64,000 bases of DNA from Neisseria leonii (GTDB lineage: Bacteria; Pseudomonadota; Gammaproteobacteria; Burkholderiales; Neisseriaceae). The stretch lies in NCBI RefSeq assembly GCF_028776105.2, contig NZ_CP145606.1, positions 1,674,001 through 1,738,000 of the forward strand. The letters run 5' to 3'. The notes beneath the pieces were generated by a model. The model ran no database searches. It had not been told where the DNA came from and saw nothing but the letters and a program-made list of their open reading frames with translations. Below are positions 1 to 64,000 of this stretch, one piece after another (position 1 is the stretch's first letter; every line of letters begins with the position of its first letter). Position numbers and translations under genes: made by a program.

Positions 1-2103
1 AATGCACAGGGCTATCTGGCGGGCGAACCCGACAAACTCGATGCCGATCTGACAGGCAGTGTGCGCAATCTGCGCGCGGGCAGTGCGGTACAGGTGCAGC
101 AGCTGGATTTCAACCTGATCGGTTCGCCCGATTACAGCCGTCCGCTCCATATCCGCGCCGAAGGCCGTTCGATTATCCTGCCCGGCGAAGGTTCGCCCAC
201 CCGTATCGATCAGCTTGATGCCGATATCCGGGGTACGGGCTTGCGCCACACCATACGCGTGCAGGGCAATATGCAGGCCGGCGGCAAGCCGTACCGTCTC
301 AATGCGGCGGCCGAAGGCGGGTTGGAGCGGCAGAATAATCACTGGAAAGGCACGGTGCGCACACTGGATATGGGCGGGGCGTTCAGTCTGACGCTGCAAA
401 ATCCGATGCAGTTGGAGGCCGGTGCCCGGCGTGTCGCCATGAGTGCGTCCCGATGGGCGGCTATGGGCGGCAGCCTGAATCTGGAACGTTTTGTCTGGGA
501 CGCAAAAGACGGTTTGAGCACCAAAGGTTCGGCCAATAATCTGCACATGGCGCAGCTGCACAATTTCTACGAGCCGCCGGTAAAACACGATTTGGTATTG
601 GCGGGCGACTGGGATTTGTCGTACAGCAGCAATATGCGCGGGTATGCCAACATCCGCCGCCAAAGCGGCGACATTGTCTTTTCCGAGCGCAACCAGTCGC
701 TCGGCTTGGCCGATTTGGCGCTGAACACACGTTTTCAGAACGGCGGCATCGAAGGCCGTCTGAACGGTACGACGCGTTACGGCAGTATCGACGGCAATGT
801 GCTGATTCATCAGCAGTTCGGCGGCGACATCGCGCGCGCGCCGGTCAGCGGCAATATCCGCCTGAATGCGCCCGATTTGGCGGTGTTCCGCAGCTTTATG
901 CCCATCGGCCAGACCCTGCGCGGCCGTTTGCAGGGCAGTGCCGCCATCAGCGGCCGTGTGGGCGACCCGCAGTTCAACGGCACGCTCAACGGCGATAACC
1001 TGTATTACACCAACCGCGAACTGGGGCTGATTCTGGACAACGGCAGCCTGCGCTCGCGTCTGGCCGGCCGCCGCTGGATTATCGATGCTCTGCGCTTCCA
1101 ACGCGGCGGAACCGTTACGCTCAGCGGCGATGTCAATCTGGCGGGCAGCAGGCCCGATGTCAATGTCGCCGCCCTGTTCGACCGTTACGAAGCACTCGAC
1201 CGGCCCGACCGGAAGCTCACGCTCAGCGGTGATGCCAAACTGATTTATACCGAGAAAACCGGTGTCGCGCTGACGGGCAGCCTGAAAGCCGACGAAGGGC
1301 GTTTCGGCTTCCAGCGTTCCGGTATGCCGGCGTTGGGCGACGATGTGGTGGTTTTGGGCGAACCGCCGAAAGAGAAAAGTGCGCCCACGCCGATCAGCCT
1401 GAATCTGATACTCGATTTGAACGACCGCTTCTATTTCAGCGGCGAAGGTTTGGACGTGACGTTGGGCGGCAAGCTGACGCTTACTGCGCGGCCGGGCGAA
1501 GATGTTCAGGGCGTGGGTACGGTCAATATTGTCAAAGGCCGCTATAAGGCTTACGGACAGGATTTGAACATTGAAAAAGGCACGATTTCCTTTGTCGGCC
1601 CGCTCAATAATCCGAACCTGAATATCCGCGCCACCCGCAACCTTTCGCCGGTGGGGGCGGGCGTAGAAGTGCTGGGCAATCTGGAAAATCCGCGCATTAC
1701 GCTGGTCGCCAACGAGCCGATGAGTGAGAAAGACAAACTTTCGTGGCTGATTCTCAACCGCGCCAGCTCGGGCAGCGACGGGGACGAAGCGGCTTTGGCT
1801 GCCGCCGCCGGTGCCTGGCTGGCGGGCAGCATCAACGACCGCATCGGCCTGGTGGACAATTTCGGCTTTACCAGCCAGCGGACGCGCAATGCCCAGACAG
1901 GCGAGCTGAACCCGGCCGAACAGGTGCTGACAGTGGGCAAGCAATTGACCAACGAGCTGTATCTGGGCTACGAATACGGCATCAACAGTGCCAGCCAGTC
2001 GGTGAAGCTGATTTACCGGCTGACCCGTTCGATTCAGGCCATTGCCCGTGTCGGTTCCGAATCGTGGGGCGGCGAGCTGAAATATGTGATCCGTTTCGAT
2101 TAA
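1..2103 (+). CDS. tamB: Translocation and assembly module subunit TamB, C-terminal part
   Basis: The frame is open from the first base of the window to a TAA at 2101, so the gene is truncated on the left and about 700 C-terminal residues are present. TamB is an inner-membrane-anchored protein that spans the periplasm as a long beta groove and works with the outer-membrane protein TamA in envelope assembly and lipid transport. The long run of beta-strand repeats rich in G, N and L, followed by the conserved TamB (DUF490) C-terminal domain, supports the call. Recognisable pieces are the WLILNRASSG stretch and the final beta strand ending in KYVIRFD. A GTG at 61 is internal. A DUS hairpin follows directly. 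Confidence is high on family; the N-terminal anchor is outside the window. Confidence 0.9.
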   Translation, partial: NAQGYLAGEPDKLDADLTGSVRNLRAGSAVQVQQLDFNLIGSPDYSRPLHIRAEGRSIILPGEGSPTRIDQLDADIRGTGLRHTIRVQGNMQAGGKPYRLNAAAEGGLERQNNHWKGTVRTLDMGGAFSLTLQNPMQLEAGARRVAMSASRWAAMGGSLNLERFVWDAKDGLSTKGSANNLHMAQLHNFYEPPVKHDLVLAGDWDLSYSSNMRGYANIRRQSGDIVFSERNQSLGLADLALNTRFQNGGIEGRLNGTTRYGSIDGNVLIHQQFGGDIARAPVSGNIRLNAPDLAVFRSFMPIGQTLRGRLQGSAAISGRVGDPQFNGTLNGDNLYYTNRELGLILDNGSLRSRLAGRRWIIDALRFQRGGTVTLSGDVNLAGSRPDVNVAALFDRYEALDRPDRKLTLSGDAKLIYTEKTGVALTGSLKADEGRFGFQRSGMPALGDDVVVLGEPPKEKSAPTPISLNLILDLNDRFYFSGEGLDVTLGGKLTLTARPGEDVQGVGTVNIVKGRYKAYGQDLNIEKGTISFVGPLNNPNLNIRATRNLSPVGAGVEVLGNLENPRITLVANEPMSEKDKLSWLILNRASSGSDGDEAALAAAAGAWLAGSINDRIGLVDNFGFTSQRTRNAQTGELNPAEQVLTVGKQLTNELYLGYEYGINSASQSVKLIYRLTRSIQAIARVGSESWGGELKYVIRFD

Positions 2104-2109
2104 CGGAAA

Positions 2110-2150
2110 AAGGCCGTCTGAAAACGTATGCTGCCGTTTCAGACGGCCTT
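2110..2150 (+). terminator. DUS-pair terminator after tamB
   Basis: AGGCCGTCTGAAAACG and its inverted copy CCGTTTCAGACGGCCT face each other across a short loop. This is the usual neisserial arrangement of two uptake sequences forming a terminator hairpin. Confidence 0.75.
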
Positions 2151-2175
2151 CTGCCCATTTGACAGAGAGCGCGAA

Positions 2176-3492
2176 ATGATACAGACCTTGTCCAACCGTT
2201 TTTATTCCCTGTTTGCTTCGGTATTTTTCCTGTTTGCCGGATTCGGCCTGTTTTTGAACTCGGCCGGTGTGAAGCTGGCGCAGATGGGGGTCAACAATAT
2301 TGCCATCGGCGCGCTCAATGCCGCTTTCTTTTTCGGTGCGGCGATGAGTGCCGTATTGGCGCACCGCATTGTGTCGAATGTCGGCCATATCCGCAGTTTC
2401 AGCGTATTCGGTGCGGTCTTCGCCATGGCCGCGCTGGCGCACCTGATGACCGAATACCTGCCCGTTTGGGGCATTCTGCGCGTTTTGCTGGGCTTTTGCT
2501 ATTTCAGTATGCTGATGGTGGTGGAAAGCTGGTTTGCCGAACAGAGTGCGCAGGAGAAGCGGGCGAAAGTGCTGGCGGTGTACAATTTGGTTTACTACTC
2601 GGCCTTTACCCTCGGCCTGCTGCTGCTGAGCCTGAATTTGGGCAGCGACAATATTTTTCTCTTGGGGACGCTGCTGGTGATGGGGGCGATGCTGCCGGTA
2701 TCGCTCACGCGCATGAAAGCGCCCGAAATCCCGCCGCGTCAGAAAATCAATGTGCCGCGCGTTTTGGCGATTGCGCCGCTGGCTTTTGTGACCAGTTTTC
2801 TCGGCGGTATGCTGGTAAACGGCCTGTTCACGATGGCATCGGTGTTTCTGCTGCATCAGAGCTTTTCTGTACAGCAGATTTCCGCCTTTCTGACTACGGC
2901 GATGGTGGGGGGCTTTCTGGTGCAGTTGCCGCTGGCCAAACTGTCCGATAAATACGGCCGCCGGAATGCCATCTTGGGCTGCGCCCTGTTGTCGGCTGCG
3001 GCGGCTGCGGTGATGCTGGTGTTGATGGCGGCGGGGTATGCCGCGCCGGCGGTGCATTATACGGCCGCATTCGTATTCGGCTGCGGCCTGTTTACGCTGT
3101 ATGCCCTGAGCATTGCCCGCGCCAACGACCGTCTGCCCAATAATATGAATACGGTCGAAGTCAGCCGCAGCCTGCTGTTCTGTTACGGTTTGGGTTCGCT
3201 GACCGCGCCGGTGGTGCTGGGCGTGGTGTTGCAGTTTGCGCCGGATTACGGTTTTTACGGCTATTATCTGCTGCTGTGCGCGCTGTTGGCCGTTTTTGCT
3301 TACAGTCAGCCCGCCGTGCCGGAAGAGGAGCGCAGCGTGTTTGTGAATATGCCGGGCACTTCCGCGGTGATGGCGGCCGAGCTGGATCCGCGCAACGAGG
3401 CTGAAAACCGCGATTTCGATGTCGCTTTGGCCGAGGAGCATGTGCGTAATCTGGCCGGGCAGGCCGGACCGCCGGAAACGGAAGAAAAATAA
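2176..3492 (+). CDS. MFS transporter (YcaD-like)
   Basis: A 438-residue protein with about twelve hydrophobic segments and a hydrophilic, acidic C-terminal tail of roughly 50 residues. It belongs to the major facilitator superfamily; the layout resembles the E. coli YcaD group of uncharacterised transporters. The loop sequence KLSDKYGRRN near residue 260 is the classic MFS motif between TM helices. I chose the ATG at 2176, which starts MIQTLSNRFY, over an in-frame ATG at 2128, because the upstream one lies inside the DUS terminator hairpin. A GAGAGCG stretch precedes the chosen start. The gene is monocistronic, with a terminator just after the stop. The substrate cannot be told from sequence. 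Confidence 0.85.
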   Translation: MIQTLSNRFYSLFASVFFLFAGFGLFLNSAGVKLAQMGVNNIAIGALNAAFFFGAAMSAVLAHRIVSNVGHIRSFSVFGAVFAMAALAHLMTEYLPVWGILRVLLGFCYFSMLMVVESWFAEQSAQEKRAKVLAVYNLVYYSAFTLGLLLLSLNLGSDNIFLLGTLLVMGAMLPVSLTRMKAPEIPPRQKINVPRVLAIAPLAFVTSFLGGMLVNGLFTMASVFLLHQSFSVQQISAFLTTAMVGGFLVQLPLAKLSDKYGRRNAILGCALLSAAAAAVMLVLMAAGYAAPAVHYTAAFVFGCGLFTLYALSIARANDRLPNNMNTVEVSRSLLFCYGLGSLTAPVVLGVVLQFAPDYGFYGYYLLLCALLAVFAYSQPAVPEEERSVFVNMPGTSAVMAAELDPRNEAENRDFDVALAEEHVRNLAGQAGPPETEEK

Positions 3493-3509
3493 GCGGAGGG
3501 CAGATTCAG

Positions 3510-3532
3510 GCCGGACAATCGTCCGGCTTTTG
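3510..3532 (+). terminator. Rho-independent terminator after the MFS gene
   Basis: GCCGGAC, a four-base loop AATC, GTCCGGC, then TTTT. This perfect 7-bp stem is not built from uptake sequences. Confidence 0.75.
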
Positions 3533-3617
3533 TATTTCCGCCGTTTCCGAAACACGGATTTCAGACGGCCTTGCCCCTGCGGCGGCATCGGCAGTTGCTT
3601 TTTGACGGCCTGAAACA

Positions 3618-3636
3618 TATAATAATAATTGTTATC
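3618..3636 (+). promoter_or_regulatory. Fur-box-like operator upstream of the heme receptor
   Basis: The 19-mer TATAATAATAATTGTTATC matches the classical Fur consensus GATAATGATAATCATTATC at 15 of 19 positions. It lies about 70 bases before the receptor start, as expected for iron-repressed heme uptake genes. Confidence 0.65.
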
Positions 3637-3703
3637 GTTTATATCGAAATGTTAAGAGTCGGCCGTACGGTTCCGGAACGGCCGTCTGAAATGGGGAAAT
3701 ATC

Positions 3704-5905
3704 ATGAAGATCAAACCTGCCGCTTATGCCGTTGCGCTGGCATTGGCCGCACCGGCCGCGCTGGCGCAAGACGCGGCTGCCGCTGCCGAGTTGGATACCG
3801 TTACCGTAACCGCCGGCCGCCATACGCAAAAACTCGATCAGGCCGCGCCGAATGTGGCGGTGGTGTCGCGCCAGACGCTGAATCAGGCTGCCGCCGCGAA
3901 TCTGGACGATGTGTTTTTATACGAAGCGGGTGTGGACGTGCCTTCCGACCAAACGCGGCGCGGCCATGCGGGCGTGAACATACGCGGTATCGACGGCAAC
4001 CGCATTCTGATGATGGTGGACGGTGTGCGCCTGCCCGAATCGTATGCGGGCGGCGGCAGTAACGGCGCGGTATCCGGCCGCGATCTGGTCGAGCCGGACA
4101 CGCTCAAACAGGCGGATATCGTCAAAGGGCCGTATTCCGCGCTTTACGGCAGCGACGCTTTGGGCGGGGTGGTCAATCTGTCCGCCTATGCGCCGCGCGA
4201 TTTTGTCGATGCCGAAAAGCCCTATCATTTCGGCCTGAAATACGGCTACCGCAGCCGCGACAACAGCCACGGCGTAACGGCTTCGGCGGCGGGCTATACG
4301 GAGCATGCCGAAGGTCTGCTGATGTTGACCCGCCGCAAAGGGCGTGAAACCGAAAATCTCGGCCGCACCGATACCCGCGACGGCACCCGTACCAAAAACA
4401 ACCCGCAGGACAACCGCAGCTACAATATTCTGGCCAAAGGCAGCGCGGGCAATGAAAACCACCGCATCGAAGCCGTCTTCGAGCAGTTTTACCGCAAAAA
4501 CGATACCGACCTGCTCAACACGCTGGGCAGCAGCACGGTTCAGCGCGGTCCGAGACGGATAACGACTGAGCAGACACGGGCCGAAGCCCATGACTCCGCC
4601 CGCCGCCGCCGCATCGGGCTGGGGTACCGTTACACGGGCGAAGGCCGTCTGAAAGAGGCCGAAATCGCACTGTACCGCCAGCAGCTGGATGCGCAGGACG
4701 ATACGGTCAGTACCGGTTCGGAAACGGAAAACGGCCGCTCTGAGGGCAGCAAAACCCGCTATGCCGATTACGGGTTCAACCAAACCGCCGGCGGCATCAA
4801 CGCCCGTGCTGTGGCGGATTTCGAGACCGGCAGCCTGAAACACACTGTGGTGGCAGGGGCGGAAGCCAGACAGGTTGCCACAGAGCGGATGCGCGACAGC
4901 CTGACGGTCAAGGCCGACGGCTCGACCGACAAAATGGATGCAGGCAGCCTGTACCCCAACAAAACCTTCCCCGACAGCAAGCGGCGCACATTCAGCATTT
5001 ACATGCAGGACAGCATCACATTCGGCGGCAGCGGCTTGGTGCTGACCCCTGCGCTGCGTTACGAATCCGAAAGGCTCAAACCGAAAATCGATCAGGCCTA
5101 TCTGAATGCCGAACCCGCCAGCCTGCCGCAGGATTTCCGCGACAGCGCGGTAACGCCCAGCCTGCGTTTGAGCTGGCCGATGGGGGCGGCGTTCACCGGT
5201 TTTGCCACCTATTCGCAGGGCTTCCGCACACCGCCTTTCGATTCGGCCACCATGTCGTTTTCCAACACCCGCCACGGTTACAAAATCGTACCGAACGCAG
5301 GCCTCAAATCCGAGCGTTCCAACAGCTTCGAGCTGGGGCTGAAATATAAAGGGGCAGACGGCAGGGTGCAGCTGACAGCCTTCCACAACCGTTACCGCGA
5401 CTTTATCAACCGCCGCTTTATCGGCAGGGAAAACCGCCTGATGGTCTTCCGTTTCGAAAATCTGGACAAAGTGCAGACCTACGGCATCGAAGCCGCCGCT
5501 GCATACCGCTTGGGCGGCGCATGGCAGCTGAACGGCAGCATCGCGTGGATGCGCGGCAAAGACGGTGCGGGCAAGGCACTGGATACCGCCTATCCGCTCA
5601 ACGGCGTGGCCGGCGTGGATTATGTGCAGGAAAAATGGGGCGCGGGAACCAAACTGCGCTGGGCGGCCAAGCAGAAACGCGTCAGCGATGCACGCAATTT
5701 CAAAACGCCGGGCTACGGCGTGTGGGATGCGGGCGCATGGTATAAACCGGCGAAAAACGTCGAACTGGGCGTGAACGTGTACAACCTCGGCAACAAAAAA
5801 TACTGGCAGCACGCCGATGTGGCCGGTATGGCCGACTCGCCCGTGATGGATCTGTACAGCATGAGCGGCCGCAATGTGGCGGCGACGGTGCAGATTAAGT
5901 TTTAA
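3704..5905 (+). CDS. TonB-dependent heme/hemoglobin receptor (HmbR/HmuR-like)
   Basis: An outer-membrane receptor of 733 residues that imports heme using TonB energy. Residues 1-22 form a signal peptide ending ALA, followed by a TonB-box-like LDTVTVTA, a plug domain with the GNRILMMVDGVRLPE motif (about residues 98-113), and a beta barrel ending in an aromatic residue (QIKF). Near residue 505 the FRTPPFD motif and the later VPNAGLKSERSNSFELGLKY segment correspond to the FRAP and NPDL-type motifs of heme receptors. hmuS follows after 81 bases, which supports heme as substrate. The Fur-like box upstream predicts iron repression. Receptors for transferrin or lactoferrin share the fold but are larger, so heme or hemoglobin is preferred. 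Confidence 0.88.
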   Translation: MKIKPAAYAVALALAAPAALAQDAAAAAELDTVTVTAGRHTQKLDQAAPNVAVVSRQTLNQAAAANLDDVFLYEAGVDVPSDQTRRGHAGVNIRGIDGNRILMMVDGVRLPESYAGGGSNGAVSGRDLVEPDTLKQADIVKGPYSALYGSDALGGVVNLSAYAPRDFVDAEKPYHFGLKYGYRSRDNSHGVTASAAGYTEHAEGLLMLTRRKGRETENLGRTDTRDGTRTKNNPQDNRSYNILAKGSAGNENHRIEAVFEQFYRKNDTDLLNTLGSSTVQRGPRRITTEQTRAEAHDSARRRRIGLGYRYTGEGRLKEAEIALYRQQLDAQDDTVSTGSETENGRSEGSKTRYADYGFNQTAGGINARAVADFETGSLKHTVVAGAEARQVATERMRDSLTVKADGSTDKMDAGSLYPNKTFPDSKRRTFSIYMQDSITFGGSGLVLTPALRYESERLKPKIDQAYLNAEPASLPQDFRDSAVTPSLRLSWPMGAAFTGFATYSQGFRTPPFDSATMSFSNTRHGYKIVPNAGLKSERSNSFELGLKYKGADGRVQLTAFHNRYRDFINRRFIGRENRLMVFRFENLDKVQTYGIEAAAAYRLGGAWQLNGSIAWMRGKDGAGKALDTAYPLNGVAGVDYVQEKWGAGTKLRWAAKQKRVSDARNFKTPGYGVWDAGAWYKPAKNVELGVNVYNLGNKKYWQHADVAGMADSPVMDLYSMSGRNVAATVQIKF

Positions 5906-5913
5906 CGAAACCG

Positions 5914-5962
5914 TTTTCAGACGGCCTGTTGCGGCATAAAGCCCGTCAAGGCCGTCTGAAAA
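5914..5962 (+). terminator. DUS inverted pair between the receptor and hmuS
   Basis: TTTTCAGACGGCCT and AGGCCGTCTGAAAA are separated by about 21 bases. The pair could attenuate transcription between receptor and hmuS. It ends about 24 bases before the hmuS start. Confidence 0.5.
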
Positions 5963-5986
5963 GCCGGTTGTGAAAGGAAAACGGCA

Positions 5987-7027
5987 ATGAATCTCTGGCA
6001 GCGGTATCAGGAAAACAAGGCACACAGGCAGGGGATGTATTTCCCCCGCGAAGGAGCGGCCGACTTGGGGGTGAGCGAAGGCGCACTGATGACGGACGCG
6101 CCGGAAACGGTTTATCTCGGCGGCAAAGAGGCGGTGCGCGATATTGTGCTGCGGCTGCACACTTTGGGACGGGTGCAGTGTGTGGTGCGCAACAGCGTGT
6201 GCGTACATGAAAAGCAGGGTGTCTATGAAAATGTGAGCATTTCGCCTGCTTCGGGCATTGCCATCAATATCGGGGGTATCGACCTGCGTATTTTTGCTGC
6301 ACGCTGGCATCATGTGTTGGCGGTTACGTCGCACGAAGGCGGCAGGGTCGGCCGTTCGGTGCAGTTTTACGATGAATTCGGTACCGCTATTCAGAAAGTA
6401 TTTATGAAAGAAGACGGCCGCGAATCCGAATGGCAGGCATTGATTGAGGCTTTTCAGACGGCCTCCCGGCCTGAATTCCTCGGCGGAGAGCGGCCGCCTG
6501 TCGAACCTGCTGCGGTTTTGTCTCCCGATAGGGAAGCGGCCTTTCGGGAACGCTGGTCGGAATTGAAAGACGTACATCACTTCGGCGGTCTGCTGGAAAC
6601 TTTCGGCCTGGACCGTCAAGCCGCCTACCGCCATGCCCCCGCAGGCAGCACCCGCCTGTTGGATCAGGGTGCTTGGCAGCAGGTGTTGGAGCAGGCGAAA
6701 GAACAAGGCCTGGAAATCATGATTTTTTCCGGCAATCGGGGCATTGTTCAGATTCAGACCGGCCGGGTACACAATATCGTGCGGGCGCGCGGTTATCTGA
6801 ATGTGCTCGACGGCAGAGAAGAAGGTTTCAGCCTGCATCTGAAAGACGACGAAATCGCCGAAACCTGGGTGGTGCGCCGCCCGATACGCGACGGATTCGT
6901 CACCTGTGTGGAAGGCTTCGACCGCCGCCGCAAAACCGTGATTCAGATTTTCGGCAGACGGCAGGAGGGCGAACCTGAATCGGCCGTGTGGCGCGGCATC
7001 ACCGACGGCCTGTTGCAGACGGCCTGA
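5987..7027 (+). CDS. hmuS: Hemin-degrading factor HmuS/HemS
   Basis: A cytoplasmic heme-handling protein of 346 residues in the HemS/ChuS/HmuS family, whose members bind heme delivered by uptake systems and in some cases degrade it to release iron. The family has two structurally similar halves; here they are about residues 25-165 and 200-340. The second half starts with ELKDVHHFGGLLETFGLDR, and a histidine there is the plausible axial heme ligand. The family length (about 340-350) is matched. GAAAGGA lies eight bases before the ATG. The final codons and stop (cagacggcctga) sit inside a reversed DUS. No hmuTUV permease, ATPase or periplasmic binder is next to it, so the inner-membrane step must be encoded elsewhere. 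Confidence 0.9.
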   Translation: MNLWQRYQENKAHRQGMYFPREGAADLGVSEGALMTDAPETVYLGGKEAVRDIVLRLHTLGRVQCVVRNSVCVHEKQGVYENVSISPASGIAINIGGIDLRIFAARWHHVLAVTSHEGGRVGRSVQFYDEFGTAIQKVFMKEDGRESEWQALIEAFQTASRPEFLGGERPPVEPAAVLSPDREAAFRERWSELKDVHHFGGLLETFGLDRQAAYRHAPAGSTRLLDQGAWQQVLEQAKEQGLEIMIFSGNRGIVQIQTGRVHNIVRARGYLNVLDGREEGFSLHLKDDEIAETWVVRRPIRDGFVTCVEGFDRRRKTVIQIFGRRQEGEPESAVWRGITDGLLQTA

Positions 7028-7073
7028 CGGCCGTCTGTATGGGCGGCGGATTCAGACGGCTGAGGTGTCAGAC

Positions 7074-7105
7074 AAAAAAGCAGCGGCATGTTCCGCTGCT
7101 TTTTT
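7074..7105. terminator. Bidirectional terminator between hmuS and the MscS gene
   Basis: AAAAAAGCAGCGG and CCGCTGCTTTTTT form a perfect stem with T-runs on both strands. This suits the two convergent genes. Confidence 0.85.
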
Positions 7106-7115
7106 ACGCGTGAAA

Positions 7116-7976
7116 CTATGCCGTCTGCCCGGGATGGAGCAGGCGGTACTGCACGCGGATATAGGCATCGAGTACCGCCTGCTGGATTTCCAGACGTTTG
7201 GGCAGCGGCGATGCAAAGCGCACGACGATATGGTAAACCTTGTCGTCGTGCGGCACGCGGCTGACGCGCGGCACGGCGGCCGGTGTGATAAACATGGTCT
7301 GCACCTGAACGGCTTCGAAATATTCCGTCATCTGCGCAATATACGGATCGCAGGCGCGGTGCAGCACGTCTTCCAAAACGGGAATAATCTGATCCGAATC
7401 CAGATGGATCGGCACAGGAATATCCAAAGTGTGCACCACATACGCGCCCAAAGTATTGTCGCGCGACACCGGAGCCGAGAGCAGCAGACTGTTGGGAAAC
7501 GAGATGGTTTTGCCGGACAGCTGGCCGATTAAGTCGTGCGGGCCGATCTGCATCATCAGCGTATTGAACAGATTAATATCGACCACGCGGCCGCGCATCT
7601 GATTAACCGTGATGTAGTCGCCCACCGAATATTGCCGCGTGGTAAAGCGCAGCAGGCTGCCCAGCAGGCACATAATCAGTTCTTTGGTCGCCAGCACGGT
7701 GGCGGCGGCCAAAGCGACCATCGACAGGGCGAAAGTCTGGATTTGCGCCGCCCACACGGCAAACAGGCCGAAAATAAACAGCAGCAGACCCACATTGCGG
7801 CTGCCCACCAGCACCCGCCGTTTGCCCTCGATGTCCAGATCGGGGTGGCGGCGGAAATACAGCTGCACCGCCAGCTCGCGCAGCAGCCAGATGGCGGGCA
7901 GCAACAGCAGCGAGGCAGCAATGTCGGTGCGCAGCGGCGGGTTGAGAAAAAATTGCTGGATAGTCTGCCACATCAT
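7116..7976 (-). CDS. Mechanosensitive ion channel, MscS family
   Basis: A 286-residue inner-membrane protein with three hydrophobic segments (about residues 18-32, 60-78 and 80-108) followed by the MscS beta domain (YSVGDYITVNQMRGRV) and a C-terminal alpha/beta domain. The third membrane segment, with alternating A, L and G before the beta domain, fits the pore helix of MscS channels, which open under osmotic downshock. Size matches small-conductance MscS rather than the longer MscK forms. The start is the first of two tandem ATG codons; the second is three bases downstream. It stands alone between hmuS and purD, with a strong terminator behind it. Confidence 0.85.
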   Translation of the reverse strand: MMWQTIQQFFLNPPLRTDIAASLLLLPAIWLLRELAVQLYFRRHPDLDIEGKRRVLVGSRNVGLLLFIFGLFAVWAAQIQTFALSMVALAAATVLATKELIMCLLGSLLRFTTRQYSVGDYITVNQMRGRVVDINLFNTLMMQIGPHDLIGQLSGKTISFPNSLLLSAPVSRDNTLGAYVVHTLDIPVPIHLDSDQIIPVLEDVLHRACDPYIAQMTEYFEAVQVQTMFITPAAVPRVSRVPHDDKVYHIVVRFASPLPKRLEIQQAVLDAYIRVQYRLLHPGQTA

Positions 7977-8123
7977 CGGGAGGCTGCCGGAGCATCAACG
8001 GGAATGGTCGGGATAAGGGGCATTCAGACGGCATCAGGCCGTCTGAATGACGCAGAGCGGTTTTGCAGTGCCGCATCCGGCAGTATGCAGGTCTGTATGG
8101 TCATGGGGCCGTCTGAAAACGGC

Positions 8124-9398
8124 TTACAGCCGCTTGACGGCTTTGTCGGCAATATCGGTGCGGTACTGCATACCGTCGAAATGGATATGCGACAGGGCGG
8201 CGTAGGCGCGGGTTTTGGCTTCGGCAACGCCTTGTCCCAGCCCCACCACGCACAGCACGCGGCCGCCGGCGGTCAGAATCCGGCCGCTTTCGTCGGCGGC
8301 AGTGCCCGCGTGGAAAACTTTGCCCACACTGTCGGCCGCTTCGATACCGGTAATGACATCGCCTTTTTTCGGGCTGTCGGGATAGTTTTGCGCCGCCAGC
8401 ACCACGCCCACGGCCGTTTCTTCTTTCCAGCGGGCTTCGACGCTGTCGAGCCTGCGCGCCAAAGCGGCGGCCACCAGTTCGGCCAAATCGCTGTCCAAGC
8501 GGCTCATGACCGGCTGGGTTTCAGGGTCGCCGAAGCGGCAGTTGAATTCAATCGTGCGGGGCGCGCCTGCGGCATCAATCATCAGGCCGGCGTATAAAAA
8601 GCCGGTAAATTCGTTGCCGTCGGCCTTCATGCCGCGCACCGTGGGCAGAATGATTTCGTCCATCACGCGGCGGTAAACGGCGGGGGTAACCACCGGCGCG
8701 GGGCTGTACGCACCCATGCCGCCCGTGTTGGGGCCTTGGTCGTTGTCGAGCAGGCGTTTGTGGTCCTGGCTGGTGGCCATTGGCAGTACGTTGTCGCCGT
8801 CCACCATCACGATAAAGCTGGCTTCTTCGCCTTGCAGAAAATCTTCAATCACCACGCGCGCACCGGCGTTGCCCATTTTGTTGCCCAGCAGCATATCGTC
8901 GACGGCGGCGTGCGCTTCGGCCGCCGTTTGCGCGACAATCACGCCTTTTCCTGCCGCCAGACCGTCGGCCTTAATCACAATCGGCGCGCCTTTGGCATCG
9001 ATATAGGCGTGTGCGGCTTCGGCGTTGTCGAACGTTTGGTATTGTGCGGTGGGAATGCCGTGGCGTGCCATAAAGGCTTTGGCGAAATCTTTCGAGCTTT
9101 CCAATTGCGCGGCGGCGCGGGTGGGGCCGAAAACGGCCAGTCCGGCAGCGCGGAAGTCGTCCACAATACCGGCGGCCAGCGGTGCTTCGGGGCCGACGAC
9201 GGTAAAGGCAATTTCTTCTCGGCGGCAGAACGCAATCAGGTCTTCATGGGCGGTGAGGGCGAGATTGTGCAGTTTGGGTTCTTGGGCGGTACCGGCATTG
9301 CCGGGGGCGACGAATACGGCGGACACTTGGGGCGACTGTGCCAGTTTCCAGGCCAGCGCGTGTTCGCGGCCGCCGCTGCCGATCAGCAGTAATTTCAT
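8124..9398 (-). CDS. purD: Phosphoribosylamine--glycine ligase (GAR synthetase)
   Basis: Catalyses the second step of purine biosynthesis: ATP-dependent joining of glycine to 5-phosphoribosylamine. The 424 residues begin with LLIGSGGREHALAWKL, the N-terminal substrate-binding motif, contain the ATP-grasp region with IKADGLAAGKGVIVA, the loop QGPNTGGMGAYSP, and the family signature CRFGDPETQ. I chose the ATG at 9398, which is preceded by AAAGGA, rather than an in-frame ATG 34 codons upstream that lies in an unconserved stretch. The gene is monocistronic. About 270 bases of repeat-rich sequence separate it from murA. Confidence 0.96.
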   Translation of the reverse strand: MKLLLIGSGGREHALAWKLAQSPQVSAVFVAPGNAGTAQEPKLHNLALTAHEDLIAFCRREEIAFTVVGPEAPLAAGIVDDFRAAGLAVFGPTRAAAQLESSKDFAKAFMARHGIPTAQYQTFDNAEAAHAYIDAKGAPIVIKADGLAAGKGVIVAQTAAEAHAAVDDMLLGNKMGNAGARVVIEDFLQGEEASFIVMVDGDNVLPMATSQDHKRLLDNDQGPNTGGMGAYSPAPVVTPAVYRRVMDEIILPTVRGMKADGNEFTGFLYAGLMIDAAGAPRTIEFNCRFGDPETQPVMSRLDSDLAELVAAALARRLDSVEARWKEETAVGVVLAAQNYPDSPKKGDVITGIEAADSVGKVFHAGTAADESGRILTAGGRVLCVVGLGQGVAEAKTRAYAALSHIHFDGMQYRTDIADKAVKRL

Positions 9399-9666
9399 GT
9401 CGTTTTCCTTTGTGAATGGTAAAACGGGCGGGTGTCGTGAGACGGTATCCGTCCCGATGCCCGTTTGGCCGGTGTCGGGGTTTTGCCGGATGAGTGGCAA
9501 TCCGCCCGTATGTGCAGAACGTAGGTCGGATTGTCCAATCCGACATGGCGGCCGGGTTTGGCCGCCTGTTTTGTCCGTTGTGGCTCTGTAAATCTAACTC
9601 TGCAAACCCGCTTCGCTCGTTTTAGCTTCGCAGAAACGGTGCGGTGCACCGTTTTCAGACGGCCTG
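9399..9666. repeat. Repeat-rich intergenic region between murA and purD
   Basis: Contains one palindromic unit GTAGGTCGGATTGTCCAATC followed by CGAC (9521-9544), two degenerate copies of the GCTTCGCAGAAAC element near 9590-9640, and an AACGGTGC/GCACCGTT hairpin running into a DUS at 9655. The hairpin and DUS probably terminate murA. No gene is visible. Confidence 0.6.
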
Positions 9667-11192
<1,526 letters not shown>

Positions 11193-11411
11193 GGCAGTGT
11201 CCTTTGGCTCTCGGGCCGTCTGAAACGGGGCAGGGCTTCTGCGCGGCGGAAACGGGTGCGTGAAGCGGATTTTGTACCGTTCGGGGACGCGTGTTGCTGC
11301 GGAACGGGAAACGGCTGCGGTGCGTTTCAGACGGCCTTGCGGCATGGTCGGAATAAACGCGCATTATAAACGTTTTTTGTCCGTAATGGCGCGGCGGCGG
11401 TGCCGATGGGT

Positions 11412-11417
11412 TATAAT
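11412..11417 (+). promoter_or_regulatory. Candidate -10 box for ftsEX
   Basis: TATAAT lies 49 bases before the ftsE start. No clear -35 is present at the right spacing, so this is only a candidate. Confidence 0.35.
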
Positions 11418-11466
11418 TGTTTTTCATTGACGACCGACAGGCGCGGGTGCGCCGCAGCGAGACTTC

Positions 11467-12120
11467 ATGATTCGTTTCGAACAAGTTTCCAAAATTTATC
11501 CCGGCGGTTTTGCCGCCGTGAAAAAACTCAGTTTCCGCATCGAAAAAGGCGAGATGATTTTTGTCGCCGGCCATTCGGGGGCGGGCAAATCCACGGTGCT
11601 CAAGCTGATTGCGGGCATGACCAAGCCCACCGAGGGCAAAGTGTGGCTGAACAGTCAGGATTTGGGGCAGTTGTCCGACAATCAGTTGGGCTATCTGCGC
11701 CAGCACATCGGGATTGTGTTTCAAGACCATAAAATCCTGTTCGACCGCAGTGTGCTGGAAAATGTACTGCTGCCGCTGCGCATTATCGGCTACGATGCCA
11801 GACAGGCCGACAGGCGGGCGCGGATTGCCATTGAGAAAGTGGGTTTGAAAGGGCGCGAAAACGCCGATCCGGTGACGCTCTCGGGCGGCGAGCAGCAGCG
11901 GCTGTGCATCGCCCGCGCGGTAGTGCACCAGCCCAGCCTGCTGATTGCCGACGAGCCTTCGGCCAATCTCGACCGCGCCTATGCGCTGGATATTATGGAA
12001 TTGTTCAAAACGTTTCACGAAGCGGGGACGACGGTGATTGTGGCCGCGCACGATGAAACCCTGATGGCCGATTACGGCCACCGTATTTTACGTTTGCAGG
12101 AAGGCAGGTTTGCCGCATGA
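11467..12120 (+). CDS. ftsE: Cell division ATP-binding protein FtsE
   Basis: ATPase of the FtsEX complex, an ABC-type machine that drives septal peptidoglycan hydrolase activation from the cytoplasmic side. The 217 residues hold Walker [10 protein letters not shown] (about residues 36-44), Q-loop [10 protein letters not shown], signature LSGGEQQR and Walker B LLIADEP. The length equals the family norm. The stop overlaps the ftsX start in an ATGA, indicating translational coupling. Confidence 0.95.
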
Positions 12121-13031
12121 ATGCTTATCTGAGATTGCATTTGGACGCGGCGAAAAATGCCGTCCGCCATTGGCTGCGCCAGCCGGTGGCCGCACTGCTG
12201 ATTCTGGCGATGCTCGCGGTGGCGATGATGCTGCCGCTGGCACTGTATCTGGGGGTGCAGAGCAGTCAGGCGGTATTGGGGCGGCTCAATGAGTCGCCGC
12301 AGATGACGCTGTATATGGAAAGCAGTGCCGACGAGGTGGACGGCCGCGCCGTGGCCGCACTGTTGGAGGCGGACGGCCGCATTGCCGCGCAGCGGTTTGT
12401 CGGCAAGGCCGAGGGCTTGGCGGAATTGCAGCAGAGTATGGACGGACAGGATTGGGTATCGGTTTTGGACGATAATCCGCTGCCCGATGTGTTTGTCGTC
12501 AGCCCCAAGGATAATCTTGCGCCCGATGAAATGCAGGCGTTGCAGGTGCATCTGGCACAGCTGCCGATGGTGGAAAGTGTCAGGCTGGATACCGAATGGA
12601 TGCAGACGCTGTACCAAATCAATGATTTGGTGAAAAAGATATTGTGGTTTCTCGCCCTGACTTTGAGTATGGCCTTTGTGCTGGTGGCGCACAATACGAT
12701 CCGTTTGCAGATTTTGAGCCGCAAAGAAGAAATCGAAATTACCAAGCTGCTGGGTGCGCCCGCATCGTTTATCCGCCGCCCTTTTCTCTATCAGGCCGCG
12801 TGGCAGAGTCTGGCCGCGGCGGGGGTAAGCCTGCTGCTGTGCGGCTGGCTGGTGCGCGCCACACGCCCTTTGGTGGCGCAGATTTTCCAGCCCTACGGCC
12901 TCAATCTCCAATGGCGTTTTTTCACGTTCGGCGAGACGGTGCTGGTGTTGCTGGTGGTGGCCGGGCTGGGCATCGGCGGCGCATGGCTGGCCGCGCAGCA
13001 GCATTTGTTGAGTTTTAAGGCGAAGAAGTAA
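12117..13031 (+). CDS. ftsX: Cell division permease FtsX
   Basis: Membrane partner of FtsE; 304 residues. A basic cytoplasmic N-terminus precedes TM1 (about residues 24-45). A periplasmic domain of about 120 residues follows, then three more hydrophobic segments near residues 175-195, 225-245 and 275-295. The four-helix layout and the cytoplasmic stretch NTIRLQILSRKEEIEITKLL between TM2 and TM3 are characteristic of FtsX. The start codon overlaps the ftsE stop. A DUS hairpin terminator ends the two-gene operon. Confidence 0.94.
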   Translation: MNAYLRLHLDAAKNAVRHWLRQPVAALLILAMLAVAMMLPLALYLGVQSSQAVLGRLNESPQMTLYMESSADEVDGRAVAALLEADGRIAAQRFVGKAEGLAELQQSMDGQDWVSVLDDNPLPDVFVVSPKDNLAPDEMQALQVHLAQLPMVESVRLDTEWMQTLYQINDLVKKILWFLALTLSMAFVLVAHNTIRLQILSRKEEIEITKLLGAPASFIRRPFLYQAAWQSLAAAGVSLLLCGWLVRATRPLVAQIFQPYGLNLQWRFFTFGETVLVLLVVAGLGIGGAWLAAQQHLLSFKAKK

Positions 13032-13035
13032 ATCA

Positions 13036-13075
13036 AAGGCCGTCTGAAACGGCGCGCAAGCGTTTCAGACGGCCT
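13036..13075 (+). terminator. DUS-pair terminator after ftsX
   Basis: AGGCCGTCTGAAACG and CGTTTCAGACGGCCT are separated by a short loop, forming a 15-bp stem. Confidence 0.75.
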
Positions 13076-13099
13076 GTTTGACCGGAAAGGCACAAACCT

Positions 13100-13654
13100 A
13101 TGCAGAACCCGAACCATTTGTGCTGGCTGGATATGGAAATGACCGGCCTGAACCCCGAGACCGACCGCATCATTGAAGTGGCGGTGGTGATCACCGATGC
13201 CGATCTGAACGTTGTGGCACAGTCGGAAGTATTCGCGATTCATCAGAGCGATGCCGTGCTGGACGCGATGGATGAATGGTGCACCGCCACCCACGGGCGC
13301 ACCGGCCTGACCGAACGCGTACGCCGGTCGTCCTATACCGAAGCCGAAGTCGAGCAGAAACTGCTGGATTTCCTTGCCCTCTGGCTGCCGCCGCAGGCCA
13401 GCCCGCTGTGCGGCAACAGCGTCCATCAGGACCGCCGTTTTATGGTGAAATATATGCCGCGTCTGGCCGACTATTTCCACTACCGCAATCTTGATGTGTC
13501 CACGCTGAAAGAATTGGCGCGCCGCTGGCATCCGGCTGTGGCAAAAAGCGTGGCCAAACGCGGTGCGCATCAGGCATTGGACGATATTCTCGAAAGCATC
13601 GAAGAATTGCGCCACTACCGCGAACATTTCCTGAAACTGCCTGAGCATAGCTGA
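13100..13654 (+). CDS. orn: Oligoribonuclease
   Basis: A 184-residue DEDDh 3'-5' exonuclease that degrades RNA fragments of two to five nucleotides, the last step of RNA decay and of pGpG clearance. The motif LDMEMTGL near residue 10 gives the first Asp and Glu, HQDRRFM gives the second Asp, and GAHQALDDI near the end gives the catalytic His and last Asp. The length is typical. AAAGGCACAAACCT precedes the ATG with a modest ribosome-binding site. pgpA follows seven bases later. Confidence 0.95.
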
Positions 13655-13660
13655 ACCGTC

Positions 13661-14206
13661 ATGAACCCGGCCAAACCCGATATCCGCCGTGCCAATGCCT
13701 GCCCGCCCTGTCCTGCCGGTGCGTCGGCGGCCGACCGCTGCATTTATTGGCTGGGGGTGGGTTTAGGTTCGGGGCTGCCTGCACGTGCGCCGGGCACATG
13801 GGGCAGTTTGGGCGGACTGCTGGCCGCCCTGCCGCTGGTGCTGTGGGGGTTTTGGCCGTTGCTGGCCGCCACCGTTGCCGCCTGCGCCGTCGGCAGCTAT
13901 ATCTGCGGGCGCACCGCCGAGCTGATGCGCCGGCATGACGACCCGCATATCGTCTGGGACGAATGGGCCGGACAATGGATCGCCCTGTTGCCCGCCGCTT
14001 ATCTGTACAGCGTCCGCGCCGAACAGACAGTGGGTTTGATACTTGCGGCCTTTGTACTTTTCCGCCTGTTCGATGTGCTCAAACCGCCGCCGATCCGCTG
14101 GGCAGACCGGCACGTCAGCGGCGGTTTCGGTATTCTGCTGGACGATATTCTGGCCGGGTTGATGAGTGTGGGCGTCATCGGGCTGTACCTGCTGTTCGGC
14201 GGATAA
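13661..14206 (+). CDS. pgpA: Phosphatidylglycerophosphatase A
   Basis: Membrane-bound phosphatase that converts phosphatidylglycerol phosphate to phosphatidylglycerol. The 181-residue protein shows the conserved N-terminal GLPARAPGTWGSLGG motif (about residues 35-49), the acidic motif DEWAGQW near residue 103, and FRLFDVLKPPPIRWADR near residue 132, all family hallmarks. Several hydrophobic segments agree with a polytopic inner-membrane protein. It follows orn closely and is probably cotranscribed. A perfect DUS palindrome terminates it 30 bases downstream. Confidence 0.92.
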   Translation: MNPAKPDIRRANACPPCPAGASAADRCIYWLGVGLGSGLPARAPGTWGSLGGLLAALPLVLWGFWPLLAATVAACAVGSYICGRTAELMRRHDDPHIVWDEWAGQWIALLPAAYLYSVRAEQTVGLILAAFVLFRLFDVLKPPPIRWADRHVSGGFGILLDDILAGLMSVGVIGLYLLFGG

Positions 14207-14234
14207 ATATCGACAGCCGCAGGGTTACGGATCC

Positions 14235-14265
14235 AAGGCCGTCTGAATATTCAGACGGCCTTTTT
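14235..14265 (+). terminator. DUS palindrome terminator after pgpA
   Basis: AAGGCCGTCTGAATATTCAG is the first part of a perfect palindrome completed by ACGGCCTT and followed by a T-run. Confidence 0.85.
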
Positions 14266-14985
14266 GATTTTGATAACGGGGCTGTCGTGATTGTCGGGTC
14301 GGCAGTCAAACCGAATCCGCGGGCAGTTACGAGATGCGGAAGCCAGCGGGTTGTGCCGTCTGTGAAGCAGAGGGACAGGTGTGGTGTTTCAAAAGGTGGT
14401 TTTACTGGACAATGTGTCGATACTGTCGGCCATGCCGGTCAATCTTTTTCATCTTTATCTCTGGTTGGGTGCGGCGGATTCGGGGTGCGGTTCGCCGCAT
14501 CGGCAGTGCGCCGATTCTTCGAGAATGCGCCGCCATTTCTGCCGTACAGGTTGGTCGAGCAGACAGTGTCCTTTCCGCAAAAACGGGTAGGCGTTTGCTG
14601 CCCCAATGATGTGATGTACACCGTTACCCGGTTACGGGAAAGCTTGGCGGAGCCGCATGGGCAGCAGACGGTTATCGAATTGGTTTGGCAGCGGCAGTCG
14701 TGCGCGGCGGGCAAGCTGTTATGTTTTTCTATCCGGCCGCCTGTATGATCTTCCCAAACCGCCTGCCGCGCAACATGGGGCGGGAATGGTTCTGATCAGC
14801 CGTCGCGGGTGCGTTGCAGATGTGTTTGGGCGATCAATGCTTTCAGACGGCATCAGGCATTAGACGGAAATATGCCGTTCCGCCGACAGGTTGATCGGTA
14901 TGGCCGGAGGCCAAGGGCATAGTGATACGGCGAAACCGTTTGACGGCGGCCAAAGCGTGTCGGGTATGGATAACCGGCACGCTTT
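14266..14985. other. 720-base stretch with no supported gene
   Basis: Open frames exist on both strands (for example 14334-14609 forward and 14439-14714 reverse), but none has a recognisable domain, a ribosome-binding site or codon use like the neighbours. They are unusually rich in Cys and Arg, as random frames of GC-rich DNA tend to be. A DUS copy (TTTCAGACGGCAT) lies near 14840. The stretch may be a decayed gene; I cannot identify it. Confidence 0.4.
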
Positions 14986-17781
14986 TTATTTTGTCAGATT
15001 GTCCCACTCTTTCATCAGCCGTTTGACCGACACGGGATAGGGTGTTTTCAATTCCTGTGCGAACAGCGACACGCGCAGTTCTTCCAGCTGCCATGAAAAT
15101 GCGGCCAGGCCGTCTGAAACGGGCAGGTTTTGCCGGGTCAGGCTGTCGGTTTTTTCCGCCAGCATTGTTTCCAATGCCTGAATATCGGCTTCGCGCGCCG
15201 CGTCGCGGGCGGGGTTGCCGCTGTATTTTTCCATGCGCAGGGTCATGGCTTTGAGGTACACGCTCAGGCGCGGCCATTGCGGCCACGGGGTGCGCGCGGC
15301 GAAACCGGCCGATAACAGGTTTTGCATACGCCCGCGCAGCAGGGGGGCGAGCGGGTGGCGGCCGTTGGCGAGTTTGCCGTTCAGTTCGGTGTAGGCGGCG
15401 GCTGTTTCCTGTATATAGCGGCTGACGGCTTCTTTAACGGCGGGCAGGCGGCTGCGGGCGCGTTTGATTTGTTCTTTAAACGCTTTTTCGCTGCGCGGCA
15501 GTTCGTCGTCGCCGATAAAGGCGCGGTCGCACACGGCGGCGGTCAAGTCGTCGCGCAGGGTGTCGGCGGGAATGTGTTTGAGCAGCATGGCCGCCTGGGT
15601 GAAGCCTTGGATGCCTTTGTTTAAATCTTTCATATGCTCTTTAAGCTGCAAGGCCATCAGGGCAATCACGCCTTGGCGGTGTGCATCAGCAGCGGCCTCG
15701 GGTGTATCGAACAGGCGCAGGGCGATACTGCCGTTTTTTTCTTTTTTCAGCCCCAAAAAGCCGGTGAGCTGCTGTTTGCCGCGGGCGAATTTGATGGATT
15801 CGGGCAGCGTGCCGATGTCCCACGCGGTCAGATTGTCGCGCTCGAATTCTTGGGTGTTGTCGCGGAAGGTAACGGCCGCAGCCTGTCCCAGCTCGCGCTG
15901 CAGTTGTGCCAAGTCGCGCCCCATGCCCAGTTCCTGCCCGCCGTCGTCTGCCACGCGCAGGTTGAAATAGCAGTGTTCGGGCAGTTTGAACGCCGCCCAG
16001 CCGTCTGAGTCGATTTGTCCGAGCAGGCGCATATCGCCCGCGCTTTTGGCGATAAAGTGTGCCAGCTGCGGAATGATGGGGGCCTGGCGGTCGGGTTCGC
16101 TTTCGAGAAAACGGGTAACAAATTCGGGTACGGGCACGCACACGCGGCGGATTTGTTTGGGCAGGGCTTTAATCAGCAGCTGGATTTTTTCGCGCAGCAT
16201 ACCGGGTACCAGCCATTCCAGCGCGGGGGCGGACAGGCGGTTGAGTACGGTAAGCGGCACAGTGAGAGTAACGCCGTCGAGCGGGTGGTGCGGCTCGAAG
16301 CGGTAGCTCAGTTTGAACTTGCCGTCGGCGGTTTTGTAGAACGGCGGGAACTGCTCTTCGGTAATGTGCGCGGCGGCGTGCTGCATCAGGTCGTCGCGGG
16401 TCAGGAACAGCAGGCGCGGGTTGTCGCGTTCGGCGGTTTTGAGCCAGCTTTGGAAGGTGCGGATATCGGCCAGCGGTTTGGCGTTTTCAGACGGCCGTTT
16501 GGTAGTAGGTGTAGGCCGGATACTCGTATCCGACAAGGTGTTTGATGAAGCTGGTTTGTCGGATTCAAGAATCCGACCTACATTTTCAGACGGCATATAA
16601 AATTCGGGCAGACTTTGATGATAAAAATCAAACAAAGCCTCTTCGTCTACCAGCACGTCCTGCCGCCGCGATTTGTGTTCCAACTCGCCGACTTCTTGAA
16701 TCAGTTTTTGATTGTGGACGAAAAAATCCGCTTTCAAATCGCATTCCTGCGCTACCAGTGCGCTGCGGATAAAGATTTCGCGCGCTTCTTCGGGCGCGAT
16801 GCGGCCGTAGGCGACGGGGCGGCGCGGCAGCACGGTCAGGCCGTAAAGCGTGACCCGTTCGGCGGCCACCACTTCGCCGCGCTTCTGCTCCCAATGCGGC
16901 TCGAAGTAATGGTAGCGCACCAAATGCGGTGCTTCCTGCTCGATCCATTCGGGTTGGATTTCCGCCACATCGCGCGCGTACAGCCGCGTGGTTTCCACCA
17001 ATTCCGCCGCCATCACCCATTTAGGCTTGGATTTGAACAAAGCGGAAGTCGGAAACAGATGAAAGTGCGCCCCGCGTGCGCCGGTGTAGTCGCGGCCGTC
17101 GGGCGACTTCATACCGACGTTGGCGATTAAGCCCGTGAGCAGCGCGCGGTGGATTTGTTCGTAGCCCGCTTCTTTGGCGGCGCGGATTCGGCTGCGGTGT
17201 GCTTTTTTATCCAACTGTTTCTGTTTGAGTTTGGCGGACAAATCTTGGTCGCCTTGGTTTTCAGACGGCCTTAACTGCGCCTGTTCGGGCGGCCGTCTGA
17301 ATACCTGCTCTTTGCTGGTCAAACCCATTTCAATGGCGATTTCGGCCAATTGGCGGTGCAGCTCGCGCCATTCGCGCATCCGCAGGTGCGATAAGAAATA
17401 TTGGTGGCACCACTGCACCAACTGTTTGTTCGACAAGCCTTTATCGCGCTCGCGCTGGAAGCTGTCCCAAATATTCAGATAGGCCAGAAAGTCGGACTGC
17501 TTGTCGGTAAACCGCTCATGCGCCTTGGCAGCCGCTTCGCGCGCTTCGAGCGGCCGCTCGCGCGGGTCTTGAATGGAGAGGGCGGAAGCAATCACCAAGA
17601 TTTCCGCCATACAGTCGTGCTTTTTCGCCGCCAACAAAATGCGCGCGATTTTCGGATCAATGGGCAACCGCGCCATTTGCTCGCCGAGTTTGGTTAGGCG
17701 GTAGCGGGGTTTGACGGGTGTTTTCAGGCTGCCTGAAAGATTTTCAGACGGCATATTCGTATGGCTTTTCATGTTTTGCAT
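14986..17781 (-). CDS. hrpA: HrpA RNA helicase, C-terminal fragment of a split gene
   Basis: About 900 C-terminal residues of the DEAH-box RNA helicase HrpA. It starts in the winged-helix/ratchet region (YRLTKLGEQMARLPIDPKIA) and continues through the oligonucleotide-binding fold and the long DUF3418 C-terminal domain. The helicase core lies separately at 20029-21426, beyond the restriction-modification cassette. The frame opens at an ATG at 17781 but lacks a good ribosome-binding site, and the first 25 residues are not HrpA-like. They come from repeat and uptake-sequence DNA. Two more neisserial insertions sit in frame: a DUS pair near 17270-17300 and a 113-base repeat at 16484-16596. Expression as a separate protein is doubtful; most likely this is half of a disrupted gene. 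Confidence 0.85.
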   Translation of the reverse strand: MQNMKSHTNMPSENLSGSLKTPVKPRYRLTKLGEQMARLPIDPKIARILLAAKKHDCMAEILVIASALSIQDPRERPLEAREAAAKAHERFTDKQSDFLAYLNIWDSFQRERDKGLSNKQLVQWCHQYFLSHLRMREWRELHRQLAEIAIEMGLTSKEQVFRRPPEQAQLRPSENQGDQDLSAKLKQKQLDKKAHRSRIRAAKEAGYEQIHRALLTGLIANVGMKSPDGRDYTGARGAHFHLFPTSALFKSKPKWVMAAELVETTRLYARDVAEIQPEWIEQEAPHLVRYHYFEPHWEQKRGEVVAAERVTLYGLTVLPRRPVAYGRIAPEEAREIFIRSALVAQECDLKADFFVHNQKLIQEVGELEHKSRRQDVLVDEEALFDFYHQSLPEFYMPSENVGRILESDKPASSNTLSDTSIRPTPTTKRPSENAKPLADIRTFQSWLKTAERDNPRLLFLTRDDLMQHAAAHITEEQFPPFYKTADGKFKLSYRFEPHHPLDGVTLTVPLTVLNRLSAPALEWLVPGMLREKIQLLIKALPKQIRRVCVPVPEFVTRFLESEPDRQAPIIPQLAHFIAKSAGDMRLLGQIDSDGWAAFKLPEHCYFNLRVADDGGQELGMGRDLAQLQRELGQAAAVTFRDNTQEFERDNLTAWDIGTLPESIKFARGKQQLTGFLGLKKEKNGSIALRLFDTPEAAADAHRQGVIALMALQLKEHMKDLNKGIQGFTQAAMLLKHIPADTLRDDLTAAVCDRAFIGDDELPRSEKAFKEQIKRARSRLPAVKEAVSRYIQETAAAYTELNGKLANGRHPLAPLLRGRMQNLLSAGFAARTPWPQWPRLSVYLKAMTLRMEKYSGNPARDAAREADIQALETMLAEKTDSLTRQNLPVSDGLAAFSWQLEELRVSLFAQELKTPYPVSVKRLMKEWDNLTK
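16484..16596. repeat. Repeat inserted in frame in the hrpA fragment
   Basis: Two copies of the palindromic GTAGG(T/C)CGGAT-type repeat (16511-16534 and 16558-16581) face each other and are bounded by a near-DUS at 16486 and a TTCAGACGGCAT at 16585. The frame stays open through it, adding residues such as RPSENA and MPSENVGRILESD that are not HrpA sequence. Confidence 0.7.
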
Positions 17782-17906
17782 AACGGATTCGTAGGTCGGG
17801 CATTTATGCTATCCTAAATTTAGCCTTGAACGTTTTCCAGCATTTGAGTTTTTTCAGCAGAGTTTCGAATTTTGATAGAGGGAGTTTGCAAGCTACTTTT
17901 TACGTG

Positions 17907-18641
17907 TCATTTTTTGACTTGGTATTTAGATTCAATTTCGTGCCATCGGGGGATGGAAAGAGTTTTACCATAATGTTTTTTATAAGATTCTAAAAACTGA
18001 CGTTTCCATGATGCAGCATTGTGTCGAGTGGCGGGGTTCTGATACACAGTTTCTTCGATGGCGGATATAAAATCTTCTAGACAGTCAAACATAGGGATAT
18101 TCCCTTTTTTGACACTGTACCAGACACCTGGTCTTATTTTATGTACGATTCCTTTCTTCACTTGCAGATTAATCGGCCAGCCGTCCATTCTACGAGTAAT
18201 TTGCCACACTTTCTTTAACCATAAATCTTTAATGGTAACCGTACCGTTTTCGATATTCATATCATAACCAAATATCAGATAATCTACATCCAACATATAG
18301 GGTTTTCGGATAATTTCATCCGAATACATTTTAAAGTCGGCAATATCAAAACCAGGGCTGGCATTTCGGTTAAATGCCTTTACTTCCAATAAATTATACT
18401 TATGATCTTTTTTATTAAGGAAAAAATCAGGCGGCATTTGTGTATTGGTGGAAACATCAAACTCAATTTCTCTTGCTTCCAGCCATCCGCCAAGCCATTC
18501 TTGAATAATATTGCCAACCACATCTTTTTGTTTGACAACAATATCTACATCGCCCAAAAAGAACCTGATTTGCCCATTTAGTTTTAAAATCTGGTCGTCA
18601 GTAATCAGTTTGTTAAAGATTTGTTCCGATGTAAGACGCAT
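17907..18641 (-). CDS. Type II restriction endonuclease, NgoBV/NlaIV family
   Basis: A 244-residue protein encoded 18 bases downstream of a cytosine methyltransferase. The segment MPPDFFLNKKDHKYNLLEVK (residues 69-88) contains PD at 71-72 and EVK at 86-88, the PD-(D/E)xK nuclease signature. Size and partner fit the NgoBV/NlaIV endonuclease family, which cuts GGNNCC; that specificity is inferred from resemblance and was not tested. TAAGGAG lies about nine bases before the ATG, a strong site unlike that of the methyltransferase. Base composition is much more AT-rich than the genome, so the gene was probably acquired. No stop or frameshift is visible, so it may be active. Confidence 0.82.
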   Translation of the reverse strand: MRLTSEQIFNKLITDDQILKLNGQIRFFLGDVDIVVKQKDVVGNIIQEWLGGWLEAREIEFDVSTNTQMPPDFFLNKKDHKYNLLEVKAFNRNASPGFDIADFKMYSDEIIRKPYMLDVDYLIFGYDMNIENGTVTIKDLWLKKVWQITRRMDGWPINLQVKKGIVHKIRPGVWYSVKKGNIPMFDCLEDFISAIEETVYQNPATRHNAASWKRQFLESYKKHYGKTLSIPRWHEIESKYQVKK

Positions 18642-18659
18642 ATATCTATCTCCTTATTT

Positions 18660-19931
18660 TTAAATAACATGTAATAGTTTTTCCGATACAGCTTCAATAA
18701 CGGGGACAACAACAGTATTTCCCAATAAGTCAAAACCGTCTTTTTTGGAAACATCAAATAAATAATCATCGGGATAGCCGAATAACCTCAACCCCTCCCT
18801 TATGGTAAGTGTACGCAAGCCATCGTTATCAACAACGAAAAGATGTTCCATATCCATTGCAACCAAGGTCGGGGCAATGTCTTCTGGGTCTAAAATTTTA
18901 TTGATTTCAAACGATTTTTTTCCTGTGACAATATTGTATCCCTTGGGCAAGGTTTCATCTTTTACACGTAATCCACCAATTTTTTGCTTGGGATGCTCAA
19001 AAGACAGATAGCCTTTTTCGGTCAGGCTGCTTAAAAGGGTTTGCAGTTCAGGATGAGGATAAAAGGTGGCAATTTGATTTTTCGTCAAAGGCATCCCATC
19101 CATCCATTCGATACCGATTTCCCCTGCCCATTTCTTTTTCCGTCTTTCCTTTAATAGGCAGTTCAACAATGCTTTTTCGTCATCCGAAACTGGACCTTTC
19201 AATTCTATGTCCCAGCTATGGATATTGTTTGCCCCGCCGCGCTTGTCTTTTACGGATTTTCCATACAGCTTTTTTACGGGATATTTAGCCAGTATTTTCT
19301 TGATAAAAGGGCTGTTTTGAGTCGGCAGTCCCGTTTCCAAAATATTTTTCAACTTGATGTCGGACTTTCGGAAAAAGGAAAAATCAGGTTGGGTTTTCAG
19401 GCTGCCTGCTAAATAAATCCGTTTTCGATTTTGCGGAACGCCGAAGTCTTTTGCATTCAGTACTTTCCATGAAACATGGTAGCCCAGTGCATTTAAGGTT
19501 TCCAAAATCACAGAAAGAGTTCTGCCGATTGGTTGCTTCGGGTCTTGTCTGTCGTGGGTTACTAACCCTTCGACATTTTCCAAAATAAACCCTTTTGGTT
19601 TTTTCGCTTCCAAAATCCGTGCCACATCAAAAAATAGTGTGCCTCTAGTATCTTCAAAGCCAAGCCTTTTTCCAGCAAACGAAAATGCCTGACATGGGAA
19701 ACCTGCCAGCAAAACGTCAAATTCGGGAATATCGTCTGCGTGGATTGCTGTAATGTCGCCGTGTTGAATTTCATCAGGGTAATTCTGTTTTAAGACGGTT
19801 AGGGCGGCAGGTTTGATTTCGGATGTGAAAACACACTCCGCAGAAAGTCCTTGTTTCAGGCAGGCGGCTTCAAAGCCTTTCCTGATTCCGCTCATTCCGG
19901 AAAATAAATCAATGAATTTAATATGTTGCAT
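18660..19931 (-). CDS. DNA (cytosine-5)-methyltransferase, NgoBV/NlaIV-like
   Basis: A 423-residue C5-cytosine methyltransferase that should protect host DNA from the adjacent endonuclease. It has the ordered C5 motifs: motif I DLFSGMSGIRKGF (residues 8-20), motif IV GFPCQAFSFAG with catalytic Cys80, motif VI ILENVEGL, motif VIII QNRKRIYLAG and motif X GNTVVVPV near the end. The target-recognition region lies between VIII and X. I chose the ATG at 19931 (MQHIKFIDLF); the longer open frame upstream is hrpA-derived and AT-rich junction DNA. The ribosome-binding site is weak (ACAAGAAA). The overall sequence resembles methylases for GGNNCC as I recall them. Confidence 0.88.
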   Translation of the reverse strand: MQHIKFIDLFSGMSGIRKGFEAACLKQGLSAECVFTSEIKPAALTVLKQNYPDEIQHGDITAIHADDIPEFDVLLAGFPCQAFSFAGKRLGFEDTRGTLFFDVARILEAKKPKGFILENVEGLVTHDRQDPKQPIGRTLSVILETLNALGYHVSWKVLNAKDFGVPQNRKRIYLAGSLKTQPDFSFFRKSDIKLKNILETGLPTQNSPFIKKILAKYPVKKLYGKSVKDKRGGANNIHSWDIELKGPVSDDEKALLNCLLKERRKKKWAGEIGIEWMDGMPLTKNQIATFYPHPELQTLLSSLTEKGYLSFEHPKQKIGGLRVKDETLPKGYNIVTGKKSFEINKILDPEDIAPTLVAMDMEHLFVVDNDGLRTLTIREGLRLFGYPDDYLFDVSKKDGFDLLGNTVVVPVIEAVSEKLLHVI

Positions 19932-20028
19932 TTTCTTGTAAAATATTCGATAGACAGAAAAATTATTGCACCACTTGAAATATTTCAAATTGCAATCGGT
20001 AAATATGACGACCATTATTTTATCGTTT

Positions 20029-21426
20029 TCAGACGGCCTCCTCCACGGCCCCCAGTTCCAATAACACCTGAAACCCGTCGTTGATATACCGCTGGTCGGG
20101 TGCTTCGAGAAACGGGAACGCCGCCACATCGCCCAGGTTCAGCGCGGCCATGCGCAGGATGACGGCGGCGAGGTTGCTGCGGACGATTTCGGGGTCGGTA
20201 AAGGCGGGGCGTTGGTTGAAATCGTCTTCCGAATACAGCCGCACCGCCACGCCCGCCGAGACGCGGCCGCAGCGTCCCGCGCGTTGGTTGGCGGCGGCCT
20301 GCGAGATTTTTTCAACGTGCAGCTGTTCGACTTTGGCGCGGGCGGAATAGCGTTTGACCCGTGCCAGTCCTGTATCGATGACATATTTGATGCCCGGCAC
20401 GGTAAGCGAGGTTTCGGCGACGTTGGTGGCCAGTACGATGCGCCGTTTGCTGCCCGATGGGTGGAAAATTTTGTGCTGTTCGGCGTTGGAGAGGCGGGCG
20501 AACAGCGGCAGAATGTCGTCGTGGCGGCGCAGCGGCGATTTGCGCAGGGCTTCGGCGGCTTCGCGGATTTCGCGTTCGCCGGGCAGGAACACGAGAATAT
20601 CGCCGCTGCCCAATTGCGCCAGCTCGTCGGCGGCATCGACGATGGCATCGGCGATTTCGATTTCCGCTTCGTCTTCGTCTGCCGCGTGCAGCGGCCGGTA
20701 AAGGATTTCGACGGGATAGGTGCGCCCGCTCACTTCCAGCACGGGGGCGTTGTTGAAGTGTTTGGAAAAACGCTCGGCATCGATGGTGGCCGAGGTAATG
20801 ATGATTTTTAAATCGGGGCGGCGCGGCAGCAGTTGTTTCAGGTAGCCCAGCAGAAAATCGATGTTCAGGCTGCGTTCGTGCGCTTCGTCGATGATGATGG
20901 TGTCGTAGGCGGTGAGGAAACGGTCGGTCTGCGTTTCGGCCAGCAGAATGCCGTCTGTCATCAGCTTCACATAGGCATCGCGCGAGGTGTTGTCGTTGAA
21001 GCGCACTTTGTAGCCGACCACGCTGCCGATTTCCGACTGCAATTCTTCGGCGATCCGTTCGGCAACGGAACGCGCGGCCAGACGGCGTGGCTGGGTGTGG
21101 CCGATTAAGCCCGCCGCGCCGCGCCCCAGTTCCAGACAGATTTTCGGCAGCTGCGTGGTTTTGCCCGAACCGGTTTCGCCGCAGATGATGGTTACCTGAT
21201 GGTTTTGAACGGCGGTTTTGATGTCGTCCCGCCGCGCGTGTACCGGCAGCGTGCCGTCGTATTGCGGGCGGGGCAGGGCGGACAGGCGTTTGCGGTAAAT
21301 ATCGTGTGATTTTTGGTATTTTGCCTGCACGGCTGCCAAACCGCCGAATTTTTTGGGATGGTGAAAGGCGTTTTGCAGGAAATGGCGGTCGCGGGCGAGG
21401 GTTTGGGCAAGGTCGGGGTGCGGCAT
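20029..21426 (-). CDS. hrpA: HrpA RNA helicase, N-terminal fragment of a split gene
   Basis: The helicase core of HrpA, 465 residues against about 1300 in the intact protein. Walker A GETGSGKT is at residues 83-90, the DEAH box at 180-183, SAT follows at motif III, and QRAGRCGRV gives motif VI. The sequence is normal until [11 protein letters not shown], after which a TGA supplied by a DUS (GGCCGTCTGA) ends it exactly where the restriction-modification cassette begins. The missing C-terminal domains are at 14986-17781. The fragment has both RecA domains and could fold as an ATPase, but it lacks the oligonucleotide-binding and DUF3418 parts. The native start is retained. Confidence 0.85.
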
Positions 21427-21539
21427 GGCGTGTCAGACATTCGATAAAGGCGGAATTATAGCAAATGGCGTTGAAATCGTTTTGTCATCTGACTGCGCTA
21501 TGCTGGGGGCTTCTTGTCAAACGGATACAGGACGGATTC

Positions 21540-22787
21540 ATGATGACGGCAAATTTGGCTTGGCGGATGGTGTTGTGGGGCGGACTGCTGTGGCCGGCGG
21601 CTGCGGCAGCTTCGGAGGCGGTACTGCCGTATGCCGAGTTGGCGCAGCGGGCGGGTGTCAGTATTTACCACGGCGGTTACGGTTCTTCGGCGGTCGGCGA
21701 TCCGGCCGATCCGCAGCGTTTTTTCGCCCTGACCGACCGCGGCCCCAATGCCGACGGAGCGGAAAAAGGCAGCAAAATTTTCGCCGTACCGGATTATGCG
21801 CCGGTTATCGGCCATTTTGAAATCGGTGCGGGCGGGCGTGTGCGCCTGTTGGAAAAAATCGTTCTGAAACGCCCGGACGGCAAGCTGCTGACGGGGCTGC
21901 CGAATCCCGAAGGTTATGGTGCGACGGGTGAGCAGGCCGTCGATTTGCAGGGCCGCCGCTTACCGGAAGACCGCTACGGCCTGGACGGCGAAGGTTTGGC
22001 CGTCGCACCCGACGGTTCGTTTTGGGTATCGGACGAGTACGGGCCGCATATTGTGCATTTTTCGCGCTCGGGCGTGGAGTTGGAGCGCATCAGCCCGAAG
22101 GGTGTGCGTTCAGACGGCCGCAAACTGCCTGCCGTGCTGGCCAAGCGGCGGCCGAACAGGGGTATGGAGGGGTTGGATTTGATGCCCGACGGCAAAACGC
22201 TGGTGGGCGTGATGCAGTCCACGCTGAATAATCCGAGCCGTAAAGAAGCCGTCAATCAAACGCTGACCCGCATCGTAATCTTCGATTCGGACACCGGCCG
22301 CACCCGCCAATATCTTTACCGCCAAAACGGCAAAGGTTTTTCCAATTCGGAAGTTCGTGCCATTGACAACCACCGCCTGCTGATTAACGAGCGGGACGGG
22401 AAGTTTGCCGGAGACGGCGCGGCACAGAAGCATGTGTATCTGGTCGATTTGCGCGGCGCAACCGATGTTTCCGATGCTGCCGACGGTCCGAACGGCCTGC
22501 TGGTGAACGGCAAAACGCTGGAACAGTCGTCATGGGAAGAGCTGGCGGCGGCGGGAATCCGTCCGGTAGAGAAAAAATTGCTGGTCGATTTGGTGCAGGC
22601 AGTCGGTTATCCGCACGACAAATTCGAGGGTATGTGGCTGTTGGCGCGCAACCGTCTGGCCGTTGTCAATGACGACGATTTCGGTATCGATTCAGACGGC
22701 CGCGGAGGTATCCGCAGTAAAAAACTGCCCGACGGCCGAACCGACCGCAGTACGCTGTATGTCGTACCGCTCCGGCTGCCCGAATAG
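21540..22787 (+). CDS. Esterase-like/phytase-family secreted protein
   Basis: A 415-residue exported protein with a signal peptide (about residues 1-24, ending AAAA) and the phytase-like esterase domain (PF13449 type) that folds as a beta propeller. Typical segments are FFALTDRGPNAD, the loop YGLDGEGLAVAPDGSFWVSDEYGPHI, and NRGMEGLDLMPDGKTLV. The substrate is unknown; members act on phosphate or other esters in the periplasm. I chose the tandem ATG at 21540 with AGGA 11 bases upstream. An in-frame ATG at 21465 would place charged residues before the leader. Divergent from hrpA. The stop is followed by a DUS. Confidence 0.8.
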   Translation: MMTANLAWRMVLWGGLLWPAAAAASEAVLPYAELAQRAGVSIYHGGYGSSAVGDPADPQRFFALTDRGPNADGAEKGSKIFAVPDYAPVIGHFEIGAGGRVRLLEKIVLKRPDGKLLTGLPNPEGYGATGEQAVDLQGRRLPEDRYGLDGEGLAVAPDGSFWVSDEYGPHIVHFSRSGVELERISPKGVRSDGRKLPAVLAKRRPNRGMEGLDLMPDGKTLVGVMQSTLNNPSRKEAVNQTLTRIVIFDSDTGRTRQYLYRQNGKGFSNSEVRAIDNHRLLINERDGKFAGDGAAQKHVYLVDLRGATDVSDAADGPNGLLVNGKTLEQSSWEELAAAGIRPVEKKLLVDLVQAVGYPHDKFEGMWLLARNRLAVVNDDDFGIDSDGRGGIRSKKLPDGRTDRSTLYVVPLRLPE

Positions 22788-22829
22788 GCCGTCTGAAAAC
22801 GTCCGCAGCGCAGAAAATGTGCAAAACGC

Positions 22830-22858
22830 TTGACAGGCAGAATCGGCAGGTGTATAGT
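22830..22858 (+). promoter_or_regulatory. Consensus sigma-70 promoter of the initiator tRNA
   Basis: TTGACA at 22830-22835 and TATAGT at 22853-22858 are separated by exactly 17 bases. The tRNA starts 13 bases after the -10. Confidence 0.85.
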
Positions 22859-22870
22859 CCGATTTCCTGA

Positions 22871-22947
<77 letters not shown>

Positions 22948-22954
22948 CATACCG

Positions 22955-22990
22955 AAAAGCCCTTGAAGAATTCAAGGGCTTTTCTTTTTT
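22955..22990 (+). terminator. Terminator of tRNA-fMet
   Basis: AAAAGCCCTTGAA and TTCAAGGGCTTTT form a perfect 13-bp stem with a three-base loop, followed by a T-rich tail. Confidence 0.88.
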
Positions 22991-23004
22991 GTTGCGGAAT
23001 CGGA

Positions 23005-23874
23005 TCAGCGGTGCCGGTTGCCGGTATTAAACCGTTTCGGCGTATCGGTCATGATGCCGTATGCGCCGAGGGCTTCGGCTTTCCGGTAATCCGCCCAAGT
23101 ATTGATACCGAATAAAATCACTTTTTGCGGCGCATGGCGGTTAAAACAGTCCATTTCGTGTGCCGACCAAGTCAGGATGGCATCGCTTGCGCCTTCGCCC
23201 AAGGTGAATTTTTCTACCACTTTCACTTTTCTGTTTAATTCAAATCCGTGCCAGTATTCCCGGTCGAAATCTTCGCTGCCGCAGTCCTCTCCCGCCAGTG
23301 CTGCCTGAGCCAGTGCGGCTCTGGTTTGACTGCGGTCGGCAAAGGTCGGGTAGTGTCCGATGCTTTGGATAAATTTAGGTTCGGTGGAATAAAAGCGCAC
23401 CCTGTCTTTTGCGCCCGTCCGTTCTATCACGCCGGTCAGAGCCTGTGCAAAGACGGCCGGATCGGCATCGGGTGATTTCAGGTCGATCAGGAACGGGGTT
23501 TGCGGGTAACGTTTTAATACTTCTTCCAAAGTGGGGATGGGCAGTCGGCGGTTGCGGTAAGGATAGCGGCCGTTTGCCTGAAACCGGAAGCCCGCATTCA
23601 GTTTTGCCAGTTGTGCTGCCGTATAGTCCGAGATTCGGCCTTCGGCATCGGTGTTGGCCGACAGATTGATCGGACGGTACAGGACGGGTATGTTGTCCTT
23701 TGACAGCTGCACGGTAATCCAAATCATGTCGGCACGGTTTTTCAGAGCTTGGCCGATGGCGGAAACGGTATTTTCCGGCGCGTCTGCGGCACCCGCGCGG
23801 TGCGCGATGATTTTGGGGGCGGCGAATGCGGCGTTGGCCGCAAGTATCAGACAGATGGCGGTCAAGGGTTTCAT
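23005..23874 (-). CDS. GDPD-family protein with altered active site
   Basis: A 289-residue exported protein with a signal peptide (residues 1-19, ending AFA). The start of the mature protein, IIAHRAGAADAPENTVSAI, is the glycerophosphodiester phosphodiesterase signature with His25 and Arg26. In active enzymes the next block reads E-x-D-V-(x)-L-T-K-D and ends in HD. Here the aligned sequence is MIWITVQLSKDNIPVLYRP, so Glu, Asp and His are replaced by Trp52, Thr54 and Arg67. The later FLIDLKSPDAD block is retained. Periplasmic phosphodiesterase activity is therefore doubtful. I chose the ATG at 23874 because it begins the signal peptide. It is divergent from the pigment cluster. Confidence 0.75.
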   Translation of the reverse strand: MKPLTAICLILAANAAFAAPKIIAHRAGAADAPENTVSAIGQALKNRADMIWITVQLSKDNIPVLYRPINLSANTDAEGRISDYTAAQLAKLNAGFRFQANGRYPYRNRRLPIPTLEEVLKRYPQTPFLIDLKSPDADPAVFAQALTGVIERTGAKDRVRFYSTEPKFIQSIGHYPTFADRSQTRAALAQAALAGEDCGSEDFDREYWHGFELNRKVKVVEKFTLGEGASDAILTWSAHEMDCFNRHAPQKVILFGINTWADYRKAEALGAYGIMTDTPKRFNTGNRHR

Positions 23875-24214
23875 GTTGTGTGCCCGGAGCGGGTTGGACG
23901 GGAAGATTTTATGGCAGATAGGTGGCAGATTTGTGACGGCGAGGCGTCGGAGGCCGGTGATGCAGGATAAGCTGTTTGGGACAGCCGCTTGACCGATGTT
24001 GCGGGCGGAGGGGGCGGTTTTTCGGTTGGCCAAGTATCGGCTGTCTGCCGGTGGGGCTTTGGTCGGACAGCAAGATTTGACTTACACATCTTAACGGTTT
24101 CGGTTAGAATTGAAACGGTTGCCGGATAAAGCTGCCGGCTGTGTTGGTTCGGTGTGGCCGTCTTTTTGCTTATCCGGCCAAGATTTTTCTGTAAGCGGTC
24201 GGTATATTCAGATA

Positions 24215-24961
24215 ATGGCAGACGTTTTCCGTTTTTCTTTCAACATTGCCGCATGGCGTGCGGTGAGCGGCAGGATGGCCGGTGAAGACCAGTGGGCGCG
24301 CTGGGCGGCCGGTGCGCTTGCGGCCTCAGATGTGCCGCCTTACCGCCCGGCTGCGGAATTTTTACCGCCGCTCAAACGGCGGCGGCTGAATTTTCTGGCC
24401 AAGCTGATGTGCGAGGCAGTGTGGCCGCTGCACGGGCAGTTTGGCGGTCTGCCCATGGTTTATGCTTCTCATGACGGGGAAATCAACCGCAGTTTCGAGT
24501 TGTGGCTGTCGCTGTGGCGGGAGCAGGCGGTGTCGCCGACATCTTTCGGTTTGTCGGTACACAATGCACTGCCCGGCCAGTGGTCGATGCTGGTAGGGGA
24601 TAAGGGCGAGCATACGGCCTTGGCGGTGGGCAGCGACGGTTTGGAAACCGCTTTGGCAGAGTGCTGTGCGCTGCTGAATGAGGGAAAGCCCCGTGTGCTG
24701 CTGGTTTTGGCCGATGAGCCGTTGGACGGCGCGTATGCGGTGGCGGCCGAGCGCGCGCCGTTTCCGTATGTGCTGGCCATGGTGTTGGAACGCGGCTGCG
24801 CTTATCAGCTGGCGTGCCTGCCGGATTCAGACGGCATCGATGCGCCTTATTGGGGTGCGCTGGATTGGATCCGCTTTATGCTGACCGGTGAACCGCAGTA
24901 TGAACGCCGTTACCGCGGCCGTGTTTGGCGGTGGTGCAAAGGTTCGGAACATCATGGATAG
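24215..24961 (+). CDS. Beta-ketoacyl synthase-like protein without the active Cys (chain-length-factor type)
   Basis: A 248-residue protein like the ketosynthase N-terminal-domain homologues (PF13723 type) that open aryl polyene clusters. The thiolase-fold core is recognisable from LSVHNALPGQWSMLVGD onward, but the nucleophile-elbow position reads HTALAVGSDG with no catalytic cysteine, and the C-terminal half of a normal ketosynthase is absent. Such proteins may pair with an active ketosynthase, much as a chain-length factor does. I chose the ATG at 24215 (MADVFRFSFN); the upstream frame is unconserved and the ribosome-binding site is weak. It overlaps the next gene by eight bases. A DUS is embedded as PDSDGID. 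Confidence 0.7.
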   Translation: MADVFRFSFNIAAWRAVSGRMAGEDQWARWAAGALAASDVPPYRPAAEFLPPLKRRRLNFLAKLMCEAVWPLHGQFGGLPMVYASHDGEINRSFELWLSLWREQAVSPTSFGLSVHNALPGQWSMLVGDKGEHTALAVGSDGLETALAECCALLNEGKPRVLLVLADEPLDGAYAVAAERAPFPYVLAMVLERGCAYQLACLPDSDGIDAPYWGALDWIRFMLTGEPQYERRYRGRVWRWCKGSEHHG

Positions 24962-25703
24962 AATCCGCCGTTTTTTGGGCACTTTGTTCGGTTTCGTGCT
25001 GTTCGGCGTGGCCGGCCTGCTGTTCAGGCTGATGCTGCTGCCTTATACGCGCCGGGCTGCGGTGCTGACGGTCGGGGAACATCTGGCGGCGCGGCGGCTG
25101 GTCGGGCGGGTATGGCGTTTTTTTGTGCGTTATCTGGAATGGTCGGGCGTGCTGTCCGTCCGTTTCCACGGTGCGGAACGCCTGGGGCGGCCGGGTCAGC
25201 TGGTTTTGAGCAACCATCCGTCGCTTCTGGATGTGGTACTGCTCATCAGCCGTGTGCCGCAGCTCAACTGTATCGTCAAAAAAGACTTGCTGGATAATCC
25301 GGTGATGAAGTCGCCGATTATTGCGGCCGGCTTTATTCCCAATACCGAGTCCGAGGCGATGCTCAATCAAGTGGATACGGTTTTGAAAGGCGGCGAGAGC
25401 CTGCTTGTTTTTCCCGAAGGAACGCGTACCGGCTGGGACGGTGTGGTCAGAATGCACCGGGGGGCGGTTTCGATGGGTCTGAGGAGTGCGGCGGTGATGA
25501 CGCCGGTGGTGATTAAAATGACACCGCCGAACTTCAAAAAAGGCCAGCCGTGGTACCGCATACCGGCGCGGAAAATCCATTATGAAATTACTGTGGGCGA
25601 GGACATCGACCCCCGGGCGTGGCTGGCGCAAAAGCCGCTGCCGATTGCCGCCCGCAGGCTGAACGACTATTTGCAACAATACTTTACGGAGAAAACGCAA
25701 TGA
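24954..25703 (+). CDS. Lysophospholipid acyltransferase-family protein
   Basis: A 249-residue PlsC-type acyltransferase. One or two N-terminal hydrophobic segments (about residues 5-30) precede the HX4D catalytic motif in LSNHPSLLDVVLL, and FPEGTR gives the acyl-acceptor binding motif near residue 160. In aryl polyene clusters this enzyme is thought to attach the polyene acid to a membrane lipid or glycerol-type acceptor. Translation is probably coupled on both sides: the start overlaps the preceding gene, and the stop overlaps the next ATG as ATGA. Its natural acceptor cannot be read from sequence. Confidence 0.85.
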   Translation: MDRIRRFLGTLFGFVLFGVAGLLFRLMLLPYTRRAAVLTVGEHLAARRLVGRVWRFFVRYLEWSGVLSVRFHGAERLGRPGQLVLSNHPSLLDVVLLISRVPQLNCIVKKDLLDNPVMKSPIIAAGFIPNTESEAMLNQVDTVLKGGESLLVFPEGTRTGWDGVVRMHRGAVSMGLRSAAVMTPVVIKMTPPNFKKGQPWYRIPARKIHYEITVGEDIDPRAWLAQKPLPIAARRLNDYLQQYFTEKTQ

Positions 25704-25963
25704 GCGATTTGAACCAGCGCATCAAGCAGATGATTATCGATTCACTGGGTTTGGAAGACATCGGCAGCGGCGATATTGCAGACGGTGCCCCGCTGTTCGG
25801 CGACGACGGCCTGGGTTTGGACTCGGTGGACGCGCTCGAACTGGGTTTGGCGGTGCAGAAGACATTCGGTATCCAGCTGGACGGCGAAAAAGAGCAGCTG
25901 CGCGACCATTTTGCCAGCGTGCAGACTTTGGCCGACTTTATCCGCAGCCGCCAAAACGCATAA
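25700..25963 (+). CDS. Acyl carrier protein 1 of the pigment cluster
   Basis: An 87-residue acidic carrier protein. GLGLDSVDALEL supplies Ser42 for the 4'-phosphopantetheine arm. The phosphopantetheinyl transferase at the end of the cluster is the likely activator. Its start overlaps the acyltransferase stop, and a second carrier gene follows 13 bases later; a tandem carrier pair is typical of aryl polyene clusters. Confidence 0.92.
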   Translation: MSDLNQRIKQMIIDSLGLEDIGSGDIADGAPLFGDDGLGLDSVDALELGLAVQKTFGIQLDGEKEQLRDHFASVQTLADFIRSRQNA

Positions 25964-25976
25964 AGGAGTAGGGCAG

Positions 25977-26222
25977 ATGACCGAACAGGAAATCCGACAA
26001 GTTTTGACCGGCGCGCTGGTCGAACTGTTTGAAATCGACCCGCAGCGCATCAGCGGCGGCACAGACCTTTATCAGGATCTGGAAATCGACAGTATTGATG
26101 CCATCGATCTGATCGACTATATCAAGCGGGAAACCGGCCGCAAATTGAAGGCAGACGATTTCCGCAACGTGCGCACGGTTGACGACATCGTTCAGGCCGT
26201 CTTAAAAATCGATGCCGCGTAA
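25977..26222 (+). CDS. Acyl carrier protein 2 of the pigment cluster
   Basis: An 81-residue carrier protein with DLEIDSIDAIDLIDYI, giving attachment Ser39. AAAGGAG lies 10 bases before the ATG. It is divergent from the first carrier and therefore probably serves a different step, such as starter loading versus chain extension. Confidence 0.92.
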   Translation: MTEQEIRQVLTGALVELFEIDPQRISGGTDLYQDLEIDSIDAIDLIDYIKRETGRKLKADDFRNVRTVDDIVQAVLKIDAA

Positions 26223-26254
26223 ACCGGCATACCGCCGTCCTGCCGGGAGCGGCG

Positions 26255-26791
26255 GTGCGTAATACCGGCACGCTGCTGCTGGCGGTAACGGGAGCGGCTT
26301 ACCCGATTGTCTGGTATTTCGGGCGGGAATACGGCGTTTTCCCGTGGCTGGCCGTGCTGATGTGCGGCCTGTGGCTGCTGCGAGCCGTGCAGGCGCGGGG
26401 CGTGCAGCGTCGGGTTGCCTGCTCGGCAGCAGCTTTTTTTGCCGCTGCCGTGTTTTGGGGGCGCCCCGGTTCGATGTACTGGTATCCGGTTGCCGTCAGC
26501 CTGCTGATGTTGGCGGTGTTCGGATCCAGCCTGTTTGCCGGCCGGACCGTGATCGAACGGTTGGCACGCCTCCGGTATCCCGACCTGCCGGAAAAAGGCG
26601 TGCGCCATACGCGGCGGGTAACGCAGATTTGGTGTGTGTTTTTCGTGTTTAACGCTGCGGTTGCCGCATGGCTGGCACTCAGCGGCCGCTATGACTGGTG
26701 GGCGGCCTATACCGGTGCCGTATCTTACGGCCTGATGGGGCTGCTGTTCGGCGGGGAATGGCTGTACCGGAAGGCGGTATTGAAACTGTGA
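26255..26791 (+). CDS. Cluster-associated polytopic membrane protein (COG4648-like)
   Basis: A 178-residue hydrophobic protein with about five or six membrane segments and a short charged loop (RLARLRYPDLPEKGVRHTRR, about residues 90-110). A membrane protein of this size and loop sequence regularly follows the carrier-protein pair in aryl polyene clusters; its function is unknown. The start is a GTG with GGAG six bases upstream. The stop is followed at once by a DUS hairpin, so transcription may be reduced here before the Dar genes. Confidence 0.75.
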   Translation: MRNTGTLLLAVTGAAYPIVWYFGREYGVFPWLAVLMCGLWLLRAVQARGVQRRVACSAAAFFAAAVFWGRPGSMYWYPVAVSLLMLAVFGSSLFAGRTVIERLARLRYPDLPEKGVRHTRRVTQIWCVFFVFNAAVAAWLALSGRYDWWAAYTGAVSYGLMGLLFGGEWLYRKAVLKL

Positions 26792-26835
26792 GGCCGTCTG
26801 AAACGGCTTGCCGCTGAGGCATGTTCAGACGGCCT
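26791..26835 (+). terminator. DUS hairpin inside the cluster, before darA
   Basis: AGGCCGTCTGAA and TTCAGACGGCCT are separated by about 21 bases. A TACAAT at 26843-26848 just downstream could start a second transcript. Confidence 0.5.
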
Positions 26836-26896
26836 GCCGTGATACAATCTGCACGGCATCGGTTGGCGGACAGGCGGAAAAAAGAGGGCGGACGGC

Positions 26897-27808
26897 GTGA
26901 AGAAAGTTTTACTGGTTTATTATTCGCAAACCGGCCAGTTGGCGGGTTTGGCGCACCGTTTTGCCGAACCGCTGCGGCAGAGCGGCAGCGTCCGTCTGGA
27001 TTGTGTCGGTTTGCGGCCGCAAAAACCGTATCCGTTTCCGTGGCCGTTTTGGCGTTTTTTCGATACCTTCCCCGAAACCGTCCATTTGCGGCCGGAGGCG
27101 CTGGCAGAACCGGAGATTCCCGACGGAGATTATGATGTGGTCGTGATTGCCTACACCGTGTGGTTTCTGTCGCCTGCCCGGCCGGTCAGTGCTTTTTTGC
27201 AGCGCGCTGAAACCCGCAGGCTGCTGCACGGCAAGCCGGTCATCACGCTGATCGGCTGCCGCAATATGTGGCTGGCCGCGCAGGAAAAAATGAAAACTTT
27301 GCTGGCGCAAAACGGCGCGCACTTAATCGGCAATATCGTTAAAACCGATGCCTGCGGCCGTGCGGCCAGTTTTATTACCACACCGGCGTGGCTGCTGACG
27401 GGCGACAGGCAGTATTTCCGCAGCCTGCCCGCCGCGGGCATCGCGCCTGAAGAAATCGCGGACGGTGCGCGTTTCGGCGCGAAACTGCGCGACGTACTGG
27501 CAGCGGGGCAGCCTTTGGACGAAACCCTTTTCCGCAGCATGGGTGCGGCCAAGGTGGACGAAAAGCTGATTTTCAGCGAACAGGCGGCCGCCCGCAGTTT
27601 TTATCTGTGGGGCAGGCTGCTGATGGCGGCGGGACGGGTGTCGCCGCTGCTGCGCCGTATCCTGCTGGCGGTTTATATCGTTTTCCTGATCGGCATGATT
27701 CTGACGGTGGTGCCGGTCAGCGCGGCAGTCAAACGTCTGCTGCGGCCGTGGCTGATCGGCTGGCTGGAAAAGCAGAAACGGTATTACGGGCAGCCTTCCG
27801 GCGAATGA
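26897..27808 (+). CDS. darA: Dialkylresorcinol condensing enzyme DarA
   Basis: A 303-residue protein with a flavodoxin-like N-terminal fold: VLLVYYSQTGQLAG is the phosphate-binding loop and YDVVVIAYTVWFLSPA follows as the second flavin-loop region. The C-terminal third has one or two hydrophobic segments (about residues 255-280), as in DarA proteins of dialkylresorcinol clusters. DarA works with DarB to form or aromatise the resorcinol ring made from two acyl chains. The immediate DarB neighbour makes the assignment firm. The start is GTG, with GAGGG upstream. Confidence 0.85.
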   Translation: MKKVLLVYYSQTGQLAGLAHRFAEPLRQSGSVRLDCVGLRPQKPYPFPWPFWRFFDTFPETVHLRPEALAEPEIPDGDYDVVVIAYTVWFLSPARPVSAFLQRAETRRLLHGKPVITLIGCRNMWLAAQEKMKTLLAQNGAHLIGNIVKTDACGRAASFITTPAWLLTGDRQYFRSLPAAGIAPEEIADGARFGAKLRDVLAAGQPLDETLFRSMGAAKVDEKLIFSEQAAARSFYLWGRLLMAAGRVSPLLRRILLAVYIVFLIGMILTVVPVSAAVKRLLRPWLIGWLEKQKRYYGQPSGE

Positions 27809-27839
27809 TGCCGTCTGCAAGCAAATGAATCGGTAAAGT

Positions 27840-29009
27840 ATGAATCCACAGCACACATTGAGCGAAGTCTATATCAACCGGGCAGCTGCCTTTCTGCCCA
27901 ACCGGGCGGTGGGCAACGACGAAATGGAGGCCGTTTTGGGTTTGGCGGGCGGGCTGCCTTCGCGCGTACGCAAAATGATTCTGCGTTCCAACGCCATCGA
28001 AACGCGCCATTACGCCATCGACCCCGAAACGCGCCAAGCCACGCACAGTTGTGCCGAACTGGCGGCCGAGGCGGTCCGGCTGCTGTTTGCGCAGGGAACC
28101 GATCCGGCCGAAATCGGCAGTTTGGCCTGTGCCACGTCGTATCCCGACCAGACCATGCCCGGCCACGGCGTGATGGTGCACGGTCTGCTGCCGGAAACGG
28201 GTGCCTGCGAAGTCGTCAGTGCGGCGGGCGTGTGCGTGGCGGGTATGGCGGCGATGAAGCATGCTTATCAGGCCGTGCGCACGGGGGAACACCGGCATGC
28301 CGTGGCCGTTGCGGCCGAAGCGGCTTCCGCCGTGATGCGCGGCGAAGTGTTTCAGAGCGAAACCGACGGCCGCAAATTGGCCGGTGCCAAGCCCGAAATC
28401 GCTTTTGAAAAGGATTTCCTGCGCTGGATGCTGTCGGACGGTGCCGGTGCGGTGCATGTGAGCAGCCGCCCGAACGGTCGGGGCATCAGTCTGAAAATCC
28501 ACTGGATCGAACTGTTGTCCTATGCCCACGAGATGCCTGCCTGTATGTATGCCGGTGCCGAGATTTCAGACGGCCTGCTGCGCGGCTGGAAAACCTTCGA
28601 CAGCGATTATTGCCGCCGCAACAGCCTGATGGCGGTCAAGCAGGACGTGAAGCTGCTCAATGAAAACATTGTGCCGTACACGGTGGAAAAACCGCTGGCG
28701 CGGATTATGGCCAAACACAAACTGCGAGCGGAAGAGATCGACTGGTTCCTGCCGCACTATTCGTCGGGCTTTTTCCGCGACAAACTGGCTGTCGGGCTGT
28801 CCAATGCCGGCCTGCCCGTCGGGCAGGAAAAATGGTTTACCAACCTGGCCGCCAAGGGCAATACCGATTCGGCCTCGATTTATATTATTCTGGAAGAATT
28901 TATGCGCAGGTCCGACTTGCGGGCGGGGCAGAAAATCCTGTGCTACATTCCCGAAAGCGGGCGGTTTTCCACCTGTTTCATGCTTTTGGAAGCCGTAGAG
29001 GCCGTCTGA
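27840..29009 (+). CDS. darB: Beta-ketoacyl synthase III DarB
   Basis: A 389-residue KAS III-type enzyme that joins two fatty-acid-derived chains head to head, giving the cyclohexanedione precursor of a dialkylresorcinol. The catalytic triad is visible: Cys132 in SAAGVCVAGM, His306 in FLPHYSSG and Asn341 in KGNTDSAS. The His motif differs from the housekeeping FabH type (HQAN), as in DarB enzymes. The protein ends in EAVEAV with its stop codon supplied by a DUS, and another DUS is in frame as ISDGLLRG near residue 243. The next gene starts two bases later. Confidence 0.9.
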   Translation: MNPQHTLSEVYINRAAAFLPNRAVGNDEMEAVLGLAGGLPSRVRKMILRSNAIETRHYAIDPETRQATHSCAELAAEAVRLLFAQGTDPAEIGSLACATSYPDQTMPGHGVMVHGLLPETGACEVVSAAGVCVAGMAAMKHAYQAVRTGEHRHAVAVAAEAASAVMRGEVFQSETDGRKLAGAKPEIAFEKDFLRWMLSDGAGAVHVSSRPNGRGISLKIHWIELLSYAHEMPACMYAGAEISDGLLRGWKTFDSDYCRRNSLMAVKQDVKLLNENIVPYTVEKPLARIMAKHKLRAEEIDWFLPHYSSGFFRDKLAVGLSNAGLPVGQEKWFTNLAAKGNTDSASIYIILEEFMRRSDLRAGQKILCYIPESGRFSTCFMLLEAVEAV

Positions 29010-29011
29010 AA

Positions 29012-29425
29012 ATGGAAGTGGACGATATTCCGCAGGACAACAGCAAATCCTACCACGGGCAGCGCAAAATCATTTATGCGACACGCGGCGGGCGTTACGA
29101 AGCGGCTGCCAGCAGCGGTTGGGACGAAGAGTCTTACGCGACAGAGATGGCGGTGGACGGGCTGGCCGAACAGGCGCGTGCAGCACGGGCGGCCGTCGCC
29201 GGCGGGGCGTATTCGCCGCTGTATTACCATATGCTGCGTTTCCGCCACGACACCGGCAGCCTGGCAGCGGCGGCCGGTGTATGGAAATGGCAGCTGCGCC
29301 GCCACCTGCGTCCCGCAGTATTTGCCCGACTGCCGGAAAAAACCTTGAAAAAATATGCAGATGCGCTGCAAATCAGTGTGGACGAACTCAAAACGTCCGA
29401 TGCCGGTTTGCCCTTCGGCGGATAA
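29012..29425 (+). CDS. Small cluster protein with helix-turn-helix-like C-terminus
   Basis: A 137-residue protein directly coupled to darB, with a two-base gap. I do not recognise a named family. The C-terminal half (about residues 70-130) is helical: LAAAAGVWKWQLRRHLRPAV followed by LKKYADALQISVDELKTSD. The latter looks like the last helices of a Cro/CI-type DNA-binding domain, where the similar YADALGISVDEL occurs. It could be a cluster-linked regulator. The DNA-binding idea is inference only. The ATG lies four bases after the DUS that ends darB. Confidence 0.6.
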   Translation: MEVDDIPQDNSKSYHGQRKIIYATRGGRYEAAASSGWDEESYATEMAVDGLAEQARAARAAVAGGAYSPLYYHMLRFRHDTGSLAAAAGVWKWQLRRHLRPAVFARLPEKTLKKYADALQISVDELKTSDAGLPFGG

Positions 29426-29479
29426 GGCCGTCTGAAACGGCCGCCGCCTGCCGCCGGACGCTCCGATACCTGAAACCAT

Positions 29480-30475
29480 ATGAACGATTTTCCCCACCGG
29501 CACAGCGCCCATTGCGAAAGCGGCGTGATGTCCGCACTGCTGAACCGACACGGCCATGCCGTGAACGAAGCTCTGGTCTTCGGCCTCGCGCGCGGACTGT
29601 CTTTTGTGTATATGCCGCTGATCAAACTCGGCGGTATGCCGCTGGTGTCATACCGCACCGCGCCGCGCAGCATCATCAAAAACACCTGCAAAACACTCGG
29701 GTTGAAGCTCGATATGCAGACCTTTTCCGACGAATCGGCGGGGCAGGCGGCATTGGACCGCGCTTTGGCGCAGGGGCAGCTGGTCGGTTTGCAGACATCG
29801 GTGTTCTGGCTGCCTTATTTCCCGCCCGCCATGCGTTTCCATTTCAATGCACACAACCTGCTGGTGTACGCCAGAGAGGGCGGCGACTACCTCATCAGCG
29901 ACCCGGTATTTGAAACCGTGCAGCGCTGTGCGACGGCGGATCTGCAGCGGGCGCGTTTTGCCAAAGGCGCGCTGGCGGCCAAGGGCATGATGTACACGCT
30001 GGCGGGCAACCGGCCGTCTGAAAGCGTTGCCGCCGAACTGCCTGCGCTGATCCGCACCGCCGTCCGCAAGAATGCCGCCCATATGCTCGCGCCGCTGTTT
30101 TTTGTGGGCGTGCGGGGGATGCGCACCGTGGCGGCGAAGATTGAGCAGCTGCCCCGACGGCAATCCGCCGCCTATCAGAAACAATTTCTCGGCCATCTGG
30201 TGCGTATGCAGGAAGAAATCGGTACGGGCGGGGCGGGCTTCCGCTATCTGTATGCCTATTTCCTCGAACAGGCCGCCGGATACTGCCGCGATCCGCGTTT
30301 TCAGACGGCCTCCGAAGACATGACCGCCATCGGCGACCAATGGCGGACTTTTGCCGCCATGTGCGTGAAACAGTGCAAAAAGCCGTCTGAAAACGGCTGT
30401 CAAGAGCTTGGTGCACGGTTGCGCGCCATTGCCGATCAGGAAGCCGCCCTGTGGCGGCGTTTGAAGGCCGTCTGA
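29480..30475 (+). CDS. BtrH-like acyltransferase/cysteine-protease-fold protein
   Basis: A 331-residue protein resembling the BtrH N-terminal family. HRHSAHCESGVMSALLNRHG near the start supplies Cys12, and AHNLLVYAREGGDYLISDP supplies a His and Asp in the arrangement of C39-type papain-fold proteins. In butirosin biosynthesis BtrH moves an acyl group from a carrier protein to its acceptor. By analogy this protein could pass the polyene from a carrier protein to the resorcinol, making a flexirubin-type ester. That role is inference. Three DUS copies are in frame (NRPSESV, FQTASED, KKPSENG), and a fourth supplies the stop. Confidence 0.72.
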   Translation: MNDFPHRHSAHCESGVMSALLNRHGHAVNEALVFGLARGLSFVYMPLIKLGGMPLVSYRTAPRSIIKNTCKTLGLKLDMQTFSDESAGQAALDRALAQGQLVGLQTSVFWLPYFPPAMRFHFNAHNLLVYAREGGDYLISDPVFETVQRCATADLQRARFAKGALAAKGMMYTLAGNRPSESVAAELPALIRTAVRKNAAHMLAPLFFVGVRGMRTVAAKIEQLPRRQSAAYQKQFLGHLVRMQEEIGTGGAGFRYLYAYFLEQAAGYCRDPRFQTASEDMTAIGDQWRTFAAMCVKQCKKPSENGCQELGARLRAIADQEAALWRRLKAV

Positions 30476-30479
30476 AACC

Positions 30480-31370
30480 ATGATTGAAATCCAAGCTCTG
30501 AGCCACCGCTACCCCGCTGCCGCCGACGATGCGCTGCACGGCGTTTCGCTCGACATCGGCGCGGGCGAATGCTGGGGGCTGCTCGGCCCCAACGGTGCGG
30601 GCAAAACCACCCTGATGTCGCTGTTGGCCGGTTTGCAGGAAGTACAGCGCGGCCGGATTCTGTTCGACGGCTGCCCCATCGGCGGCCTGAGCCGCACGGC
30701 GCGGCAGAAAATCGGACTCGTGCCGCAGGATTTCGCGTTTTATCCGCAGCTGAGCGTGTGGGGCAACCTGCTGTTTTTCGCCGCACTGTATAAGATGCGC
30801 GACAAAGGCCGTCTGAACAGCCTGTTGGCGCAGGCCGGACTGACCGCTTACCGGCGCACCGCCGCCAAACACCTCTCCGGCGGCCTGAAACGCCGTCTGA
30901 ATTTCGCCATCGGCCTGATTAATGCGCCGGAGCTGCTGTTTTTGGACGAAATCACCGTCGGCATCGATCCGCAGTCGCGCCGCTTTATTCTCGACAGCGT
31001 TCAGGCACTGACCGGGCAGGGCGTAACCGTGGTGTACACCTCGCACTACCTGCCCGAAATCGAACAGCTCTGCGGCAAAATCGCCCTGCTCAACCGGGGG
31101 CGTTTGGTTTACCGGGGCAGTTTGGACGGGCTGTTGGCCGGACAGGCGCAGCGTGTGCGCTTCATCACCGATCCCGTGCTGCCGCCCGAAGTGCTGGCGG
31201 ATTTGCAGGCCGCTCCCGCAGACGGGCGCGGTATGATGGAGACCGCACGCGCGGCGGGCGAAGTGTATGCCTGTCTGCAAAACAGCGGTGCGCGTATCCG
31301 CTATTTCCAGCAGGGGCAGGCTTCGTTGGAGGCTTTCTATCTGGATTTTCTGCGCAGGGAGGCCGCATGA
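30480..31370 (+). CDS. ABC transporter ATP-binding protein
   Basis: A 296-residue ATPase with Walker A GPNGAGKTT (about residues 37-45), Q-loop LVPQDFAFYP, a variant signature LSGGLKRRL and Walker B LLFLDEITVGID. The layout is that of ABC-2/drug-type exporters, with about 80 extra C-terminal residues. It starts five bases after the BtrH-like gene, and its stop overlaps the permease start as ATGA. An ABC exporter is not part of standard aryl polyene clusters and may move the resorcinol or the finished conjugate. Confidence 0.9.
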   Translation: MIEIQALSHRYPAAADDALHGVSLDIGAGECWGLLGPNGAGKTTLMSLLAGLQEVQRGRILFDGCPIGGLSRTARQKIGLVPQDFAFYPQLSVWGNLLFFAALYKMRDKGRLNSLLAQAGLTAYRRTAAKHLSGGLKRRLNFAIGLINAPELLFLDEITVGIDPQSRRFILDSVQALTGQGVTVVYTSHYLPEIEQLCGKIALLNRGRLVYRGSLDGLLAGQAQRVRFITDPVLPPEVLADLQAAPADGRGMMETARAAGEVYACLQNSGARIRYFQQGQASLEAFYLDFLRREAA

Positions 31371-32617
31371 TTGCCGCATCGCTGGTGAAGGAAATCAAAC
31401 TGCTGGGGCGGGATCTGCACGGTTTGGCGGTGCTGTTTGTGATGCCCGTTGCCTTTATGCTGATTATGTCGCTGGCGTTGAGCCGCGATGCAGACCCGCA
31501 ACACGGCAGCCGCATTGCGCTGGTGGGGGCGGAAGACAGTATCAATGCCGCATTTGCCGCCGCCCTGCGCCGGGAGCAGATGGAAATCAGCCTGATGCCG
31601 TCTGAACGATGGCGGGAGGCGCAGGCGGGCTTGCGCGAAAAACGTTATCAAATCGTACTGCACAATCCGAATGTACCGGACAGTGCGTTGGCCGACAGCC
31701 TGCCGCTGGCGGTGTATGTCCCGCCCGATACCGATCCCGCCTGGCTGGCGGCGGTAAAGGGCGTGCTGCGCCGCCACTATACCGAAACGCGGCTGAACGC
31801 CTATTTCGACGGCGGCAGCGGCCTGAGCATTGCCGACAGCCGTCTGCCTGCACGGGTGCGCGACGATATTCAGCAAAAAATCTATGCGGAAAATACCGCA
31901 CAGTCCGAAGCCGTTGCCGCTTTTTTGCGGCAGACCGGGTTCCAGGAGCATTACCTGAGTGCGGCGGGCGGTGCGGTACCCAAACCCAATGCCGTGCAGC
32001 ACAGCGTACCGGCCTGGCTGATTTTCGGCATGTTTTTCATCATGATTCCGCTGTCGAACGTGATGGCCTTGGAGCGGCAGACCAATACCATTACCCGCCT
32101 GCGGCTGGCGCGTGCCGGTGCGGCCGGGCTGGCGGCGGCCAAGCTGATACCGTATTTCCTGATTAACCAGCTCCAATTTGCCGGTATGCTGCTGATCGGC
32201 CGCTTCCTGCTGCCCGCCGTCGGCGTGCCGGCACTGGTGCTCAACGGCGGCTGGCTGCCGTATGCGGTGCTGTCTGCCGCCGTGAGTGCCGCCGCACTGG
32301 GCTACGCGCTTTTGGTCAGCGTGGCGGCGAAATCCACCGAACAGGCGGTTGTGCTGGGCGGCGGCGGCCTGATTCTGATGGCGGGCATCGGCGGGATTAT
32401 GGTTCCCGCCCATGTGATGCCCGAATTCATGCAGCAGGCGGCCAGGCTCTCGCCGATGGCGTGGGGGCTGAAAGCCTTTCAGGAGCTGCTGCTCAACCGC
32501 AGCGGTTTGAGCGGTATCGTGCCTTATCTGCAATTATTGGCGGGTTTTGCCGCCGCCGCCCTGCTGCTGGCGGTGTGGCTGTACCGCAGGCAGCTGCAGA
32601 CACAGGTACGGTTTTAA
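31367..32617 (+). CDS. ABC-2 type transporter permease
   Basis: A 416-residue permease: one N-terminal hydrophobic segment (about residues 20-38), a periplasmic domain of about 180 residues, and then five membrane segments from residue 220 on. This one-plus-five plan is that of ABC-2 exporters such as YhhJ. The membrane region contains GGLILMAGIGGIMVPAHVMP, the usual proline-containing re-entrant area. It is translationally coupled to the ATPase. A DUS hairpin after it separates it from the next carrier-protein gene. Confidence 0.88.
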   Translation: MIAASLVKEIKLLGRDLHGLAVLFVMPVAFMLIMSLALSRDADPQHGSRIALVGAEDSINAAFAAALRREQMEISLMPSERWREAQAGLREKRYQIVLHNPNVPDSALADSLPLAVYVPPDTDPAWLAAVKGVLRRHYTETRLNAYFDGGSGLSIADSRLPARVRDDIQQKIYAENTAQSEAVAAFLRQTGFQEHYLSAAGGAVPKPNAVQHSVPAWLIFGMFFIMIPLSNVMALERQTNTITRLRLARAGAAGLAAAKLIPYFLINQLQFAGMLLIGRFLLPAVGVPALVLNGGWLPYAVLSAAVSAAALGYALLVSVAAKSTEQAVVLGGGGLILMAGIGGIMVPAHVMPEFMQQAARLSPMAWGLKAFQELLLNRSGLSGIVPYLQLLAGFAAAALLLAVWLYRRQLQTQVRF

Positions 32618-32630
32618 GCCGCAGATTCGG

Positions 32631-32668
32631 GGCCGTCTGAAACGGCAAAACGCAGATTCAGACGGCCT
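32631..32668 (+). terminator. DUS hairpin between the ABC permease and carrier protein 3
   Basis: GGCCGTCTGAA and TTCAGACGGCC are inverted about 16 bases apart. Confidence 0.5.
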
Positions 32669-32684
32669 GATACAGGAAAACCCG

Positions 32685-32975
32685 ATGTCTTATATGTTTA
32701 CGCTTGCGCCGGGCGCATTGGAAGCCGAATTGAAAAAACTGATTTTGGAGACGGCGGATAAGGCCGATGAAATCGATGCGGCCGCTTGGGACGACGACGC
32801 GCCCCTGTTCGGCAGCGGCAGCCCCGTCGGCTTGGACTCGCTGGACGCACTTCAGATTGCCGTGGCCTTGCAGCAGCATTTCCGAGTGCGGCTCCACGGC
32901 GACCGCATGGTGAGACAGCACATGATGACGGTACGCGGTCTGGCCGCCTTTGTGCGCGCGGAGCACGGCGCATGA
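32685..32975 (+). CDS. Acyl carrier protein 3 of the pigment cluster
   Basis: A 96-residue carrier protein with PVGLDSLDALQIAVAL, giving attachment Ser52. It is longer at the N-terminus than the other two and closer to carrier 1 in its core. It overlaps the following ketosynthase by ATGA, so the pair is probably a dedicated set. AGGA precedes the ATG. Confidence 0.88.
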   Translation: MSYMFTLAPGALEAELKKLILETADKADEIDAAAWDDDAPLFGSGSPVGLDSLDALQIAVALQQHFRVRLHGDRMVRQHMMTVRGLAAFVRAEHGA

Positions 32976-33997
32976 CCTACCTTTGCGGCTGGGCGGCCAC
33001 CAGCGCGCTCAATCCGCAGGGCGGCCGTGCGCCCGAACAGCCCGAAACCGTCGGCTTCACCTTTCTGAATCAGGCGTGTCGGGCCGGATACTACCGCGCG
33101 TTCGGCGAAACCGCCCTGAGCCGCCGCGCCGTGGCCGCGCTGGCCGTGCAGCACCTGAACCGTGCCGCCCGTGCGGCGGGGTGGCCGTCTGAAAGCTGGC
33201 ATGATGCGGCGGTGTTTATCGGTTCCAGCTCTTATCTGATGTCGGCGTATGAAAACGGACAGACCGGCGGCGGGGACGGCGGGCACAGCCTGCTGCATCT
33301 GGCCCGCGACTTGCAGGCACACAGCGGCAATGCCCGCATTTTCAGCATGGCCACCGCCTGCACCTCTTCCGCCCACGCCCTGATTCAGGCGCACAACCAT
33401 CTGGCCGCCGCCGCAAACCGGCGCGTCTTCGTGCTGGGTTTTGAAAACTTCAACCGCCTGACCCTGCTCCATTTTCACAGCCTGAACCTGTTGGCCGGAC
33501 ATTACCGGCCCTTCGGTTCAGACGGCCTGATTTTGGGCGAGGGCATGGCGGCACTGGCCCTGTCGGCCGAAAAACCGGCTGGTTCCGCCCTGCGTCTGGC
33601 AGCCTGCGCCGCCAATACCGGCAGCAGTCCGGTGCAGAGCGACAGTGGCGCGCAGGAAGCGTTGATGCGGCAGGTTTTGGCTGCCGCTGAGACCGATACC
33701 GTTTGTGCCGTCAAAACCCACGGTGTCGGTACGGCCGACAGTGATACGGCCGAGAGGCAGGCCCTGCACCGCATATTCGGCACGCTGCCGCCCCTGCTGG
33801 CGTACAAACCGCAAACCGGCCACACGCTCGGTGCGGCCGCCGCGCTGGAAACCGTCCTGCTGGCCGAAACGCTGCAACGGGGCGGAGGCAGAGACCACAC
33901 GGGGCGGCACAGGCGGTTTTCAGACGGCCTGTATTTGAGCAACCATTTCGGCTTCGGCGGCAGCAACACGGCGGCGGTATGGCAATGGACACGGTAA
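32972..33997 (+). CDS. Beta-ketoacyl-ACP synthase (KAS I/II type), short form
   Basis: A 341-residue ketosynthase with all three catalytic residues: Cys130 in MATACTSSAH, His250 in VKTHGVGT and His284 in KPQTGHTLGAAAALE. It is about 70 residues shorter than housekeeping FabF, as are other aryl polyene ketosynthases. It sits between a dedicated carrier protein and a ketosynthase-like partner that lacks the cysteine, which suggests a ketosynthase/chain-length-factor pair. Two DUS copies are in frame (GWPSESW and FGSDGL), with another as FSDGLYL. It overlaps both neighbours. Confidence 0.85.
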   Translation: MTYLCGWAATSALNPQGGRAPEQPETVGFTFLNQACRAGYYRAFGETALSRRAVAALAVQHLNRAARAAGWPSESWHDAAVFIGSSSYLMSAYENGQTGGGDGGHSLLHLARDLQAHSGNARIFSMATACTSSAHALIQAHNHLAAAANRRVFVLGFENFNRLTLLHFHSLNLLAGHYRPFGSDGLILGEGMAALALSAEKPAGSALRLAACAANTGSSPVQSDSGAQEALMRQVLAAAETDTVCAVKTHGVGTADSDTAERQALHRIFGTLPPLLAYKPQTGHTLGAAAALETVLLAETLQRGGGRDHTGRHRRFSDGLYLSNHFGFGGSNTAAVWQWTR

Positions 33998-34641
33998 ACC
34001 GCAGCATCATCATCACTGCCGCTGCCCGTTTCGGTGCCGATTTGGCGGCGGACGGCAAAGCACTCAAACAGGCTTTGCACCGGCAAAGCGGCCTCGATGC
34101 CCGCCGCCTCAGTGGCCTGAGTCTGACAGCTGCCCTCTGCTGCCTGCAACTGCGGCAGACGGCCGGGCCTGTCGGAGACTGTGCGGTTTACGCGGCCGCA
34201 CCGTTTGCGTCGCCGCCGCTGTTCGACAAAATGGCCGACAATGTATTGAACTGCGGTACGGCCATGCCGCTGGATTTTATTGCCAACCTGCACAACGCAC
34301 CGGCATTTTATGCCGCACAGGTACTCGGCAGCCGCGGTGCCTCGCTGCTGCTGGCGGCCGACAACCGTCCCGAATCGTGGCCGCAAATCCTGTATCTGGC
34401 TGCCGACAGTCTGTCTGCGGAAGGCCGGATTGCGGTGGGCTGGTGTTACGAACCGCCTGCCGGCGGCGGCCGCTCCGACAGCATATGGCTGCTGCTGGAA
34501 GAGGCCGCAACGGCCGGGCAGCCGGGCTTTTCCGCCGCCTGCGGCTGTCCGGCCGCCGTACCGGATACGGGCGGCTACTGGCAGGGTGTGGCCGACTGGC
34601 TGCACGGCCTGCCGATTGCTGTACCGCGTCCTTCCCGCTGA
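33979..34641 (+). CDS. Ketosynthase-like partner protein lacking the active Cys
   Basis: A 220-residue protein that overlaps the preceding ketosynthase by 19 bases. It resembles the N-terminal half of a ketosynthase (NRSIIITAAARFGADL at the start, then LHNAPAFYAAQVLGSRGASL where an active enzyme would have its cysteine). No nucleophile is present at that point. It probably pairs with an active ketosynthase or helps carrier recognition. An alternative ATG lies two codons downstream. The DUS-like NRPESW segment is not exact. Family assignment is from cluster context and general similarity only. Confidence 0.6.
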   Translation: MAMDTVNRSIIITAAARFGADLAADGKALKQALHRQSGLDARRLSGLSLTAALCCLQLRQTAGPVGDCAVYAAAPFASPPLFDKMADNVLNCGTAMPLDFIANLHNAPAFYAAQVLGSRGASLLLAADNRPESWPQILYLAADSLSAEGRIAVGWCYEPPAGGGRSDSIWLLLEEAATAGQPGFSAACGCPAAVPDTGGYWQGVADWLHGLPIAVPRPSR

Positions 34642-34655
34642 AAAAAGGAAATACC

Positions 34656-36998
34656 ATGACCGCCGCCCGCCGCCTGTATACGGTTTTGATGGTTTTGCTG
34701 TTGGCATTTGTGGTTTACAGCACCACGGCCGCATCAGCATGGCTGCAAACCGATTTTTCCGCCCTGCTGCCGCAGGAGGCGCGCCCCGACGTGCTGTTGC
34801 AGGCGGCAGACAATGCGGTGGCGGAACAGGCCGACGGGCAGGTCGTGCTGCTGGCGGGCAGTACCGATGCGGAACAGGCTTTTCAGACGGCCGCCGATAT
34901 TGCCGGACTGTGGCGGCAAAGCAGGGTGTTTTCCGCCGTAGACAGCACGTTTGCCCCTGACTTGGCGGCAGCGGGGGAGGAAGTCCGCCGCTTGGGTCTG
35001 GCCGTATTGCCGCCGCAGCAGCGGCAGATGCTGTTCGAGGAACCGGAGCGTTATTTCCGGGAGCGCGCCGAAGCGGCGGTCAATCCGTTCGCCGCACCTT
35101 CCGCGCTGCCGCTGTCGCAGGACTGGCTGGGTTTCGGCCGTTTTGTGTCCGACCGCGCCCGGCCGCAGAGCCGTTTGCGCTGGCATACCGACAACGGAAT
35201 GTTGTTCAGTGAAGACGGGGCGGGCAAAACGTGGGTTTGGCTGCGCGGACGGCTGCCGGCGGGCGGCAGTCATGCCGGCCTGCCGCCGCTGTTGCAGCAG
35301 AGCCGGGCGTTGGCCGCCCGCAGCGGCGTGGCGGTTCTGGCGGCGGGCGGCGCGGTGTTTGCCGCCGAATCGAAAGCGGCCGCCGAGCGTGAAAGCAGGC
35401 TGATGGGGACGGCGGGGCTGCTGTTTACGTTTGCGCTGCTGCTGTGGATATTCCGCAGTGCGCGGGTGTTTTGGCTGGCATTGCCGCTGACGGCGGGGCT
35501 GCTGGCCGGACTGGCGGCGGTTCTGCTGGTGTTCGGCAGCGTGCATATTCTGACGATTGTGATCGGTACCAGCCTGGCCGGTATGCTGGTCGATTTTCCG
35601 CTGCACTGGCTGGCTCCCTCTATATTCGGCACGGCCGCGCGCCGTGATGCGCATTCAGACGGCCTGAATTGGCAGCCCGTATCCGCCATGCGGCAGGTGC
35701 TGCCCGCTTTTGCCGTCAGCCTGCTGATTACGGCGGCGGGGTATGCGTTTTTATGGTTGACGCCCCTGCCGGTTTTGCGACAGACGGCGGTATTTTCGGG
35801 TTTCGCGCTGCTGGGCGCGTTTGGGGCGACGGTATGGTGGCTGCCGCCGCTGTTTGCCCGCTACCGTCCGGCCGGTGTGCCGTTTGCCCGGTGGTCGGCG
35901 CGGCTGTACGGTGCGGCCTTACGTCTGCAAAACCGTCTGGGCCGCACGGGCTGGCGGGTGGCCGACGCACTCTTTTTGCTGGGCGGGTTGTGGCGCAGCG
36001 ACTGGCATGACGACATCCGCCAGTGGGTGAATCTGCCGCAGCCGCTGTTGGCGGAGGCGCAGCAGGCCGGAGCGTTGGCCGGTTTCGATTTCGGCGGCCG
36101 TTATCTGGTGGTGGAAGCCGGCAGTGAAGATGCGCTGCTGCGGAAAAATGCCGAAGTCGGCCGGGCGCTGCACATACCGGCGGTACAGCAGAAACTGGCC
36201 GGTATTCAGTCGTTGGACCAATGGCTGATGCCGGTTTCCGAACAGCAGAAACTGCAAAACCGCCTGCGCGAACTGGCCAAACTGCCGGAAAGCTGGCAGC
36301 CGCTGCGCGATCTCGGCGTACCCGGCCAGACGGTGCGTCAGGCTTTGAACAGTGCCGCCGCCGCACCGGCCGTTACGCTTTCAGACGGCCTTAAACCCGC
36401 TTTGGCCGAGGCATGGCGGCCGCTGTATCTGGGCGAGCCCGAACCCGGCCGTTTTGCTTCGGTTATCCGTCTGAACGGTGTGAGCGACGCGGCTGTCGTT
36501 CAGACGGCCGTCAAGGGGATGGACGGGGTATACTGGGCCGACAAGCGCAGCCGTTTGAACAGCCTGTTCCGCGAAACCCGCAATCAGGCAGCGTGGCTGA
36601 AACTGGCTTCTTACGGCCTGGCACTCTTGCTGCTGTGGCGGCTGTTCGGCATCAGGCGCGGCAGTATGGTGCTGGCCGTACCGCTGACCGCAGCCGTTGC
36701 GACGGTGGCCGTATTGGGGTGGGCGGGCATTCCCGTCAGCCTGTTTGCCATGTTCGGCCTGCTGCTGGTGTCAGCCGTCGGTACCGATTATGCCGTGTAC
36801 GCCGCCGCATCGGGGCACAGCATTCCCGCCCGTTTCGGCGGCCTGCTGCCTGCCGCGCTGACCACCGGTTTCGCGTTCGCACTGCTCGGCCTGAGCAGCA
36901 CTCCCGCTGTCGCCGCTTTCGGCATCACCGTTGCGGCGGGTACGCTGATTAACCTGTGGCTGGCCGTTTGGCTGCTGAACAGAAGCGGTTCGGCATGA
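34656..36998 (+). CDS. MMPL/RND-family lipid exporter
   Basis: A 780-residue inner-membrane exporter with the RND layout: TM1 at about residues 8-27, a periplasmic domain to about residue 250, five membrane segments (about 255-420), a second periplasmic domain and a final five-segment block (about 640-770). The AMFGLLLVSAVGTDYAVYAA segment corresponds to the conserved TM10-type motif of MMPL proteins. Aryl polyene clusters carry such an exporter, thought to pass the pigment across the inner membrane. AAAAAAGGA precedes the ATG. It carries four in-frame DUS copies (FQTAADI, HSDGLNW, LSDGLKP, VQTAVKG). Confidence 0.88.
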   Translation: MTAARRLYTVLMVLLLAFVVYSTTAASAWLQTDFSALLPQEARPDVLLQAADNAVAEQADGQVVLLAGSTDAEQAFQTAADIAGLWRQSRVFSAVDSTFAPDLAAAGEEVRRLGLAVLPPQQRQMLFEEPERYFRERAEAAVNPFAAPSALPLSQDWLGFGRFVSDRARPQSRLRWHTDNGMLFSEDGAGKTWVWLRGRLPAGGSHAGLPPLLQQSRALAARSGVAVLAAGGAVFAAESKAAAERESRLMGTAGLLFTFALLLWIFRSARVFWLALPLTAGLLAGLAAVLLVFGSVHILTIVIGTSLAGMLVDFPLHWLAPSIFGTAARRDAHSDGLNWQPVSAMRQVLPAFAVSLLITAAGYAFLWLTPLPVLRQTAVFSGFALLGAFGATVWWLPPLFARYRPAGVPFARWSARLYGAALRLQNRLGRTGWRVADALFLLGGLWRSDWHDDIRQWVNLPQPLLAEAQQAGALAGFDFGGRYLVVEAGSEDALLRKNAEVGRALHIPAVQQKLAGIQSLDQWLMPVSEQQKLQNRLRELAKLPESWQPLRDLGVPGQTVRQALNSAAAAPAVTLSDGLKPALAEAWRPLYLGEPEPGRFASVIRLNGVSDAAVVQTAVKGMDGVYWADKRSRLNSLFRETRNQAAWLKLASYGLALLLLWRLFGIRRGSMVLAVPLTAAVATVAVLGWAGIPVSLFAMFGLLLVSAVGTDYAVYAAASGHSIPARFGGLLPAALTTGFAFALLGLSSTPAVAAFGITVAAGTLINLWLAVWLLNRSGSA

Positions 36999-37097
36999 CA
37001 CGTCCGGCGAGCATGCGGCCAAACGGATTCTGCCGCAGTAAGGCGGGCGGCGTTTGCCGGTATTGTGATTCCAACCAACCTGATGTGAAGAAATACT

Positions 37098-38342
37098 ATG
37101 TCTTGTTTGCATTCGTTCGATGTGGCCGTTATCGGTGCGGGGCCGGCCGGTTCGGTGGCCGCCGCGCTGCTCAACCGGAAAGGTTTCCGGGTGTGCGTGC
37201 TGGAACAGCAGCATTTTCCGCGTTTCGTCATCGGCGAGAGCCTGCTGCCGCACTGTATGGAAATGATCGAAGAAGCGGGTTTTTTGGCTGCGGTACAGGC
37301 CGAACCGTCTTTCCAGCTGAAAAACGGCGCGGCGTTCACGTGGGGCAGCCGCTATACTTATTTTGATTTCACCGATAAGTTTTCAGACGGCCCCGGTACC
37401 ACTTTTCAGGTACGCCGTGCCGTTTTCGACAAGATTCTGATAGACGAGGCGGCCAGACAGGGTGTCGAGGTGCGTTTCGGCCACAGCGTGACCGCGTTTG
37501 AAGACAGCGGAGACGGGGCGGTACTGGGCGTGGAAACGGACGGCGGCAGTACGTACCGCCTGCATGCCCGCTTTGTATTGGATGCCAGCGGTTACGGCCG
37601 TGTCCTGCCGCGCCTGCTGGATTTGGAAACCCCGTCCGACCTGCCGCCGCGTATCGCCCATTTCACCCATATCCGGGACAATATTACCAGCCCGAAATTC
37701 GACCGCGATAAAATCCTGATTACGACACACCCGCAGCACCGCGATGTGTGGCTGTGGACGATTCCGTTCGGCGACAACCATTGTTCCATCGGCGTGGTCG
37801 GTACGCCCGACAAACTGGCGGGCGATGCCGAAACCGTGCTGAAAAAAACCGCATCGGAATGTCCGATGCTGGCCGAGGTGCTGGCGGATGCGGTGTGGGA
37901 GAACGATATTCCGTTCCGCAGCATCGGCGGCTATTCGGCCAATGTGAAAACCCTGTACGGCCGGCATTTTGCCCTGCTGGGCAATGCTTCCGAATTTCTC
38001 GACCCGGTGTTTTCTTCGGGCGTTACCATTGCCATGCATTCGGCCAAACTGGCGGCCGGCCTGCTGGCCCGGCAGCTCAGCGGCGGCGCGGCCGACTGGC
38101 AGGCCGAGTTTGCCGTGCCGCTGATGCGGGGGGTGGATACGTTCCGCACTTATGTAACGGGCTGGTATGATACCCGTTTCCAAGATGTGATTTACGCGCC
38201 CGGCCGCAGTCCCGACATCAGCCGCATGATTTCGTCGATTCTGGCGGGTTATGCGTGGGATACGGCCAACCCGTTTGTGGAAAAACACGCGCAGCGTCTG
38301 GCCGCGCTGGCGGCTCTGGTGGGCAGGCAGCAGCCGGCCTGA
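37098..38342 (+). CDS. FAD-dependent oxidoreductase with halogenase-type motifs
   Basis: A 414-residue flavoprotein. VIGAGPAGSVAA (residues 11-22) is the FAD-binding GxGxxG motif. VWLWTIP contains WxWxIP at residues 218-223, the motif that marks flavin-dependent halogenases, and Lys75 in FQLKNGAAF lies where their catalytic lysine is expected. Related enzymes in xanthomonadin and flexirubin clusters halogenate the aryl ring, so this could chlorinate or brominate the polyene head group or the resorcinol. Other members of the fold are monooxygenases or reductases, so activity is uncertain. About 100 bases separate it from the exporter, and its ribosome-binding site is weak. A DUS is in frame as FSDGPG. 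Confidence 0.8.
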   Translation: MSCLHSFDVAVIGAGPAGSVAAALLNRKGFRVCVLEQQHFPRFVIGESLLPHCMEMIEEAGFLAAVQAEPSFQLKNGAAFTWGSRYTYFDFTDKFSDGPGTTFQVRRAVFDKILIDEAARQGVEVRFGHSVTAFEDSGDGAVLGVETDGGSTYRLHARFVLDASGYGRVLPRLLDLETPSDLPPRIAHFTHIRDNITSPKFDRDKILITTHPQHRDVWLWTIPFGDNHCSIGVVGTPDKLAGDAETVLKKTASECPMLAEVLADAVWENDIPFRSIGGYSANVKTLYGRHFALLGNASEFLDPVFSSGVTIAMHSAKLAAGLLARQLSGGAADWQAEFAVPLMRGVDTFRTYVTGWYDTRFQDVIYAPGRSPDISRMISSILAGYAWDTANPFVEKHAQRLAALAALVGRQQPA

Positions 38343-38353
38343 CCGCCGCCGTA

Positions 38354-38391
38354 TTTCAGACGGCCTGCCAAGCCGCACAGGCCGTCTGAAA
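38354..38391 (+). terminator. DUS inverted pair before the DUF3261 gene
   Basis: TTTCAGACGGCCT and AGGCCGTCTGAAA are separated by 12 bases. Confidence 0.55.
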
Positions 38392-38404
38392 AAAAGGATG
38401 ATTG

Positions 38405-38887
38405 ATGGGAAAACAACTGTTGCCTGCCGCCCTGTGCCTGCTGGCGGCCTGTGCCGTTCTGCCGCAGAAGCGGGAAGTGCCGCCGCTGGCGCGCAGCGGC
38501 TGGTTCCAACTGACGCAGTACCGTGGGGCAGAAACGGCCGTGCAGAGCCTGTTGGCGGTGGAACCGGGTGCGGAGGGCGTGCGTTTTGTACAGACCGATG
38601 CTTTGGGCGTGCCGCAGACACGGCAGATTTTCGGGCGGCGGGGCTGGCGCAACGACGGTTTTGTGATGCCCGATGCCGGGGCGCGCCGCCTGTTTACTGC
38701 ACTGCTGCCGCTGCTGGCGGCCGACGGTGCGGCCGTTTTTCCCCAGTGGCGGCGGCAGGCGGACGGTGCGGCTGCCTGCTATTACGACGGAGCCGTGCTG
38801 TTATGGTGCAGCCGGCCGGCCGACGGCGGCTGGCGGATTGATGCGGGGGACGGAGTCGGATGGCTGGTCCGCCCCTTGGAGGAATGA
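38405..38887 (+). CDS. DUF3261 outer-membrane lipoprotein of the cluster
   Basis: A 160-residue lipoprotein. The signal sequence ends in the lipobox LLAAC (Cys17), so it is lipid-anchored on the periplasmic side. The mature part matches the size and context of the DUF3261 proteins found before the last ketosynthase block of aryl polyene clusters. They are thought to help transfer the pigment to the outer membrane. No LolA-like carrier gene is present, which is unusual, so this may be the only visible outer-membrane component. AAGGA precedes the ATG; the stop overlaps the next ATG. Confidence 0.8.
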   Translation: MGKQLLPAALCLLAACAVLPQKREVPPLARSGWFQLTQYRGAETAVQSLLAVEPGAEGVRFVQTDALGVPQTRQIFGRRGWRNDGFVMPDAGARRLFTALLPLLAADGAAVFPQWRRQADGAAACYYDGAVLLWCSRPADGGWRIDAGDGVGWLVRPLEE

Positions 38888-40119
38888 GGTTGGAACGTCA
38901 GAATGTTTATTTGTCCGCGCCTGCATTGGTCAGCGCATTGGGCGACGGTGCGGCGCAGCACGCGGCGGCACTGTTCGACTGCCCGCCTGCACAGAGCCCG
39001 CTGGCGGTTTCCGGTCAGTGGGTGGCGGGGAAACCGTATTTTTTCGGTGCCGTAGGCGGGGCGTTGCGGGCGTTTCCGCCGTCGCTTGACGCATCGTTCC
39101 ACAGCCGGAACAACCGCCTGCTGTGGCACGCGCTGGCACAAATCGAGCCGCAGATTGAAACGGTCAGGGAGCGGTTCGGCAGCCACCGTGTCGCGGTTGT
39201 GATGGGCACTTCGACCAGCGGTGCCGATGAAAATGCCGACTTGTTCCGCCATGCTGCCGCAGGCGGCGCATGGCACGGGAAGCCGTTCCACTACCGCCAG
39301 CAGCTGATGGCCGCGCCGGCGGAGTTTGTGGCGGAGGTGTATGGTTTGAGCGGCCTGCGCTATACCGTATCCACGGCCTGCACGTCCGGTGCGCGCGCCC
39401 TGATCAGTGCCGCCCGCCTGCTGCGTGCGGGATTGTGCGATGCGGTGGTGTGCGGCGGGGCGGATACGCTGTCTTATCTGACGATTAACGGTTTTGCCGC
39501 ACTCGAAGTGTTGTCGCCCGACTTGGCGCGGCCGTTTGACCGCCGCCGCAACGGCATCAATATCGGCGAAGCGGCCGCAGCGTTTGTGATGACGCGCGAG
39601 GCCCTGTTTTCAGACGGCCTGCCGCTGCTGGGGTGCGGTGCGAGCAGTGATGCCTACCATATGTCTTCGCCGCACCCGGAAGGCGAGGGGGCGGCCGCCG
39701 CATTTGAAGCGGCATTGGCCGGTGCGGGTTTGGCGGCCGGTGCTGTCGGCTGGATTAATCTGCACGGTACCGGAACGCTGCAAAACGATGCCATGGAAAG
39801 TCTGGCCGTCCACCGCGTTTTCGGCAGCGGGGTCTGCTGCACGTCCACCAAGCCGCTGACCGGACACACATTGGGCGCGGCCGGTGCATTGGAGGCTGCC
39901 TTGTTGTGGCTGGCGGTCAGCCGCCGCTTCAATCCGCAAGGCCGTCTGCCGCCGCAGTTCGGTACTGTCGATTACGATGCGGCACTGCCGCCTGTCCGGC
40001 TGACCGACGGGGACAGCCGTTGGCCGGACGGCCGCCGTATCGGTGCGAGTGCCTCGTTTGCCTTCGGCGGCAGCAATGCGGTGTTGGTCATCGGCGAAAA
40101 CGCGGACGGAGGACAGTGA
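38884..40119 (+). CDS. Beta-ketoacyl-ACP synthase of the polyene cluster (ApeO-like)
   Basis: A 411-residue ketosynthase with Cys166 in VSTACTSGAR, His294 in INLHGTGTL and His328 in KPLTGHTLGAAGALE, so it should be active in chain elongation. It begins the four-gene run ketosynthase, dehydratase, ketoreductase, ketosynthase that ends aryl polyene clusters (the ApeO-P-Q-R order). The start at 38884 overlaps the lipoprotein stop as ATGA, and the stop overlaps the dehydratase ATG by one base. A reversed DUS is in frame as LFSDGLPLL near residue 243. Confidence 0.88.
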   Translation: MRLERQNVYLSAPALVSALGDGAAQHAAALFDCPPAQSPLAVSGQWVAGKPYFFGAVGGALRAFPPSLDASFHSRNNRLLWHALAQIEPQIETVRERFGSHRVAVVMGTSTSGADENADLFRHAAAGGAWHGKPFHYRQQLMAAPAEFVAEVYGLSGLRYTVSTACTSGARALISAARLLRAGLCDAVVCGGADTLSYLTINGFAALEVLSPDLARPFDRRRNGINIGEAAAAFVMTREALFSDGLPLLGCGASSDAYHMSSPHPEGEGAAAAFEAALAGAGLAAGAVGWINLHGTGTLQNDAMESLAVHRVFGSGVCCTSTKPLTGHTLGAAGALEAALLWLAVSRRFNPQGRLPPQFGTVDYDAALPPVRLTDGDSRWPDGRRIGASASFAFGGSNAVLVIGENADGGQ

Positions 40120-40631
40120 TGACAGAGTGCAACAAGAAGCCGGTCTGCCCCATCGAAACGGTGGCACCGCTGCTGCCGCACAGCGGCCGCATGGTACTGC
40201 TGGACAGAATTACGGCTTACGGCGATGACTTTCTGGAAGCGGAGGCCGAAATCCGGCCGGACCATATCCTGTTGGAACAGGGGGTTCTGCCCTGCCTGTC
40301 GGGCGCGGAAATTATGGCGCAGGGCATTGCGGCGCTGGCGGGCTGCCGGGCCGTCAATGCGGGGGAACCCGTACGCCTGGGTTTTTTGCTGGGCAGCCGG
40401 AAACTCAATGTTTTTGCCGACGTGCTGCCGGTGGGCAGCCGTCTGAAAATCGAAGTGCGCGCTTCCACGCAGGACGGCAGCGGTTTCGGCGTGTTCGACT
40501 GCCGCCTGCTGTGCGTTTCTGTTCCGCCGTCGTGGACGGGCAGGCTGCCGCCGGACGGCGTGGTGTTGGCGGCCGCGCTGAATGTTTACAGCCCGAAGGC
40601 AGATTCAGACGGCCTGTCCGGCGGGCAGTGA
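40119..40631 (+). CDS. 3-hydroxyacyl-ACP dehydratase of the polyene cluster (ApeP-like)
   Basis: A 170-residue hotdog-fold protein. LLPHSGRMVLLDRITAYG at the start is the family entry motif of this dehydratase group. The classical FabZ HFPG motif is not visible; the region reads LEQGVLPCLSGAEIMAQG, with the central helix conserved. It should introduce double bases of unsaturation into the growing polyene by removing water, perhaps together with a second subunit. It is translationally coupled to the ketosynthase (TGATG). The last ten residues come from a DUS-containing stretch (SDGLSGGQ). Confidence 0.8.
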   Translation: MTECNKKPVCPIETVAPLLPHSGRMVLLDRITAYGDDFLEAEAEIRPDHILLEQGVLPCLSGAEIMAQGIAALAGCRAVNAGEPVRLGFLLGSRKLNVFADVLPVGSRLKIEVRASTQDGSGFGVFDCRLLCVSVPPSWTGRLPPDGVVLAAALNVYSPKADSDGLSGGQ

Positions 40632-40669
40632 GCGGACGGAAGCCGGAACAGTCAGAAAAAAGGAAAATT

Positions 40670-41398
40670 ATGCAGAAAACGGTTTTGATTACCGGATCGA
40701 GCCGGGGCATCGGCAAGGCGGTGGCATTGGATTTGGCCGCCGCAGGCTACGATATTGCGGTTCATTGCCGCAGCCGCCGTGAAGAGGCGGAGGCCGTGGC
40801 CGCTGCCGTGCGCAGTATGGGGCGTGCCGCACGGGTGCTGCAATTCGATATTGCCGACAGGGAAGCCTGCCGCCGCGTACTGACGGCCGATATGGACGCT
40901 TACGGCGCGTATTACGGAGTGGTGCTGAATGCGGGGCTGACCCGCGACAATGCTTTCCCTGCTTTTGAAGACGACGATTGGGATCAGGTCATCCGTACCA
41001 ATCTGGACGGATTTTACAATGTGCTGCACCCTGTTGTGATGCCGATGATCCGCCGCCGCCAAAGCGGGCGGATTGTGTGCATGGCATCGGTGTCCGGGCT
41101 GACCGGCAACCGCGGGCAGGTCAATTACAGCGCGTCCAAGGCCGGTGTCATCGGTGCGGCCAAAGCACTGGCGGTCGAGCTGGCCAAGCGCAAGATTACC
41201 GTCAACTGCGTCGCCCCCGGACTGATTGACACCGATATTGTCGATGAACATGTGCCGGTGGAAGAAATCCTGAAAGCCGTGCCGGTGCAGCGTATGGGGC
41301 GGCCGGAAGAAGTGGCGCATGCGGTACGCTTTCTGATGGACGAGCGGGCCGCCTACATCACGCGGCAGGTGATTGCGGTAAACGGAGGTTTGTGTTGA
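40670..41398 (+). CDS. 3-oxoacyl-ACP reductase of the polyene cluster (FabG/ApeQ-like)
   Basis: A 242-residue short-chain dehydrogenase. LITGSSRGIGKA (residues 6-17) is the NADPH-binding motif; Ser140, Tyr153 (VNYSASKAG) and Lys157 form the catalytic triad. It reduces the beta-keto group in each polyene elongation cycle. AAAAAAGGA lies six bases before the ATG. The stop codon overlaps the next start. Size and motifs match housekeeping FabG; its location in the run assigns it to pigment synthesis. Confidence 0.9.
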   Translation: MQKTVLITGSSRGIGKAVALDLAAAGYDIAVHCRSRREEAEAVAAAVRSMGRAARVLQFDIADREACRRVLTADMDAYGAYYGVVLNAGLTRDNAFPAFEDDDWDQVIRTNLDGFYNVLHPVVMPMIRRRQSGRIVCMASVSGLTGNRGQVNYSASKAGVIGAAKALAVELAKRKITVNCVAPGLIDTDIVDEHVPVEEILKAVPVQRMGRPEEVAHAVRFLMDERAAYITRQVIAVNGGLC

Positions 41399-42624
41399 GA
41401 CGGGTCGTCATAACGGGAGTCGGAGCCGTGAGCGCGTTCGGCCGCAGCTGGGCAGACATTCAGGCCTGCTTCCGGCGGGGGCGGAATGCCGTGCAGTATA
41501 TGGATTGGGCGGATCGGTTTCCCGATCTGGAAGCGCGGCTGGGCGCGCCCGTTGCCGGTTACCGGCCGCCCGAACATTGGACGCGCAAACAGCTGCGCAG
41601 CATGGGGCGCGGCGCACAGATGACGGTCGATGCGGCCGAGCAGGCGTTGGCCGATGCCGGACTGCTGGGCGACGGGCGGATTCGGGACGGCCGCATGGGC
41701 GTGGCGGCGGGGTCATCGACCGGCAGCACCAAAGATGTCGGCACGCTGGGCGATTTGGTGCTGCACGGCAATACGCGCAATTTCAATGCCAACACCTATG
41801 TGCGCATGATGCCGCATACGGTGGCGGCCAATATCGGTATTTTTTTCGGCCTGACCGGCCGCATCATTCCGACTTCCAGTGCCTGCTCTTCCGGCAGTCA
41901 GGGCATCGGCTATGCTTATGAAGCCGTGAAATACGGTTTGATAGACAGTATGCTGGCCGGCGGCGGCGAAGAGTTCTGCCCGTCCGAAGTGTATGTGTTC
42001 GACAGTCTGTATGCGGCCAGCCGCCGCAATGCAGAACCGCAGCATACGCCCCGCCCTTACGATGTGCGGCGCGACGGCTTGGTCATCGGCGAGGGCGCGT
42101 GTATGCTGGTGCTGGAATCATTGGAACACGCACAGGCGCGAGGTGCGGACATTTATGCGGAGATTGTCGGCTACGGTGCCAACAGCGACGGCAGCCACAT
42201 TACCCAGCCGCAGCAGCACACCATGCGCCGCTGTATGGAACTGGCTTTGGAAGATGCCGGACTGCGCCCCGATCAGATCGGCTATGTGAACGGACACGGT
42301 ACGGCCACCGAAAAAGGCGATATTGCCGAAACGCAGGCAACAGCGGATTTGTTCGGCTTTGTACCGATGAGTTCGCAGAAAAGCTATCTGGGGCATACGC
42401 TGGGCGCCTGCGGTGCGCTGGAATCCTGGTTTTCGGTCGAAATGATGCGCAGCGGCTGGTTTGCTCCCACGCTCAATTTGGACGAACCCGATCCGCGCTG
42501 CGGCGGAGTCGATTATATCTGCGGCGAAGGCCGTCATCTGACCGCCGATTATGTGATGAACAATAATTTCGCATTCGGCGGTGTCAATACCTCTCTGATT
42601 TTCAAACGCTGGACGGGGGTATAG
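41395..42624 (+). CDS. Beta-ketoacyl-ACP synthase of the polyene cluster (ApeR-like)
   Basis: A 409-residue KAS II-type enzyme with Cys164 in PTSSACSSGSQG, His301 in NGHGTATEKGD and His334 in YLGHTLGACGALE, complete for condensation. I placed the start at the TTG at 41395, giving MRRVVITGVG, because GGAGG sits six bases upstream and the TTGA overlaps the reductase stop. A GTG three bases earlier is the alternative. This is the last polyene synthase gene, probably the starter or general elongation ketosynthase. The phosphopantetheinyl transferase follows one base after the stop. Confidence 0.88.
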   Translation: MRRVVITGVGAVSAFGRSWADIQACFRRGRNAVQYMDWADRFPDLEARLGAPVAGYRPPEHWTRKQLRSMGRGAQMTVDAAEQALADAGLLGDGRIRDGRMGVAAGSSTGSTKDVGTLGDLVLHGNTRNFNANTYVRMMPHTVAANIGIFFGLTGRIIPTSSACSSGSQGIGYAYEAVKYGLIDSMLAGGGEEFCPSEVYVFDSLYAASRRNAEPQHTPRPYDVRRDGLVIGEGACMLVLESLEHAQARGADIYAEIVGYGANSDGSHITQPQQHTMRRCMELALEDAGLRPDQIGYVNGHGTATEKGDIAETQATADLFGFVPMSSQKSYLGHTLGACGALESWFSVEMMRSGWFAPTLNLDEPDPRCGGVDYICGEGRHLTADYVMNNNFAFGGVNTSLIFKRWTGV

Positions 42625-42625
42625 T

Positions 42626-43273
42626 TTGGACGGTGCGGCGATCGCGGGCGGCGGGGCGGAACATAAGGGCGCGGTATGCCGGCTGGCCGGTCCTGATTGG
42701 GCGGTACATTATGATGCGGCACGGTTGCGGCCGCAGGACCGTGCCAGGCTGCTGCGTGCGCCGCAGCTGGCCGGGCGTGCCGACTGGCGGGTCAGCCGTG
42801 CCTTGCTCGACGGGGCGGACAACCCCGCTTCCCTGTCGCACAGTTGCGGCTATGCCGCTGTTTTGGACGCGCCTTTTTCAGGCGGCATCGATATTGAATA
42901 CCGCCGCCCGCGCGACTTTGCCGCTTTGCTCGAATGGGTAGGGAGTGAGTGGGAGCGGGATTGGTGGCGGCAGAGCCGTCGGCCCGCGCATGATTTTTAC
43001 CGCTTGTGGACGGTAAAGGAAGCATTGCTCAAAGCTGTGGGCGGTGAATTTCCGGCCGATATGCCCGAGGTCGGAATCGGTACGGGGGCGGACGGGGGCA
43101 TTCATTTGCGCGCGCCGTCCGGCCGGTGGCACGGGGCAACGGCCGAGATCGGGATATGCAGCGTCAGTGCTGTGTGGGCGGCAGACGGGCAGCCGCCCGT
43201 GTGGCGGCGGTTCGGCAGTCTGGCCGCCCTGCCTTGCCGTCTGACCGAATATCGGGCACCGCAGGCCGTCTGA
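42626..43273 (+). CDS. 4'-phosphopantetheinyl transferase
   Basis: A 215-residue Sfp-type enzyme that would convert the three cluster carrier proteins to holo form. Family motifs are SLSHSCGYAAVL (residues 69-80), GIDIEYRRPRDF with the metal-binding Asp and Glu, and FYRLWTVKEALLKAVG, the W-x-x-K-E-A signature. The start is a TTG just one base after the ketosynthase stop; no ATG fits. The C-terminus ends APQAV, with the stop codon provided by a DUS. It closes the cluster. A repeat array follows. Confidence 0.85.
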   Translation: MDGAAIAGGGAEHKGAVCRLAGPDWAVHYDAARLRPQDRARLLRAPQLAGRADWRVSRALLDGADNPASLSHSCGYAAVLDAPFSGGIDIEYRRPRDFAALLEWVGSEWERDWWRQSRRPAHDFYRLWTVKEALLKAVGGEFPADMPEVGIGTGADGGIHLRAPSGRWHGATAEIGICSVSAVWAADGQPPVWRRFGSLAALPCRLTEYRAPQAV

Positions 43274-43505
43274 ATATCGAATACAGCGGCAAAGCAGGTT
43301 GCGTTTTAGCTCCGCAGAAATTTGCTGTGCTTGTTTGCGCCCCGCAGAAAACGCATTTTGTTCGTTTTAGTTCCGCAAAAAAACACTTTATTCGTTTAGC
43401 TCTGCGAAAACGCAGGACTTCGTTTTTGCTTTGCAGAAAACTCACAAGGTTCGTTTTTGCTTCGCAGAAACGGTGCTGCGCACCGTTTTCAGACGGCCTT
43501 TTTTG
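43274..43505. repeat. Tandem array of degenerate GCTTCGCAGAAAC-type repeats with a terminal hairpin
   Basis: Six diverged copies of a unit of about 30-36 bases, each around (T)TTTAGCTCCGCAGAAA, run from about 43305 to 43490. The array ends in the hairpin CGGTG/CACCG, a TTTTCAGACGGCC uptake sequence and a T-run. The last part may terminate the pigment operon. No gene is present. Confidence 0.75.
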
Positions 43506-43506
43506 T

Positions 43507-43512
43507 TATAAT
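43507..43512 (+). promoter_or_regulatory. Candidate -10 of ppa
   Basis: TATAAT lies 41 bases before the ppa start and directly behind the DUS terminator. The -35 is not obvious. Confidence 0.45.
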
Positions 43513-43552
43513 CGCCGCTGTTTATCCCTTTTGTTCAACAAGGAATCTTCCG

Positions 43553-44083
43553 ATGGCAGACTTCAACCAAATTCTCGATGCCGGCGATGTGGACGGCGGC
43601 ATCATCAATGTCGTAATCGAAATCCCCGCCGGTTCCAACCACAAAATCGAATGGGACCGCAAACTGGGCGCCATGAAGCTCGACCGCGTCGAACCGCTGA
43701 TTTTCGCCAAACCCACCAACTACGGCTTTATCCCGCAAACGCTCGATGAAGACGGCGACGAATTGGACGCGCTGGTTATCACCGATACCCCGCTGCCCAC
43801 CGGCATTTACATGGAAGGCCGGGTGATCGGCGTGATGAAATTTGTCGATGACGGCGAAGTGGACGACAAAATCGTCGTCGTACCGGCCGATGACCGCAAT
43901 AACGGCAATGCCTACAACAGCTTGGACGATCTGCCGCCGCAGCTCATCAAGCAGATTGAATTCCACTTCAACCACTACAAAGCCCTGAAAAAACCGGGTT
44001 CCACCAAAGTGGAACACTGGGGCGGCATTGAAGAGGCCAAAGCCGTAATCCGCGAATCGCAGGCGCGCTGGAAAGCGCAGTAA
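43553..44083 (+). CDS. ppa: Inorganic pyrophosphatase
   Basis: A 176-residue family I soluble pyrophosphatase that hydrolyses diphosphate from biosynthetic reactions. The conserved core is visible: EIPAGSNHKIEWD with substrate-binding Lys and Glu, then TLDEDGDELDALVITDTPL (about residues 63-81) containing the metal-binding Asp cluster, and VDDKIVVVPADD. The length is that of bacterial hexameric enzymes. AAGGAA lies seven bases before the ATG. Monocistronic, with a DUS-derived terminator. Confidence 0.96.
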   Translation: MADFNQILDAGDVDGGIINVVIEIPAGSNHKIEWDRKLGAMKLDRVEPLIFAKPTNYGFIPQTLDEDGDELDALVITDTPLPTGIYMEGRVIGVMKFVDDGEVDDKIVVVPADDRNNGNAYNSLDDLPPQLIKQIEFHFNHYKALKKPGSTKVEHWGGIEEAKAVIRESQARWKAQ

Positions 44084-44097
44084 TTCAAGCAGCAGAC

Positions 44098-44120
44098 AGG
44101 CCGTTTCAGACGGCCTTTTT
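44098..44120 (+). terminator. Terminator after ppa
   Basis: AGGCCGTTTCAGACGGCCTT folds as AGGCCGT/ACGGCCT with a five-base loop, followed by a T-run; the second arm is a DUS. Confidence 0.75.
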
Positions 44121-44295
44121 GCTGTGTGCCGCAATACGGCGGATCCGCTTGACGGCGGCCGAAACGGGATACTGTCGGCGGTTCAGATAATGCAGAATGC
44201 GCCTGCCGACAGACCGTTTTACCGCCGTCGGCTTCATTCGCCCGCCACTTTCCTTTACAATGCAGCCGTCAATCCACCGCATAAAAGGAATCGTC

Positions 44296-44562
44296 ATGAC
44301 CCGTATGGTTCACTGTATCAAGCTGGGCAAGGAAGCCCCCGGCATGAAATTCGCCCCGCTGCCCAATGCGTTGGGCAAACGGATTTTCGACAATGTGTCG
44401 CAGGAAGCGTGGGACGCGTGGACGCGCCACCAAACCATGCTGATCAACGAAAACCGCCTGAGCCTGGCCGATCCGCGCGCGCGCGAGTATCTGGCGCAGC
44501 AGATGGAAAACTACTTTTTCGGCGACGGTGCCGATCAGGTTCAGGGCTACACCCCCGCTTAA
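44296..44562 (+). CDS. Oxidative damage/Fe-S protection protein YggX
   Basis: An 88-residue YggX-family protein, linked to iron-sulfur cluster maintenance and trafficking of Fe(II). The family sequence is obvious: [14 protein letters not shown] at the start with the conserved cysteine, [20 protein letters not shown] in the middle and [10 protein letters not shown] near the end. AAAAGGAA precedes the ATG. It is co-directional with ppa but has its own intergenic region of about 200 bases. Confidence 0.95.
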
Positions 44563-44933
44563 CCGCTGCCCGCCTTGCTCCGCCGTTTGGCGCATATCCG
44601 GATATCTTCGACCGTATGCACCGAACGGCGGTTTTTTGCTGCACGGAGGCCGTCTGAATCCGATGGTGCCGCCAACCGACAGCTGCGTAGGTCGGATACT
44701 TGTATCCGACATTTCAGACATTTCAGTTGCCTATCCGTGTCGGATACAAGTATCCGACCTACGGGCTTCGTTCAAGCTCCGCAGAAACTCACTATTGTCG
44801 TTTTTGCTCCGCCGCAGCGGTGCTGCGCACCGTTTTAGCTCCGCAGAAACCCGCTTCGCTCGTTTTCAGACGGCCTCGGGTACGGTGGGCTATAATCGGC
44901 TTTTTTGTGACAACGAGCAACAGGGGGCAGACG
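44563..44933. repeat. Repeat-rich region between yggX and the small membrane protein
   Basis: Contains a DUS at 44648, two facing palindromic repeats GTAGGTCGGATACTTGTATC plus CGAC (44687-44710) and its inverse (44739-44762), then three GCTCCGCAGAAAC-type units and a TTTTCAGACGGCC at about 44863. A TATAAT at 44891-44896 is the likely -10 of the next gene. Confidence 0.65.
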
Positions 44934-45131
44934 GTGTGGCATATCGTGGTAATCGGCTATATTTTTGTTACGCTGATGTTTTCGCTGGCACAGCCGGGGT
45001 TGGCCAGAATGCTGATTTATCTGGTGTTTCTCACGGTTCTGCCGACGCTGTTTCTGTTTTGGGCGGCATTCATCCGCGCGCGCAACCGCCGGTTGAAGCG
45101 GCAGTATGACGACCGCCCGTCCGGCGGTTAG
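44934..45131 (+). CDS. Small membrane protein, unknown function
   Basis: A 65-residue protein with two predicted membrane segments (about residues 3-20 and 24-46) and a basic tail RARNRRLKRQYDDRP, so the C-terminus should be cytoplasmic. I placed the start at the GTG at 44934 because AGGGGGC lies seven bases upstream and a TATAAT lies 38 bases upstream of the start. The longer open frame upstream runs through repeat DNA. I do not recognise the family. The codon use is like the core genome. Confidence 0.6.
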   Translation: MWHIVVIGYIFVTLMFSLAQPGLARMLIYLVFLTVLPTLFLFWAAFIRARNRRLKRQYDDRPSGG

Positions 45132-45259
45132 CGGCTTGCCGTTGGTACAGAATTCCTTGTGGTGGGCGGGGTTTGCCGGTATGGCCTGGCGGGGGCGGGT
45201 GGCGCAGTATCAAAATCTGCATATTGGTAAAAGGCTTATGACTGATAAAATCATTTAAA

Positions 45260-45360
45260 AAATGGCTGATTTTAAATTGAATCCTGAGTCCTAAACTTGT
45301 CACATTCGTGTCATTTACCCTCGCTAGACTGAGCGAATATGAATTGTCATATTGGGTAGG
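45260..45360 (+). repeat. Leader repeat copy 1, with the tail of a lost paralogue
   Basis: Bases 45270-45285 (TTTTAAATTGAATCCT) match the last codons of the paralogue at 46174 (TTTAAATTGAACCCA). They are followed by the shared leader AGTCCTAAAC...TGTCAC...TCATTT...TCGCTAGACT. This suggests that an earlier gene copy was deleted and only its last few codons remain. Confidence 0.65.
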
Positions 45361-45372
45361 TGGAAGATTAGT

Positions 45373-46095
45373 ATGAAAATACTGTCAATTCTTTTTGCTC
45401 ATTTGGTTGTGCGAGTATGGCCGGTTGTTTTTCTTCTTGATGGTTTAATTACCTTTTTTGTTTGGCGATATACAAAGGAAAGTCCACTTCTTGTATCTGT
45501 TTGTATACTCATACCTATTTCGATATTTGCTTTCTCTATCCGGAGGCTATGCCGGAAAACCATCGTGCGATATGGCGAACGTGCAAATGCCATTATGGAA
45601 ACAGTTTCTGAGGTTACCAATCCCCTGATCCGTGCGGAGAATGACCGAACCTTCCGTTATGTGTTTTCATTTGTTGATGCATCTGGACAAAGACATACCA
45701 AATTTTTTCTGAAGTCTGGCGATAGCCCAACGGCTGTTGAAGAGGATGGAGTGCCCACTTATCCTAAAGAAAAGTTTGTCCGTTATCCCAAACTCGGTGA
45801 AAAGTTTGAAGTCTTATACTTAAAGGGATTAGAAAAACACCCAATAATCTTAAATACAGGTAATAGTGAATTTGTTCGCCATATCCAAGAGGAACATCGG
45901 CAAAATATTATCCGGCAATTAAGCGAGCGTGTGAGTAACACGAAAATCCTTGCAGATGCGGATCCCCATAATCCGGAACGGCAAAGGCTTTATCAGCAGG
46001 CGCAACAGGATTTATACAATTACCAGCAATTTGGCACTGAGCCTATGCTTGTAGAGTCATTTTCAAGAGGGTTGGTATTTAAATCAAATCCATAG
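45373..46095 (+). CDS. Island membrane protein A (paralogous family)
   Basis: A 240-residue protein encoded in AT-rich DNA. Two membrane segments (about residues 5-30 and 36-55) are followed by a soluble domain with RYVFSFVDASGQRHTKFFLKS, then FVRYPKLGEKFEVLYLKG and a C-terminal helical region. The C-terminal DADPHNPERQRLYQQAQQDL and the ending YQQFGTEPMLVES are almost identical to protein B. The middle resembles DUF3592-type domains. Function is unknown; a membrane-linked immunity or stress role is possible but unsupported. I chose the ATG at 45373 (GTGGAAG upstream) over a TTG at 45352. Confidence 0.72.
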   Translation: MKILSILFAHLVVRVWPVVFLLDGLITFFVWRYTKESPLLVSVCILIPISIFAFSIRRLCRKTIVRYGERANAIMETVSEVTNPLIRAENDRTFRYVFSFVDASGQRHTKFFLKSGDSPTAVEEDGVPTYPKEKFVRYPKLGEKFEVLYLKGLEKHPIILNTGNSEFVRHIQEEHRQNIIRQLSERVSNTKILADADPHNPERQRLYQQAQQDLYNYQQFGTEPMLVESFSRGLVFKSNP

Positions 46096-46140
46096 TCCTA
46101 AACCTGTCACAATCATGCCATTTACTTTCGCTAGACTGAG
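46070..46140 (+). repeat. Leader repeat copy 2
   Basis: TAGTCCTAAACCTGTCACAA, then TCATGCCATTTACTTTCGCT and AGACTGAG follow directly on the stop codon of gene A. The same block occurs before genes A and C. Confidence 0.75.
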
Positions 46141-46173
46141 CCGCCAAGCTGAGCCAAGTTAAGGAGTAATTTT

Positions 46174-47007
46174 TTGCTGAATATAAAACTTTTTCTATTA
46201 AGAACGTATTATTTTTATTTTATATTTGCGTTGGTTTGTACATTAATGCTGGTGTTTCTGCCGCCGTTGTTTCTTCCAGAGTTATTTGTATCTAAATTTG
46301 TATCTAATCTGGTATCTTATGTCAGCATTAGTCTTGAAAAGCATAAAGCTGTCTATGATTTTTTCGGTATAAAGTCTGTCCGTGACTTTTTTAGAGCGTT
46401 TGAAATTATTCTTTTTGCACTGAATTTACTGGCAATATTCATTTCCTTTGGTCTTTATAATTTTCGGGTTCGCCGAAGTAACCAGCTGATTTACAAACGT
46501 GGTGTGCTTGGTAAAGGAAAAATTACCAAAATCCTCAAAGGTCTTAGTAGTGAGGATACCGCATCATATCAATTCCACTATGTGATTTTGCAGGCAGACG
46601 GCAAACCGTATCATTCCTTTTTTCGGGTGGTTGAAGGATATACTCTTGATACCCAAAGGGGTAATTTAACGTATCCGACCAGACAGTTTGTCCGTTATCC
46701 AAATGTTGGTGAAGAATTTGAGGTGAAATATATTCCGGCTAATCCTAAGTATTTTGTGATTTTAAATACGGGAGACAGTGAATTTGCCCGTCATATCCGA
46801 GTGGAATATCAAAGAGAATTTATTCAGCAACTGGAATCCCGCATCAGTCGTACCAAATATCTCTTAGATGCCGACCCCCACAATCCGGAACGACAAAAAA
46901 TTTATCAACAAGCACAACAGGATTTAAATAATTATCAACAATTTGGTACAGAGCCTATGCTCACAGAATCCCCGACAGGAGAAATTGTATTTAAATTGAA
47001 CCCATAG
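46174..47007 (+). CDS. Island membrane protein B (paralogous family)
   Basis: A 277-residue paralogue of protein A with longer membrane segments (about residues 8-35 and 72-95) and an extra loop between them. The soluble domain keeps the same landmarks: YQFHYVILQADGKPYHSFF, FVRYPNVGEEFEVKYIP, FVILNTGDSEFARHI and DADPHNPERQKIYQQAQQDL. The start is a TTG with AAGGAG eight bases upstream, the best-placed signal. Codon use is AT-rich, unlike the flanking genes. The last residues VFKLNP recur as a remnant upstream of gene A, showing that copies have been gained and lost. Confidence 0.72.
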   Translation: MLNIKLFLLRTYYFYFIFALVCTLMLVFLPPLFLPELFVSKFVSNLVSYVSISLEKHKAVYDFFGIKSVRDFFRAFEIILFALNLLAIFISFGLYNFRVRRSNQLIYKRGVLGKGKITKILKGLSSEDTASYQFHYVILQADGKPYHSFFRVVEGYTLDTQRGNLTYPTRQFVRYPNVGEEFEVKYIPANPKYFVILNTGDSEFARHIRVEYQREFIQQLESRISRTKYLLDADPHNPERQKIYQQAQQDLNNYQQFGTEPMLTESPTGEIVFKLNP

Positions 47008-47082
47008 TCCTAAACCTGTCACAGTCATGTCATTTCCCCTCGCTAGACTTCCTGACTATGAATAGTCATATTAGGCGGATGT
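46986..47082 (+). repeat. Leader repeat copy 3
   Basis: TAGTCCTAAACCTGTCACAG, TCATGTCATTTCCCCTCGCT and AGACTT, then GACTATGAATAGTCATATTA. The last part also matches copy 1 (GAATTGTCATATTGGG). Confidence 0.75.
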
Positions 47083-48024
47083 ATGTTTATTAATAGAAAA
47101 AGTAATCACCATTGGATATTGTTGCTTGCTTTATACTTTTTTGCTTTTATTTTTCCTTTGTATTTTTACTATGGAGGAAAATGGCATAACAGTAACTTTG
47201 AGGCTATAGGGGGATTGGTACTGGGTATCTTTTTATGGTTGCTATTATTCTGTGTTGTTATTAGGCGAATGCGTAAGCACCAAAAAATACGTTTTCTGTA
47301 TCAATCGCTTGCAAAACAAGGTCAAAAAGTAAATGCCAGGATTATTGGGAACCATACTCAGCAATCTTCAAAAGGTGCTGTTGTTGATTTGGTGGTGGAA
47401 TTTGAGAATTTAGCCGGGACTACTGTCCAAACCACAATGAGCTGTATGGATCTCCGTCCTCAAGAGCGACGATACGAAGTAGGGAAAACGCTGATTTTAT
47501 ATTTAAACCGTCAAAGTGGAGAACATTGTCCATTTGCTATTGATGGTGGAGAATTGAACTATAACAAAACAGTAGATATTGTTTTTTTAATCATTGCGAT
47601 AAGTTATAGCATTACGGCATTTATTATCTCTCATCACCTCTATAGCCAAGGCGATGGCATACGTTGGTTAAGCTTTTTTCATCCTTGGGTATTCTCACCG
47701 ATGATTGGAATTATCATATATGCGTTTTTGGGAAAAATAGGGCAAGGTTTTTTTAGGGAGCTGAACCAAGAAGAGAAAAATCGTTTGTTGCTGTATGGGC
47801 TAAAAACACGGGGTGAAATTATACGGTTTGACATAACGGGCGAGTCCTTGAATGATCAACCTACTATGCTGATTGGATTTAAATATCAGGATAATCAAGG
47901 GCATACCCATCAGATAGAACGAAAGCAAACGGTATTTATACATGAGTTATCGGAATGGAAAAAGGGGGATGTGGTTGATTTGCTGTATTTACCGGACCGG
48001 CCGGCTATCGTGGATAGGGTGTGA
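47083..48024 (+). CDS. Island membrane protein C (DUF3592-like)
   Basis: A 313-residue protein sharing the leader but only weakly similar to A and B. It has two membrane segments at the start (about 10-28 and 42-62), an extracytoplasmic or cytoplasmic beta-type domain (LVVEFENLAGTTVQTTMSC), two more membrane segments (about 162-183 and 198-215) and a second similar domain (MLIGFKYQDNQGHTHQIERK). The doubled domain plus membrane pair looks like an internal duplication. Each domain resembles DUF3592. The ATG at 47083 is used because the ATG four bases earlier meets a stop after four codons. Function is unknown. Confidence 0.7.
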   Translation: MFINRKSNHHWILLLALYFFAFIFPLYFYYGGKWHNSNFEAIGGLVLGIFLWLLLFCVVIRRMRKHQKIRFLYQSLAKQGQKVNARIIGNHTQQSSKGAVVDLVVEFENLAGTTVQTTMSCMDLRPQERRYEVGKTLILYLNRQSGEHCPFAIDGGELNYNKTVDIVFLIIAISYSITAFIISHHLYSQGDGIRWLSFFHPWVFSPMIGIIIYAFLGKIGQGFFRELNQEEKNRLLLYGLKTRGEIIRFDITGESLNDQPTMLIGFKYQDNQGHTHQIERKQTVFIHELSEWKKGDVVDLLYLPDRPAIVDRV

Positions 48025-48037
48025 AAAGAGCATTAAT

Positions 48038-48160
48038 ATGAAAACCTTATCCATTCTTTTTCCCCGCATCATCATACGAAAGTGGACGCTCGCTTTTTTT
48101 ATCAATTTTTCTTGTTTATCGGTTTTTAGCCCATACATTCGTCCGGACGATATAAACAAC
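48038..48160 (+). pseudogene. Truncated fourth copy of the island family
   Basis: The start MKTLSILFPRIIIRKWTLAF matches the start of protein A (MKILSILFAHLVVRVWPVVF) and is in an equivalent context, but the homology ends after about 25 residues. The frame then runs into a DUS and the pirin gene. It is best read as a decayed gene copy. Confidence 0.6.
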
Positions 48161-48204
48161 AGAGGCCGTCTGAACGGCCGATACACCGAATCAGGAAGAC
48201 GACC

Positions 48205-49092
48205 ATGCGCAGAATCAAACAGATTTACCGTACTGACAGCCGCCATTGGGTAGGCGACGGATTTTGGGTGCAGCCCCTGTTTTCGCATATGGGCGAAGAT
48301 CGCGGCACCGATCCTTTTTTGATGCTCGATTATGCCGCGCCCCATGAGTTTGCGCCGAATGAAACCCGTCCGCCGCGCGGTGTCGGCGCACATCCGCACA
48401 AAGGCTTTGAAACCGTTACCATCGCCTATCACGGCGAAGTGGCGCACCGCGATTCGGCCGGTGGCGGGGGCGTGATCCGCGAAGGCGATGTGCAGTGGAT
48501 GACGGCGGGGCGCGGCATTGTCCACGAAGAATTTCATTCCGAAGCATTCAGCCGCCGCGGCGGGCTGTTTGAAATGGTGCAGTTGTGGGTCAACCTGCCT
48601 GCTGCGTCTAAACATACGCCGCCGCGTTACCAGCATTTGGCCAAAGAGCAGATTCCCACCGTGCCGCTGGCCGACGGTGCCGGACACCTGCGCCTGATTG
48701 CGGGCGAATATGGCGGCGTGAGCGGTGCGGCTGAAACTTTTACGCCGATTAATGTGTGGGATGTGCAGATCCATGCGGGACAGACGGCCGATCTGGCGGT
48801 TCCGTCCGGCCACCGGCTCTTGATGGTGGTGCTGCGCGGACAGGTGCGGTTTTCCGAAGCGGATACGGCAGAAGCGGGACAGCTGGCCGTTTTTGAAGAC
48901 GGCGGCGATACCGTTTCCATTCACGCGGGCAGCGGGGATGTCAAAATCCTGCTGCTTTCCGGCGAGCCGATAAACGAAGCGGTGGCCGCTTACGGCCCGT
49001 TTGTGATGAATACGTCCGAAGAAATCCGTCAGGCACTGAACGATTTCAAACACGGGCGTTTCGGCAGCATCGATGCACATCAGGCCGTCTGA
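48205..49092 (+). CDS. Pirin family protein
   Basis: A 295-residue bicupin. The N-terminal cupin holds GVGAHPHKGFETVT and GIVHEEFHSE, which supply the His, His, His and Glu metal ligands known from pirins. Bacterial pirins include quercetin dioxygenases and redox-sensing regulators, so the activity cannot be fixed. The ATG at 48205 follows GGAAGACG. The protein ends AHQAV with the stop codon supplied by a DUS. GC content returns to the genome average here, marking the right edge of the AT-rich island. Confidence 0.9.
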   Translation: MRRIKQIYRTDSRHWVGDGFWVQPLFSHMGEDRGTDPFLMLDYAAPHEFAPNETRPPRGVGAHPHKGFETVTIAYHGEVAHRDSAGGGGVIREGDVQWMTAGRGIVHEEFHSEAFSRRGGLFEMVQLWVNLPAASKHTPPRYQHLAKEQIPTVPLADGAGHLRLIAGEYGGVSGAAETFTPINVWDVQIHAGQTADLAVPSGHRLLMVVLRGQVRFSEADTAEAGQLAVFEDGGDTVSIHAGSGDVKILLLSGEPINEAVAAYGPFVMNTSEEIRQALNDFKHGRFGSIDAHQAV

Positions 49093-49101
49093 AAGCTAAC
49101 C

Positions 49102-49129
49102 GTAGGTCGGATACCGGTATCCGACCTAC
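49102..49129. repeat. Perfect 28-base palindromic repeat
   Basis: GTAGGTCGGATACC joined to its exact reverse complement GGTATCCGACCTAC. This is the cleanest copy of a repeat family found at about a dozen places in the window. Confidence 0.8.
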
Positions 49130-49266
49130 GTCTACGCCAACGGCACAGTCGGATTCAGACGGCCTGAGCAACGTGGCGGGTGGCAGAGACCGCCCAATCC
49201 GGTATAGTCGGTTTGGCGGACGGTATGTCCGCCCGTTTTCCGGCATAAACGACAAAGGAGCCAAAC

Positions 49267-49461
49267 ATGACCGAAGCGGAACACGACAATGACACCGGCG
49301 TTACGCCGGCTGCCGGGATGGAAGCCGAAGAGCGCGAGCTGGTGATTGAAAATTCGGTGGACGATTTGGTAACGTATGCCGACCGGCCGCTCAGCGACCG
49401 GGAAATTGAAGCGGAACGTCTGCATCTGCACGACATCAAGCCGCAGTCCGAAGATATTTGA
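49267..49461 (+). CDS. Small acidic protein, unknown function
   Basis: A 64-residue, strongly acidic protein (MTEAEHDNDTGVTPAAG at the start, ending IKPQSEDI). AAAGGAG lies seven bases before the ATG, an unusually good ribosome-binding site that argues it is translated. No membrane segment, cysteine or known motif is present. It is terminated by a DUS pair. A candidate convergent gene lies on the other side of that terminator. Confidence 0.65.
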   Translation: MTEAEHDNDTGVTPAAGMEAEERELVIENSVDDLVTYADRPLSDREIEAERLHLHDIKPQSEDI

Positions 49462-49474
49462 GGTTTCCGTAGAC

Positions 49475-49513
49475 AGGCCGTCTGAATGGTTGAACAGCTA
49501 TTTCAGACGGCCT
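49475..49513. terminator. DUS-pair terminator downstream of the small acidic gene
   Basis: AGGCCGTCTGAA and TTCAGACGGCCT are inverted with a 15-base loop. It could serve transcripts from both sides. Confidence 0.6.
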
Positions 49514-49528
49514 CTGTTTTGCGCGCCG

Positions 49529-49723
49529 TCAGCGCATCCGCCCGCCTGCGGCCTGCGTCAGTCGGGCGGCGGGACGTGGCAGGCCGCCCGGCAGCACATG
49601 CACCGAACTGCGCGGCAGAGCAGGGGTTTTGGCGATGTCGGCACTACCGGCCGGTGTTTGTGCCGGCATATCGGGAATGCGCACGGTTTTGTCGGGCGCG
49701 GGAATGATGCTGGCCGGTTTCAT
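49529..49723 (-). CDS. Candidate small proline-rich protein
   Basis: A 64-residue frame starting MKPASIIPAPDKTVRIPDMP, rich in Pro, Ala and Arg. Its stop lies just beyond the convergent DUS terminator, which is the expected place for a gene end. No ribosome-binding site and no family were recognised, so it may not be expressed. Otherwise the 49462-49907 stretch holds only the terminator and the gabD promoter region. Confidence 0.25.
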   Translation of the reverse strand: MKPASIIPAPDKTVRIPDMPAQTPAGSADIAKTPALPRSSVHVLPGGLPRPAARLTQAAGGRMR

Positions 49724-49750
49724 CGGATTTAATTGGAACAGTAAAAGGGT

Positions 49751-49780
49751 TTGACAATCCAGCAGGGGTGTCCTTATATT
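49751..49780 (+). promoter_or_regulatory. Sigma-70-like promoter upstream of gabD
   Basis: TTGACA at 49751-49756 and TATATT at 49775-49780 are 18 bases apart. The start site would fall in the following direct repeat. Confidence 0.6.
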
Positions 49781-49815
49781 GTTCAATATATGAATCAAAT
49801 GTTTAATATATAGAA
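49781..49815 (+). promoter_or_regulatory. Tandem operator-like repeat before gabD
   Basis: GTTCAATATATGAA (49781-49794) and GTTTAATATATAGAA (49801-49815) repeat with a 20-base period, about two helical turns. They sit directly downstream of the -10, where a repressor would block transcription. The first copy is nearly palindromic (TTCAATATATGAA). Confidence 0.45.
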
Positions 49816-49907
49816 AAAGTTCTGTAAAAGGGAGGCCGCCGGACGGCCGCTTTTGCGTGATACCGCCTGCGGCAGATGCTGCGGGTACAGGCGGATTGGG
49901 AGGCCGT

Positions 49908-51341
49908 ATGAAAACCATCGAACAACTGCTGCAACACCCCGATGTCGGATCTGCTGCATCGGCAGACAGTATCCGGGTCGGCAATCCGGCAACGGGCGAG
50001 ACGCTGGCGTTTGTGAAACAGACGGGAGCGGCGGAGCTGGCGGAGCGGATTGCACGCGCCGCCGCCGCCCAGCGCGAATGGGCGGCGCAAACGGCTTTGG
50101 CGCGCGCGGATATTTTATGGCGCTGGTACGGGCTGATACGGGAAAACAAAGAAAATCTGGCGCGGCTGATGACGATGGAGCAGGGTAAAAGCCTGACCGA
50201 ATCGCGCGGCGAAATCGATTATGCCGCTTCGTTTGTCCGTTGGTTTGCCGAGCAGGCACGCCGCATCGACGGCGATATTCTGACCGGCGTGAAGCCCGGC
50301 CAGAAACTGATGGTCATCCGGCAGCCCATCGGCGTTGCGGCGGCCATCACACCGTGGAATTTCCCGGCCGCCATGATTACCCGCAAGGCCGCCCCGGCAC
50401 TGGCGGCCGGTTGTGCGATGCTGGTCAAGCCTGCCGCGCTGACCCCGCTTTCTGCGTATGCCCTGGCGGTTTTGGCTGATGAGGCGGGCGTGCCGCAGGA
50501 TTTGTTTGCCGTCGTGAGCGGCAGTGCGGCAGAAATCGGCGGGGTGTTCGCGCAAAACGAAACCGTGCGCAAAATCAGTTTTACCGGCTCCACCGAGGTG
50601 GGTGCGAAAATTTTTGCCGACAGCGGCGCGCAAATCAAAAAACTCAGTTTGGAATTGGGCGGCAATGCGCCGTTTATTGTGTTTGACGATGCCGATTTGG
50701 ATAAGGCGGTGGCCGGTTTGCTGGCGAGCAAATTCCGCAACAGCGGCCAGACCTGTGTCTGTACCAACCGCGCCTATGTGCAGTCGGGCATTTATGACGA
50801 ATTTTGCCGCAGGCTGGCCGGTGCGGCGGGCGGCCTGAAACTGGGCAACGGTTTGGCAGACGGTGTCCATCAAGGGCCGCTGATTGAAGAGAATGCCGTG
50901 CGCAAAGTGGAGGAACACATTGCCGATGCCCTGTCCAAAGGCGCGGTCTGCCTGACGGGCGGCAAACGCAGCACATTGGGCGGCACGTTTTTCGAGCCGA
51001 CGGTTTTGAGCGGCGTAACGGCAGAAATGCGGGTGGCGCGGGAAGAAACGTTCGGTCCGCTGTGTCCGGTGTTCCGTTTTAAAACGGAAGCGGAGGTGCT
51101 GGCGGCCGCCAACGATACGGAATTCGGCTTGGCGGCCTACTGCTTTACCGGCGATGCCGCCCGCCAGTGGCGGATGGGCGAAGCATTGGAATACGGCATG
51201 GTCGGCATCAATACCGGCCTGATCAGCAACGAAGTCGCACCGTTCGGCGGCATCAAAATGAGCGGCCTGGGGCGCGAGGGCAGTAAATACGGTATCGACG
51301 AATATCTGGAATTGAAGTATCTGTGTCTGGATTTCGGCTGA
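49908..51341 (+). CDS. gabD: NAD(P)-dependent succinate-semialdehyde dehydrogenase
   Basis: A 477-residue aldehyde dehydrogenase oxidising succinate semialdehyde to succinate in the GABA shunt. ITPWNFPAAMITRKAAPALA gives the cofactor-binding loop, FTGSTEVG the NAD(P) glycine motif, LELGGNAPFIV the catalytic Glu and NSGQTCVC the nucleophilic Cys. These details match the SSADH group best. GGGAGG lies five bases before the ATG at 49908; the upstream ATG at 49857 lacks a site. No gabT or permease is next to it. The promoter with tandem repeats suggests dedicated repression. Confidence 0.88.
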   Translation: MKTIEQLLQHPDVGSAASADSIRVGNPATGETLAFVKQTGAAELAERIARAAAAQREWAAQTALARADILWRWYGLIRENKENLARLMTMEQGKSLTESRGEIDYAASFVRWFAEQARRIDGDILTGVKPGQKLMVIRQPIGVAAAITPWNFPAAMITRKAAPALAAGCAMLVKPAALTPLSAYALAVLADEAGVPQDLFAVVSGSAAEIGGVFAQNETVRKISFTGSTEVGAKIFADSGAQIKKLSLELGGNAPFIVFDDADLDKAVAGLLASKFRNSGQTCVCTNRAYVQSGIYDEFCRRLAGAAGGLKLGNGLADGVHQGPLIEENAVRKVEEHIADALSKGAVCLTGGKRSTLGGTFFEPTVLSGVTAEMRVAREETFGPLCPVFRFKTEAEVLAAANDTEFGLAAYCFTGDAARQWRMGEALEYGMVGINTGLISNEVAPFGGIKMSGLGREGSKYGIDEYLELKYLCLDFG

Positions 51342-51592
51342 ATCGGCACGTTCGGGCCGTCTGAATCCGTTCCCGTAGGTCGGATACTTGTATCCGGCAC
51401 GGATCGGCAAATGAAATGCCGGATACCGGTATCCGACCTACTATTTTGGTGTTTCACGCTTCACCATCATCAAATCAAAAAGCAGGCCGTCTGAAACCGA
51501 TCTTTTCAGACGGCCTTTGGGTTTTTATTGCGTTTCTGAATGCTGAATACCCGTGCGGATAACCATGTGGGGCGGCCGGTGTGCCACACCGT
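51342..51592. repeat. Repeats and terminator between gabD and dinG
   Basis: Two palindromic GTAGGTCGGATAC-type units facing each other (51375-51441) are followed by a DUS-pair hairpin at 51484-51517 with a TTTGGGTTTTT tail. The hairpin probably ends both gabD and the convergent dinG. No gene is seen. Confidence 0.65.
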
Positions 51593-53722
51593 TTAACCGA
51601 TGCGTTTGAACGGCGGCAGGCAGGCGAGCATCTGGCGGCCGTAGTTTTGGGTTTGGACGCGGTTGTCGAGTATGGTGACGCGGCCGTAGTCGCTTTCGGT
51701 GCGGATCAGGCGGCCGACGGCCTGTACCAGCTTGATGCTGGCTTCGGGTACGGTGATTTCGATAAACGGATTGCCGCCGCGCTGTTCGATCCAACGGTTT
51801 TGGGTTTTTTCGACCGGATTGTCGGGCATGGAAAACGGCAGTTTGGCGATAATGACCTGCACGCAGGCCAATCCCGGCAAGTCCAGCCCTTCGGCGAAGC
51901 TGTCCAGCCCGAAAATGATGCTGGCGCGGCCGTCTGAAACGGCTTGATGGTGTCTTTCCAGCAGTACGGCTTTGGGCAGTTCGCCCTGCACCAACAGCAG
52001 CGGCAGGTGGCTTTCGGGCAGGCGCAGGGCGACTTCCTGCATCTGTTTGCGCGAGGAAAACAGCACCAGCGTACCGACGGCTTCATCGGGCGCAATCAGC
52101 TTGGGCAGCCACTCGGCCACGGCGGCGGTGTGGGCGGCGGGGTCTTTGGGGCTGGCGGCCACGGGCGGCAGATACAGCTCGCCCTGTGCCGCAAAATCGA
52201 ACGGGCTTTGCAGGGCGAGGGTGGTGGTTTCGGGCAGCCAGTGCAGGCCGGTTTGGCGCAGGATCAGATTGAAACTGCCCAGCGATTGCAGGGTGGCGGA
52301 GGTGAGCAGCGCACCGGCGGCGCGCCGCCATAATTGGTTGGCCAGATAAGACGCGCTGCTGATGGGGCTGGCGTGGAAAATATAGTCGTTTTTGTCGTCG
52401 AGACGGCGGCTGATCCATTTGGCCAGCGGTGCTTCGCCTTCGGGCGGCACGGTGGCGATCAAATCCCATGTGGCGGAAATCTGCTCGATGCGCGCGCGGA
52501 ACATGCCCAGTTCGCTGCTGAGGCGGTCGATTTGCGCGCTGTTCTGGTCTTTGTCGCGCCGTGCGGCCGAGAGGGCGTCGTTCAGGCTGTTGGCGTGTTT
52601 GTAGAGGCTGCGCGCGGCAACGGCGGTATTGGAAACGGCGGTTTCCAGATGTTCGGGGATTTTGCCGTCCTGCCACAGCCAGACGGATTCGCCGTGTTCG
52701 GAAGGCCTCAATTCGGCGGCTTCGGACAGGTGGAACTGCCATTCGTGCAGGCTTTCGAGCAGGGCGGCGGCCGCTTCGTCGGCCAGATTGGCCAAATCCG
52801 CTTTGTCGGTCAGCGCGGCGATTTTGCCGGTCAGGGCGGGCAGTTTTTCCAGAATCCATGCGGCCTGATTCCACGAATGCTCGGCGGCAAAGCGGCTCAG
52901 GGCTTTTTTGGGCAGGTGGTGCGCCTCGTCGATACAGTAGAAACTGTTTTCGGGCGCGGGCAGAATCACGCCGCCGCCCATGGCGGCATCGACCAGCAGC
53001 AAATCGTGGTTGGCGACGACGACATCCACCGTTTCCAGCGTGTCGCGTGCCAGATAAAACGGGCATTCGGCACGGTTGGGGCAGGCGGCTTTCAGGCAGC
53101 CGTAGTTGTCGTTATTGACTTTCTGCCACACGGCATCGTCGATTTTTTCCGGCCAAGTGTCGCGGTCGCCGTTGAAGCGGCGGGCGGCAAACGCATCGGC
53201 GATGTCGCGCAGACTTTGCAGCTCTTCGGGCTTGGGTTTGCTGTCCCACAGCACGGCGGGGGCATCGAAACCGGCCAGCGTTTGCTGGGCGTTGTTTTGC
53301 GTCAGCTGGTAGAGTTTGTAGGGACACAGATAGCGGCCGCGCCCTTTGGCCAGAGCGAACGTGAGTTCCAGCCCGCTTTTTTCCACCACAAACGGCAGGT
53401 CGCGGTCGACCAGCTGCTCCTGCAATGCCACCGTCGCGCTGGAAACAATCAGCTTTTTGCCGCGCGTTTGTGCCATGATGCCGCCCGCCAGCAGGTAGGC
53501 CAGACTTTTGCCCACGCCGGTGGGCCCTTCCACCACGACAATGCTTTCACCTTCGCGTTTGGGTGCATCTTCGCCCTCGGTGCGGGTTTGCGTGCGCGAA
53601 AACGCGTTGGCCACGGCCGCAATCATCTCGCGCTGGGCGGCGCGCGGGCGGAACTGCGGCAGGTTTTGCGCAATGGCGCGGTAGTGGTCGCGGATGGCGT
53701 TTTTTTCTAAGTCGGTGAGCAT
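51593..53722 (-). CDS. dinG: ATP-dependent DNA helicase DinG
   Basis: A 709-residue superfamily 2 helicase of the XPD/DinG type, which unwinds DNA with 5'-3' polarity and resolves R-loops and damage structures. Walker A is VVEGPTGVGKSLAYL (about residues 63-77). The Fe-S cluster cysteines are in GRYLCPYKL, YGCLKAACPNRAECPF and nearby; the DEAH box reads CIDEAHHLPK. The C-terminal half has GLDSFAEGLDLPG and AVGRLIRTESD (motif VI). The length matches DinG. The ATG at 53722 is the first codon of the frame. A DUS stands directly upstream. Confidence 0.93.
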   Translation of the reverse strand: MLTDLEKNAIRDHYRAIAQNLPQFRPRAAQREMIAAVANAFSRTQTRTEGEDAPKREGESIVVVEGPTGVGKSLAYLLAGGIMAQTRGKKLIVSSATVALQEQLVDRDLPFVVEKSGLELTFALAKGRGRYLCPYKLYQLTQNNAQQTLAGFDAPAVLWDSKPKPEELQSLRDIADAFAARRFNGDRDTWPEKIDDAVWQKVNNDNYGCLKAACPNRAECPFYLARDTLETVDVVVANHDLLLVDAAMGGGVILPAPENSFYCIDEAHHLPKKALSRFAAEHSWNQAAWILEKLPALTGKIAALTDKADLANLADEAAAALLESLHEWQFHLSEAAELRPSEHGESVWLWQDGKIPEHLETAVSNTAVAARSLYKHANSLNDALSAARRDKDQNSAQIDRLSSELGMFRARIEQISATWDLIATVPPEGEAPLAKWISRRLDDKNDYIFHASPISSASYLANQLWRRAAGALLTSATLQSLGSFNLILRQTGLHWLPETTTLALQSPFDFAAQGELYLPPVAASPKDPAAHTAAVAEWLPKLIAPDEAVGTLVLFSSRKQMQEVALRLPESHLPLLLVQGELPKAVLLERHHQAVSDGRASIIFGLDSFAEGLDLPGLACVQVIIAKLPFSMPDNPVEKTQNRWIEQRGGNPFIEITVPEASIKLVQAVGRLIRTESDYGRVTILDNRVQTQNYGRQMLACLPPFKRIG

Positions 53723-54525
53723 AAAGGCCGTCTGAAAAGGAGTGCGGCGGGAAACGGGTTATTTTAGCATTGTTCGGTGTGTTGCTGTTTCGGGCAGACA
53801 GATGCAGCGTTGTATTGGGCAGTGTGGTTGGATAGGTTTGGCGGTTGCGTTTTTTTATACCGCATGGTGTCGGCGGAGCGGGCAGGGCAAAGGAGGTGTC
53901 GGATTCGGGAATCCGGCATACGGCAGATTGTTGCGGTGCTGCAACTGAAATACTGCAGGGCAGAATGAAATAATGGTTGGAAAATCATGATATTTGAACC
54001 GGCAAACAGGCCGTCTGAAACCTTTCCGCAGGTTTTCAGACGGCCTGTCGTGTTTTTTGGCTTGCTGTTGATGCTCCGTAACCGTGTTTTGCCTTCGGGC
54101 GGCTGTATATCCGAGCATCACGGAATGATGCCGGCAATACCGAATAGATAATGGCGGCGGCACCGCCGGTCAGCCCGCCGGTTTATGGCTTTTTGTGCGG
54201 GCAGGGTGTCGGATTCGGGAATCCGGCCTGCGCAGGTATCAGGCCGTCTGAATAGGCAGGCGGCGGTGTGGGTTGGAATCTGTCTCCGGTTTTGTGTTGC
54301 AAGCCCTTGGATTTGGGCAGAGAGATGGTGGTGATGTAGGCCGGATTCTCGCAGATGTAGGTCGGATACTTGTATCCGACAGTCAAAAAATCGGGTAATG
54401 GTTGGGGTGCTGCTTGGATTGGGTAAACAGAAATGTGCTCCACTCGTTTTAGCTGTGCAGAAATAGTGATCCACACTATTTTTAGCTTCGCAGAAACCAC
54501 GTTTTCAGACGGCCTTGGATTGGGA
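53723..54525. other. 800-base gene-free stretch full of repeats
   Basis: Between dinG and ruvA I find only repeats: degenerate palindromic units near 53897 and 54205, a DUS-pair hairpin at 54008-54046, a composite palindromic unit at 54336-54380, and two GCAGAAA-type units with a DUS at 54437-54514. The short open frames have no ribosome-binding sites or recognisable domains. Confidence 0.5.
54008..54046. terminator. DUS-pair hairpin in the dinG-ruvA spacer
   Basis: AGGCCGTCTGAAACCT and AGGTTTTCAGACGGCCT form a stem of about 13 bp. There is no gene immediately upstream on either strand. Confidence 0.5.
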
Positions 54526-55104
54526 TTATTTCAGCAGGTTTTTCAGTGCGAGCCGCACGCCTTCGCCGACTTCGGTGCCGGGGGCGATGCCTTTGACGGC
54601 GGTGCGCGCTTCGCGTTCGTTGTAGCCCAAGGCCAGCAGGGTGCTGATGATGTCGTCGGTTTCATCGGCAGGCTGCGGGGCAGACAGGGTGTCGGATGGG
54701 GCGGCTGCGAGTTTGCCGCGCAGTTCGAGAATCATGCGCTCGGCGGTTTTTTTACCGATGCCGGGGGCGGAGGAGAGGCGTTTGATGTCTTCCTGTGCCA
54801 CGGCTTGTGCCAGTTCTTCCGCGCTCATGGCCGATAAGATGCCCAGCGCGGTTTTTGCGCCGATGCCGCCTACTTTGACCAATTGGCGGAATGTGGCGCG
54901 TTCGGCCGCCGTGGCAAAGCCGAACAGCAGGTGTGCATCTTCGCGTACCACCAGTTGCGTATAGATTTTTACGGTTTCGCCCAAGGGCGGCAGTTGGTAG
55001 AAAGTCTGCATGGAAACGTCGACTTCGTAGCCTACGCCGTTGATGTCGATGACGATTTGCGGCGGCTGTTTTTCGATGAGTTTTCCGGTGAGACGGCTGA
55101 TCAT
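54526..55104 (-). CDS. ruvA: Holliday junction branch migration protein RuvA
   Basis: A 192-residue DNA-binding subunit that recruits RuvB to Holliday junctions. The N-terminal OB fold begins [20 protein letters not shown]; the middle has the two helix-hairpin-helix motifs ([15 protein letters not shown] and [16 protein letters not shown]), and the C-terminal domain III contacts RuvB. I used the ATG at 55104, which begins the conserved sequence; an upstream TTG- or ATG-started frame adds only unconserved residues. ruvB is not adjacent, as often in Neisseria. Confidence 0.95.
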
Positions 55105-55133
55105 GGGGATTGTCCTGATAAAAAAGCGATTGT

Positions 55134-55182
55134 ACAAAACAAAACGGCCTGTGTGTCAGGTGTTTCCCGATACACAGGCCGT
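55134..55182 (-). terminator. Terminator after rlpA, minus strand
   Basis: ACGGCCTGTGT and ACACAGGCCGT form a perfect 11-bp stem. The minus strand continues into a T-rich run, so it ends rlpA transcription. One arm overlaps a DUS. Confidence 0.75.
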
Positions 55183-55228
55183 CTGAAAACGGTGAGCAGC
55201 ACCGTTTCTGCGCAGCTAAAACAGGCGC

Positions 55229-55786
55229 TCAGATGGCGGTTTGGGCTTTGGTGTCCGTATCGTTTTGACGGCCCGGCACGATTTGTTCCACGCGCACGTT
55301 GGCCGTACCCCGGTTGATGAAGCCCAGTTTCTGTGCGGCGGCTTTGGAGACATCGACCACGCGGCCGGCGTGGAAAGGGCCGCGGTCGTTGATGCGGACA
55401 ATCACGCTTTTGCCGTTGGCCAGATTGGTAACACGCGCATAGCTCGGAATGGGCAGTGTGCGGTGGGCGGCGGTCATCATATTCATGTCGAATTTTTCGC
55501 CGCTGGACGTTTTTTTGCCGTGGAATCCGGGGCCGTACCAAGAGGCGCGGCCGGTTTCGCTGAAGCTTTCTACTGTTTTGCTCGGGTAGTAGCGCTTGCC
55601 CGCGACTTTATAGCTGAGATTGGCACTGCGGTGCAGCGGTTCTGCTTTGACGGAAGCGGCATCGGCTGCGCGGCCGGAGGCGTGTGCGGCAGGCGTCAGG
55701 AGCGCGGCGGAAGCGAGGGCCAGGGCGCTCAGGGCGCCGGCCAGGCGAGCAGGGTAGCAGTTGGCTTGGTTCAAAACGGGTTCCAA
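55229..55786 (-). CDS. rlpA: RlpA-family septal ring protein, short form
   Basis: A 185-residue exported protein with a double-psi beta-barrel domain. The core is clear: GRASWYGPGFHGKKTSSGE with the conserved Trp/Tyr/Gly, MMTAAHRTLPIPSYARVTN, and VRINDRGPFHAGRVVDVS with the catalytic-type Asp. In some species RlpA is a lytic transglycosylase acting on denuded peptidoglycan at the septum. Here the protein stops soon after the barrel and lacks a C-terminal SPOR domain. A signal peptide is present, but I see no lipobox. The start is a TTG at 55786; no ATG upstream or nearby is usable, and a second TTG four codons on is an alternative. Confidence 0.85.
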   Translation of the reverse strand: MEPVLNQANCYPARLAGALSALALASAALLTPAAHASGRAADAASVKAEPLHRSANLSYKVAGKRYYPSKTVESFSETGRASWYGPGFHGKKTSSGEKFDMNMMTAAHRTLPIPSYARVTNLANGKSVIVRINDRGPFHAGRVVDVSKAAAQKLGFINRGTANVRVEQIVPGRQNDTDTKAQTAI

Positions 55787-55900
55787 TTCTTGAGTTAATC
55801 TTGTTGTGCCGGGTCTGTTTTTATTCTGATACGGCTGTGCTGCCTGATGCAGCAGTCGGTTGCTTGCCGGAAAACGGGTTGCGGCGTTTTTCAGACGGCC

Positions 55901-56365
55901 TCAACTGCCGCCGGCAAAATCGTGTTGCCGCCATGCTTCAAACAGCATCACGGCAACGGTATTGGACAAATTCATGCTGCGGCTACCCGGCTTCATCGGC
56001 AGACGCAGTTTTTGTGCCTCGGGCAGGCTGTCGAGTATTTCGGGCGGCAGGCCGCGCGTTTCGGGGCCGAACAAAAATACATCGCCTGCTTCAAAGGCGG
56101 TGCGGTCGGGGCGGCTGCGGCCTTTGGTCGTCAGGGCGAAAATGCGCCGGCCGGACAGGGCGTTCAGACAACTGTCAAAATGTTCGTGTACCGTTACGCT
56201 GGCAAATTCGTGATAGTCTAGGCCGGCGCGCTTCATTTTGGCCGAATCGAGCGGGAAGCCGAGCGGTTTGACCAGGTGCAGGTCGGCACCGGTATTGGCG
56301 CACAGGCGGATAATATTGCCCGTATTCGGCGGGATTTCCGGCTGGTACAGCACAACAGTAAACAT
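55901..56365 (-). CDS. trmL: tRNA (cytidine(34)-2'-O)-methyltransferase TrmL
   Basis: A 154-residue SPOUT-fold enzyme that methylates the wobble position of leucine tRNAs using S-adenosylmethionine. YQPEIPPNTGNIIRLCANTG (about residues 8-27) is the family entry motif; DVFLFGPETRGLPPEIL and LRLPMKPGSRSMNLSNTVAV form the knotted cofactor site with the conserved Arg and Asn. The ATG at 56365 gives the normal TrmL start MFTVVLYQ. The stop of comF lies about 50 bases upstream, so the two genes are probably cotranscribed. Confidence 0.93.
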   Translation of the reverse strand: MFTVVLYQPEIPPNTGNIIRLCANTGADLHLVKPLGFPLDSAKMKRAGLDYHEFASVTVHEHFDSCLNALSGRRIFALTTKGRSRPDRTAFEAGDVFLFGPETRGLPPEILDSLPEAQKLRLPMKPGSRSMNLSNTVAVMLFEAWRQHDFAGGS

Positions 56366-56415
56366 AAAAATCAGCCACTTAAACCGCGACATGATGCGGA
56401 TAAATTCGGCAGCCG

Positions 56416-57129
56416 TCAAGATTTTTGCATTCCGGCCTGTGCCAGTACCCAGCCGGAAATTTCGGCAGCCCCCGCCTGCCTTAGCGTCCGCGCCAGTTCG
56501 AAAATCGTGCTGCCGCTGGTGAAAACATCATCGATTATCAGGATTTTACGGTTTTTAACGTTGGGTTCGGCACGAAAGATGCCGTGCACGTTTTTCCGGC
56601 GTTCGGCGTAGGGCAGTGTGCTCTGCGGCGGGGCAGGCCGTCTGAAAACCGCTCCGTGCGGCAGCAGCGGTAGGGAAAAGCGGCGGGAAACGGCTTCGGC
56701 GAGCAGGTCGCACTGGTTAAACCCGCGTTCGATGCGCCGCGTGCGGCTCAGCGGCATGGCCAAAACCGCATCGGGCGGCGAAGCGGCTAGGTGTGCGGGC
56801 GGGCAGGCCAGCATCATGCCGCACAGTGCGGCGGCCAGATCGATTTTTCCCAAATGCTTGTATTGGTGCAAAATACCTGCCAGCGGCGGTTCGTAGAAAA
56901 ACGAGGCGTGCAGGTGTGCCAGCGGCGGCGGTTTTTTCTGACAGCTGCCGCAGGGCGTGCTGCCATTGCCGCGTCCGCCGCATTGCGGGCAGAATTGCGC
57001 CGCCGGGCGCGCCAGATGGCGCAGGTCGGCCAGGCAGGCGGTGCAGACGGCGCAGCCTGCGCGGGAATCGTGGCATAATAAACAGTTTCGGGCAGCGGCA
57101 AAGCGTTGGGGGAAGGAAGCGGAAAACAT
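56416..57129 (-). CDS. comF: ComF family phosphoribosyltransferase-like protein
   Basis: A 237-residue protein of the ComF group, linked to natural transformation. Near the N-terminus four cysteine pairs (CLLCHDS, CAVCTAC, CPQCGGRG, CGSC) form a zinc-binding region; the C-terminal half is a type I phosphoribosyltransferase fold with ILIIDDVFTSGST as the PRPP loop. Presence of comF agrees with the abundant uptake sequences. The start at 57129 overlaps the divergent bioH start within CATG; GGAG lies about seven bases before it on this strand, inside the bioH coding region. A TTG-started frame five codons longer is possible. Confidence 0.88.
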   Translation of the reverse strand: MFSASFPQRFAAARNCLLCHDSRAGCAVCTACLADLRHLARPAAQFCPQCGGRGNGSTPCGSCQKKPPPLAHLHASFFYEPPLAGILHQYKHLGKIDLAAALCGMMLACPPAHLAASPPDAVLAMPLSRTRRIERGFNQCDLLAEAVSRRFSLPLLPHGAVFRRPAPPQSTLPYAERRKNVHGIFRAEPNVKNRKILIIDDVFTSGSTIFELARTLRQAGAAEISGWVLAQAGMQKS

Positions 57130-57892
57130 GGCACACTCCGGCAAAAAACTTTATCTGATACACGGTTGGGCGGCGAACCGCCATATTTTCGACGGCTGGT
57201 CGGCGCATTTTCCCGCCGACTGGCAGATTACCGCCCTCAACCTGCCCGGCCACGGCGGTGCGCCGTTTGACGGTGTATTCGACGTGGCGGCGGCGGCCGA
57301 CGGTTTGGCCGCGCAGATGGACGACGGCGCGCTGGTGTTGGGCTGGTCGCTCGGCGGTTTGGCCGCGCTGTTTCTGGCGGCGCGCCACCCGCGGAAAGTG
57401 CGCGGCCTGTGTCTGTGCGCGAGTTTCGCCAAGTTTCTCGCCGCCGAAGATTATCCCGAGGGCTTGGCACCGACATCATTGGTGAAAATGGCCGACTGCT
57501 TCGAGCAAGACTATCACAAATATATGCAGCAGTTTGTGCAGATGCAGTTTCTGTATGCCAAAGAGCGGCAGGCGGCCGTGATGGCGCAACTGTTTCCCGC
57601 CCTGACAGCCGACGGCGCGCCCGCTGCTTTGCGTGCGGCTTTGGACGGTGCGGCACACGCCGATGCGCGCGGCCTGCTGGCGGACATTTGCGTGCCGGTT
57701 CTGCTGGTGTACGGCGGCAAAGACCGGATTACCCCTGTGCGGTTGGGGGAATACCTGCAACGGCATCTGCCCGATGCGCGGCTGGAAATCATCGGGCAGG
57801 CGGCACATGCGCCGTTTCTCAGCCATGCAGACGGATTTGCCGCGCTGCTGGCCGGTTTTGCCCAGACCCGCGTGTGGCCGCAGGCCGTCTGA
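57128..57892 (+). CDS. bioH: Pimeloyl-ACP methyl ester esterase BioH
   Basis: A 254-residue alpha/beta hydrolase that removes the methyl cap from pimeloyl-ACP methyl ester in biotin synthesis. The catalytic triad is readable: Ser in LGWSLGGLAAL (about residue 80), Asp in YGGKDRITP and His in QAAHAPFLSH near the end. LIHGWAANRHIFDGW near the start gives the oxyanion hole. GGAAGGAAG lies eight bases upstream of the ATG. bioC follows, supporting the assignment. The stop is within a DUS (CCGCAGGCCGTCTGA). Confidence 0.92.
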   Translation: MAHSGKKLYLIHGWAANRHIFDGWSAHFPADWQITALNLPGHGGAPFDGVFDVAAAADGLAAQMDDGALVLGWSLGGLAALFLAARHPRKVRGLCLCASFAKFLAAEDYPEGLAPTSLVKMADCFEQDYHKYMQQFVQMQFLYAKERQAAVMAQLFPALTADGAPAALRAALDGAAHADARGLLADICVPVLLVYGGKDRITPVRLGEYLQRHLPDARLEIIGQAAHAPFLSHADGFAALLAGFAQTRVWPQAV

Positions 57893-58011
57893 AAACGGGT
57901 GTAAACCGCATGGCCGCACAGTTTTGAACGGTTGCCCCCCATCCGAACCATGATTTTCAGACGGCCTGCCGTTTCCGCCACACATTTTCCCGCAATCACT
58001 CGGACAGGCTG

Positions 58012-58791
58012 ATGATGCAGCAAGACAAATGGACCATCCACCGCTATCTGGCCGAACAGGCCGATGCGCGCCTCGACTGGCTCAAACGCGAGCCGGAACA
58101 GATTTTTCTGGCCGGTGCCGACGGCGATTGCAGCCGCCGCCTGCTGGCCGCGCGTTATCCCCATGCCCGTTTCAGCGAATTTGATGCCCGCGCCGACTAT
58201 CTGGCCGAAGCGGCCGCCTCCCGGCAGGGCGGTTGGCTGGCGCGTTTGGGCGGGCGGCGCAAAACCGTGCAGTACTGTCAGGCGGCCGACACACCGCTGC
58301 CCGCCGCCGGTGCAGATATGCTGTGGTCCAACCTCGGCCTGATAACGGCGCGGGAAGCCGTGCCGGTATTCGGGTGCTGGGCCGATGCGCTGAAAACCGA
58401 CGGTCTGCTGTTTTTCACCCATTTCGGTGCCGACAGCCTGAGCGGCCTGCGCACGTTTTGGGCGGAACACGGTATCCGCACCGATGCGCCGCTGTTGCGG
58501 GATATGCACGATTTGGGCGATATGCTGTTCCACAACGGTTTTTACGACCCCGTGATGGACACGGCACGGCTGGTATTGGACTACCGCGATGCCGGTGTAA
58601 TGTACCGCGATATGCAGGCCGTCGGCCTGTGGCAGGCGTTGAACCTGTCGGACGGGCAGGCCGCGCTCGACCTGCTGCGCCCCCGTTTTTCAGACGGCCT
58701 GAGCATCACGCTGGAAACCGTGTTCGGCCATGCCCTCAAACGGCCGCAGCTGGCCGAGGGCGAACAGGCCGTGCAGTTTGTCCGGCAGTAA
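58012..58791 (+). CDS. bioC: Malonyl-ACP O-methyltransferase BioC-like
   Basis: A 259-residue S-adenosylmethionine-dependent methyltransferase that caps malonyl-ACP so that fatty acid enzymes can extend it to pimeloyl. The C-terminal signature LLRDMHDLGDMLFHNGFYDP (about residues 162-181) and the following VMDTARLVLDYRDA are BioC-specific. The N-terminal cofactor motif is weak: IFLAGADGDCSRRLLAARYP has one fewer glycine than usual. Start at the first of two tandem ATGs, 58012. It lies 119 bases after bioH, with a DUS in between. A DUS is in frame as RFSDGLSI. Confidence 0.88.
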   Translation: MMQQDKWTIHRYLAEQADARLDWLKREPEQIFLAGADGDCSRRLLAARYPHARFSEFDARADYLAEAAASRQGGWLARLGGRRKTVQYCQAADTPLPAAGADMLWSNLGLITAREAVPVFGCWADALKTDGLLFFTHFGADSLSGLRTFWAEHGIRTDAPLLRDMHDLGDMLFHNGFYDPVMDTARLVLDYRDAGVMYRDMQAVGLWQALNLSDGQAALDLLRPRFSDGLSITLETVFGHALKRPQLAEGEQAVQFVRQ

Positions 58792-59026
58792 AGAAAGGTA
58801 AGGACTGATTTTATTTGTGCTTTTGTGATGTTGGGTTAAACGGCCGCGAAGGCGGCTTCCCAAGCTGCCCGGAAAGCTGAATCCGCCGCGTGCGGCCGCG
58901 GCTGCTTTGCAAATGTAAAAAAGCGTGATTGCTGTGTGGTGTAGTGCTGTGTTATTTCTGAAAAAAGCAGTAGAAACATGCAGTAAAACAACAACAACGG
59001 AAAAATATCACGAAAGGAAGTCTTCC

Positions 59027-60109
59027 ATGGATCTGAATACCATCAAGCAAGTGCAGAGCAAACAGTCTTATCCCAGTGTTACCATTACCCTGCCGACTTA
59101 CCGCACCTCGCCCGATAACGATAAAGACGTTATCCGCCTGAAAAATCTGGTCGGCGAAGCCGTCGGCCGGCTGGAAAACGAATTCGGCAAGCGCGAAACC
59201 GCCGATATTGTCGAAGCCGTCAACCGTTTGGCCGATTCGGTCGATAACGAGCAGAACTTGGACGGCCTGGTGATTTTCGCCAGTGCCGAATATGCTGAAA
59301 TGTTCCGCCTGCCGTTCCGCGTACCGGAGCGCGTAACCATTGCCGACAACTTCCTCACCCGCGACTTGGTTTTCGCCCTGAACCGCAGCCCGCTGTACCT
59401 GCTGACCGTTTTGAGCGAACACGGCACGCGCCTGTTTGTCGGACAGAAGGAAAATCTGGACGAAATCGAAGCCTACGGCTTCCCGTTCAGCATTGAAAAT
59501 GCGGCGGCCGATGCAGGCCCGAGCCAGGACATCAGCCATGTGCGCGACCAGATGGTTACCGACAAAATGCGCGAAGTCGGTCAGGCATTGGCCGAGGCGC
59601 AGGCACAGATTCCCGCCCCGCTGGCAGTGTTGGGCGTAGACCGCAATATCGGCCATTTCAAGGACGGTGCGGCGGCGGTGGCCGATAAGGTGATGCTGTA
59701 TATTCACGGCGGCCACAACAGCGACAATGCGCACGAACTGGGTCAGACCGTTTGGCCGCAAGTTAAAGAAGCATTGGCCGCAGAGCGTTTGAAAGTGTTT
59801 GACGAGCTGGGCAATGCCAAAGGCAACCAGCTGTTTGCCGGCGGCCTGAACGAAGTGTGGCAGGCGGCGGTGGACGGGCGTACCGAGCTGCTGGTGGTGG
59901 AAGAAGACCTGCACATTGCTGCCGAAGTCAGCGGAGACGGCCGCAAGCTGACGGAAACTGCCGATGCCCAAGGCGAATGCGCTTATGACGATATTGTCGA
60001 TGAAATCATCGAAAAAGTACTGGCAGCTGGCGGACGGGTGAAATTTGTCGATAACGGCAGCTTAGCCGAACACGCCGAGCGCGGGCTGGCCGCCGTAACC
60101 CGCTATTGA
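59027..60109 (+). CDS. Balon-like ribosome hibernation factor (aeRF1/baeRF family)
   Basis: A 360-residue protein of the bacterial archaeo-eukaryotic release-factor-like family (baeRF), related to the ribosome hibernation factor Balon. It is expected to bind the ribosomal A site during stress. Recognisable features are PSVTITLPTYRTSPDND at the start, an RF-like middle with FPFSIENAAADAGPSQDISH and the C-terminal eL30-type domain with TELLVVEEDLHIAAEV. I assign the family from overall resemblance. GAAAGGAAG lies eight bases before the ATG at 59027. About 235 bases upstream contain no other gene. A DUS hairpin follows. Confidence 0.75.
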   Translation: MDLNTIKQVQSKQSYPSVTITLPTYRTSPDNDKDVIRLKNLVGEAVGRLENEFGKRETADIVEAVNRLADSVDNEQNLDGLVIFASAEYAEMFRLPFRVPERVTIADNFLTRDLVFALNRSPLYLLTVLSEHGTRLFVGQKENLDEIEAYGFPFSIENAAADAGPSQDISHVRDQMVTDKMREVGQALAEAQAQIPAPLAVLGVDRNIGHFKDGAAAVADKVMLYIHGGHNSDNAHELGQTVWPQVKEALAAERLKVFDELGNAKGNQLFAGGLNEVWQAAVDGRTELLVVEEDLHIAAEVSGDGRKLTETADAQGECAYDDIVDEIIEKVLAAGGRVKFVDNGSLAEHAERGLAAVTRY

Positions 60110-60137
60110 CCGCCCGCCCCGTTGCCGGACAGTATGC

Positions 60138-60166
60138 AGGCCGTCTGTTTTCAGACGGCCTTTTTC
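60138..60166 (+). terminator. DUS terminator after the Balon-like gene
   Basis: AGGCCGTCTG TTTT CAGACGGCCT is followed by five T. A TATAAT (60169-60174) begins three bases later and probably serves the next gene. Confidence 0.82.
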
Positions 60167-60209
60167 CTTATAATCCCGTACGTTGGAACCATCGGATTGG
60201 AGAATGGCG

Positions 60210-61109
60210 ATGAAACATGCTCTGACCCGCCGCGTGTCGGCGGTTTTGGCCCTGCTGGTGCTGGCTGCCTGCGGTACGGCGGGGAAAGAGCCCGCCCCGC
60301 AGGCATCTGTCCCCGCACCCAAGCCTAAGCCGCAGGCGGTTATCGGTATTGCGCTGGGCGGCGGCGCGTCCAAAGGTTTTGCCCATATCGGTATTTTGAA
60401 AGTGTTGCAGCAGAACCGTATCCCCGTGCGGGTGGTGACCGGCACGTCAGCCGGTTCGATTGTCGGCAGCCTGTATGCTTCGGGTATGTCGCCCGACCGT
60501 TTGGAGTTGGAAGCGGAAATTCTGGGGAAAACCGATTTGGTGGATTTGACGCTTTCCACCAGCGGCTTTATCCGCGGCCAAAAACTGGAAGACTACATCA
60601 ACCGCAAAGTCGGTCAGCGCAGCATCCAGCAGTTTCCGCTGAAATTTGCGGCGGTGGCGACGGATTTTTCCAGCGGGAAAGCGGTGGCGTTCAACTACGG
60701 TAATGCCGGTCAGGCGGTGCGTGCGTCGGCGGCGATTCCGAATGTGTTCCAGCCGGCCGTCATCGGCGGGCGGCGCTATGTGGACGGCGGGCTGGCACAG
60801 CCTGTCCCTGTGAGTGCGGCGCGGGCGCAGGGGGCGAATTTTGTGATTGCGGTGGATATTTCCGCCCGCCCCAGCAGCAATGCGGCCGAAGGCTTTTTCT
60901 CTTATCTGGACCAGACGCTGAATATTATGAGTACGGGCGCGCTGCAAAGCGAGCTGGCCAAAGCCGATGTGGTCATCAGGCCTGCGGTGTTGGAGTTGGG
61001 CGCGGTGGGCGGTTTCGACCAGAAGCAGCGGGCGATCCGTTTGGGCGAAGAAGCCGCGCGTGCGGCTTTGCCCGAAATCCGGCGCAAATTGGCGGCCTAC
61101 CGTTATTGA
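60210..61109 (+). CDS. Patatin-like phospholipase lipoprotein
   Basis: A 299-residue lipoprotein of the RssA/patatin family. The signal sequence ends in LVLAAC, so Cys is lipidated; a proline-rich linker follows. The catalytic parts are ALGGGASKGFAHIG (oxyanion hole), VTGTSAGSIVGS (nucleophile Ser) and RYVDGGLAQP (Asp of the dyad). It should hydrolyse acyl esters at the periplasmic side of the envelope. I chose the ATG at 60210 because GGAG lies eight bases upstream; an ATG two codons earlier is too close to it. Promoter -10 TATAAT lies at 60169. Confidence 0.88.
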   Translation: MKHALTRRVSAVLALLVLAACGTAGKEPAPQASVPAPKPKPQAVIGIALGGGASKGFAHIGILKVLQQNRIPVRVVTGTSAGSIVGSLYASGMSPDRLELEAEILGKTDLVDLTLSTSGFIRGQKLEDYINRKVGQRSIQQFPLKFAAVATDFSSGKAVAFNYGNAGQAVRASAAIPNVFQPAVIGGRRYVDGGLAQPVPVSAARAQGANFVIAVDISARPSSNAAEGFFSYLDQTLNIMSTGALQSELAKADVVIRPAVLELGAVGGFDQKQRAIRLGEEAARAALPEIRRKLAAYRY

Positions 61110-61263
61110 GAAGGCCGTCTGAATAGGGGATACGCGGGTTTCGGCTGTGCCGGACCCGCGTTGCTGTTTTAGGGTTCGGCAGCCGGATACGCGCGGCAGA
61201 CGGCATACCGGATTCAGACGGCCTGCTGCTGCGGGCTGCCGTGTGCAGGGGCGGCAGGCGGAG
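61110..61263. other. Convergent spacer with two DUS copies
   Basis: A forward AGGCCGTCTGAA at about 61113 and a reversed TTCAGACGGCCT at 61214 lie far apart between the convergent patatin and ABC transporter genes. No compact terminator or gene is visible. Confidence 0.4.
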
Positions 61264-63027
61264 TCAGCAGGCCGCGTTGCCCACCCGCATATGGCGGTTG
61301 TGGAATGCCCCCAATGTGCCGCGATGGCCGATGCTGACGATGATGCTGTCGGGCAGGCGGCGGATTAAGGAGTAGAGCGCGGCTTCGGTGTCTTCGTCGA
61401 GCGCGGCGGTGGCTTCGTCCAGCAGAACCATGTGCGGACGCATCAGCAGAATGCGTACAAACGCCACACGTTGCAGTTCGCCGGGCGAAAGCAGATTCTG
61501 CCAGTCTTCGTTGTCGTCCAGCCTGTCGGCCAGATGGCTCAGACGGCAGTCGCGCAGGGCGGTTTCCAGTCCGGGGTGGAAGGGGTCGATGTCGGGATAG
61601 CACACGGCTTCGCGCAGGCTGCCCTGAGGGGTGTACGGTCGTTGCGGCACAAACAGGATATGCCGCGCTTCGGGGCGGCGGATCAGGCCGCTGCTGCCGA
61701 ACGGCCACAGCCCGGCCAGCGTGCGCAGCAGGGAGGTTTTGCCGCAGCCGCTGGGGCCTTGAATCAGGAGTGCGTCGCCACGGCGGGCTTGGAGGTTCAG
61801 CCCGTCCAGCAGCGGTGTGCCGTCGTGGCGGTACAGGGTAACGTTTTCCAGCGTGAGGCCGTCTGAACGGCCGTCTACCGACGGCTGCTGCCGCAGCGGG
61901 TCGGGGCGGGTGTTGGTCAAGAAACCGTCCAGGCGTTCCAGACGGGCGCGGTAGGCGGTGAACTGTTCGTAAAAATTGCGGAAAAACGATAAGGCGCGCT
62001 GCAAGCGGTTGAATGCCTGAACGGTTTGGTGCATATCGCCGATTTTAATCTGTCCGGCAAAAAAGCGCGGTGCCTGCAACATCAGCGGTAAAAGCTGCAC
62101 GCCCTGTGTCAGCAGATCGTTGAAGCCGTTGAGCGCGACGCTTTGGCGGGCAATCTGCCAGCGGTTGCGGATAATGGCGGCAAAACGCTCGGACAGCTGC
62201 TGTTTTTCGCGCCATTCGCCGTTGTAAAACGCCACGCTCTCGGCATGGTCGCGCACGCGGATTAAGGAATAGCGGTAATCGCCGTTGAGCTTTTCGTTGT
62301 CGTAATGGTAGCGGATCAGCGGTTTGCCGATCCACATGGCCGCAGCGGTGGACAGCAGCACGAAAATGAACACGAAAAACACCATGCCGCGCGGAATCTC
62401 CACGCCGAACAGGTTCAAAATCCCCGACAGCCCCCACAGCACAATGGTAAATTCGACGGCCGAAATCACCGAGTTGAGCATTCCGCGCACAAATTCGATG
62501 GTCGAGGCGATAAATTCCTGCGCGTCCTGCTGGATGCGCTGGTCGATATTGTCGGGTGCGTGGCGGCGCATTTGCAGGCGGTAGTAGTTTTTGTCGGCCA
62601 GCCAGCGCTCGGTCAGCACGGCATTGAGTTTTTCCGACCATTTAATTGCCAGCGCCTGATCGAGAAAATCGTTGATGATGCCGTTGAGCGTGCGCATCAG
62701 CACCACGCCCGCATTAATCAGGGCGAAAAACCAGAACGCTTCGGCTTTCACGTCTTGCAGTGCGCTGTATAAGCCGTTGTAGAAAAACGTATTTAAGACA
62801 TTTAAACGGATTTCGGTCAGCAGAAGCAGTATCATCAGCACAACGGCCGACGCAGTTTTGATGCCGCTCTTTTTGTCGAGGCAGGGGCGCAGAATATGCC
62901 AAAACTGCCGGCCGAAGCGGGTTTTCCCCGCCAAAAAAACCATCAGTACCGAGGCAGCCAGTACGCCGCCCAAGGTTTGAACCAGCCACAGCGGGCTGTC
63001 ATTGAGTTCGATTTGCCATTTTTCCAT
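61264..63027 (-). CDS. ABC transporter ATPase/permease fusion, YddA/SbmA-BacA type
   Basis: A 587-residue fusion protein. The N-terminal half (about 1-330) has roughly six membrane segments and the SbmA/BacA-like stretch YYRLQMRRHAPDNIDQRIQQ with NPDQR-like sequence; the C-terminal half is an ATPase with Walker A GPSGCGKTSLL, signature LSPGELQRVAF and Walker B HMVLLDEATAALDE. Members import peptides or vitamin B12 or act in lipid transport. The substrate is unknown. I chose the ATG at 63027 (MEKWQIELND); the longer frame reaches into the upstream repeat array. The ribosome-binding site is poor. Confidence 0.87.
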   Translation of the reverse strand: MEKWQIELNDSPLWLVQTLGGVLAASVLMVFLAGKTRFGRQFWHILRPCLDKKSGIKTASAVVLMILLLLTEIRLNVLNTFFYNGLYSALQDVKAEAFWFFALINAGVVLMRTLNGIINDFLDQALAIKWSEKLNAVLTERWLADKNYYRLQMRRHAPDNIDQRIQQDAQEFIASTIEFVRGMLNSVISAVEFTIVLWGLSGILNLFGVEIPRGMVFFVFIFVLLSTAAAMWIGKPLIRYHYDNEKLNGDYRYSLIRVRDHAESVAFYNGEWREKQQLSERFAAIIRNRWQIARQSVALNGFNDLLTQGVQLLPLMLQAPRFFAGQIKIGDMHQTVQAFNRLQRALSFFRNFYEQFTAYRARLERLDGFLTNTRPDPLRQQPSVDGRSDGLTLENVTLYRHDGTPLLDGLNLQARRGDALLIQGPSGCGKTSLLRTLAGLWPFGSSGLIRRPEARHILFVPQRPYTPQGSLREAVCYPDIDPFHPGLETALRDCRLSHLADRLDDNEDWQNLLSPGELQRVAFVRILLMRPHMVLLDEATAALDEDTEAALYSLIRRLPDSIIVSIGHRGTLGAFHNRHMRVGNAAC

Positions 63028-63104
63028 AATTGATTCGATAAAATGCGCCCGAGGCCGTCTGAATGGCGGGCAGGCTGTTTTCGTTGCGCAGCCATCGTGC
63101 CGTG

Positions 63105-63210
63105 CACGATTTGAGCTCCGCAGAAACTCTGTTTTAGCTTCGCAGAAACTCGTTTCACTCGTTTTAGCTGCGCAGAAACGGTGCTGCGCACCGTTTTCAG
63201 ACGGCCTTCG
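63105..63210. repeat. GCTTCGCAGAAAC-type tandem array with hairpin and DUS
   Basis: Three units (about 63110, 63132 and 63160) of the TTTTAGCTTCGCAGAAAC type end in AACGGTGC/GCACCGTT and TTTTCAGACGGCC. They lie in the spacer between the ABC transporter and the receptor gene; the rest of 63028-63442 is AT-rich leader. Confidence 0.7.
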
Positions 63211-63352
63211 GGCGGGTTGGGCATCACATCGGTCCGGCTGTGGGCGGATAAGCCGCACCGGCCGCCGGGATTCCGAGTGTGATGGTGTAGCTAAATTACT
63301 CCGCCGGCGAAAAAATTTGTGTCTTTTCGGTAATTTTTCTTTGGTTTGTGAT

Positions 63353-63358
63353 TATAAT
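63353..63358 (+). promoter_or_regulatory. Candidate -10 of the siderophore receptor
   Basis: TATAAT is preceded by TGTGAT. It lies 85 bases before the start codon. The region between (GACAATTATCAAATTAATTT) is AT-rich and might hold a degenerate Fur site, but I cannot show a good match. Confidence 0.4.
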
Positions 63359-63442
63359 ACGCCTGATTGATGAAATTGAAGACAATTATCAAATTAATTT
63401 TCTTTTAAGCCGATAGATAAATTGACCGAAGAGAGAAATTTT

Positions 63443-64000
63443 ATGAAAAAGCAAAAGCATCAAATTGCACTGCTGCCCCTGCTGCTGGTTCAGGCTTGGG
63501 CTTATGCGGATACTGTTCCTGAGGCTGCCGAGCAGACGCAAATCGATACGGTGGTGGTAAAAGGCCGGGCGGCAAAGTCGTTTTCCGTGGCCAGCGACGG
63601 CGATTTGCGCGACCGTGTCAATCTGGGGCTGTTGGGCAGGGCCAATGCGTTTACCGCGCCGGTTACCGTGGTGAACTACGATGAAAAAGCCCTCAACAAT
63701 ACCGAAGCGCGCACGCTGGTGGATGCGGTGGCGAAAAACGATGCGTCCGTGTGGCAGTTCGGCGGGGAGAGCAATACGCTGACCGGCCTGTATTTCCGCG
63801 GCTACCAGCTGGACGCGCGCCAGTTTAGCGTAAACGGTCTGGCCGGTATGTACGGCACGCAGGGTACATCGGGCGTTCAGGTCGGATCGGCGCAGCTGAT
63901 TAAAGGCGCGTCTACTGCCGTTACCGGCATGGATCCCGAAGGTGCGGTTTCCGGCGCGCTCAATATCGAAACCAAAAAAGCCGCCGATGCGGGCAACCGC
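63443..64000 (+). CDS. TonB-dependent siderophore receptor, N-terminal part
   Basis: The frame opens at ATG 63443 and runs off the right edge after 186 residues. Residues 1-22 look like a signal peptide (ending AYA), followed by a TonB-box-like IDTVVVKG and the plug domain of ferric-siderophore receptors: APVTVVNYDEKALNNTEA, GGESNTLTGLYFRGYQL and GSAQLIKGASTAVTGMDPEG. The plug order fits the FhuE/FpvA-type group. GAGAGAAA precedes the ATG by about six bases. The actual ligand cannot be told from the plug. Confidence 0.88.
   Translation, partial: MKKQKHQIALLPLLLVQAWAYADTVPEAAEQTQIDTVVVKGRAAKSFSVASDGDLRDRVNLGLLGRANAFTAPVTVVNYDEKALNNTEARTLVDAVAKNDASVWQFGGESNTLTGLYFRGYQLDARQFSVNGLAGMYGTQGTSGVQVGSAQLIKGASTAVTGMDPEGAVSGALNIETKKAADAGNR

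Follow-up and report, generated by a model that had tools for sequence, protein, structure and literature searches.

Aryl polyenes and dialkylresorcinols are joined in arcuflavin, which was described in 2014 from Azoarcus sp. BH72 (PMC3949708). According to the portion of that paper covered here, Azoarcus has a XanB2 chorismatase and keeps its arc (polyene) and dar genes at separate loci; by annotation the dar genes run A, B, D, E (BtrH-like), F (ATPase), I (permease), C (carrier), J (ketosynthase), K, with a toxin-antitoxin (TA)-like pair inserted after darF and before darI. With this dar set, Azoarcus makes the hybrid, and free resorcinol is undetectable; arcuflavin shows no color shift with alkali. 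The same portion lists darE as a BtrH-like peptidase, assigns no enzyme to the joining step, and reports nine genomes with dar genes within or adjoining polyene genes (PMC3949708). An aryl polyene cluster, apeA-R, is also known from Escherichia coli CFT073 (PMC8253772, as far as covered here), and Bacteroidetes flexirubin clusters yield the same product class, a polyene combined with a dialkylresorcinol.

Earlier surveys have found aryl polyene regions in oral Neisseria (PMC8549736) and resorcinol regions alongside aryl polyene ones (PMC6469967), and Neisseria leonii is listed with one region of each kind (PMC11316581). Among the titles, abstracts, and passages covered, none describes a polyene-resorcinol hybrid product from Neisseria, and Table S7 of PMC3949708 may list Neisseria.

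Organization of the cluster in N. leonii

We analyzed a window of 64,000 nucleotides of the N. leonii genome (contig NZ_CP145606.1, positions 1,674,001 to 1,738,000). Positions 24215-43273 of this window form one long operon of 22 co-directional genes, with apeC-G, a dar block, apeM, a FAD enzyme, a lipoprotein, apeO-R, and a phosphopantetheinyl transferase in this order (Table 1), which bears out the preliminary description of polyene and dialkylresorcinol genes in a single cluster. All 22 frames are open, 8 of the 21 junctions overlap, and the largest gap is at most 105 bases. The same genes in the same order recur in 2 further loci (L002 and L003), with partial order in many others, so the arrangement is more than chance. 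Promoter-like (7 observed, 4.8 expected) and terminator-like sites (39 observed, 26.6 expected) were counted but not used as evidence.

Table 1. Annotated features of the polyene-resorcinol cluster, in window coordinates
Feature	Coordinates	Strand	Evidence
apeC-like chain-length-factor partner (Ketoacyl-synt_2)	24215..24961	+	PF13723 E 7e-57; ApeC tblastn E 3e-22; PDB 6qsp_B E 4.5e-21
apeD-like acyltransferase	24954..25703	+	PF01553 E 1e-15; ApeD E 3e-34
apeE carrier protein, DS motif present	25700..25963	+	NF006617 73.4 bits (cut-off 70); ApeE 55%
apeF carrier protein, DS motif present	25977..26222	+	NF003757 102 bits (cut-off 65); ApeF 51%
apeG-like membrane protein	26255..26791	+	ApeG 41%, E 5e-36
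Inverted pair of presumed neisserial uptake-sequence cores, apeG-darA gap	26793..26833		motif, synteny
darA, aromatase by name, flavodoxin-like N terminus	26897..27808	+	synteny; weak flavodoxin match; named by analogy to Azoarcus darA
darB ketosynthase/cyclase	27840..29009	+	NF005293 556 bits (cut-off 450); StlD structure 5gk0 E 8e-121
darD, small conserved protein	29012..29425	+	conserved frame in 31/32 loci; no credible Pfam
darE (NCBIfam name DarH), BtrH-like thiol acyltransferase	29480..30475	+	NF053550 476 bits (cut-off 300); PF14399; C12, H125, D141; modelled fold
darF, ABC transporter ATPase	30480..31370	+	PF00005 E 4e-30
darI, ABC-2 permease	31367..32617	+	PF12698 E 1e-21
darC carrier protein, DS motif present	32694..32975	+	PF00550 E 4e-5
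darJ ketosynthase, Cys-His-His motifs present	32972..33997	+	PF02801 E 8e-14; ApeO tblastn E 2e-18
darK, distant apeC relative, likely darJ partner	33979..34641	+	profile-profile vs ApeC: probability 95.5, E 1.5e-8
apeM-like RND/MMPL exporter	34656..36998	+	ApeM 28%, E 1e-40; start picked by ribosome-binding site
FAD-dependent oxidoreductase/halogenase-like	37098..38342	+	PF04820 E 4e-24
Lipoprotein in apeN place	38405..38887	+	lipobox; DUF3261 not recognised
apeO ketosynthase	38884..40119	+	NF006618 440 bits (cut-off 407)
apeP dehydratase	40119..40631	+	PF22817 E 2e-14
apeQ ketoreductase	40670..41398	+	PF00106 E 4e-52; ApeQ 56%
apeR ketosynthase	41392..42624	+	NF006587 689 bits (cut-off 470)
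4'-phosphopantetheinyl transferase	42626..43273	+	PF01648 E 3e-12

The dar order in the window, darA, B, D, E, F, I, C, J, K, matches that of the Azoarcus operon by family and annotated gene table, with darA placed by synteny, and the polyene genes are of the same type as those of Azoarcus; we therefore file the cluster as arcuflavin-type rather than flexirubin. It is probably a cluster of this known kind with a joined ester pigment as its product. The preliminary description had proposed a flexirubin-like pigment; a polyene-resorcinol hybrid is still the best reading, but arcuflavin is the closest system and the likeness to flexirubin is one of product class. In contrast to Azoarcus, the window carries the dar genes inside the polyene operon, with apeH-L apart, and has no TA-like pair between darF and darI.

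In comparison with E. coli CFT073, apeC-G, apeM, and apeO-R are in the same order, whereas the FAD enzyme, the phosphopantetheinyl transferase, and the dar block are additional. Calling the polyene genes standard machinery proved an overstatement, since E. coli ApeA, B, H, I, J, K, L, N, and P queries had no match in the window (tblastn, E<=1e-3), although apeP was regained by Pfam. The reported carrier pair, ketosynthase-dehydratase-ketoreductase-ketosynthase tail, MMPL exporter, and phosphopantetheinyl transferase were all recovered, the exporter by its identity to E. coli ApeM, as a Pfam search gave no match for it. The lipoprotein claimed to be of the DUF3261 family has a lipobox and lies in the apeN place, but DUF3261 was absent in Pfam at E<=1, and a profile of 10 rows aligned with E. 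coli ApeN over the signal peptide alone (probability 8). The polyene set of the genome is made up of these window genes and apeH-L at a second locus, with apeN doubtful.

DarA, DarB, and DarD

DarB exceeds the StlD/DarB ketosynthase cut-off and scores 450 bits with the narrower model NF053539, below its cut-off of 550. A phylogeny had been named beforehand as a check, and in trees of 33 and 35 chosen rows DarB clusters with the DarB of other darE-bearing loci, not with unrelated enzymes (a full-length DarB was lacking in L017, L020, and L034). A Neisseriaceae grouping was picked after the tree had been made. Two Bacteroidetes rows, neither from a demonstrated flexirubin cluster, stand apart on a long branch. 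The name DarA is less firmly founded: it draws on gene position and synteny and on a weak match to flavodoxin, and NCBIfam gave no match. DarD, the small protein described earlier as helix-turn-helix-like, is a real frame, matched in the loci L002-L033 with the single exception of L017, but no helix-turn-helix match was found in Pfam, and this assignment was rejected.

Second locus and aryl starter

The apeH-L genes are absent from the window and lie together, in open frames, at a second locus about 96 kb away. In N. dentiae they are in place between apeG and darA, and by synteny the slot that they fill there is the gap that in N. leonii holds the paired cores, which we take from their motif to be neisserial uptake sequences. 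At the second locus, apeJ is divided into 2 distinct genes, the stop of one adjoining the start of the next, and a frameshifted apeJ was rejected. The loss of apeH-L from a slot filled in N. dentiae could point to a decaying cluster with a dead pathway, which we consider very unlikely, because the displaced genes are open and together elsewhere, the window frames are all open and closely spaced as above, and the carriers, DarJ, and DarB retain their motifs. As ApeD, ApeJ, ApeK, and ApeL are kept, part of the polyene may be anchored to a lipid, in the way suggested for E. coli.

The source of the aryl starter was searched genome-wide. UbiC was not found (the E. coli control was positive), a XanB2-like chorismatase (PF21168) gave no match in the genome or in its control, and the ApeB methyltransferase had no genome match in a search run without a control. 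Flexirubin needs a tyrosine lyase for its starter. The only aromatic lyase found in the genome consists of 2 PF00221 pieces in different frames and is situated one gene away from urocanase. It therefore looks like a broken histidase rather than a tyrosine lyase, and we rejected it as the starter enzyme. A strict flexirubin pathway, with a tyrosine lyase starter, a coumaroyl-type head, and a Bacteroidetes-like cluster, is therefore highly improbable: it shares the product class, ApeL reaches 57 bits with the NCBI flexirubin LolA2 model (cut-off 125), and the best NCBIfam match of ApeH is 4-coumarate-CoA ligase at 84 bits (cut-off 335), but the one lyase found is in two frames close to urocanase and DarB clusters with proteobacterial darE loci, apart from the Bacteroidetes rows.

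DarE and the carriers of the dar block

DarE was correctly described as BtrH-like, matching PF14399 and exceeding the cut-off of the NCBIfam model DarH_acyl, the name of which already says acyltransferase. Its modelled structure has the full-length fold of CtaG, AziU2-U3, and CcbD, at 9-19% identity in the fold comparison, and a search against PDB sequences gave nothing at E<=10. DarE shares the Cys and His of these proteins and the His-Asp spacing of CtaG, an equivalence based on spacing and not on superposition. C12, H125, and D141 are conserved in an alignment of 45 rows out of 81 (the window and 80 loci; L028, with an internal stop, was dropped), and 3 far homologues keep Cys and His, with Asp aligned in 1 of the 3. 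The 80 loci are the best 80 of 397 retrieved with exact peptide patterns from within DarE, and the search itself thus accounts for part of the conservation seen at these patterns; 7 loci found by HMM (L091-L097) are a cleaner test. The shared fold and His-Asp spacing support DarE as a candidate enzyme for moving the polyene acyl group from the carrier onto the resorcinol, giving the joining step a named candidate. The solved relatives form amides or other bonds and are not known to form phenol esters.

The remaining dar genes agree with the earlier description of an ABC exporter (darF, darI), a third carrier (darC), and a ketosynthase pair. The latter comprises darJ and its likely partner darK; the pairwise BLAST of darK with apeC (E 0.46) was superseded by the profile-profile result, for which L013, L028, and L047 were left out of the apeC profile, and against PDB sequences the best E for darK was no lower than 0.38.

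Proposed pathway

We infer the following route from gene content. ApeH, encoded at the second locus, would activate an aryl acid onto a carrier, and ApeO/ApeC, ApeQ, ApeP, ApeI, and ApeR would extend this starter to a polyenoyl-carrier. In parallel, DarC and DarJ/DarK, with fatty-acid intermediates, would feed DarB and DarA, which would build and then aromatise the dialkylresorcinol. DarE could then take the polyenoyl group from the carrier onto Cys12 and pass it to a resorcinol hydroxyl, yielding an ester pigment. ApeM, the lipoprotein, and ApeL, perhaps with the DarF/DarI exporter, would bring the pigment to the envelope.

Distribution among relatives

Of the 83 genomes of the family, 33 had both DarB and DarE, and 32 of these 33 had ApeR as well (raw counts, kinship ignored). 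The hybrid trait is thus common in the family and not peculiar to the N. leonii genome. DarB was not found without DarE (together in 33 of 33, counting fragments, with one DarE broken), and 22 of 54 ApeR genomes (raw counts) had neither, which indicates that polyenes do without them. Among the best 80 of 397 DarE loci, 5 had no darB match, 3 of these near a contig end; Aggregatibacter kilianii (L017) and Bibersteinia (L028) had no darA or darB in the 10 kb upstream, and the former carries darE to darK. The class sample included 2 genomes, G137 and G183, in which DarE was present but no polyene genes were seen in the 20 and 12 kb examined. Relatives of DarB encoded on plasmids of Prevotella, Bacteroides, and Pseudoalteromonas had no annotated BtrH-like neighbor within 6 kb, in incomplete gene tables.

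These counts bear on whether the operon has two independent products, an E. coli-like aryl polyene lipid and a free dialkylresorcinol leaving through DarF/DarI, with DarE acylating something else or trimming a carrier-bound chain. Such a division would fit the retention of ApeD, J, K, L, and M of the lipid-anchored pathway, the dar block's own exporter, the ApeR genomes lacking DarB and DarE, and the A. kilianii locus. We consider it unlikely, as DarB in the family was found only together with DarE, the plasmid-borne DarB relatives show no such neighbor within the limits given, and Azoarcus makes the hybrid with this dar set. The finding also suggests that an envelope pigment, with a chemistry that the literature covered here does not describe, may be present in many Neisseria and Pasteurellaceae. 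A fuller proposal, to which we give an even chance, is that DarE is the missing linker of arcuflavin-type and perhaps flexirubin-type pigments, a carrier-dependent Cys acyltransferase forming the phenol ester, and that Neisseriaceae and Pasteurellaceae have exchanged the hybrid operon as a trait of mucosal life.

Operon organization and similarity to the Azoarcus dar genes

The window occupies bases 1674001-1738000 of a one-contig genome of 2,206,085 bases. Neighboring genes of the operon overlap by 1-19 bases at 8 of 21 junctions, and the largest gap is at most 105 bases. By family and order rather than by protein alignment, the dar block equals the dar operon of Azoarcus sp. BH72 without darG and darH; Table 1 of PMC3949708 gives the Azoarcus order as darA, B, D, E, F, G, H, I, C, J, and K and labels E as BtrH-like, F as an ABC ATPase, G/H as antitoxin-like/PilT, I as a permease, C as a carrier, and J as a ketosynthase (KS). 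The same source reports dar genes within or beside polyene genes in 9 genomes, and with this match in gene families and order, the window operon is a member of an already known kind, that of Azoarcus-type dar plus polyene genes. In Azoarcus, 2 polyene genes were shown to be necessary for the pigment, arcuflavin, whose mass fragments comprised a polyene and a dialkylresorcinol, with the ester bond being the authors' inference, and whose color was described as not shifting with alkali (PMC3949708).

Features of the window and genome (window positions unless stated otherwise)
Feature	Position	Strand	Content	Assignment
Operon	24215-43273	+	22 genes	
Operon, 5' part		+	apeC, D, E, F, G	by family
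Operon, dar block	after apeG	+	darA, B, D, E, F, I, C, J, K	by family
Operon, 3' part		+	apeM; FAD enzyme; lipoprotein; apeO, P, Q, R; PPTase	by family
Second ape locus	~96 kb upstream	-	ApeH, ApeI, glycosyltransferase, acyltransferase, ApeK, ApeL	
Restriction-methylase islet	17907-20129	-	NgoBV-type restriction endonuclease (467 bits); C5 cytosine methylase	
Membrane-protein islet	45352-48024	+	3 membrane-protein-like ORFs without clear Pfam family	
Two-frame aromatic amino acid lyase	locus L090 8801-10259 (G000:C1:1963800-1965258)			

The sequences show the serine motif in each of the 3 carriers and, in DarJ, the Cys-His-His motifs expected of a functional KS. DarK is distantly related to ApeC (profile comparison: probability 95.5, E 1.5e-8), which suggests that DarJ and DarK form a second pair of KS and chain length factor. 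DarA was assigned from synteny together with a weak match to flavodoxin. The preliminary description had called the operon lipoprotein DUF3261 and the small dar-block protein helix-turn-helix-like; neither label held.

Relocated polyene genes and gene order

Using E. coli CFT073 ApeA-R as tblastn queries, ApeA, B, H, I, J, K, L, N, and P had no matches within the window, although apeP was found there by Pfam. The ApeH and ApeJ queries matched a single site, the second ape locus, where E. coli ApeJ corresponds to 2 halves, the glycosyltransferase and acyltransferase genes; the locus adjoins polA-like and lysA-like genes (named by eye). Genome searches concerning the aryl head and its methylation gave no match for ApeB, in a search run without a control, and none for UbiC, while the control gave a signal. 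A search for a XanB2-like chorismatase (PF21168) had no hits either, its control being equally silent.

Neisseria dentiae and a second Neisseria (L003) have the order apeG, H, I, J1, J2, K, L, darA to darK, and apeM. Locus L009 and genome G014 likewise carry apeH-L between apeG and darA, deviating in that apeM follows darE and darF is separate. The window operon is therefore a rearranged form, in which apeH-L left the apeG-darA slot. The leftover gap contains an inverted pair of uptake-sequence cores; the AG form accounts for 66 of the 91 copies of the uptake-sequence core in the window.

At Pasteurellaceae loci (L012-L032), the dar block often lies beside apeR-O or apeC-H in varying orientation, and the polyene-dar fusion thus seems to have formed or come apart on several occasions. 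In Aggregatibacter kilianii PN_491 (L017), darE to darK are kept, and darA/darB are absent from the 10 kb upstream.

Distribution of the hybrid genes

DarE (NF053550) and DarB (NF005293) each exceeded the cut-off in 32 of 83 family genomes and ApeR (NF006587) in 54, with relatedness ignored in these and in the class and locus counts. With fragments included, DarB and DarE occurred together in 33 of the 83, DarE without DarB in 1 poor-quality genome (G060), and DarB without DarE in none. ApeR was present in 32 of the 33 hybrid genomes, the exception (G038) being 68% complete; DarB and ApeR lay <15 kb apart in 8 of 32 hybrid genomes and farther apart or on separate contigs in the rest.

Among 281 class genomes, DarE was found in 15, ApeR in 25, and both in 10 (Fisher 1e-8, relatedness ignored). 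Three of the 5 with DarE and no ApeR carry other polyene-type genes beside darE, and the stretch read for the other 2 had no polyene genes near darE. Exact peptide patterns inside DarE yielded 397 loci; at least 2 polyene genes (E and O excluded) lay within the fetched stretch at 43 of the best 80, and darB was not found at 5 of these 80, 3 of them near a contig end. Internal stops occur in the DarE frames G076:C27:34-1001 and L028:10001-10990, with DarB open in the former and none seen at the latter; loss of DarE, the proposed polyene-resorcinol linker, is possible in both.

Phylogeny of DarB and DarE

The nearest relatives of the window DarE and DarB are those of N. dentiae and the second Neisseria, with which DarB clusters at 99/96. 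These relatives and the prevalence of the AG uptake-sequence form place the genome in Neisseria or close to it. The enclosing DarB clade (98/98) comprises Neisseriaceae, Pasteurellaceae, 1 Cardiobacteriaceae row, and a record labelled P. stutzeri. A second DarB tree (35 rows) placed G025, of the window's genus, inside a Pasteurellaceae group of 15 rows (100/99) that includes the P. stutzeri record, and a topology uniting 13 Neisseriaceae rows, a grouping defined after the first tree, was rejected (p-AU 0.0135). Together, these placements hint at transfer between the 2 families. The DarB of L022, labelled Pseudomonas stutzeri NCTC11607, clusters with Rodentibacter and Aggregatibacter, so its label or assembly may be wrong.

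Other features

The restriction-methylase islet is low in GC (39% over window 18001-20000). The membrane-protein islet is also low in GC, and its first 2 ORFs, which by eye have a C-terminal tail in common, resemble tandem copies. An intact urocanase gene lies 1 gene away from the two-frame aromatic amino acid lyase, which is thus likely a broken histidase.
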